A stretch of 24,433 bases of DNA from positions 1 to 24,433 of IMG/VR virus record IMGVR_UViG_3300030333_007582; one strand, given 5' to 3'. The notes under the pieces were generated by a model that was not told the DNA's origin, searched no databases, and saw only the letters and a program-made list of their open reading frames with translations. Position 1 is the first letter of the stretch. Each line of letters begins with the position of its first letter. The DNA comes from a virus. Made by a program: the position numbers and the translations under genes. Shown piece by piece: positions 1 through 24,433 of this stretch.

Positions 1-3000
1 GGAGTTTGATCCTGATGTAGAAGGCATTACCTGAAGTCTATTAAGGGGAACAGTTAAACCTACGCCAACATTACCATTAGTCAGAAGTGACATTATGTGG
101 ACTGGCGTGGCAGTCGGATTAACGGAAGACAAGTCGCAAGTAAATGCCAGTCTATCTCCTGTCGCAGTAGTGTCCGCTAGGGCTTGAATACCCCACCATT
201 GCCTATGATTGGTTGAGCTATTATACGAATTGGAACTGAAATATAGTTTAGGAGAATTGTAAGCAGCGCCTGTAAAATGTTGAAATAGCTGAACGTATCC
301 ATGCTGGAATAAATCACCATTGTTCATTCCAACATTAATATCTAAAGCTGCAACTCGGGCATTACCCGAATCTGGATTATTTCTGTGGTAAATTCTTGCG
401 GTAGGAAGATCGTTTGTAAAACCACCGTCATGATAAATATCTAACTTTGCGGCTCCGGGTTGTGCTGTTCCTATGCCGACATTACCTTTATTCCTGACGA
501 AGAAACCTGTGCCTGCTCCTGTATATACGCCTAAGGCGTACACCGTAGTTCCCGTGTTTGCAATACAATCTATGCTAAGGCCATAACCATTAGCGTTTTC
601 GTTTTTGATAATAGTAGCCCAGTTAGCAGAATCTTCCAGTACGTAGAGTTTTGTACCGGGACTAGTTGTTCCTATACCAACATAACCATCCGAAGAGCCT
701 GTTCCACCACGAATTGTCATGGCTACATTGTCTGCTGGAGCAAATTGTATTAAATTTCCATCTGTGGCTGACTGGTAATAAGTAGTAAACTTCAACTTAT
801 TTTGCCCCGACTGATCAAATACTATATCAGCCGTTTGGGTTCCGCCGCTGGAATGTTCAAAATGAATCTTGGGCGCATTGGCACTACCTGCGCTTGTAGA
901 CCTAAGTTTGAGAAGATCAGGGCTAGCACCTTGAACATGAAGAAGATAATCCGGATTATTTGTTCCTATGCCAACATTACCTCCGTTTGGTTGTAAATTT
1001 AAACTATTGCGATTAACTTGATACGACGATGTAATACAAGTTGTTTGCTGTGCGCCGCCACCAGAATTTTCAACTCTAAATGCAATTCCAACCTCATCCC
1101 CTGAGTTAACCCCAGCCGCAGCAAATCTTCCATCTAGCAGTAATAAAGCGTTCCTTGAATCATCTGCTAAATCTATTTTTCTTATATGTAAATTTGTGGT
1201 GGGGCTATTTGTTCCTATACCTACAAGGCCCTCTTTATTGATAACCATCCTTTGCCGGATGCCATTAGTCGCGGCTCCAGCTGTGGCAAATATTAATTCA
1301 CCGTCAATCCAACTATTACTATCGCCTGTTCCTAAAGGTGATCGGGCATAAATAGCTGCCGAAGCTGCTTTATAAGGACTAGCTCCAGCTTCCCTTTTCG
1401 CAAAAAGAAGCATCGGAGAGAACCCGCCTGCGGTAGTAGAGTCATTATATAATATTAAACCGGGTTTTGTTGGGCCTTCCGTAGTTGCATCTGAAATGGT
1501 AATTAATGTTCTGAAATCATCAGTATTAGTAACATAAGGATCATAGTTAGCATGAGACCCTGTATTAGCAATATAAATATCATTACCTCCATACGATGAT
1601 CCCGGTATTGTATAGTTATTTCCTATTTGTAATAGTCCTGTAGCATTAGTTACTCCCCCTATGCCGACATTGCCATCCCCTTTAATGGATATTCTGGTGG
1701 CAGTATTTGTTACATCATAAAACTCTAAAACTCCATTGACAGTTTGACCATCTACAATCTTCCAATTCTTAGTTGTGCTCCCCGTCTTCTTAATTTCAAA
1801 TCCTACTGTAGAATTAGCTGCAACTTCAGTTTTTACTATAGTCTCGCCTGAAACTTTATTGAGATGAAGTAATTGATCGGGAGTAGTTGTTCCTATGCCC
1901 ACATTACCGTCAGATAAAATACGCATCCGCTCTGAGCCACCAGTATCAAAAATTGTCTCGTTAGTCCGTAAGCGGAAGGTCCTAAAACCAGTATTTGCAG
2001 CATTGGATGAGAGAACCTGAATTTCGTTTGAAACGCTATCGGGATCAACGCGCCAGTTACCTTGTGTGCCTAATATGTTGAATTTTGATAAAGGTACATT
2101 TGTTCCTACGCCAACGTTACCATTTTGGTTCATTGCAAGAGCAAGAGTGTCCGGGGTACCATCTGTAGCCGCTCCAAATCCAAAACTTATTAACGCGTTA
2201 TTACCACCTGTATTATTTAAATTAGTAAGAGAAACTCTTCCAGAGGCCGAAGCGTTATACCCTAAAAATGCGCCCAAAACAGCTGTAGAGCCTCCAACTT
2301 TTACGCCACCTTCATAGTAACCATTAGGTACAGTTCCAGCTTGATAAACATGCAGTAATTGAAGCGGATTATTTGTTCCTATACCAACTTTGCCGTCCTT
2401 CAGGATTGACAATTTTATTGCGGTTGGATCACCCCCGTTAGCCGCAGAAGCTGAGATAGTAAAATCACCGTAGGCTGCGTTATTAGTGCCTATAGACCAA
2501 TTTCGGGCATTACTATCTGCATATGCGGAGTAAAGCCCGATTATGGGTGAAGTAGTAGATCTTACAGTTAATAATTTAGCTGGAGCAGTTGTTCCTATAC
2601 CTACGTTACCGCCATCTTTAACCGTAAGAGTTTGAGTATTATTCTCTGTGCCTATATAAACACTACCAGTCCCATACCCATCGGCCCTTAAATAAACATT
2701 GCTAGAAGTGTCAACATAGAACATTCCTCTGTTCCAAGAGGTGGAGTTAGCGCCGTTTTCAAAATCCTTGTTCCAGACTTCAACATACGCCTCCCTAACT
2801 GTAGTGCCATTTGGCATCACCCTCAATGCCATAGCAGTATCAGTTATAGGTTTTAAGTGTTGGTAATTATCAGCAGTGTGAGCTTTTCCTAAAGTAAATC
2901 CTCGGCTTCCGCCTTGAACTGTTATTTTAGTAGCCGTAGTATTCGCGGTTGAGTCTTCTACATGAAGTTTAGTAGCAGGCGCATTTGTTCCTATACCAAC

Positions 3001-3495
3001 ATCCGTCGCATTATCATACAAAACTCCAGTTGTTATAGTATCCTCATCAGACCAACGAGCTACATAATTAGCAACGCCGGAACCTCCAACGCCGGACAAA
3101 ACAGACTCAATGCTTTTCCAGTTAACGCCGGTTGTTCCCTCATTAGTAAGAACCATTCCTCCCTCTCCGTAAGAATTATTTGAGTCGTAAATAATTCCTG
3201 AGATTTGAAGATTATTTGCATATAATCTTTGACCATCAAAAGTAAGGCCTGTACTCCCGCCGAAAGCTCCTGCATTATTAAACTGAACTTGAGTGTTGTC
3301 TCCGCCGGGAGTGCCTCCACCTCCGCCTCCTCCAGCTAGCTGAGCCCATCCTCCTACGGGTCTTTTAACGTATTGAGTTAAATTACCCGTGTTAATGTAA
3401 TACGCGCCATCCAATACACCGGTAAGAGTCGCATCACTGTTTGGTGAACCGACGTTACCTACAAATCTATCTCCTGCGTATCTTATTGTTGCCAT
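1..3495 (-). CDS. Long tail fibre protein with NVGIGT repeats (C-terminus outside the window)
   Basis: The frame is open from ATG 3495 to the window edge, at least 1165 codons. The N-terminus (MATIRYAGDRFVGNVG) leads into a Gly-rich run near residues 55-65. A segment typical of phage tail fibres follows (GDNTQVQFNNAGAFGG). After it come 11 copies of a motif close to NVGIGTxxPxxxLHV, all in one frame and 200-450 nt apart, separated by Ser/Thr/Asn-rich beta-type sequence. This repeat is known from long phage fibres and adhesins that often end in a self-cleaving chaperone domain; that end would lie outside the window. The gene starts 2 nt after the previous gene stops, so it is probably the last or near-last cistron of the fibre unit. 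A role in host recognition at the virion surface is inferred. Confidence 0.8.
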   Translation of the reverse strand, partial: MATIRYAGDRFVGNVGSPNSDATLTGVLDGAYYINTGNLTQYVKRPVGGWAQLAGGGGGGGTPGGDNTQVQFNNAGAFGGSTGLTFDGQRLYANNLQISGIIYDSNNSYGEGGMVLTNEGTTGVNWKSIESVLSGVGGSGVANYVARWSDEDTITTGVLYDNATDVGIGTNAPATKLHVEDSTANTTATKITVQGGSRGFTLGKAHTADNYQHLKPITDTAMALRVMPNGTTVREAYVEVWNKDFENGANSTSWNRGMFYVDTSSNVYLRADGYGTGSVYIGTENNTQTLTVKDGGNVGIGTTAPAKLLTVRSTTSPIIGLYSAYADSNARNWSIGTNNAAYGDFTISASAANGGDPTAIKLSILKDGKVGIGTNNPLQLLHVYQAGTVPNGYYEGGVKVGGSTAVLGAFLGYNASASGRVSLTNLNNTGGNNALISFGFGAATDGTPDTLALAMNQNGNVGVGTNVPLSKFNILGTQGNWRVDPDSVSNEIQVLSSNAANTGFRTFRLRTNETIFDTGGSERMRILSDGNVGIGTTTPDQLLHLNKVSGETIVKTEVAANSTVGFEIKKTGSTTKNWKIVDGQTVNGVLEFYDVTNTATRISIKGDGNVGIGGVTNATGLLQIGNNYTIPGSSYGGNDIYIANTGSHANYDPYVTNTDDFRTLITISDATTEGPTKPGLILYNDSTTAGGFSPMLLFAKREAGASPYKAASAAIYARSPLGTGDSNSWIDGELIFATAGAATNGIRQRMVINKEGLVGIGTNSPTTNLHIRKIDLADDSRNALLLLDGRFAAAGVNSGDEVGIAFRVENSGGGAQQTTCITSSYQVNRNSLNLQPNGGNVGIGTNNPDYLLHVQGASPDLLKLRSTSAGSANAPKIHFEHSSGGTQTADIVFDQSGQNKLKFTTYYQSATDGNLIQFAPADNVAMTIRGGTGSSDGYVGIGTTSPGTKLYVLEDSANWATIIKNENANGYGLSIDCIANTGTTVYALGVYTGAGTGFFVRNKGNVGIGTAQPGAAKLDIYHDGGFTNDLPTARIYHRNNPDSGNARVAALDINVGMNNGDLFQHGYVQLFQHFTGAAYNSPKLYFSSNSYNSSTNHRQWWGIQALADTTATGDRLAFTCDLSSVNPTATPVHIMSLLTNGNVGVGLTVPLNRLQVMPSTSGSNS
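28..3003 (-). repeat. Eleven dispersed NVGIGT-type protein repeats within the fibre gene
   Basis: The first codon of each copy lies at 3003, 2607, 2391, 2118, 1905, 1671, 1227, 978, 684, 483 and 72 (minus strand, all in the same frame). The protein consensus is [N/D/K/Y/L]-V-G-[I/V]-G-T-x-x-P-x-x-x-L-x-[V/I]. At DNA level the plus strand reads close to GTTCCTATGCCGACATTACC. Spacing is irregular (about 195-445 nt), as expected for fibre modules of different length rather than a simple tandem array. Confidence 0.85.
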
Positions 3496-3497
3496 AT

Positions 3498-4553
3498 TTA
3501 TGAAAAGCTAAATGTAAATCCGTAAAATGCTCCACTATTATATTCCGGTTCGTAAGTAGAGGCTTTTATTCTTATTTCGTAATTTCCCGCCGCTAAATTA
3601 TTTTGAGTAAAAGTTCCTATTCCATTTGTAGTTGTATATCCATTTATCCTGCTTCCCTGTTCAACCCATTTAGTAGATTGAGCCCTAGGCTCTCCTTTAG
3701 TGTTTGGTGTCTGATTTGTGTTGACGATTGATTGACTTCCCGCGTTGTAAAGTTTCACCTGTTGAACATCTATATTGTAAGCTAGATCATTTTCGCCTAA
3801 ATCTTCTTGATTCCTTAATGTAGAATTATCTAATAATCTATCATCCATAGGAGCCCTTCCTGAGCATATCATAGTGTCTGTAGTAGAATTATATAAAGAT
3901 AAAGTCATTGTGTTCGAAAAAATAGATTTGTCTCCCGGTTCACCTACGTCAATTTGAGCTGGTATTCGTCCGTTCACGCTGTTGCTAAAAATATGAGAAG
4001 TATCGCTACCCAGTCCCGAAATTTTTATAGTCAATGTTTTAGTACTGGATAAAGTAAAGCTTCCTGTGGCTTCTCCGCTTTGAGTGAATTTATTAAAATG
4101 CTCATGCGTAAAATCAAATCCATAGTCTTCAGAATCAAAATAACCACTAGTGTAAGCGGTTGTTAAATCCGATTCATTTTGGATGCTTACATTTAAACCG
4201 TCAGAAGAAACTTCCCAAGGGTTTAATCTATGCCATTGAGATAAATCTATATTGTTTCCTAGCGAGTCATCGCCCCCATGTAAAAACCAACCGTAGTAAA
4301 TGTAAGATGAAGAAGGTAAGCCTTTTGAATAATCATTAAGAGTTAGCTCATCATACTCTGTATAATATTCATCTTCCGACCCACCTACTTCCACGCTAAA
4401 AGGAAAACTAGAGCTTTGCTTTAAGGAGAAGTTTTGTTGGGTTGGGCTTCCGTTCCCATGGCTCCAAAATGCTCCAGTTTGCCAAGAAATAGTAGGAGCC
4501 TCTTCGGAAGAATCCTGCTTCTTAACAAAAGCTGTTGGAAAAGTTAGTCCCAT
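3498..4553 (-). CDS. Probable virion-associated beta-rich protein, family not recognised
   Basis: A 351-aa protein (MGLTFPTAFVKK...). It is rich in Ser, Thr, Asn and Tyr, with no signal peptide or membrane segment. The C-terminal 50 residues (NNLAAGNYEIRIKASTYEPE and on) have alternating hydrophobic residues, as in a small beta-sandwich. The start overlaps the stop of the upstream gene by one base (TAATG), so it is probably translationally coupled. It lies between a fibre-type protein and the long repeat fibre, so a tail-tip or fibre-associated role is likely. This rests on position and composition only. Confidence 0.6.
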   Translation of the reverse strand: MGLTFPTAFVKKQDSSEEAPTISWQTGAFWSHGNGSPTQQNFSLKQSSSFPFSVEVGGSEDEYYTEYDELTLNDYSKGLPSSSYIYYGWFLHGGDDSLGNNIDLSQWHRLNPWEVSSDGLNVSIQNESDLTTAYTSGYFDSEDYGFDFTHEHFNKFTQSGEATGSFTLSSTKTLTIKISGLGSDTSHIFSNSVNGRIPAQIDVGEPGDKSIFSNTMTLSLYNSTTDTMICSGRAPMDDRLLDNSTLRNQEDLGENDLAYNIDVQQVKLYNAGSQSIVNTNQTPNTKGEPRAQSTKWVEQGSRINGYTTTNGIGTFTQNNLAAGNYEIRIKASTYEPEYNSGAFYGFTFSFS

Positions 4554-5527
4554 TAGAAATTATATCCAGTAACGGCTGAAGCCCATATCTTATTAGCTAT
4601 GTTAATAAAAGTGTATAAATTAGTTTTATCTCCTGCTAGCTTAGGAGCAGCATTGCCGTATTCCGCCCCCCAATAAACTGTTGTAGATCCCCCATTAAAA
4701 TTCACTGTTATTTCAGATGAAGTACTATTAGTAACGTACATTGTTAGAGTCTGTCCGTTAACGTCATTCGTAAATGTGTAGTTGGTTGTAGCTCCTCTAG
4801 TTCCATATTGAACATTTCCAGCGCTCCAATCGACGGTCTGATTAGTAGTATTGTTTGTTGGGTTTTCTTCGTATGCGCGTTTCCTATGTATAACGTTATC
4901 TACTGTAATGGTTCCCCCAGCCGCAACAGTTATGTTTCCGTCTTGAAAATTTACATTTCCTGAGACGGGAGTGTCACTTAAATCCAAAGCTTGAGCATTA
5001 ACGTCTATATGACGATTGCCTGAAAGTGTTAAATCTTGATAAGCTAATACCTGTAAATCTGTACCGTTTCCGTCTGAATTATAAATCCTAGACCGGTCTA
5101 AGCCTCCAATTGAGGTATTATTTCCGAACCCAATATTCCCAGCTCCTGTGATGTTGAGCCCCTGCATTTTTAAGTCTAAGGTTGCGACGCAGTTACCCAT
5201 GTTGTCTCCACCTACCGCATTGGCTATACCACTTCCTGTTACTAATTTACCATCAGTTAGTCTTACTTGAAGATAGGGGTTTTGAGTAACTGTGTTAGAA
5301 GCTGTGTCCCAATTTGAATCACTGTTATTTAAATATACGTCTTTGTTAACGCCAGAAACTTGTGTAGCGCTTATGGGATTAAGGGCGTATTCGGCGACTT
5401 CTTCCGCTGTAGTTTTTAAGGTGGTGTAAGGGCCACCTACGTTACCTGAAGCTATAGGGAACAGACAATTGTCTGTGATCCCGACGTTCCCCATTGCTGT
5501 GAGTTGAGATATCTTTTTATTAGCCAT
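4553..5527 (-). CDS. Tail fibre-like structural protein (MANKKI-type N-terminus)
   Basis: A 324-aa protein. The N-terminus, MANKKISQLTAMGNVGITDN, resembles the short attachment segment seen at the start of many phage fibre and baseplate-associated proteins. The middle is Asn/Gly/Ser-rich beta-type sequence (GNIGFGNNTSIGG). The last 100 residues form a beta-rich domain ending in Thr-Asn-Leu-Tyr-Thr-Phe-Ile and a terminal Asn-Phe, a common ending for marine phage fibre proteins. It contains two GNVG motifs near residues 13 and 28. The start has an AAGGA ribosome site, and a promoter-like AGTGTATAT lies 30 nt upstream, so it probably opens the fibre transcription unit. Confidence 0.65.
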   Translation of the reverse strand: MANKKISQLTAMGNVGITDNCLFPIASGNVGGPYTTLKTTAEEVAEYALNPISATQVSGVNKDVYLNNSDSNWDTASNTVTQNPYLQVRLTDGKLVTGSGIANAVGGDNMGNCVATLDLKMQGLNITGAGNIGFGNNTSIGGLDRSRIYNSDGNGTDLQVLAYQDLTLSGNRHIDVNAQALDLSDTPVSGNVNFQDGNITVAAGGTITVDNVIHRKRAYEENPTNNTTNQTVDWSAGNVQYGTRGATTNYTFTNDVNGQTLTMYVTNSTSSEITVNFNGGSTTVYWGAEYGNAAPKLAGDKTNLYTFINIANKIWASAVTGYNF

Positions 5528-5538
5528 TTTTCCTTAAA

Positions 5539-5569
5539 CCTTATTAATATATACACTCTTTTAATAAGG
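5539..5569 (-). promoter_or_regulatory. AGTGTATAT promoter-like motif inside a 9-bp inverted repeat
   Basis: CCTTATTAA (5539-5547) and TTAATAAGG (5561-5569) form a perfect inverted repeat around 13 nt. The minus strand of that spacer reads AGTGTATAT (5557-5549), matching the motif seen before other first genes. The right arm covers the stop codon of the 472-aa gene. It could be a promoter, a weak terminator or both. Confidence 0.5.
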
Positions 5570-6979
5570 CGGAATCAGATTTGTTACTAATAAATCATTG
5601 CTTTCTTGCTGCAAATAAAAATTATCATCGTCACCGCCTTCTAAAAGAATAAAATCTTCTATTTTTTCCGCTCCTAGTACGCCGCTAATGAAAAATCCGT
5701 TATTTTGATTGTCAGGATTAACTTCCACGCTGAATGAAGCGTCAAAAATCTTATTATCTCCGATGCTTGAGCTGTAGCTAAAGTTCTCTAATTTTGCGCC
5801 GACAAAGCTATATCTTAGGGCTTCGTCGTTTCTCTTTATGGGAATCGCTCCTGCATTTATAGGGGCGGCTGTGCTTCCTGTGCATCCATTTGGGTCTACG
5901 CTTATTGTAAAATCGTATCCACTATTAATTTCTACTAAGTCTACTAGTGAGCCGCTGTTCCCGGATTGTACGATGCCCTGTATGGACAAATTTGCAAAAA
6001 TCGGCGAATTAGGCCGGTTATCGACAGGGAACTTGTATCCCATGTTATCCAGTGGAACTTTATTTAGATTAAGGTCAATGCTGTAGCTTTGTATATGTAG
6101 CTTGTCAAAATCGACTCCAAGTCCCGAAAACGAATCAGTGGTTATGGAGATATCTCCCGGTTGAAGAGCGGAGTAGCCTTCTTCTGCCAATATCCGAGGA
6201 ATGACGACGTCACTAATGTTAAATGGAGTCCCTGTCTTAGTATTAATATCAGGAGCCTTAAACCCGCTGCCGCTTAAATTAAAATCTATATTGTAAGCGT
6301 TATAAGCTACTGAAGCGCTTGGAAAATCTCCTACTGCTCCCCTTGTGGAGTAAGATTGTAAATAACAATTGCCAAATCCTATTACATGGTATCCGGGGGC
6401 ATTATCGTCTATACCTTGATATAAATCAGCTTGGGTAAAGTTTTCTTTAAAATATTCTTGATCTAAATCGTCTCCGCTTTGATTTACGGCTACATAAAAA
6501 TTACGACAATCTTTATACTGGTTGATAGCAAAATCTAACCCCGGGACCTTAACCGATCTATTTTTATTTTCTTCAAAGAAGCCTGACAGTAAAGAAACTC
6601 CTAAGTTGTTAGAATAAAATGGCGCGCCGTCTTTATTAAATTGGAATTGGGGATAATTTACATTTAAGCCAATTCTAGCTTCGTTTTTAGTGCCGCATAA
6701 AAGATAGTCAAAGTTAAGGCTAACAGTTGGATAGTTAATTATAGGTCTATCCACTAGCCCTCTTTGATTAAGTTGAGTTACGTTAGTATGGGGAACATTT
6801 ATGGAATAACTGACCGACTGGACTCTATCTATCGGATGGAGTAAATTAATTTTTTGATATAAGTCGGAATGATCGTTAGTAGGAGCCCCTCCGGTATAAT
6901 GTACAAAATTATAACCAGTTTCCGGTGCAGGTCCTACAAATAAGCCCTGACAATTGTAAATGACATTGGGCTTTGGCAT
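5561..6979 (-). CDS. Tail-tube-like virion protein with an internal domain duplication
   Basis: A 472-aa protein with no signal peptide. Two segments resemble each other: residues 53-94 (VQSVSYSINVPHTNVTQLNQ...VDRPIINYPTVSLNF) and 294-337 (LHIQSYSIDLNLNKVPLDNM...DNRPNSPIFANLSI). Each is followed by a second shared strand motif, at 205-235 (LQSYSTRGAVGDFPSASV) and 395-424 (LENFSYSSSIGDNKIFDASF). This A1-B1-A2-B2 order suggests two copies of one beta-sandwich of the kind found in tail tube and related virion proteins. The family assignment is inferred. The start overlaps the portal stop by one base and has a GAGGGAG ribosome site, so it is co-expressed with the portal. Major tail protein or a neck/baseplate component are the alternatives. 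Confidence 0.6.
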   Translation of the reverse strand: MPKPNVIYNCQGLFVGPAPETGYNFVHYTGGAPTNDHSDLYQKINLLHPIDRVQSVSYSINVPHTNVTQLNQRGLVDRPIINYPTVSLNFDYLLCGTKNEARIGLNVNYPQFQFNKDGAPFYSNNLGVSLLSGFFEENKNRSVKVPGLDFAINQYKDCRNFYVAVNQSGDDLDQEYFKENFTQADLYQGIDDNAPGYHVIGFGNCYLQSYSTRGAVGDFPSASVAYNAYNIDFNLSGSGFKAPDINTKTGTPFNISDVVIPRILAEEGYSALQPGDISITTDSFSGLGVDFDKLHIQSYSIDLNLNKVPLDNMGYKFPVDNRPNSPIFANLSIQGIVQSGNSGSLVDLVEINSGYDFTISVDPNGCTGSTAAPINAGAIPIKRNDEALRYSFVGAKLENFSYSSSIGDNKIFDASFSVEVNPDNQNNGFFISGVLGAEKIEDFILLEGGDDDNFYLQQESNDLLVTNLIPPY

Positions 6980-8853
6980 TATTTATCTCCCTCATAAACG
7001 CTCGCGTAAAGAATTCCAGCTAAGAAATCATCCACTTGATGCTCTAAAGCAACTTCTTGAATTTTCTTAACTCTTTCGTGGTCTCTGTCTGTTGGTTCTG
7101 CTGCATATCTCCCTGCTTTTGCGAGCCAACTGTCAGGTTCTTCATTAGCTATAACAATATTAGTAATTTCCCTAGCTACTTCTTTTTGTTGTTTGCTGAG
7201 TCTTTTCCTGCCATGTAACTGCCGCAACGAAGCTTCTACTTCAATGTTTAACTTATCGGAAAGATTTAGATTCTCTTGAATTTTAGATAAGCTAAAATTA
7301 AGCGCAGCTTTTGTACCTACTGGAGTTTTTGTATCAGTTTCTTTTGGCGCTTTAGCTCCGGCAGGTCTACCGTTCATTTGAGCGGCTTTAGCACCACCAA
7401 TGATCGGTTCGTACAAGCCTTCATTTCTGAACTCCTTAAATTTCTTTTGGGATTCCAGTGATTCTTCTTGGGTTGGGAACCTGCCAGACTCTATAGCCTG
7501 AACGCCCTCTTCAGGGGTCAAGACTCCGAGTTCAATAAGCCTGCTATATATTCTAGAATAAACTGACGTGTCCCTCAAATCCACATCTTCAAAATGAGCA
7601 GTTGGGTAATTTTTAAAACCCATTTCTTTAGAAATTCTTCTAATTTCTGGCATTAAGAAGTTTTCAAGGAAAACTCTACGCCCTTGCTTTAGGCGCTCCA
7701 TAAACACTTGAACCTTTATACTAGTATTAGCGAACTTCTCATCGCTAAGCAAAATATTGTTAAGGCCCATTTGAATGTCTTGATTTACTACATCATATTT
7801 TCTTGGGTCTAAAATATTACCTATATCAGGAATGACAAACTTAGCATCTGTAGTATAATCAGATATTAAAACTCTACCGACAGATTCATTCTCGAAGAGT
7901 TTTTGCATAGCCATGAGATTCTTTTGGTTAACTCCTCCGTCGGCGGGTTTAGCGCCCATTGTCACCAGAAGAATAGCTTGATTAGTGGTGCGGGCTACAG
8001 CCATATCCATTTGCTTCATCTCCTGTTTCCAGTTGATGTCCTCTAAGACCGGATACCCCATAGGCACCGCAAAAGGTTCATAGTCTTGCTTCTTGTAAAA
8101 TACCGCGCAAAGCTTTGTAGCGTCGAGTGGAATAGTTATCGCGGCCGCTCCGACTTTTTTTGTATTTTCTATGAGTTTTTTTGTCTCCGGCGGAAGGCTG
8201 TCGAAAACTTCTCTATCTTCTTCCGTTTGAGGGAACCTAAGTCTTTGCAACTCATAGTCAGTGACTACTTTATAGTAAATACCTGTACTAAAGGACACGC
8301 TTCCTTGAAGCTGTATGTCAGAAGGGTTTAAAATAATATACTTGGACGGTATCTCTAAATCGTCAGAGGCTTCAGCTAATCCAAAGGTTTGATTTAATTT
8401 CAAAGCGTCAGATCGGTCCATCTTAGCGTTGAACCTGTAAACGAAAACGTTTCCTGATCGATAATACTCTCTGAAAAACCTACTTTGTAGATCATCAATG
8501 TTTATTCTAGTGAGCAGGGTCTCGAAGAAATCCCTAGACTTTTTGCTTCCTCCCGTATAGTAAAGATCACTAATTGAGAACTCGGTCATCAAGTCAATAG
8601 TGTTTCTAAATACTGAAAAATTATAATACGCTTTTTGGCACAATATGATGGTGTCCCTAATGTCTATATTAGAATTATTAGTGACTCCGTGGGAATATTT
8701 AAACGGAATCATGCCGTTTTCGATATTCCTGAATCTATCCGTCCGAGGTATATCGGCAGCAGCGTTTCTACGGGTTCTCGTCTGGCTAGCCTTTGCTTCA
8801 TGCATAGCCATCAGTGGTTCCGCACCTTGTTCCGTTTTCTTCCTTACAGCCAT
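6979..8853 (-). CDS. Portal protein
   Basis: A 624-aa protein, a normal length for a phage portal, the dodecameric ring at the capsid vertex through which DNA passes. Residues 70-90 (LCQKAYYNFSVFRNTIDLMT) and the later YYRSGNVFVYRF resemble the portal clip/wing region. Around residues 290-400, a run with DIGNILDPRKYDVVNQDIQM and LNNILLSDEKFANTSIKVQ fits the crown/stem part. The C-terminal 130 residues are charged and helical. It lies directly after the large terminase, the classical order. The start lacks a Shine-Dalgarno sequence, but AGTGTAAAT lies 21 nt upstream, so it may open its own transcript. Confidence 0.85.
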   Translation of the reverse strand: MAVRKKTEQGAEPLMAMHEAKASQTRTRRNAAADIPRTDRFRNIENGMIPFKYSHGVTNNSNIDIRDTIILCQKAYYNFSVFRNTIDLMTEFSISDLYYTGGSKKSRDFFETLLTRINIDDLQSRFFREYYRSGNVFVYRFNAKMDRSDALKLNQTFGLAEASDDLEIPSKYIILNPSDIQLQGSVSFSTGIYYKVVTDYELQRLRFPQTEEDREVFDSLPPETKKLIENTKKVGAAAITIPLDATKLCAVFYKKQDYEPFAVPMGYPVLEDINWKQEMKQMDMAVARTTNQAILLVTMGAKPADGGVNQKNLMAMQKLFENESVGRVLISDYTTDAKFVIPDIGNILDPRKYDVVNQDIQMGLNNILLSDEKFANTSIKVQVFMERLKQGRRVFLENFLMPEIRRISKEMGFKNYPTAHFEDVDLRDTSVYSRIYSRLIELGVLTPEEGVQAIESGRFPTQEESLESQKKFKEFRNEGLYEPIIGGAKAAQMNGRPAGAKAPKETDTKTPVGTKAALNFSLSKIQENLNLSDKLNIEVEASLRQLHGRKRLSKQQKEVAREITNIVIANEEPDSWLAKAGRYAAEPTDRDHERVKKIQEVALEHQVDDFLAGILYASVYEGDK

Positions 8854-8865
8854 AATTTACTTTAA

Positions 8866-8874
8866 ATTTACACT
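8866..8874 (-). promoter_or_regulatory. AGTGTAAAT promoter-like motif before the portal gene
   Basis: The minus strand reads TAAGTGTAAATTTAAAG upstream of ATG 8853. The motif starts 21 nt from the start codon and overlaps the terminase stop codon. No Shine-Dalgarno sequence lies between the motif and the ATG. It is assigned by similarity to the other first-gene motifs in the window. Confidence 0.5.
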
Positions 8875-10706
8875 TAACCAAACATTTTGGGAGTAAATGT
8901 GTAGTTAATTTGCTCCTGCTTAGTATTTTTAAGGTCATTATAAGCTTTAACAGCCCAATTTCCCAACATTAAAGTAGTATAGTTATCTTTTCTCGCCCTG
9001 TTGGCGGATGTGCTTCTTTTTAAATGCTGCGGAAGGTCAAATGTCTGAATTCCTTTGGCCGTAGTTTTAACCTCTACAAGCGCGCATTGTTTTTTCGTTT
9101 GGTAAATAATATCGTCTTGAAATTCAATCAGGTCTCCTTTGTCCTGATACGGCATCAGTTTCAAGGGGACAGCTTGAGCTGAGACTTTGTCAAAGAAGCT
9201 GCCACACGCCGCCGTTCGGGAGGCAAACCAAATCCTTTTATGATCAATAGAAGCTTGTAGGTATTCATTAGCCTCTCTTAGAAAAGTGCTAGAAAACAAT
9301 TGCTTGAAGCAAATCATTTGCTCTTTTACATTATATTGGCTTTTCGCCTTGAGAAGCATCTGCTGGTAATCGTTCCCGGTTTTATCACTGTTGAATTCAA
9401 AAAATTTCAAGTCTATGTTAGCGCTTCTAAATAACTCTGATTCATTCGCGCTATCTATAAATTGATATCCAGCATTATCTATAATTAACAAAACAATATT
9501 AAAATTAGTCATTAAATAATGAAGATATTTTATATGATCTTTTAAGTCTCCTCCAGCTACAGCATATGCATGAACCAAAGTTGACTCGTTGCTTTTCTCT
9601 TCATCTAGCTCTAAAACCGACATCGCAAAGTAATCCGAACTTGGGCTGTTACTAAAACTAGGGTCAATAGCTAGAATATATTCTTTATCTTTTTCTCCTT
9701 TTATTAAAGTATGCTGTTTTTCTCCATCTGGGATTGTGCAATCATGCATTTTCTTTGCACTAAAATAGCTATCGCTACCATCAGTGAATTGGGCGCAATA
9801 TTCCCGCTGAAACGAAGAATTAGAAGATCCGCCGGATTGAGCTTCTTCAATTACGGTGCTGTCAATCATATCGCTAGGGATAGAATCAAAAGCCATCTGA
9901 GATATAAAATAACTAGACTGCTGTATATCTTCAGAGTAGATGTTATTCATCCATTCCTTATAGGTTTTAAAAAGGTTTTCAAAACTAAAGCTAGCAGAAG
10001 ACAAGGCTATCATTTTAGAATTGTTTTCAAATTGAACCCTATCCTCCTCCTTCATGTCTCCCTTCTTTATTAACTCATCTTCCATCTCGCGTATCTTAAT
10101 ACGCTCAGCCATATCCTGAGGAGCGACCAAAAATGGCATCAACACTGTTTTAATTGTTTCCTCCGGGAGTAGCAAGAACTCGTCAAGCACCAAAATGTTC
10201 GCGCGAAAACCACGAATCTTTTCTCCGCTTAAAGGAATAGCTGTTATGGTTCCCTCGTTAATTTTCCACTCAAACTGATCGTTACGTTTAGACTTTGCGC
10301 CAAAAGCATGAGCTAGCATTTGGGCTTCTTTTGATTCTACTATTTTTTCAAGATTGTTGAATATAAATCTAGCTGTACGAAAAGTAGGTCCTGCGATAAG
10401 TATTTTAGTTCTAGGTTCAAAAATACACTGCAGGAAACAATATACAGCTGCAATAAAACTCTTACCGCAGCCACGGCCCCACACGCACATACTAAAGTTT
10501 CGATTGAAAAAAGCTTTTAATGTTATCTCCTGATATAAAGCTAACTTAATTCCCGAAAGCAATTCGGTAGTAAAACCGAGGTTAGACCTCATGAATTTGG
10601 CTAAAGTAATTTTAGCCTGACGGTCCGGCAGTTCTCCTTTTAAATTAAGAAATTCTTCATTTAAATTAGGTATGGGTTTAGAGTATTTTTCAGGACAGTA
10701 CCACAT
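8874..10706 (-). CDS. Terminase large subunit (DNA-packaging ATPase and nuclease)
   Basis: A 610-aa protein. Walker A is WGRGCGKSF (residues 76-84). Walker B is ILVLDEF (171-177), with the catalytic Glu at 176. An SSAS coupling motif lies near 236-239. The RNase H-like nuclease follows, with AIDPSF (Asp348) and LLIIDNAG (Asp410), and a late ARKDNYTTLMLGNW segment near residue 580 that probably supplies the third acidic residue. Terminases use ATP to pump DNA through the portal and cut the concatemer. The start at 10706 overlaps the stop of a 26-aa ORF (TAATG) and has no Shine-Dalgarno sequence, so translation is probably coupled to that ORF. The portal follows directly. Confidence 0.95.
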   Translation of the reverse strand: MWYCPEKYSKPIPNLNEEFLNLKGELPDRQAKITLAKFMRSNLGFTTELLSGIKLALYQEITLKAFFNRNFSMCVWGRGCGKSFIAAVYCFLQCIFEPRTKILIAGPTFRTARFIFNNLEKIVESKEAQMLAHAFGAKSKRNDQFEWKINEGTITAIPLSGEKIRGFRANILVLDEFLLLPEETIKTVLMPFLVAPQDMAERIKIREMEDELIKKGDMKEEDRVQFENNSKMIALSSASFSFENLFKTYKEWMNNIYSEDIQQSSYFISQMAFDSIPSDMIDSTVIEEAQSGGSSNSSFQREYCAQFTDGSDSYFSAKKMHDCTIPDGEKQHTLIKGEKDKEYILAIDPSFSNSPSSDYFAMSVLELDEEKSNESTLVHAYAVAGGDLKDHIKYLHYLMTNFNIVLLIIDNAGYQFIDSANESELFRSANIDLKFFEFNSDKTGNDYQQMLLKAKSQYNVKEQMICFKQLFSSTFLREANEYLQASIDHKRIWFASRTAACGSFFDKVSAQAVPLKLMPYQDKGDLIEFQDDIIYQTKKQCALVEVKTTAKGIQTFDLPQHLKRSTSANRARKDNYTTLMLGNWAVKAYNDLKNTKQEQINYTFTPKMFG

Positions 10707-10786
10707 TAGTCTAAATAAGCTATGAGAATTATTAAAAATAAAATAATTAAAGCTTGTTCGTAAGTTAAAACAATTTTGCCTCTCAT
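10706..10786 (-). CDS. 26-aa single-helix membrane microprotein between the nuclease and the terminase
   Basis: The reading frame encodes MRGKIVLTYEQALIILFLII followed by LIAYLD. Its ATG overlaps the stop of the ERCC4 nuclease gene (ATGA, 10786-10783) and its TAA overlaps the terminase start (TAATG). It therefore fills the 76-nt gap exactly, with coupling junctions on both sides. Residues 11-24 form one hydrophobic helix after a short basic start, predicted N-in. The precise fit argues for a real gene over chance. It may also act mainly to carry ribosomes to the terminase start. Function unknown. Confidence 0.6.
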   Translation of the reverse strand: MRGKIVLTYEQALIILFLIILIAYLD

Positions 10787-11721
10787 AATAATTTTAGGTC
10801 ATAAGCTAATTGCAGATCGTGCTTCTCATCTAATACATCCGATAGTAAAAGTTTTTTAACCATCCTAATACACTCGTCTCTACCATTGACAAAGAGAAAC
10901 TGAATGTGGGGAAATTCCTGTATTAAGTCTCTAACATTATGAAAAATAAAATCAGGAGTTACCCTAGTATTTTTTTTGTAGACATGTTTTAATCTATTAA
11001 ACGCTAAACAGTCTTCTAATTTTCTTTCCACTAAAATAACCATGTAAGCGTCTTCTTCGGCCGCTCTATTTATTTCATTTTTAAATCTTTCTAAACCTGA
11101 ACTTAAAGTTCCTATCAAATCCGGAACCGACTTCCTCTCTATGTAGGTATTATTAGTTTTCTCTTTGTCGTTTAAGCAGTAGTCTCCAAATTTCAAACCT
11201 TTAACTTCAGTTGGGAAATCATCTATCCTTAAAGGCTTTTGCTCGCGCGAATCAATATAAATTAAATGTTCACTTGAATAAGTTTCTTTGTATTCTTTTT
11301 TTACAGGGATTTTTTTAAACTTGTTTTCGTACCCTATTTCTTCGCAAAGCTTATAGTAACTATCAAAAATTATTTCATAATATTGAACCGGAGGCATTGG
11401 TAATGTCCGCAGCTCTACTTGAGTTGGAGTATATTTTATATTTTTTTCATCTTTTCTTTTTTGAAGAATATCCCGGCAATAAGCTTGAGCTTTATCTATT
11501 GAGACTTTTTTTAACCAACTTTTTAAGTTAGTCTTACTATTAAAATCTGAAGAAAAATATTGTTCTTTATTTTTAAATTTTATCAAGTCTCCCGTATGCC
11601 TATCCTTCCTAGGGAAATACTTATGATAATAATCCGATATAGATAATTTATGCGCTTTGATATGAAGATGTAGTCCTCTATCTTTATTAAACTCTTTACC
11701 GCATTCTCGACATTTAACCAT
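10783..11721 (-). CDS. ERCC4-type nuclease with an N-terminal zinc finger
   Basis: A 312-aa protein. Residues 1-24 form a C2H2-type finger (Cys4, Cys7, His20, His24), and the following KLSISDYYHKYFP resembles MucR/Ros-type and phage endonuclease fingers. Residues 153-292 carry an ERCC4 (XPF/Mus81) nuclease core: IDSREQKP (Asp157, Arg159, Glu160), FGDY (Asp180), YIERKSVPD (Glu195-Arg196-Lys197, Asp201), then RFKNEINRA. The metal-binding ERK signature is intact, so an active structure-specific DNA endonuclease is expected. It overlaps the upstream gene by 8 nt and has a GAGGAAG ribosome site. Its place in the packaging operon suggests it resolves branched or concatemeric DNA before or during packaging, a role filled by endonuclease VII in T4. 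That role is inferred. Confidence 0.8.
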   Translation of the reverse strand: MVKCRECGKEFNKDRGLHLHIKAHKLSISDYYHKYFPRKDRHTGDLIKFKNKEQYFSSDFNSKTNLKSWLKKVSIDKAQAYCRDILQKRKDEKNIKYTPTQVELRTLPMPPVQYYEIIFDSYYKLCEEIGYENKFKKIPVKKEYKETYSSEHLIYIDSREQKPLRIDDFPTEVKGLKFGDYCLNDKEKTNNTYIERKSVPDLIGTLSSGLERFKNEINRAAEEDAYMVILVERKLEDCLAFNRLKHVYKKNTRVTPDFIFHNVRDLIQEFPHIQFLFVNGRDECIRMVKKLLLSDVLDEKHDLQLAYDLKLL

Positions 11722-12823
11722 TTAAAACTTCTTCCTCACTAATACCCATTATACGAGATTTTATATCTTCCATAGAGCTAAGCCTTTCTATTTCTGAAGA
11801 TATATTCTTCTTGCGTATTTCAGCTATCTTTATCATTTTATTACGAGACTCCTCGTCTTTCCAAAGTTCTACAAGGTTTAGTATAGACGCTGACTCTTGT
11901 AAAACCTTGCTTAGCCTCTGGCTCCTTTTCTCCTTCAACTCGTTAAGAAGTTTAGTTTGCCTATTGACGCACTGATTGTATTCAGTTTGCGCAGTATTGA
12001 TCGCTTCCACTAAGCTCATAGCCATCCTGCGGCCTTCTGTGTCCTCTGCGTTTTGATCTAATAAAGTCTGGAGTCTTTCTACTCTTCTTTGGATATTTGA
12101 GGCTATAACTACTTCCGCCGATAAAACAATGTACTGATCCACTTCCTCTTGGGAAAGATCTGACTTATCCCACGTATATCTCACAAAGCTACTCTCAAAT
12201 AATTCCCTGTCAGTTTCTACTGAATAAGTACTAATCTGATGAAGGAATCTAAAAGTATGCATGTAAGCAATTAAAGTGCTCATATTTTTTTTAATTTTAG
12301 GAGTGACCTTATCTTTGTCTATCCCATTATGAACATACTTGTTAACTCTTACTATTGCTCTTGATTCTGATTTAGGAGGAGCATAACCGCCCTCTACAGG
12401 AACGTCATCATTACTGTCTGAATATTTAATTTGATTAGGTAGGGCGTTGATAAACTCCGCTACGACTTTATACCTCAAATCTAAAGCTGAAATTTTATCG
12501 TCTTCGAAGATTAGCCGAGCCATGTCCATTGGTTTCATGGCGCTACAATTATTTGAAATGAATTCTTTTTGGTCTTCGTTAAGCTCTACTTTTTCTTTTG
12601 GGTAATATTTATTGGTGACTTTAGCTTCTAGGCTTTTTTCTGCCAAAAACTTTTTAACAGCCCTCCCATATTTAGACCTTCCGTCCTTCATCTCCTCTGG
12701 AACGTCAGGGAAGACTAGGGCTATAAGCTCCTTGACGTAAGGCGGATCATCTCCTCTTTTATTCCATTCTTCTAATATAGCTAATTCTTGATCCGTGTTT
12801 AAAGTTATATTTTTATTGCTCAT
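11714..12823 (-). CDS. Candidate terminase small subunit (duplicated N-terminal motif, helical C-terminus)
   Basis: A 369-aa protein. Two N-terminal segments look related: 8-62 (LNTDQELAILEEW...LIALVFPD...GRAVKKFL) and 81-128 (LNEDQKEFIS...MARLIFED...YKVVAEFI). This suggests a duplicated small helical, possibly DNA-binding, domain. Residues from about 180 on are strongly helical and charged, with coiled-coil-like stretches near 245-345. Two DNA-binding modules followed by an oligomerising helical region, placed two cistrons before the large terminase, fit a small terminase. I see no diagnostic signature, so this remains inference. The start overlaps the sigma-like gene stop (ATGA) and the end overlaps the nuclease start by 8 nt. 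Confidence 0.45.
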   Translation of the reverse strand: MSNKNITLNTDQELAILEEWNKRGDDPPYVKELIALVFPDVPEEMKDGRSKYGRAVKKFLAEKSLEAKVTNKYYPKEKVELNEDQKEFISNNCSAMKPMDMARLIFEDDKISALDLRYKVVAEFINALPNQIKYSDSNDDVPVEGGYAPPKSESRAIVRVNKYVHNGIDKDKVTPKIKKNMSTLIAYMHTFRFLHQISTYSVETDRELFESSFVRYTWDKSDLSQEEVDQYIVLSAEVVIASNIQRRVERLQTLLDQNAEDTEGRRMAMSLVEAINTAQTEYNQCVNRQTKLLNELKEKRSQRLSKVLQESASILNLVELWKDEESRNKMIKIAEIRKKNISSEIERLSSMEDIKSRIMGISEEEVLNG

Positions 12824-13503
12824 AGTATTTCTATCTCGCCGCTAGCTATAATCTTTTTGACTTTTACGATAATTGATTTTTTTACATTCTTTATTTGTTT
12901 GTAGCCCGGAACTCTATTTTTCTCATTAGTCTTATACCCCATTAAAGTAGCAGCATCTTCTTCAGACATATTGTCAATGTATAAAGCTTTATAAATTTTC
13001 CACTCGCTAGACTTAAGGATTTCTTTCATTTTTTCATTAAGTTTTTCCATCAATGCAAAAATATCTATATCGCTATATTCAGCAGCATTAATTTCTATTT
13101 CATGGTCGTTTATGGAAACTGGGAGCTTTGCGTCATAGGCTTGTTTTCTCGTCCTCGTCCAATTTGCAAAAAGAGGACATGCTTCCGATTGTTTGCCGTA
13201 TATGTAACACAAATCACCCGACTCAGCAGCAGCGCATTTCAAACAAGGCCGACAATAATTTCCATAGTTGTTGCGGATTAAATTTTTTATCTGATTAGAT
13301 ATAATCCTGTTTATCCATGGATTAAGCGGCTTCTGTGGGTCATAAAGATGCCACTTTTTAAATATATGAATTCTTAGAATTTGCGAGACGTCATCAAAAT
13401 CCATCCACGAGAGCGCAGTCAAGTTCCATTTGGATTTTCTTTTTTTTATCTCTGCATCTATTTGTTCTATATGGTCTTCAAATTTTAGCTTACGTTTCGG
13501 CAT
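12820..13503 (-). CDS. Sigma70-family-like factor with a cysteine-rich insert (candidate late sigma)
   Basis: A 227-aa protein. Residues 35-80 (MDFDDVSQILRIHIFKKWHL then NPWINRIISNQIKNLIRN) match the pattern of sigma70 region 2, which binds the RNA polymerase beta-prime coiled coil and the -10 element. Residues 150-218 (EEDAATLMGYKTNE...YKQIKNVKKSIIVKVKK) resemble a region 4 helix-turn-helix. Between them Cys84, Cys87, Cys90, Cys99 and Cys109 probably bind zinc. The size and two-part layout recall T4 gp55, which drives late transcription, but homology cannot be judged here. It overlaps the upstream zinc-ribbon gene by 14 nt and the next gene by 4 nt. The GTGTAATA motifs in the window are candidate targets. 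Confidence 0.65.
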   Translation of the reverse strand: MPKRKLKFEDHIEQIDAEIKKRKSKWNLTALSWMDFDDVSQILRIHIFKKWHLYDPQKPLNPWINRIISNQIKNLIRNNYGNYCRPCLKCAAAESGDLCYIYGKQSEACPLFANWTRTRKQAYDAKLPVSINDHEIEINAAEYSDIDIFALMEKLNEKMKEILKSSEWKIYKALYIDNMSEEDAATLMGYKTNEKNRVPGYKQIKNVKKSIIVKVKKIIASGEIEIL

Positions 13504-13879
13504 TACGACGGGATGACCCAGCTTCCCTTAAAAAATCCTGCTCTGCAGTATCTTTTGAATAACTAGGATCTACTTCCCTCCTGTAGCCGTCGTCTATATT
13601 TTTTTCATTTGAACCCGCTAATTCTTCTATTTTAAAATGATTCATTCTAGAAGAACCTTCTATATTAAAATCTAGTTTGTCTATATTTGTAGAAAAATAT
13701 TCCTCCTCCTCTTCCTCCTCTATTTTTGTATTTTGCACTGTAGCCACAGGTTTGAATACTTTTTTTGCGGTAGAGGCGGTACTTATTTTAGTAAAAGAAC
13801 TACCACAAGAAGCACAAAATTGAGGTTTATTCAAAGAGTACTCCGTGCCGGAGCCGCAAGATGGGCAATAAAGTTTCAT
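13490..13879 (-). CDS. Small zinc-ribbon protein, first gene of the packaging operon
   Basis: A 129-aa protein. The N-terminal zinc ribbon uses Cys5-Cys8 and Cys22-Cys25 (CPSCGSG...CASCGSSF). A Ser/Thr/Lys linker, an acidic run of seven Glu near residue 56, and a polar C-terminal tail follow. No catalytic residues are visible. The ORF overlaps the sigma-like gene by 14 nt, so the two products are made together. A transcription accessory role, as for small co-activators paired with phage late sigma factors, is possible but inferred. TGTGTAATA lies 15 nt upstream of the ATG, and there is no Shine-Dalgarno sequence. Confidence 0.6.
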   Translation of the reverse strand: MKLYCPSCGSGTEYSLNKPQFCASCGSSFTKISTASTAKKVFKPVATVQNTKIEEEEEEEYFSTNIDKLDFNIEGSSRMNHFKIEELAGSNEKNIDDGYRREVDPSYSKDTAEQDFLREAGSSRRNAET

Positions 13880-13885
13880 ATTTTT

Positions 13886-13894
13886 TATTACACA
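13886..13894 (-). promoter_or_regulatory. TGTGTAATA promoter-like motif before the packaging operon
   Basis: The minus strand reads TTTTGTGTAATAAAAAATATG, with the ATG at 13879. The motif begins 15 nt from the start codon. This is the left half of a divergent promoter pair in an AT-rich 70-nt gap. Confidence 0.55.
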
Positions 13895-13930
13895 AAATAT
13901 ATTATTAAAAAATAAAGGTTTTTCAAAAAA

Positions 13931-13939
13931 AGTGTATTA
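13931..13939 (+). promoter_or_regulatory. AGTGTATTA promoter-like motif
   Basis: The plus strand reads AAAAAAAGTGTATTATACTA and then ATAAGTATG, with the ATG at 13950. The motif begins 19 nt from the start. The GTG inside the motif opens the same frame but lies within the presumed promoter. Confidence 0.55.
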
Positions 13940-13949
13940 TACTATAAGT

Positions 13950-14234
13950 ATGCGTAGCTCTAAGTTCACAAATGCGGATGGCGTTGAATATGAGTTATTG
14001 TGGAAAAAACCACACTATAAGTACAACGCAGAGGGATTGTGTTGCTCACCAGAATCTGATGAACCTAAGATATTAATTGATCCTACATTAAAAAATAGAA
14101 GGAAAATGAGCGTGTTAATAGAGGAAATCACTCATGCTTTCTTTTGGGAAAAAAGCGAGAGGGAAGTCCGAAAATTTTCTTCTACTCTAGCTAAGTTAAT
14201 TCAAAAAAATATTAAGGAACCTCGTTCTCATTGA
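13950..14234 (+). CDS. Small zincin-like protein with a degenerate metal-binding motif
   Basis: A 94-aa protein (MRSSKFTNADGVEYELLWKK). The segment ILIDPTLKNRRKMSVLIEEI followed by THAFFWEKSE resembles small phage proteins whose helix carries a HExxH-type motif (usually HEMLHA-like). Here the first His is Glu (EEITHA), so one metal ligand is missing and catalysis is doubtful. The start is placed at ATG 13950; an in-frame GTG at 13932 lies inside the promoter-like motif. The gene converges on phoH, with a 23-nt overlap of the 3' ends, so antisense interference is possible. Function unknown. Confidence 0.6.
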   Translation: MRSSKFTNADGVEYELLWKKPHYKYNAEGLCCSPESDEPKILIDPTLKNRRKMSVLIEEITHAFFWEKSEREVRKFSSTLAKLIQKNIKEPRSH

Positions 14235-14973
14235 TTTTGCTTACTATAAATTTAGTTAGTTCTGACCGAACAATGTCTTCTTCGTTAAATTCAAATGTAT
14301 GAATTCCCATCTGACGACTATCCTCATCATCAAAAATATGATAAAGCTTTTCAAACCCTCCGCGGTTTCCGTTTTTTAAATCAGTTTGCATTGGGTCCGC
14401 CATTATAAAACATCTAGAGTATTTACCAATACGAGTTAATACTGTAACTATTTCTCTAAAAGAACTATTTTGAGCTTCGTCCAGTAAAATAGCTTTGCCA
14501 TTCCAGCTCATTCCTCTAGCAAAATTGACTGGATGAATAGAAACTCTTTTTTCTTTTTGTAGTTTTTTTACCGTTTCTTCGTTTAAAAGCTCATCTAATT
14601 TATCCATAAAAGGTAGATTATAATAATGAAGCTTTTCGTCAGCATCTCCGGGAAGAAAACCTAATCGAGAATCAGAGCTCTCTACCGCCGACCTCATATA
14701 TATTACATCGGATACTTTAGATTGATTAAGAAGCTGCAAAGCTGCATATACAGCAGTTAAAGTTTTAGAGCTTCCCGCAGGTCCTTTGCATAAAACAAGC
14801 CGTGTGTTTTTACTTTGAGATATCTCGATAAAACGTTTTTGTTTTTCTGTCCAAGGTAATTCTTCTATATAAAAATTATCCCTAGGTTTCATTGGGTCTC
14901 GTTGGTGAATCTTAACCCTTCCGTCCGCAACCTCGAGGGAATCGAAATCCCCTGCGCTTTTTACTTTTGGCAT
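14212..14973 (-). CDS. phoH: PhoH-like P-loop ATPase
   Basis: A 253-aa protein from the chosen ATG 14973 (MPKVKSAGDF). Walker A is GPAGSSKT (residues 64-71). A PhoH-typical segment follows (MRSAVESSDSRLGFLPGD, then YYNLPFMDKL), then Walker B ILLDEAQN (162-169). PhoH proteins are common auxiliary genes of marine phages and bind and hydrolyse ATP. Their role in infection is not settled; an RNA-related function is often proposed. An ATG at 14982 in the same frame overlaps the promoter-like motif AGTGTAAAATG, so 14973 is preferred. The gene is divergent from the MscS-like gene and shares a palindromic promoter region with it. Confidence 0.9.
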   Translation of the reverse strand: MPKVKSAGDFDSLEVADGRVKIHQRDPMKPRDNFYIEELPWTEKQKRFIEISQSKNTRLVLCKGPAGSSKTLTAVYAALQLLNQSKVSDVIYMRSAVESSDSRLGFLPGDADEKLHYYNLPFMDKLDELLNEETVKKLQKEKRVSIHPVNFARGMSWNGKAILLDEAQNSSFREIVTVLTRIGKYSRCFIMADPMQTDLKNGNRGGFEKLYHIFDDEDSRQMGIHTFEFNEEDIVRSELTKFIVSKINENEVP

Positions 14974-14981
14974 CACTATCA

Positions 14982-15004
14982 TTTTACACTAAAAAAGTGT
15001 AATA
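14982..15004. promoter_or_regulatory. Divergent palindromic promoter pair, TTACACT-AAAAA-AGTGTAA
   Basis: TTACACT (14984-14990) and AGTGTAA (14996-15002) are perfect inverted arms around five A residues. The minus strand reads AGTGTAAAA towards phoH, 17 nt before ATG 14973. The plus strand reads AGTGTAATA (14996-15004) towards ATG 15019, 23 nt away. One element thus appears to serve both directions. Confidence 0.6.
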
Positions 15005-15018
15005 CCCTAAAGAAACTT

Positions 15019-15528
15019 ATGAACGAGGTAACAAATGCGATTCCTGAAGTTATGAATATTGCTAATGAGTTTAATCAGTTAACTGCAGGAGAAATAGATA
15101 AAGAAAAAGTAGAAGGCTTCTTAGAGGGCTTAATTGGTGAATACGGTTGGCTTCTTTTAATAGCTATAGTGACTATTATGGCGAGAGATATGATAATGAA
15201 TTTCGCACAAGGCATACTTGTGTTTATGGGAAATAATTTTAATAACGACGACATTATTTATATTTCTGGGCGGCAAGCGCGTATAGTTCGCGTCGGAATT
15301 CGTAATACGGTTTTTTACATGACAGATCGCAAAACTAAGATGTTGGTGCCCAATGAGCAGTTAAAGCAACTTACGATTGAAAAAACTTTACCTAAAAATG
15401 GAGGAGAGCCTTATTTACCAAAAGCTAGCGATCCCGGTTTTGTTGGCTGGGAGGAAGTTCCTATAAATCCTCCGCCCATGCAAGTTGAAGTAGTTAGTAA
15501 GGCTACTTCTCCGCGAACTAAAAAATGA
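15019..15528 (+). CDS. Minimal MscS-like mechanosensitive channel domain
   Basis: A 169-aa protein (MNEVTNAIPEVMNIANEFNQ). A hydrophobic helix spans about residues 42-55 (YGWLLLIAIVTIMA). It is followed by RDMIMNFAQGILVFM (56-70), which resembles the pore-lining helix TM3 of MscS. Residues 72-121 (NNFNNDDIIYISGRQARIVR then VGIRNTVFY...KMLVPNEQL) match the MscS beta domain, including the GxxARIxxVGIRNT and VPNxxL patterns. The usual TM1-TM2 sensor paddle and most of the C-terminal cage are absent; the end is Pro/Lys-rich. Inner-membrane location is expected. It is translationally coupled to a lipoprotein gene (ATGA). An upstream in-frame start at 14902 lies within phoH and is rejected. Confidence 0.7.
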   Translation: MNEVTNAIPEVMNIANEFNQLTAGEIDKEKVEGFLEGLIGEYGWLLLIAIVTIMARDMIMNFAQGILVFMGNNFNNDDIIYISGRQARIVRVGIRNTVFYMTDRKTKMLVPNEQLKQLTIEKTLPKNGGEPYLPKASDPGFVGWEEVPINPPPMQVEVVSKATSPRTKK

Positions 15529-15749
15529 AAAAGATATTATTATTAAGTGTTTTTCTTTTATCTGGATGTATGTCTATTGATGAAAAAGGCAGACTGGAAA
15601 AGGTTAGGTTTTCTGTCCCTGCGTTTTTTCAGGTAGAAATGGACTATTATAAAGATAGAGAAAATTTAGGGAGATCAGTTGTAAATACTAACGCCCCTCC
15701 CAAAATAGGTAATCCATATCCAAAATTAATGGAAATGACTCGAAAATAA
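15525..15749 (+). CDS. Small lipoprotein
   Basis: A 74-aa protein with an N-terminal signal peptide and lipobox: MKKILLLSVFLLSGC, with the lipidated Cys at 15. The mature part is about 60 residues, polar, ending in Met-Glu-Met-Thr-Arg-Lys, without a long coiled coil. The start overlaps the stop of the MscS-like gene (ATGA), so the two are made together and may act together at the envelope. Outer spanins are phage lipoproteins of similar size, but I see neither the Pro-rich body nor an embedded partner gene, so I do not assign that role. Confidence 0.65.
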   Translation: MKKILLLSVFLLSGCMSIDEKGRLEKVRFSVPAFFQVEMDYYKDRENLGRSVVNTNAPPKIGNPYPKLMEMTRK

Positions 15750-15757
15750 GTGTAACA
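15749..15757 (+). promoter_or_regulatory. AGTGTAACA promoter-like motif
   Basis: The motif overlaps the stop codon of the lipoprotein gene and begins 22 nt before ATG 15771. It fits the first-gene motif with one deviation (C for T at position 8). Confidence 0.4.
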
Positions 15758-15770
15758 AAGAAATAGAGAA

Positions 15771-16334
15771 ATGAAAGAAATAGATTTCACTGAACAAATC
15801 GTTAAATGGCGCGCAGAACAGGAAGCCGCCATGACTAAAAAGCAGTACGAAAAAATCGATACTAAAGAGCTGAAACGTGACGACAAAAAAGAAAAAAAGG
15901 AACACGAAAAAGACGCTCTCAAAGATGACGATAGCAAAATCAAAAAATTAAAGAAGGGGAAGCCTTCTGAAAAGAAAAGCGTAGAAATTCATGATATTAA
16001 GAAAGACGAGAAATACGATAAGAAAAAGCTCAAAGAAATGAAGAGCGCAGTTCTTTCTACTAAAACGAAAAATGATCTACCCGATTCGGATTTTGCTTAT
16101 ATCGAGCCGGGAGGGGAAAAAGATTCTGAGGGGAAAACGGTACCCCGATCATTACGTCACCTTCCAATTAATGATGCTGCTCATGTGCGTAATGCATTAG
16201 CTAGGTTAGACCAAACCAAAATCAGTGAAGAGGCCAAAAAGTCAGCCCTGAAAAAAATTAAAGCTGCGGCCAAGAAGTTCGGAGTTAAGGTCAGTGAGGC
16301 ATCAGCTTCTGTAGATTATTCTGATCTATATTAA
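15771..16334 (+). CDS. Charged protein with a DUF6582-like C-terminal domain
   Basis: A 187-aa protein. Residues 1-95 are extremely charged (Lys, Glu and Asp dominate) and probably helical or disordered. Residues 100-178 (LPDSDFAYIEPGGEKDSEGK then RSLRHLPINDAAHVRNALAR) match the pattern I associate with DUF6582, often found in phage head-maturation genes or their fusions. The combination of a charged helical arm and a small conserved C-terminal domain would suit a scaffold, internal head protein or packaging accessory, but this is inference. It has its own promoter-like motif and ends shortly before a strong terminator. Confidence 0.55.
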   Translation: MKEIDFTEQIVKWRAEQEAAMTKKQYEKIDTKELKRDDKKEKKEHEKDALKDDDSKIKKLKKGKPSEKKSVEIHDIKKDEKYDKKKLKEMKSAVLSTKTKNDLPDSDFAYIEPGGEKDSEGKTVPRSLRHLPINDAAHVRNALARLDQTKISEEAKKSALKKIKAAAKKFGVKVSEASASVDYSDLY

Positions 16335-16353
16335 TTGATAAGAAATAAAACAA

Positions 16354-16385
16354 AAAGCCCCGCGCAATGCGGGGCTTTATTTTTT
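16354..16385. terminator. Bidirectional rho-independent terminator
   Basis: A perfect 10-bp stem, AAAGCCCCGC (16354-16363) and GCGGGGCTTT (16369-16378), with the loop GCAAT. On the plus strand it is followed by ATTTTTT, ending the 15019-16334 unit. On the minus strand the stem is followed by TTGTTTTATT, so it can also stop transcription from the 16516-16902 gene. Confidence 0.9.
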
Positions 16386-16514
16386 GGCGTATAGAAGTAT
16401 TAAATTATCTTCCAGACAAAACCTTACTGAAATACGTCCAATTTATTGAGTAGTGTAGGCAGTGTAAAACACTTCATCGTGTATCTGGCTCAAAACACTT
16501 AACTCGAAAAGCAT
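16377..16514 (-). pseudogene. Possible broken micro-ORF downstream of the secreted coil gene
   Basis: From ATG 16514 the minus strand encodes MLFELSVLSQIHDEVFYTAY and then TTQ before a TAA at 16445-16443. The frame then stays open for 21 more codons (IGRISVRFCLEDNLILLYAK, then Lys) to a stop at 16379-16377 inside the terminator stem. The composition looks protein-like on both sides of the stop, and TAA is one change from a Tyr codon. It could also be chance in a short stretch. The plus strand of the same region contains several GTGTA copies. Confidence 0.25.
16450..16502. promoter_or_regulatory. Cluster of GTGTA/TACAC elements of unknown role
   Basis: Within about 50 nt the plus strand holds AGTGTAGG, AGTGTAAAACACTT (an inverted repeat), CGTGTATC and AAAACACTT. 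The core matches the promoter-like motif, but no gene start lies close enough. It may be a protein-binding site or a promoter for an unrecognised RNA. Confidence 0.25.
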
Positions 16515-16515
16515 T

Positions 16516-16902
16516 TTACTCGCCGGGTTTATTTTCGTCAATAACTTTATCGCGTTTATTTGCGAATTCTTTTTTTATGCCTTCCATCCTTTTTTTCATT
16601 TCCTCCCGGTGCTTTTTTCTTAACTCATGCAGCTCCTTGTGGAGTTCCTTCATCTTCTCCCGAAGCTCATTCAATTCTTCGCTGTCTATTTTTTTACCCT
16701 TCCAATTATGTCGGCGTTTTTTACTTTCGATATGCTTTTTTCTTTTTTCCGCTGCCGCTTTGAATCTCTCTTTGAGTTTTTCTTTGTCTACTTTTTCCGG
16801 ACGAGGTTTGCCTTTGTGTTTATTAGGTTTAGCTTCGGCCGTTGTTAACACTGACGCAATAATAGCGATCAGTCCATACTTGAAGATATTTTTTACCATC
16901 AT
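16516..16902 (-). CDS. Secreted, highly charged coiled-coil protein
   Basis: A 128-aa protein with an N-terminal signal peptide (MMVKNIFKYGLIAIIASVLT then TAEA, cleavage expected after residue 24). The mature part is Lys/Arg/Glu-rich, strongly basic at first, and forms a long helix with heptad-like spacing around residues 74-118 (EELNELREKMKELHKELHEL). Export to the periplasm is inferred. It could start at the second Met (16899). AGTGTATAATAA lies 21 nt upstream, and the gene is divergent from a small membrane peptide. No family recognised. Possible roles include envelope interaction or nucleic acid or polyanion binding. Confidence 0.6.
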   Translation of the reverse strand: MMVKNIFKYGLIAIIASVLTTAEAKPNKHKGKPRPEKVDKEKLKERFKAAAEKRKKHIESKKRRHNWKGKKIDSEELNELREKMKELHKELHELRKKHREEMKKRMEGIKKEFANKRDKVIDENKPGE

Positions 16903-16911
16903 GGTGTTACT

Positions 16912-16936
16912 TTATTATACACTTCTACGTGTAATA
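16912..16936. promoter_or_regulatory. Divergent GTGTA-type promoter pair
   Basis: The minus strand reads AGTGTATAATAA (16923-16912) towards ATG 16902. The plus strand reads CGTGTAATA (16928-16936) towards ATG 16943. The two halves form an imperfect inverted repeat (TTATTATACAC, 6 nt, GTGTAATAAG). Each motif lies 15-21 nt from its ATG. Confidence 0.55.
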
Positions 16937-16942
16937 AGTTGT

Positions 16943-17155
16943 ATGAAGAAAAGGGATATTTTAATAGTAGTCTTAGGAGTCGCCCTGCTGGTTTCTGTTA
17001 TCTGGATGATGCAAGGAGACGAAATTAAAGAAAAAGTTGCTGAGAGCGCAAAAGAGGCGGCAAAAGAAGCGGTTGTAGACAAGGTCGTAGACGAAGTGTC
17101 GGATAAAGCTAAAGAAAAACTAAAAGAAGAAGTTTTAGATAAGCTGTTGCCGTGA
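16943..17155 (+). CDS. Small membrane-anchored Lys/Glu/Ala-rich helical peptide
   Basis: A 70-aa protein. One membrane helix occupies residues 5-22 (DILIVVLGVALLVSVIWM), preceded by MKKR. The rest is an amphipathic Lys/Glu/Ala/Val helix (KEAAKEAVVDKVVDEVSDKA). The start is placed at ATG 16943, 15 nt after the promoter-like motif begins; longer in-frame starts run into the oppositely coded gene. It overlaps the XRE gene by 4 nt (GTGA). One membrane helix plus a charged amphipathic tail would suit a membrane-perturbing or scaffold peptide. Function unknown. Confidence 0.55.
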   Translation: MKKRDILIVVLGVALLVSVIWMMQGDEIKEKVAESAKEAAKEAVVDKVVDEVSDKAKEKLKEEVLDKLLP

Positions 17156-17499
17156 ATGAGTTTCACATATACCTCAAAGAGCTAAGGTCAAGAAAATACG
17201 ACAACATCACTAAGCTCTCGAGACTCCTAAAGGTTAGTTATCAAATGTGGCGCAAAATAGAAAGGGGAATAAACCCACCTCCCCAAAAATCTTTATTAAC
17301 TAATTTTTGCAATTTGGTAGGAGTTAAAGAGTATGAAAGGAACCAGCTGTTCGCTTTAGCAAGAAAGTGGACTCCTCATCCAGATACTAATTCCGCAAAT
17401 CACGGTCTATATCATGATGGACTTGGTCCAGATTGGGTTCAAGCTATTATAAACGAAAACACACCTGATTATCCCCACAAGTATTGGAGAAAGCGTTAA
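17152..17499 (+). CDS. XRE/Cro-type helix-turn-helix protein
   Basis: A 115-aa protein. Residues 18-66 (NITKLSRLLKVSYQMWRKIE then RGINPPPQKSL) form a Cro/CI-type helix-turn-helix with the usual WxxxERG signature after the recognition helix. The C-terminal 45 residues (HPDTNSANHGLYHDGLGPDW and on) are not recognised. The start is GTG in a GTGA overlap with the upstream gene, so the two are coupled. It probably binds DNA as a transcriptional regulator. The 3' end overlaps the convergent gene by 4 nt. Its targets are unknown; the CCGG palindromes in this window are one candidate. Confidence 0.7.
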   Translation: MNEFHIYLKELRSRKYDNITKLSRLLKVSYQMWRKIERGINPPPQKSLLTNFCNLVGVKEYERNQLFALARKWTPHPDTNSANHGLYHDGLGPDWVQAIINENTPDYPHKYWRKR

Positions 17500-18224
17500 G
17501 CTGATGGATACTCGGGAATATTGTCTTCTCTATATATTTTAGATCTTAGCGGAGAATGCTTTTCAACTTCTTTTTTATCTTCTTCCGGATAATGGTTATA
17601 AAAAAAATAAGGGCTATTACCATATGATCTATCTATGTCTTCAGAAGTTAAGGGTTCGTTAAATATTTTTACTTTAGGGGGTTCATCCTTAGGATACGGT
17701 ACAATAAAGTCAGGATTATGCCAGCGCAAAAGATTATTGGGGGGTATGGCATAGTTCCCATCATCCAATTCCAAAAAGTGGTAACACTTTGAGTCTTGGT
17801 CGTTAGCATACCCAATATTGAGTTCATTAAGGTCTCCCTCGTAGTCGTCGATAGTAAAAACATACTTGCCAGAACGCCATACTCTGTCCCTGCAGAATAT
17901 GTCCACCCTACGGTTTTGCAAAAAGCCGAATGTTGTAACTGCGATATCATTATCCTGACAATCCCATGTCTGCAATAGAGATAGTCTTTGCTCTTCGCTT
18001 TCAGATAATGCGTCATAGTCCTCTTTATGACAAAACGCCGAAATTGGCATCTGCCAAAAAACCGCCCCAAACTGCGCTTGAAAATGAAAGTGCATAGGAC
18101 GGTTTATCATAGACTTTACACCAAATATATAGCCTTCTGTTAGCCCACTGTCTTCTGGACCGAATATATACTTATTGCGAATGAAGCACTGGATGTAGGG
18201 GGTGTTTGCATTTAGTTGTGCCAT
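17496..18224 (-). CDS. Conserved-looking protein of unknown function
   Basis: A 242-aa protein (MAQLNANTPYIQCFIRNKYI). It is aromatic-rich (many Tyr, Phe and Trp) with a well-mixed globular composition and no signal peptide or membrane helix. Residues around 40-60 (RPMHFHFQAQFGAVFWQMPI) and 160-185 (NYAIPPNNLLRWHNPDFIVP) look like structured cores. The last 40 residues are charged and Pro/Tyr-rich. I do not recognise a family. ATG 18224 is chosen because the longer reading begins with TTG and runs through the divergent promoter region. Confidence 0.6.
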   Translation of the reverse strand: MAQLNANTPYIQCFIRNKYIFGPEDSGLTEGYIFGVKSMINRPMHFHFQAQFGAVFWQMPISAFCHKEDYDALSESEEQRLSLLQTWDCQDNDIAVTTFGFLQNRRVDIFCRDRVWRSGKYVFTIDDYEGDLNELNIGYANDQDSKCYHFLELDDGNYAIPPNNLLRWHNPDFIVPYPKDEPPKVKIFNEPLTSEDIDRSYGNSPYFFYNHYPEEDKKEVEKHSPLRSKIYREDNIPEYPSA

Positions 18225-18233
18225 ATCTGTATA

Positions 18234-18247
18234 ATTTACGTGTAATA
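18234..18247. promoter_or_regulatory. Divergent promoter-like element ATTTACGTGTAATA
   Basis: The plus strand reads CGTGTAATA (18239-18247), 18 nt before ATG 18257. The minus strand reads CACGTAAAT (18242-18234), 18 nt before ATG 18224. The plus copy fits the consensus well; the minus copy has two mismatches in the GTGTAA core. Confidence 0.45.
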
Positions 18248-18256
18248 TTATCGTGT

Positions 18257-18547
18257 ATGCCAAGTGAAAATAAAAAAATATCTTTTGGGGATTTGGATGG
18301 GTTCCTTAAATTTGCTCCAATTATCGGTATAGGTATATTAGCTTATCTTCAAACATTATTTCCTAGCAAAGTGGAATTCGAAAAACTAGAAGACCATTTG
18401 ATTCAAATGGATAAAAAAATAACCGAAATCACTATACTGCAAAAAGATACTTCAAATAACACGTCTGCTATAAGAGATTTAAATACAAGGTTACGGGAAA
18501 TAGAAATTGAGTTAGCTTCCCATCACGCAAAAGAAATTAAAAAATGA
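18257..18547 (+). CDS. Small membrane protein with a coiled-coil tail
   Basis: A 96-aa protein. Residues 16-36 (LKFAPIIGIGILAYLQTLF) form a membrane helix. Residues 38-92 form a charged heptad-like coil (EFEKLEDHLIQMDKKITEIT). The layout resembles inner spanins, some holins or membrane anchors, but no signature decides between them. ATG 18257 is preferred because an in-frame upstream ATG at 18206 lies within the divergent gene. It overlaps the following HMA gene by 4 nt (ATGA), so the two are probably made together. Confidence 0.55.
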   Translation: MPSENKKISFGDLDGFLKFAPIIGIGILAYLQTLFPSKVEFEKLEDHLIQMDKKITEITILQKDTSNNTSAIRDLNTRLREIEIELASHHAKEIKK

Positions 18548-18855
18548 CTAATTCAGTATTATTAGCGGCGGCTTTATTTTTTCAACCTGATTTAGAAATT
18601 AAAATTAATGGTTTAGTTTGTTCTTCTTGTGGGATCGGTATTAAGAGGGGCTTTAAGAAGCATTCCGAAATATTAGATATTAAATTTGATACTCGCAAAC
18701 AGGTCGCCTTAATAGATTTAAAAGAGAGTGATGCCGGTAGGGTATATTGGATTAAAAACGATAAAATTATAAAAATCGTAAAAGACGCCGGTTATGAAGT
18801 CACTAGCATCAAAAGGCTCTGGAATAAAAAGCCTAACCGGTATAACAAGCCGTAG
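18544..18855 (+). CDS. Exported HMA-domain (heavy-metal-binding) protein
   Basis: A 103-aa protein. The short N-terminal hydrophobic stretch (MTNSVLLAAALFFQ) looks like a signal peptide. Residues 17-90 fit an HMA domain of the MerP/CopZ type: LEIKINGLVCSSCGIGIKRG carries the CxxC ligands Cys26 and Cys29 after G23. The second half (IVKDAGYEVTSI) has the usual KxAGYxV strand. These domains bind Cu(I), Hg(II) or similar soft metals. Export would place it in the periplasm. It is coupled to the membrane coil gene and ends just before a terminator. The metal and role in infection are unknown. Confidence 0.7.
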   Translation: MTNSVLLAAALFFQPDLEIKINGLVCSSCGIGIKRGFKKHSEILDIKFDTRKQVALIDLKESDAGRVYWIKNDKIIKIVKDAGYEVTSIKRLWNKKPNRYNKP

Positions 18856-18858
18856 TTC

Positions 18859-18905
18859 CTAAAAAAAATCGCAGCCCCTACGAAAGGAGCTGCGACTTAG
18901 GAACT
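18859..18905. terminator. Convergent terminator between the plus and minus units
   Basis: A 10-bp stem, TCGCAGCCCC (18869-18878) with GGAGCTGCGA (18886-18895), with one C-A mismatch on plus that is a G-U pair on minus. On the minus strand it is followed by eight T (18868-18861), a strong terminator for the 18917-20013 unit. Outer arms AGTTCCTAA and TTAGGAACT extend the stem, and plus-strand transcripts meet TTTTT at 18911. Confidence 0.85.
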
Positions 18906-18916
18906 TAATGTTTTTA

Positions 18917-19129
18917 TTACGAGCTGCCTGCGCCCACGTTACCATCTACCGTACCTATACCGACGTTAGCCTCAGGCTCTGGCGTTGGTTCTGGTTCTGG
19001 CTCAGGGGCGGGCTCTGGCGCTGGTGCTGGAGCCGAAGACCCGGCTCCTACATTACCTTCGTCTGCTGGTAGACCCATGCGGGTCTTCCAGTAGTTTTCA
19101 TCTCTTTTATGTGCTTCTCTTGGGTCCAT
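18917..19129 (-). CDS. Pro/Glu-rich peptide carrying fibre-type NVGIGT motifs
   Basis: A 70-aa protein. The N-terminus, MDPREAHKRDENYWKTRMGL, is charged. It is followed by GNVGAGSS, a Pro-Ala-Glu-Thr linker (residues 33-53, mostly PE/PA repeats), then ANVGIGT and a final GNVGAGSS. NVGIGT is the same motif repeated in the long fibre at 1-3495. A rigid PE linker between short motifs suggests a virion linker or adaptor, which is inferred. A TAGGAG ribosome site precedes the start. It is the last gene before a strong terminator and shares a unit with two paralogous proteins. Confidence 0.6.
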   Translation of the reverse strand: MDPREAHKRDENYWKTRMGLPADEGNVGAGSSAPAPAPEPAPEPEPEPTPEPEANVGIGTVDGNVGAGSS

Positions 19130-19147
19130 AATGCTTTATCTCCTAAA

Positions 19148-19582
19148 TTAATCTGGGTAAACTTGACCAGTTACTACTGCTCCTGAAAAAGCAGGAACAC
19201 AAGCTAAAGCCCATGCTTGAGCACCGTTACGAATATCGGAGCTATTAGCCATCCAGCCAGAAACACTATTAGCTGTCCAACTCCAGTCATTTGGTAAAGC
19301 TGGTCCGAGTCTTTTAGTTCCAGTGACTTCGCCGCTAACACCAGTAAGATCTTCGTACTGATAATGATCAGTGCCGCTGACCATTCCGCAGCTATACTGA
19401 TTCCAACGTTCAATAGGTGGCTTGCCAGCGTTATAATAGTCTACGTCGTGATAGCCCCAAATATTGACAACAGCATTCTGATCTTCTTTTTTTGATGCAG
19501 CAGTATTAACCTCAACAATACCGAAATCCCAGTAATTAAGTGTTGAGCCAGCGTCGGTTGTAATTGCTTTATAAAGTCCCAT
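19148..19582 (-). CDS. Small conserved protein, paralogue of the next gene upstream
   Basis: A 144-aa protein (MGLYKAITTDAGSTLNYWDF). Residues 73-134 match the 142-aa neighbour closely: EDLTGVSGEVTGTKRLGPAL and then SGWMANSSDIRNGAQAWALA. The first 70 residues have diverged. Cys65 and Cys128 are conserved between the two and could form a pair. The shared core is Trp/Gly-rich and probably beta-structured. No signal peptide. A GGAG ribosome site precedes the start. It is probably a virion or tail-associated protein; no family is recognised. Confidence 0.6.
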   Translation of the reverse strand: MGLYKAITTDAGSTLNYWDFGIVEVNTAASKKEDQNAVVNIWGYHDVDYYNAGKPPIERWNQYSCGMVSGTDHYQYEDLTGVSGEVTGTKRLGPALPNDWSWTANSVSGWMANSSDIRNGAQAWALACVPAFSGAVVTGQVYPD

Positions 19583-19584
19583 GA

Positions 19585-20013
19585 TTATTCTCCTTCAGTT
19601 AATGCGTCTGTTGCTCCAGAAAAGAAAGGCACGCAGTTCTTTAACCAAACGTATGCTCCGCTTCTAATATCGTCGCTTCTCTGCATCCAGCCGGATACAC
19701 CGTTCTCGGCCCAATCCCAACCATCGGGAAGAGCAGGGCCAAGGCGTTTTGATCCGGTTACTTCACCAGAAACGCCTGTAAGGTCTTCGTAGTCATAATA
19801 ATCTACTGCACCAGAGTATGGGCAGTTATACATATTACCATCAACGGAGGGAGCGCCTTGATTTCGATAAGTTTCGTTAGTAAATCCCAAGGTATTGATA
19901 TTGGAGCCGTAGTCCGGACCAGTAGTGCCTTGGAACCAATTCTCAACACGGCTGATCTTCCAATAATCAGCTTGTTGACCGTCATCCTTGGTATAATTTA
20001 GGTTAAGTCCCAT
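19585..20013 (-). CDS. Small conserved protein, first of a tandem paralogous pair
   Basis: A 142-aa protein (MGLNLNYTKDDGQQADYWKI). Residues 74-134 share EDLTGVSGEVTGSKRLGPAL and then SGWMQRSDDIRSGAYVWLKN with the following gene; Cys64 and Cys127 correspond to its Cys65 and Cys128. The two genes are separated by only 2 nt. TGTGTAATA lies 18 nt upstream of the ATG with no Shine-Dalgarno sequence, so this gene opens the unit. Function unknown; a structural role is suggested by the NVGIGT peptide in the same unit. Confidence 0.6.
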   Translation of the reverse strand: MGLNLNYTKDDGQQADYWKISRVENWFQGTTGPDYGSNINTLGFTNETYRNQGAPSVDGNMYNCPYSGAVDYYDYEDLTGVSGEVTGSKRLGPALPDGWDWAENGVSGWMQRSDDIRSGAYVWLKNCVPFFSGATDALTEGE

Positions 20014-20022
20014 GTTACAACA

Positions 20023-20031
20023 TATTACACA
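20023..20031 (-). promoter_or_regulatory. TGTGTAATA promoter-like motif
   Basis: The minus strand reads TTATTGTGTAATATGTTGTA and then ACATG, with the ATG at 20013. The motif starts 18 nt from the start codon. It is identical over nine bases to the motif before the packaging operon (13894-13886). Confidence 0.6.
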
Positions 20032-20047
20032 ATAAAATGCGAAAGTT

Positions 20048-21016
20048 CTATTTTTTTTGCAAAAATACCTCTAGCACTCTATCTAAGTCAGTTACAAATT
20101 TTTCCTTACTAACCACTCTTTGGCGGCTCTTTAAATATTCAGAAGTTTCTTTTACTAAATCATCGTCCTCCAGCTTTTCGGCCGCTTCATCTAATGAGTA
20201 GTAATAAAATGGGTAATCCTTGCCGAGGTACTCAACAACTGAATCAAGAGGGTTGACTAATATAGGGGTTTGGCGAGATATACATTCAACAACAGCGTTA
20301 TTTGCTATGGAGTCATATAAATCAAGAAATACTACTGACTCAGACATAATTTTATCATATTGATTATTGAGAAGGTAATTCTCTAAATGAGTGCAGTTTT
20401 GCTCATGTCGGGTTTTTAATTTAACATGTCTCAAAAAATAAGGATCCTGTCCGTATTCATCCGGGCCTCCTAAAACTACTTTTTTGTAATTAGTCTTAAG
20501 CCTGAAAAATGAATCAAAGTTCCTGAGCCACCAGCCGACATGTATAACCCGGCGGCCAAAGTTCTCAAAATCAAACTTAACCTCGCATTCCTCAGAGGGA
20601 TGATGCACAAAGCCAACAGGAAGATGTATATCTAAATGAGATAGGGAATTTCTAGCTTTTTCTGCATAAGATTTACTAAAAGTGATAAGCCCAATGCAAT
20701 TCTCCATAAAAGCTCTATAATGCTTATTGCCATAAAGAGAAAAAATGTTTTGTTCCCATCTGACATTATCTGGCCCCAAAGAAGTACAAGGATTATGGAA
20801 CATGTTAATCCATTTATGGTTCATGTGAGGAAAGCGGCCGAAGTTCATTTTTTTAGCTCTACCTACGTTAAAAGTATGCTCGATCATTCCATCGAGCATA
20901 ACTTCAGCTTTTTCATCATGAAAATGCTTCAGTATTAGTCTAGTGACTCCATTCCAGCCCCATCTATGTATCGTCTCCGGGAACGGTTGGTGGTTGTATA
21001 GATTTATTTTTGCCAT
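20048..21016 (-). CDS. GT-B-type glycosyltransferase
   Basis: A 322-aa protein. The N-terminal half begins KINLYNHQPFPETIHRWGWN. From about residue 152 the second Rossmann-like domain starts (RRVIHVGWWLRNFDSF, then KKVVLGGPDEYG). The segment FLDLYDSIANNAVVECISRQ then TPILVNPLDSVVEYLG (near 230-265) is the nucleotide-sugar binding signature of group 1/4 glycosyltransferases, with Glu before the CISRQTP turn. It probably transfers a sugar to a host surface glycan, phage DNA or a virion protein; the acceptor cannot be read from the sequence. Its start overlaps the upstream zinc-finger gene by 53 nt in another frame, so it is probably co-transcribed with it. Confidence 0.75.
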   Translation of the reverse strand: MAKINLYNHQPFPETIHRWGWNGVTRLILKHFHDEKAEVMLDGMIEHTFNVGRAKKMNFGRFPHMNHKWINMFHNPCTSLGPDNVRWEQNIFSLYGNKHYRAFMENCIGLITFSKSYAEKARNSLSHLDIHLPVGFVHHPSEECEVKFDFENFGRRVIHVGWWLRNFDSFFRLKTNYKKVVLGGPDEYGQDPYFLRHVKLKTRHEQNCTHLENYLLNNQYDKIMSESVVFLDLYDSIANNAVVECISRQTPILVNPLDSVVEYLGKDYPFYYYSLDEAAEKLEDDDLVKETSEYLKSRQRVVSKEKFVTDLDRVLEVFLQKK

Positions 21017-21230
21017 AGTAGGACTTTTTATACCCTTTTACCTTTTCAGGGTTATTCTTTTGCCATTCTTTGACTTTGTTTACAATCTTCCCTTTGTTTT
21101 TCTTGTAGTAAGATTTAGCTGCCTTATTATCACATTCTTTACAGCAGTATTTTAATCCATCTTTAGTACTACTCTGTTTCCTGAACTCTGTTAAGGGGAG
21201 CGTCTGTTTACATTTAGTACAAGTTTTCAT
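20964..21230 (-). CDS. Small zinc-finger protein (endonuclease VII/HNH-associated type)
   Basis: An 88-aa protein. Cys4-Cys7 and Cys30-Cys33 (CTKCKQTLPLTEF, then KYCCKECDNKAAKSYY) form a zinc-binding fold common at the N-terminus of phage endonuclease VII-like and HNH proteins. A Lys-rich helix follows (NKGKIVNKVKEWQKNNPEKV). No HNH or endonuclease VII catalytic residues are present, so it is either a stand-alone DNA-binding protein or a truncated nuclease. It overlaps the HNH gene by 17 nt and the glycosyltransferase by 53 nt. Long overlaps like the latter are unusual and may reflect truncation. Confidence 0.6.
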   Translation of the reverse strand: MKTCTKCKQTLPLTEFRKQSSTKDGLKYCCKECDNKAAKSYYKKNKGKIVNKVKEWQKNNPEKVKGYKKSYYGKNKSIQPPTVPGDDT

Positions 21231-22107
21231 TTAAATTAAAGTAATCTATTAAGTAGTTTTTTTGCCCCGGAGTAAATTTTTCAATATTATTAATGATAGA
21301 GAATTTATTTTGATCCATAATTTCTTTAAACTCTTTAGTCTCTGTCCATTTTATTCTTTGCTCGCATTGTTCTCGAGTATAATAGTTATCCATAATATAC
21401 GTTTTAAGGGTATAATCAAAATTTTGTTGCTCTATTTCCTTCATAGTCCAATCTCCGAAATACCTCTTCATTACCTCTGAGTAATATGACCTCATAAATA
21501 TCACTCTTTCAATAAAAGTGTCGAACATCCTATCATTAAGCTTACTATTACATTTAAAGCAAGCGTGGGTTGTTATTCCTTTAACGTTACTTTTTCTAGC
21601 GCCCAAAGCTGAAATGTAAGCCCAAGCAACACAGTGATCTATACTTTGGGCTTGTGAGCCGCAGTAAGTACAATACTGCTGGTATCCAAACCTATAGTCA
21701 GGAACGTAAACCTGTGACCCTACCTGAAACTCTAATACGTTCTTGGGCTCAAGAAACCCACTTCTTGTTTGATGTATTTGTATGCTCGCATTTTTTACTA
21801 CGCCTTTTGACTTTATTTTTTGTTTTTCTTTTTGTGCTTCATCCGAGCACTCTTTACTACAGTATTTGAAATGTTTAAAAGCTTTTTCGTAGGCGGTTTT
21901 TTCAAACTCTTTGCCGCAATGCTCACATTTTATTTTTTTTGTTATTTTGGGAACTCTCGTCCGATTAGTATTTTTTTCTCTGCATTCTTTAGAACATAAC
22001 TTCTGGTTAGGATTTGGATACCATTTACCACCCTTTTCATATCCTTTCTCAAATTCTTTCCCGCATTCAACGCATTCCCCCTTCTCTCTTACCTTATCAA
22101 TAACCAT
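21214..22107 (-). CDS. HNH endonuclease with two tandem zinc fingers
   Basis: A 297-aa protein. Two related zinc fingers come first: Cys12/Cys15/Cys38/Cys42 (CVECGKEFEKGY...LCSKEC) and Cys61/Cys64/Cys83/Cys87 (CEHCGKEFEKTA...YCSKEC). Near 146-190 an HNH core follows, YCTYCGSQAQSIDHCVAW then HACFKCNSKLND, with DH at 157-158 and structural cysteines. It is expected to cut DNA and may be a homing-type (selfish) endonuclease, since these are often fused to such fingers and sit between phage modules. The start lies next to a CCGG palindrome and a sigma70-like promoter rather than the GTGTAATA motif. Confidence 0.75.
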   Translation of the reverse strand: MVIDKVREKGECVECGKEFEKGYEKGGKWYPNPNQKLCSKECREKNTNRTRVPKITKKIKCEHCGKEFEKTAYEKAFKHFKYCSKECSDEAQKEKQKIKSKGVVKNASIQIHQTRSGFLEPKNVLEFQVGSQVYVPDYRFGYQQYCTYCGSQAQSIDHCVAWAYISALGARKSNVKGITTHACFKCNSKLNDRMFDTFIERVIFMRSYYSEVMKRYFGDWTMKEIEQQNFDYTLKTYIMDNYYTREQCEQRIKWTETKEFKEIMDQNKFSIINNIEKFTPGQKNYLIDYFNLNENLY

Positions 22108-22117
22108 ACTTACTTAA

Positions 22118-22146
22118 TATAAATCCGGCCCGGATTTATTTCTAAA
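22118..22146 (-). promoter_or_regulatory. Operator-like palindrome within a sigma70-like promoter for the HNH unit
   Basis: ATAAATCCGG (22119-22128), C, CCGGATTTAT (22130-22139) is a perfect 10-bp inverted repeat. On the minus strand TTTAGA (22146-22141) and TTTATA (22123-22118) lie 17 nt apart, placing the palindrome between a weak -35 and -10. Repression of the HNH/glycosyltransferase unit by a dimeric regulator is plausible. Confidence 0.45.
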
Positions 22147-22287
22147 GTATTTTTGAAAAAAATATTTAAGGGATGAACTCGGGTATTTTTGAAAAATAAG
22201 AATAAAAAGGTTGGGGTAGAATGAAATTTATCACCCCCCGCGCGGTTTGCGTAAATCTGAGATATCTACTTTTAGAAAAGGGGGGTG

Positions 22288-22305
22288 GTTATATAATTAT
22301 ATAAC
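22288..22305. repeat. Perfect 18-bp AT palindrome
   Basis: GTTATATAATTATATAAC reads identically on both strands. It lies just downstream of the last gene of the GC-rich segment, next to the GGGGGGTG arm. It may be a protein-binding site or part of a terminator structure for minus-strand transcripts. Confidence 0.5.
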
Positions 22306-22309
22306 TATA

Positions 22310-22552
22310 CTAACCCACCCTGCCTGACGCACAGGTTTCACACACGGGAACGGCTTTATGTTCTTCGTCGTGATTAATAACGCAGTCTTCCATCGGAAAC
22401 CACCCACCACAACAAAAACACTTGGCCGCGTCCGGGCCACAGTCCATGTCGTTATCCTCGAGCTTGGGCGGCGGCCCGTACGGGAAGTTATTAGCTCCCT
22501 GCAGGTAATTAGCGGTGTTGTCGGTTAATGCGTGGAATCTCATGCTATTCAT
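22310..22552 (-). CDS. Small Cys-rich, probably zinc-binding protein
   Basis: An 80-aa protein (MNSMRFHALTDNTANYLQGA). A zinc-ribbon-like set of cysteines lies at 45-48 (CFCC) and 71-74 (CETC), with WFPMEDCVINHDEEHKAVPV between them. GC content and codon choice differ from the AT-rich genes to the left. The start overlaps the upstream gene by 8 nt (ATGAATAG). No family recognised; a small regulatory or adaptor protein is possible. Confidence 0.55.
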   Translation of the reverse strand: MNSMRFHALTDNTANYLQGANNFPYGPPPKLEDNDMDCGPDAAKCFCCGGWFPMEDCVINHDEEHKAVPVCETCASGRVG

Positions 22553-22772
22553 TCAGTTTGCCCAGCCAATCAATCTCCTCGCTGTACTCAATCTCCGCGA
22601 GTGTGTTCTGCACGTTACTGAGCTTCTCCTCCATGTCCGCGATACGTTTCTGAAGGTACTTGACGTGCTCGTAGTCGTTGCCCCAAGACTCGGCGAGAGC
22701 TTGGAGGGTTCCACGTACGCTGGCAATCTCTGCCCCTTGTTTGCTGATGTTCTCTCTGGTTTCTAGTCTCAT
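22545..22772 (-). CDS. Small coiled-coil protein
   Basis: A 75-aa, almost wholly helical protein (MRLETRENISKQGAEIASVR, then YLQKRIADMEEKLSNVQNTL) with heptad-like hydrophobic spacing, so it is likely to oligomerise. There is no signal peptide. A TTGCAA-17-TAGTAT promoter ends 11 nt before the ATG, so the transcript would have at most a few leader bases, and no Shine-Dalgarno sequence is present. It is translated together with the Cys-rich 80-aa gene (8-nt overlap). Function unknown. Confidence 0.5.
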   Translation of the reverse strand: MRLETRENISKQGAEIASVRGTLQALAESWGNDYEHVKYLQKRIADMEEKLSNVQNTLAEIEYSEEIDWLGKLNE

Positions 22773-22783
22773 AACTGGAAAAA

Positions 22784-22812
22784 ATACTACCTTAAATCTC
22801 AGACTTTTGCAA
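22784..22812 (-). promoter_or_regulatory. Sigma70-like promoter TTGCAA-17-TAGTAT
   Basis: On the minus strand TTGCAA (22812-22807) and TAGTAT (22789-22784) are 17 nt apart. The spacer contains CTGAGATTTAAGG (22802-22790), identical in sequence and position to the promoter at 23074-23102. The ATG is 11 nt after the -10 element. Confidence 0.65.
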
Positions 22813-22836
22813 GTAAAAAATAAAAAAAAAGGTGAC

Positions 22837-23064
22837 CTATTCGGCCACCATGCTCAGTATGCAATCCCAGCGGAACCGCTTCCACTTGCCGGTCTCGGTA
22901 CACTTGGCGGTGATGCCAGCGCATACGGTGTCGGCTTTGCAGGATGGGTTCAACCTGTTGGCGAACTGCTCCTCAATCTCGACGCTGTAATTGAACGCCA
23001 AGCCCTTGAGGTTCTCCCGCCCTTCGTGGACGGCCGGTCTGTAATAAATAAGGAACTTCCTCAT
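22837..23064 (-). CDS. Small protein of unknown function
   Basis: A 75-aa protein (MRKFLIYYRPAVHEGRENLK). It begins with a beta-strand-like segment and contains Cys42, Cys48, Cys55 and Cys68. It has a globular, GC-rich-coded composition and no membrane segment. Its promoter's -10 element ends 9 nt before the ATG and there is no Shine-Dalgarno sequence, so the mRNA is predicted to be leaderless. No family recognised. Confidence 0.5.
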   Translation of the reverse strand: MRKFLIYYRPAVHEGRENLKGLAFNYSVEIEEQFANRLNPSCKADTVCAGITAKCTETGKWKRFRWDCILSMVAE

Positions 23065-23073
23065 AACGCAAAT

Positions 23074-23102
23074 AGTATGCCTTAAATCTCAGTAGATTGC
23101 AA
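23074..23102 (-). promoter_or_regulatory. Sigma70-like promoter TTGCAA-17-CATACT with a conserved spacer
   Basis: On the minus strand TTGCAA (23102-23097) and CATACT (23079-23074) are 17 nt apart. The 13-bp spacer sequence CTGAGATTTAAGG (23092-23080) is shared with the promoter at 22784-22812, suggesting a common regulator or a recent duplication. The -10 element ends only 9 nt before ATG 23064. Confidence 0.65.
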
Positions 23103-23109
23103 GCACTTT

Positions 23110-23637
23110 TTACCACAAATCTACATTTTTTTTCGGGACAAATTGGATTGCAAACGCCTTGACTTGCTCGGATCGGCGCACCACATCGATGTCGAGGTTC
23201 AGGTCTTCTACGTCAACGTCAACGTGGCTTTGCCAATCCTCCTTGTTGTCGCTGGCCTCGTATACGCGGTGAATGAGTGTGTCGAGGTCATCCGTGCCGT
23301 ACTTCTTCAGTAGGCCGATCAAGGAGTCCTCGTTTAGCCAATTGACGTTTTCGTCAACGTCCTTGATCTTTGGTGGCTTGACGTCAGCGGTGTCGCCCGC
23401 CTCAAGAACGTCAGCCATCCATGCGCCCAGCCCACTGGTCACGCACACCGTCAGCTTAATGGTGCAGAGCTTTTGCTTCCATAGCATGAACTTGTGGATC
23501 ATGTCCTTGTGCGGTGACTTGCCTGCCCATTGCTTCTCCAGCTTCGGGCCATAGCATCCCGCTTCGGCCATAGCTTTCGAGACAGCGTCACGGCCTTCGT
23601 TTGGGTTGTCGAAAGTATAAATATGTAAATCTCTCAT
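23110..23637 (-). CDS. Acidic protein of unknown function
   Basis: A 175-aa protein from ATG 23637 (MRDLHIYTFDNPNEGRDAVS). A beta-strand-like start precedes a helical region. The second half is acidic (VDENVNWLNEDSLIGLLKKY, then HVDVDVEDLNLDIDV). No signal peptide or membrane helix. A reading 19 residues longer exists but would run through the hairpin at 23649-23670, so the shorter start is preferred. The hairpin lies 12 nt upstream, so read-through from the previous gene may be attenuated. No family recognised. Confidence 0.55.
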   Translation of the reverse strand: MRDLHIYTFDNPNEGRDAVSKAMAEAGCYGPKLEKQWAGKSPHKDMIHKFMLWKQKLCTIKLTVCVTSGLGAWMADVLEAGDTADVKPPKIKDVDENVNWLNEDSLIGLLKKYGTDDLDTLIHRVYEASDNKEDWQSHVDVDVEDLNLDIDVVRRSEQVKAFAIQFVPKKNVDLW

Positions 23638-23640
23638 AAT

Positions 23641-23670
23641 AAAAATGTCCCTCCCCCGTGAGGGGGAGGG
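23641..23670 (-). terminator. Rho-independent terminator or attenuator
   Basis: On the minus strand CCCTCCCCC, loop TCAC, GGGGGAGGG (23670-23649) is a perfect 9-bp GC stem followed by ACATTTTT. It lies 7 nt after the stop of the 164-aa gene and 12 nt before the start of the 175-aa gene. Either full termination or attenuation between the two is possible. Confidence 0.8.
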
Positions 23671-23677
23671 TTGTTGG

Positions 23678-24172
23678 TTAGGCCGCAGACCCAAGGCGAA
23701 AGTTCGCCTTGACCTTCCACGGGCCGCGCTCCACGTTCTCGGCTTCCCAGTCGAGCAGCTTCTTGGCCTTGAGCCGTCGAAGCGTGCGGTTCATGCTGTC
23801 GCAAGCTGATGGAGATGGACGCTCGCCCATGTGCATCAGCATGGTCTTGGCGGAAAGGAAGTTGAAGCCGTCAACTCCTGTCCCTGTCGCCTTGACTAGC
23901 TCGTCACGCGAACGGATGAGCAGGGCAGCGCAGGTAAACGCTTGCCATTGCTTCTCCGTCATCTTGACGCCGTTGTGGGTGAAGCTCCGTGGGTTCCGCT
24001 TGGTGAGCGAAACCTTCTTGAGCTTCTTCGCTCTCGCCTTGGTTTCGGCGAGGTTTTCCTTGACCTCCTCCTTCTCGCCGCGCAACGCCGCGATGTAGTC
24101 GGCGTGCTGATCTTGAGGGAGGGTAGACAAGACCGCGAGTGCAGCCTTCCAATCGATGTTTTTATCATTCAT
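23678..24172 (-). CDS. Coiled-coil protein with a possible winged-helix C-terminus
   Basis: A 164-aa protein (MNDKNIDWKAALAVLSTLPQ). Residues 30-55 are a Lys/Glu-rich coil (GEKEEVKENLAETKARAKKL). Residues 62-160 look globular: FTHNGVKMTEKQWQAFTCAA, then a Ser-rich turn and NRTLRRLKAKKLLDWEAENV near the end, which is reminiscent of a winged helix with a following beta wing. DNA binding is therefore possible but not established. The gene is followed by a strong hairpin terminator. A weak promoter (TTGCTA-17-TAACTT, 24240-24212) lies upstream. Confidence 0.5.
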   Translation of the reverse strand: MNDKNIDWKAALAVLSTLPQDQHADYIAALRGEKEEVKENLAETKARAKKLKKVSLTKRNPRSFTHNGVKMTEKQWQAFTCAALLIRSRDELVKATGTGVDGFNFLSAKTMLMHMGERPSPSACDSMNRTLRRLKAKKLLDWEAENVERGPWKVKANFRLGSAA

Positions 24173-24211
24173 CTTGTGAGTGAGGCAGGAACCATTCCCG
24201 CCCCTTCCCTA

Positions 24212-24240
24212 AAGTTAATGCGTTTTTGCCCAACTAGCAA
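24212..24240 (-). promoter_or_regulatory. Weak sigma70-like promoter for the 164-aa gene
   Basis: On the minus strand TTGCTA (24240-24235) and TAACTT (24217-24212) are 17 nt apart, about 40 nt upstream of ATG 24172. It lacks the conserved spacer of the two TTGCAA promoters. Confidence 0.35.
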
Positions 24241-24274
24241 GAAAAAAATAAAAATAAGTTTTATGAGAATTTGC

Positions 24275-24316
24275 TTGACTTTTCGCGCTGGCTATGGTAT
24301 AATCCGGTCCGGACTT
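24275..24316 (+). promoter_or_regulatory. Strong sigma70-like promoter with an overlapping CCGG operator
   Basis: TTGACT (24275-24280) and TATAAT (24298-24303) are exactly 17 nt apart, a near-consensus promoter pointing right, out of the window. The element TCCGGTCCGGA (24303-24313) begins on the last base of the -10. It shares the TCCGGNCCGGA core with the perfect palindrome at 22119-22139, suggesting one regulator controls both. Confidence 0.75.
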
Positions 24317-24363
24317 AAAAATTTTAAAAATAAAAAATAAAAAAATAAATTTTCGTTTTTGAA

Positions 24364-24430
24364 GTCGTAAGTCGTTGACTATCAATGACTTAGGCCTTCG
24401 GCGCCCTGCGCGCGGGTCGTAAGTCGTTGA
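24364..24430. repeat. 15-bp direct repeat with a hairpin unit at the right edge
   Basis: GTCGTAAGTCGTTGA occurs at 24364-24378 and 24416-24430. The first copy forms an 11-bp hairpin (TAAGTCGTTGA, loop CTA, TCAATGACTTA, one G-U pair) at 24368-24392. The second appears to start the same unit and is cut by the window end. Between them is a GC-rich stretch. Nothing codes here. Confidence 0.6.
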
Positions 24431-24433
24431 TTA

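Follow-up and report, generated by a model that had tools for sequence, protein, structure and literature searches.

The closest known system to the one described here is gp36 of phiEco32, an ECF-like phage sigma factor that reads middle and late genes from a single-element promoter, tAATGTAtA, without a -35 element, with the early genes left to host sigma70 (PMC8948821). phiEco32 (Kuravirus) is a podovirus of about 78 kb, unlike the phages considered here. In T4, late genes are preceded by a short single -10 block that is recognized by the phage sigma gp55 on the host core polymerase (PMC5780444). Phage 7-11 gp47 is likewise a phage sigma directing the host core polymerase to late genes, but its promoter is bipartite, GTAAtg-(16)-aCTA, with a -35-like block, unlike the element described below. 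SPO1 is a large phage that reprograms the host polymerase via its own sigma factors (gp28, gp33/gp34); its promoters have two blocks, and its sequences are not known to be related to those found here.

The DNA analysed (the window) is a stretch of 24,433 nucleotides from the IMG/VR virus record IMGVR_UViG_3300030333_007582. An earlier note had pointed out near-identical elements before gene starts on both strands and had cautiously read them as a phage-specific promoter. All 11 were confirmed: GTGTA[AT] was found at 11/11 places claimed, on both strands and each time aimed at an ATG. The nonamer AGTGTAATA occurs as a single exact copy in the window, and the part common to the sites is GTGTA[AT]. 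The distance to the ATG had been given as 15-30 nt; the sites are indeed close to the starts, but their true range in the window is 14-29 nt. The putative promoter elements are as follows, with the first base of GTGTA[AT] in brackets; G1 and G2 are two long relatives (144 and 170 kb).

5549..5557, minus strand: AGTGTATAT (5556), 29 nt before the ATG at 5527; kept in G1 (113601) and G2 (137381)
8866..8874, minus strand: AGTGTAAAT (8873), 20 nt before the ATG at 8853, portal-like gene; kept in G1/G2
13886..13894, minus strand: TGTGTAATA (13893), 14 nt before the ATG at 13879 of the leading gene in the sigma/TerL operon; conserved in the near clade
13931..13939, plus strand: AGTGTATTA (13932), 18 nt before the ATG at 13950
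14982..14990, minus strand: AGTGTAAAA (14989), 16 nt before the ATG at 14973, PhoH-like gene
14996..15004, plus strand: AGTGTAATA (14997), 22 nt before the ATG at 15019, MscS-like gene
15749..15757, plus strand: AGTGTAACA (15750), 21 nt before the ATG at 15771
16915..16923, minus strand: AGTGTATAA (16922), 20 nt before the ATG at 16902
16928..16936, plus strand: CGTGTAATA (16929), 14 nt before the ATG at 16943
18239..18247, plus strand: CGTGTAATA, second copy (18240), 17 nt before the ATG at 18257
20023..20031, minus strand: TGTGTAATA, second copy (20030), 17 nt before the ATG at 20013

GTGTAA had also been called rare elsewhere, with two coding instances (near 4148 and 5421). This did not hold, as the whole window contains 12 copies, compared to 10.25 expected from dinucleotide shuffles, which is no global excess, and four stray copies were counted (4150 and 16462 as well as 5424 on the plus strand, 18121 on the minus strand). 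The signal is positional. The motif was not equally frequent at random sites: 8 of the 12 copies lie in the start zone (12-32 nt upstream of starts, 1.1% of the window), where 0.13 are expected (binomial p 1e-13). For GTGTAW, the same zone holds 11 of 22 copies (0.25 expected, binomial p 2e-16); these p-values are slightly optimistic, because three small-gene starts (13950, 16902, 16943) were picked with the motif in view. Among all 6-mers, GTGTAA ranks first for enrichment in the start zone of the window.

The tests in relatives, on DNA that lay outside the earlier note, are independent of these three starts. Unbiased counting returned GTGTAAT as the top upstream 7-mer in both G1 (11 vs 0.15 expected) and G2 (11 vs 0.13), and again as the top upstream word in a second clade (76 seen vs 1.68 expected). 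GTGTAA(T) is also a top upstream word in contigs with a sigma 65% and 39% identical to that of the window (see below), ranking first in the 39% contig, and it is enriched before genes in four more diverged records (78-116 kb, GC 30-44%). Motif search upstream of genes in relatives, the check that had been proposed, thus showed enrichment in every relative tested. EM motif finding with 12- and 28-wide windows yielded AGTGTAATAT, while 9-wide windows gave A-rich noise only. The element is one block of about this sequence. Its logo has no -35 element and no second block downstream; positions -35 to -8, counted from the element, carry hardly any information.

As had been claimed, genes inside operons mostly lack the element. 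Transcription units in G1 and G2 carry it before 23/71 and 18/74 of their first genes, compared to 1/67 and 3/83 internal genes (pooled, 41/145 vs 4/150). Orthologous sites keep the element in 18 of 22 cases (p 1e-15); within the 18 conserved pairs, GTGTA is identical in all 18, flanking positions in only 5-15. All ten virion genes tested are preceded by the element, and conserved sites also lie before the primase-helicase and ribonucleotide reductase genes. The element would therefore serve middle and late genes, classes assigned here from gene function and not from timing data. A plain label of late promoter was ruled out by the conserved sites at primase-helicase and ribonucleotide reductase. 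The reading as a phage-specific promoter is thus supported: recurrence, position before first genes, absence of a -35 element, ortholog conservation and presence before virion genes, the predictions checkable by computation, all agreed with it.

Promoters of the sigma70 type (TTGACA/TATAAT) are about tenfold more frequent than in shuffles and lie mainly before other genes than those of the element. Mutual exclusion of the two was seen as a trend in G1 only (p 0.07) and was absent in G2. Their minimum spacing to the ATG is nearly equal (12-13 nt).

A candidate reader of the element is encoded in the window, in an operon preceded by one of the sites. This sigma-70-like gene was absent from the claim of the earlier note. 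The operon comprises, in order of transcription:

13490..13879, minus strand: first gene, small zinc-ribbon-like protein with an acidic stretch, judged from its translation; overlaps the sigma gene
12820..13503, minus strand: sigma-70-like gene, 227 aa, proposed reader of the element; Pfam Sigma70_r2 4e-6, above cut-off
11714-12823, minus strand: unknown gene
10783-11721, minus strand: ERCC4-type nuclease
8874-10706, minus strand: terminase large subunit (TerL)

Sigma70_r2 scored above cut-off in the window, in G1 and G2, and in six more records. In the window sigma, region 2 lies at about residues 32-79 and is followed by invariant cysteines at 87/90/99/109 and by a helical C-terminal part, possibly region 4. 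As for kinship with the ECF sigma factors, which consist of regions 2 and 4 only, the match to TIGR02937 (E 2.4e-9, 37 bits) is below the cut-off of 42.9. A weak structure model (pLDDT 71) drew Foldseek matches chiefly to sigma factors, including many ECF ones, but none below E 0.001. A firm fold assignment was set aside, as the structure models are too weak. A PDB sequence search gave no significant match, and no cultured relative was found by the sigma gene. The first gene of the operon had no family match; its product is a possible co-factor.

The locus resembles the general kind of a phage sigma with a cognate promoter: a sigma-70 family gene is present, and a shared element, distinct from the host promoter, precedes functionally grouped genes. 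The comparison with T4 late promoters as similar short single blocks, drawn previously, was right in kind, and phiEco32 gp36 is closer. The T4 late consensus is TATAAATA, which differs from AGTGTAATAT; the top upstream word here is GTGTAAT. No match to the gp55 family was found in Pfam or PHROGs. The T4 late system also depends on the sliding clamp and gp33. The phiEco32 element shares the TGTA core, but has A in place of the first G of GTGTAAT and TATA in place of TAAT. Its TAATGT occurs 24 times in the window and never in the start zone. gp36 lacks region 4; the window sigma seems to have retained a region-4-like end, and it contains an insert with four Cys. Despite the similar promoter, homology to gp36 was rejected, as neither blastp (E 11) nor hhalign (probability 0.1) detected a match. 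A literature search for GTGTAAT as a phage promoter gave nothing relevant among the matches listed.

Immediately upstream of the element at the sigma operon lies a second, host-type sequence:

13899..13926, minus strand: sigma70-like promoter, TTGAAA-N16-TAATAT, separated by 5 nt from the phage element downstream

This tandem layout is present in 54/54 scorable near relatives, although the sigma70-like promoter was recognized post hoc, after the alignments had been viewed. Among the 45 GTGTAW promoters of G1 and G2, only that of the sigma operon has a sigma70-like partner.

It is quite probable, judging from sequence comparisons, that GTGTAAT is a -10-type promoter of middle and late genes, read by the host core polymerase with the phage sigma encoded at 12820-13503. 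Host sigma70 would transcribe the early genes from TTGACA/TATAAT promoters, and TTGAAA-N16-TANNAT would let it start the sigma operon as well. The phage sigma, on the host core, would then read GTGTAAT 5 nt downstream, amplifying its own operon, and would act at 20 or so other sites before virion, packaging, primase-helicase and ribonucleotide-reductase genes. In phiEco32, starts were measured 6-8 nt past the element; with the same distance here, the 5' ends of many transcripts would coincide with the ATG or lie only a few nt from it. Counter to this model, the window sigma seems to retain a region-4-like C-terminus, yet the promoter has no -35 block. As a second sigma-like gene is present in G1 and G2, it is co-occurrence that ties the element to this particular sigma.

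The product of this second gene (sigma-B), or a host alternative sigma, could be the reader of the promoter instead. Sigma-B scores above cut-off against the ECF superfamily model, and its gene sits among early and nucleotide-metabolism genes, as expected for an early-made regulator. However, tblastn found no sigma-B in G009-G012, which are fragmentary records, though GTGTAA is enriched there and the window sigma is present in every one of them. A host sigma is not expected to track a single phage lineage. We consider this alternative unlikely. That the element is a box for a phage activator (T4 MotA-like) recruiting the host sigma70 enzyme would fit its short, directional and conserved nature, but with often just 14-17 nt to the ATG there is no space for a separate -10 hexamer and start, and the logo has no second block downstream, making this very improbable. 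Closeness to start codons would also suit a 5' leader signal acting in RNA on translation or stability, as would the fact that the classical AAGGAG is missing from the top upstream words of these phages but present among those of phiEco32 with a similar pipeline. Internal genes need translation starts too, yet rarely carry the element, and its distance to the ATG ranges between about 14 and 34 nt; such a role is extremely improbable. Chance or AT-rich composition, although consistent with a total window count at the shuffled expectation, is negligible in view of the positional enrichment, the ortholog conservation and the presence of the signal in all relatives tested, among them records with a GC content of 30% and 44%.

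A phage RNA polymerase as reader, as in phages of the N4, phiKZ, AR9 and P23-45 types, appears unlikely as well: no beta' domain was found in four long records (controls were positive), and among the late proteins, the large ones without annotation are of tail fibre, tape-measure or lectin-like type. A search for a T7-type RNA polymerase, run without positive control, was empty. A search for the host in genome contigs gave only two matches, each from a MAG bin of Flavobacteriales/Flavobacteriaceae. Early promoters of the TTGACA/TATAAT type speak against such a host.

Returning to the phage sigma as reader, a large uncultivated phage group marks where its mid-to-late gene units start with GTGTAAT, most likely the promoter of a phage sigma from the operon that also holds the DNA-packaging gene. 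More tentatively, and with considerable doubt, this sigma may represent an undescribed class with region 2, an invariant four-Cys insert that is likely zinc-binding, and a divergent region 4. GTGTAAT would have remained unchanged even as protein identity fell to 39%, the sigma70 promoter just upstream would form a built-in self-amplifying switch, and near-leaderless mRNAs would be found in a widespread uncultivated phage group. If true, the model would describe how transcription is programmed in a widespread phage lineage without a cultured relative by its sigma gene, and early versus middle/late genes could be predicted straight from metagenomic contigs. It would also provide a new sigma/promoter pair, a potential orthogonal expression tool, and a natural case of a sigma gene that a host promoter turns on and that thereafter drives itself. 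The evolution of this switch would be testable from clade differences: at the sigma operon, the near clade has the tandem, while the second clade often has the sigma70-like promoter only.

The window is a single record of 24,433 bases from a virus collection. All eleven sites proposed in the earlier note were found in it, each facing an ATG at 14-29 nt (15-30 nt had been estimated). They share GTGTA followed by A or T (GTGTAW), but the nonamer AGTGTAATA, described as common to them, exists as a single exact copy. Contrary to the claim that the core is rare elsewhere, GTGTAA is not over-represented window-wide (12 copies, compared with 10.25 in shuffled sequence), and four copies rather than two lie outside the start zone. 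However, 8 of the 12 copies fall 12-32 nt upstream of gene starts, where 0.13 would be expected, and no other 6-mer is equally enriched in this zone. On the plus strand, two extra copies of GTGTAW (16462 and 16479) lie in an intergenic stretch at 16440-16500, behind a terminator-like hairpin and with no gene start close by; transcription from them could yield an RNA antisense to 16516-16902.

Motif discovery upstream of genes in relatives had been suggested as a check. Many related contigs were retrieved with the sigma and terminase proteins of the window, including two long relatives, G1 (144 kb) and G2 (170 kb). When all 7-mers in the 50 nt upstream of genes were counted with no motif given, GTGTAAT ranked first in both (11 versus 0.15 expected in G1, 11 versus 0.13 in G2), and expectation maximisation in wide windows recovered AGTGTAATAT. 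GTGTAAT was also top in a second clade, whose sigma proteins are about 59-69% identical to that of the window (76 versus 1.68). GTGTAA led in a contig with a 39% identical sigma (4 of 9 upstream regions), in the related contig L235 (8 of 14), and among the 6-mers of four more records (78-116 kb, GC 30% to 44%), although in one of these, G012, TTGACT words led the 7-mers. Kinship within clades means that clade-level p-values overstate independence, a problem from which the recurrence across clades is free.

Alignment of 45 sites revealed a single block, roughly A-W-N-N-A-GTGTAATATWA, in which the GTGTA core was fixed by site choice. Between 35 and 8 nt upstream of this block there was essentially no information, indicating that a -35 element is absent. 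The element precedes 23 of 71 first genes but only 1 of 67 internal genes in G1; the corresponding figures in G2 are 18 of 74 and 3 of 83. This bears out the earlier statement that genes inside operons mostly lack it. Among 97 G1/G2 ortholog pairs, 18 have the element in both genomes, 4 in one and 75 in neither (p 1e-15). GTGTA is identical in all 18 shared pairs, partly by construction, whereas agreement at the flanking positions ranges from 5 to 15 pairs. Judged from sequence, this placement and conservation are consistent with a promoter and inconsistent with a translation signal. In both genomes, a GTGTAAT immediately follows the terminator-like end CGGCCCGGTTTTTTT (G1 42506, G2 51825).

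The proposed reader of the element and associated genes are as follows.

Window, 12820-13503, minus strand: sigma-70-like gene (Pfam Sigma70_r2, 4e-6, over the cut-off)
Window, 13490-13879: zinc-ribbon protein containing an acidic stretch; its gene belongs to the sigma operon and overlaps the sigma gene
G1, 38782-39384, minus strand (contig L136, 18782-19384): second sigma-like gene, sigma-B, 200 aa (ECF superfamily model over the cut-off)
G2, 54857-55456, plus strand: sigma-B, 199 aa

The sigma gene lies in the terminase operon behind the small zinc-ribbon-like gene, whose product is a candidate co-factor. Its match to the NCBIfam sigma70-ECF model (2.4e-9) is under the cut-off. Across 60 diverse members, invariant residues cluster in region 2 and at four cysteines (87, 90, 99, 109). 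These cysteines lie between region 2 and the helical C-terminal part, and suggest an insert that binds zinc. Confidence in the structure models was modest (pLDDT 67 and 71), and the top hits of these models, sigma factors among other proteins, had no significant E-values. The sigma gene was found in every long record carrying the motif. Sigma-B, which neighbours early and nucleotide-metabolism genes, occurs only in G1 and G2 among six long records; the diverged record G009 has a different second sigma. No beta' polymerase gene was detected in four long records searched. The only genome-collection matches of sigma were L235 and another contig, L236, binned as Flavobacteriales or Flavobacteriaceae MAGs; such a host fits poorly, since the early promoters resemble TTGACA/TATAAT.

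In the near clade of sigma-bearing relatives, all 54 scorable sigma operons carry TTGAAA, exactly 16 nt, TANNAT, 1 or 5 nt, and GTGTAW, a pattern seen in the alignment first and counted afterwards. TANNAT varies at those positions where sigma70 tolerates change. Among the 45 GTGTAW promoters of G1 and G2, the sigma operon alone has this tandem layout; the divergent element at 13931 also has a TTGAAA a short distance upstream. Many second-clade members have a sigma70-like promoter (e.g. TTGACA-N16-TATAAT) without GTGTAW at this operon. The simplest reading of these sequences is a self-starting switch: host sigma70 would produce the initial supply of phage sigma, and this sigma would, in the near clade, then amplify its own synthesis.

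In G1, the element occurs mainly from 48 to 129 kb, where family searches identified terminase, portal, tape-measure, lambda-J-like, baseplate-like and fibre genes. TTGACA/TATAAT-type promoters are found mainly between 2 and 48 kb and between 130 and 144 kb, the part to which the same searches assigned DNA polymerase, primase, helicase, ribonucleotide reductase and dCMP deaminase. Sigma70-type promoters are about tenfold more numerous than in shuffles. Each of the 10 virion genes that were traced follows a GTGTAW site. Of the replication genes, two follow sigma70-type promoters and one has no assignable promoter type. Because primase-helicase and ribonucleotide-reductase units stand behind GTGTAW in both G1 and G2, 'middle and late', by gene function, is the better label for the genes served. 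Mutual exclusion of the two promoter types on one gene is no more than a trend in G1 and is not seen in G2.

With TGTAAT of the element aligned with TATAAT, the shortest distance to the ATG is nearly equal for both types (12-13 nt); a single site lies at 10 nt, and its gene has an additional in-frame ATG. In phage phiEco32, transcription starts were measured 6-8 nt past its promoter element (PMC8948821). Given similar starts here, many messages are predicted to have leaders of a few nucleotides or none, and since both promoter types lie very near the ATG in G1 and G2, many may be leaderless. The classical AAGGAG is absent from the top upstream words of both genomes.

The closest known system is gp36 of phiEco32, a phage ECF-like sigma that uses one element, tAATGTAtA, for middle and late genes (PMC8948821). 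The two systems share the core TGTA and, as deduced here, would act in a very similar way, but the proteins have no detectable homology and we therefore do not claim membership in the gp36 system. A similar pipeline found no enrichment of GTGTAAT in phiEco32. The likeness to T4 drawn earlier holds for the idea of gp55 and TATAAATA, although that element differs from GTGTAAT. A search of open-access papers found no earlier description of the proposed pair of sigma and GTGTAAT, which appears to be new, though of a kind already known, and is well supported by comparison.

At the right end of the window (22000-24433), small genes accompany a rise in GC from about 0.37 to 0.46-0.54, and no GTGTAW element is present. 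At the left end, a long fibre-like ORF (1-3497, minus strand) contains the recurring motif CCTAT.CC.AC.TT.CC, read on the plus strand, with 6 copies by the strict pattern and more if relaxed by eye.
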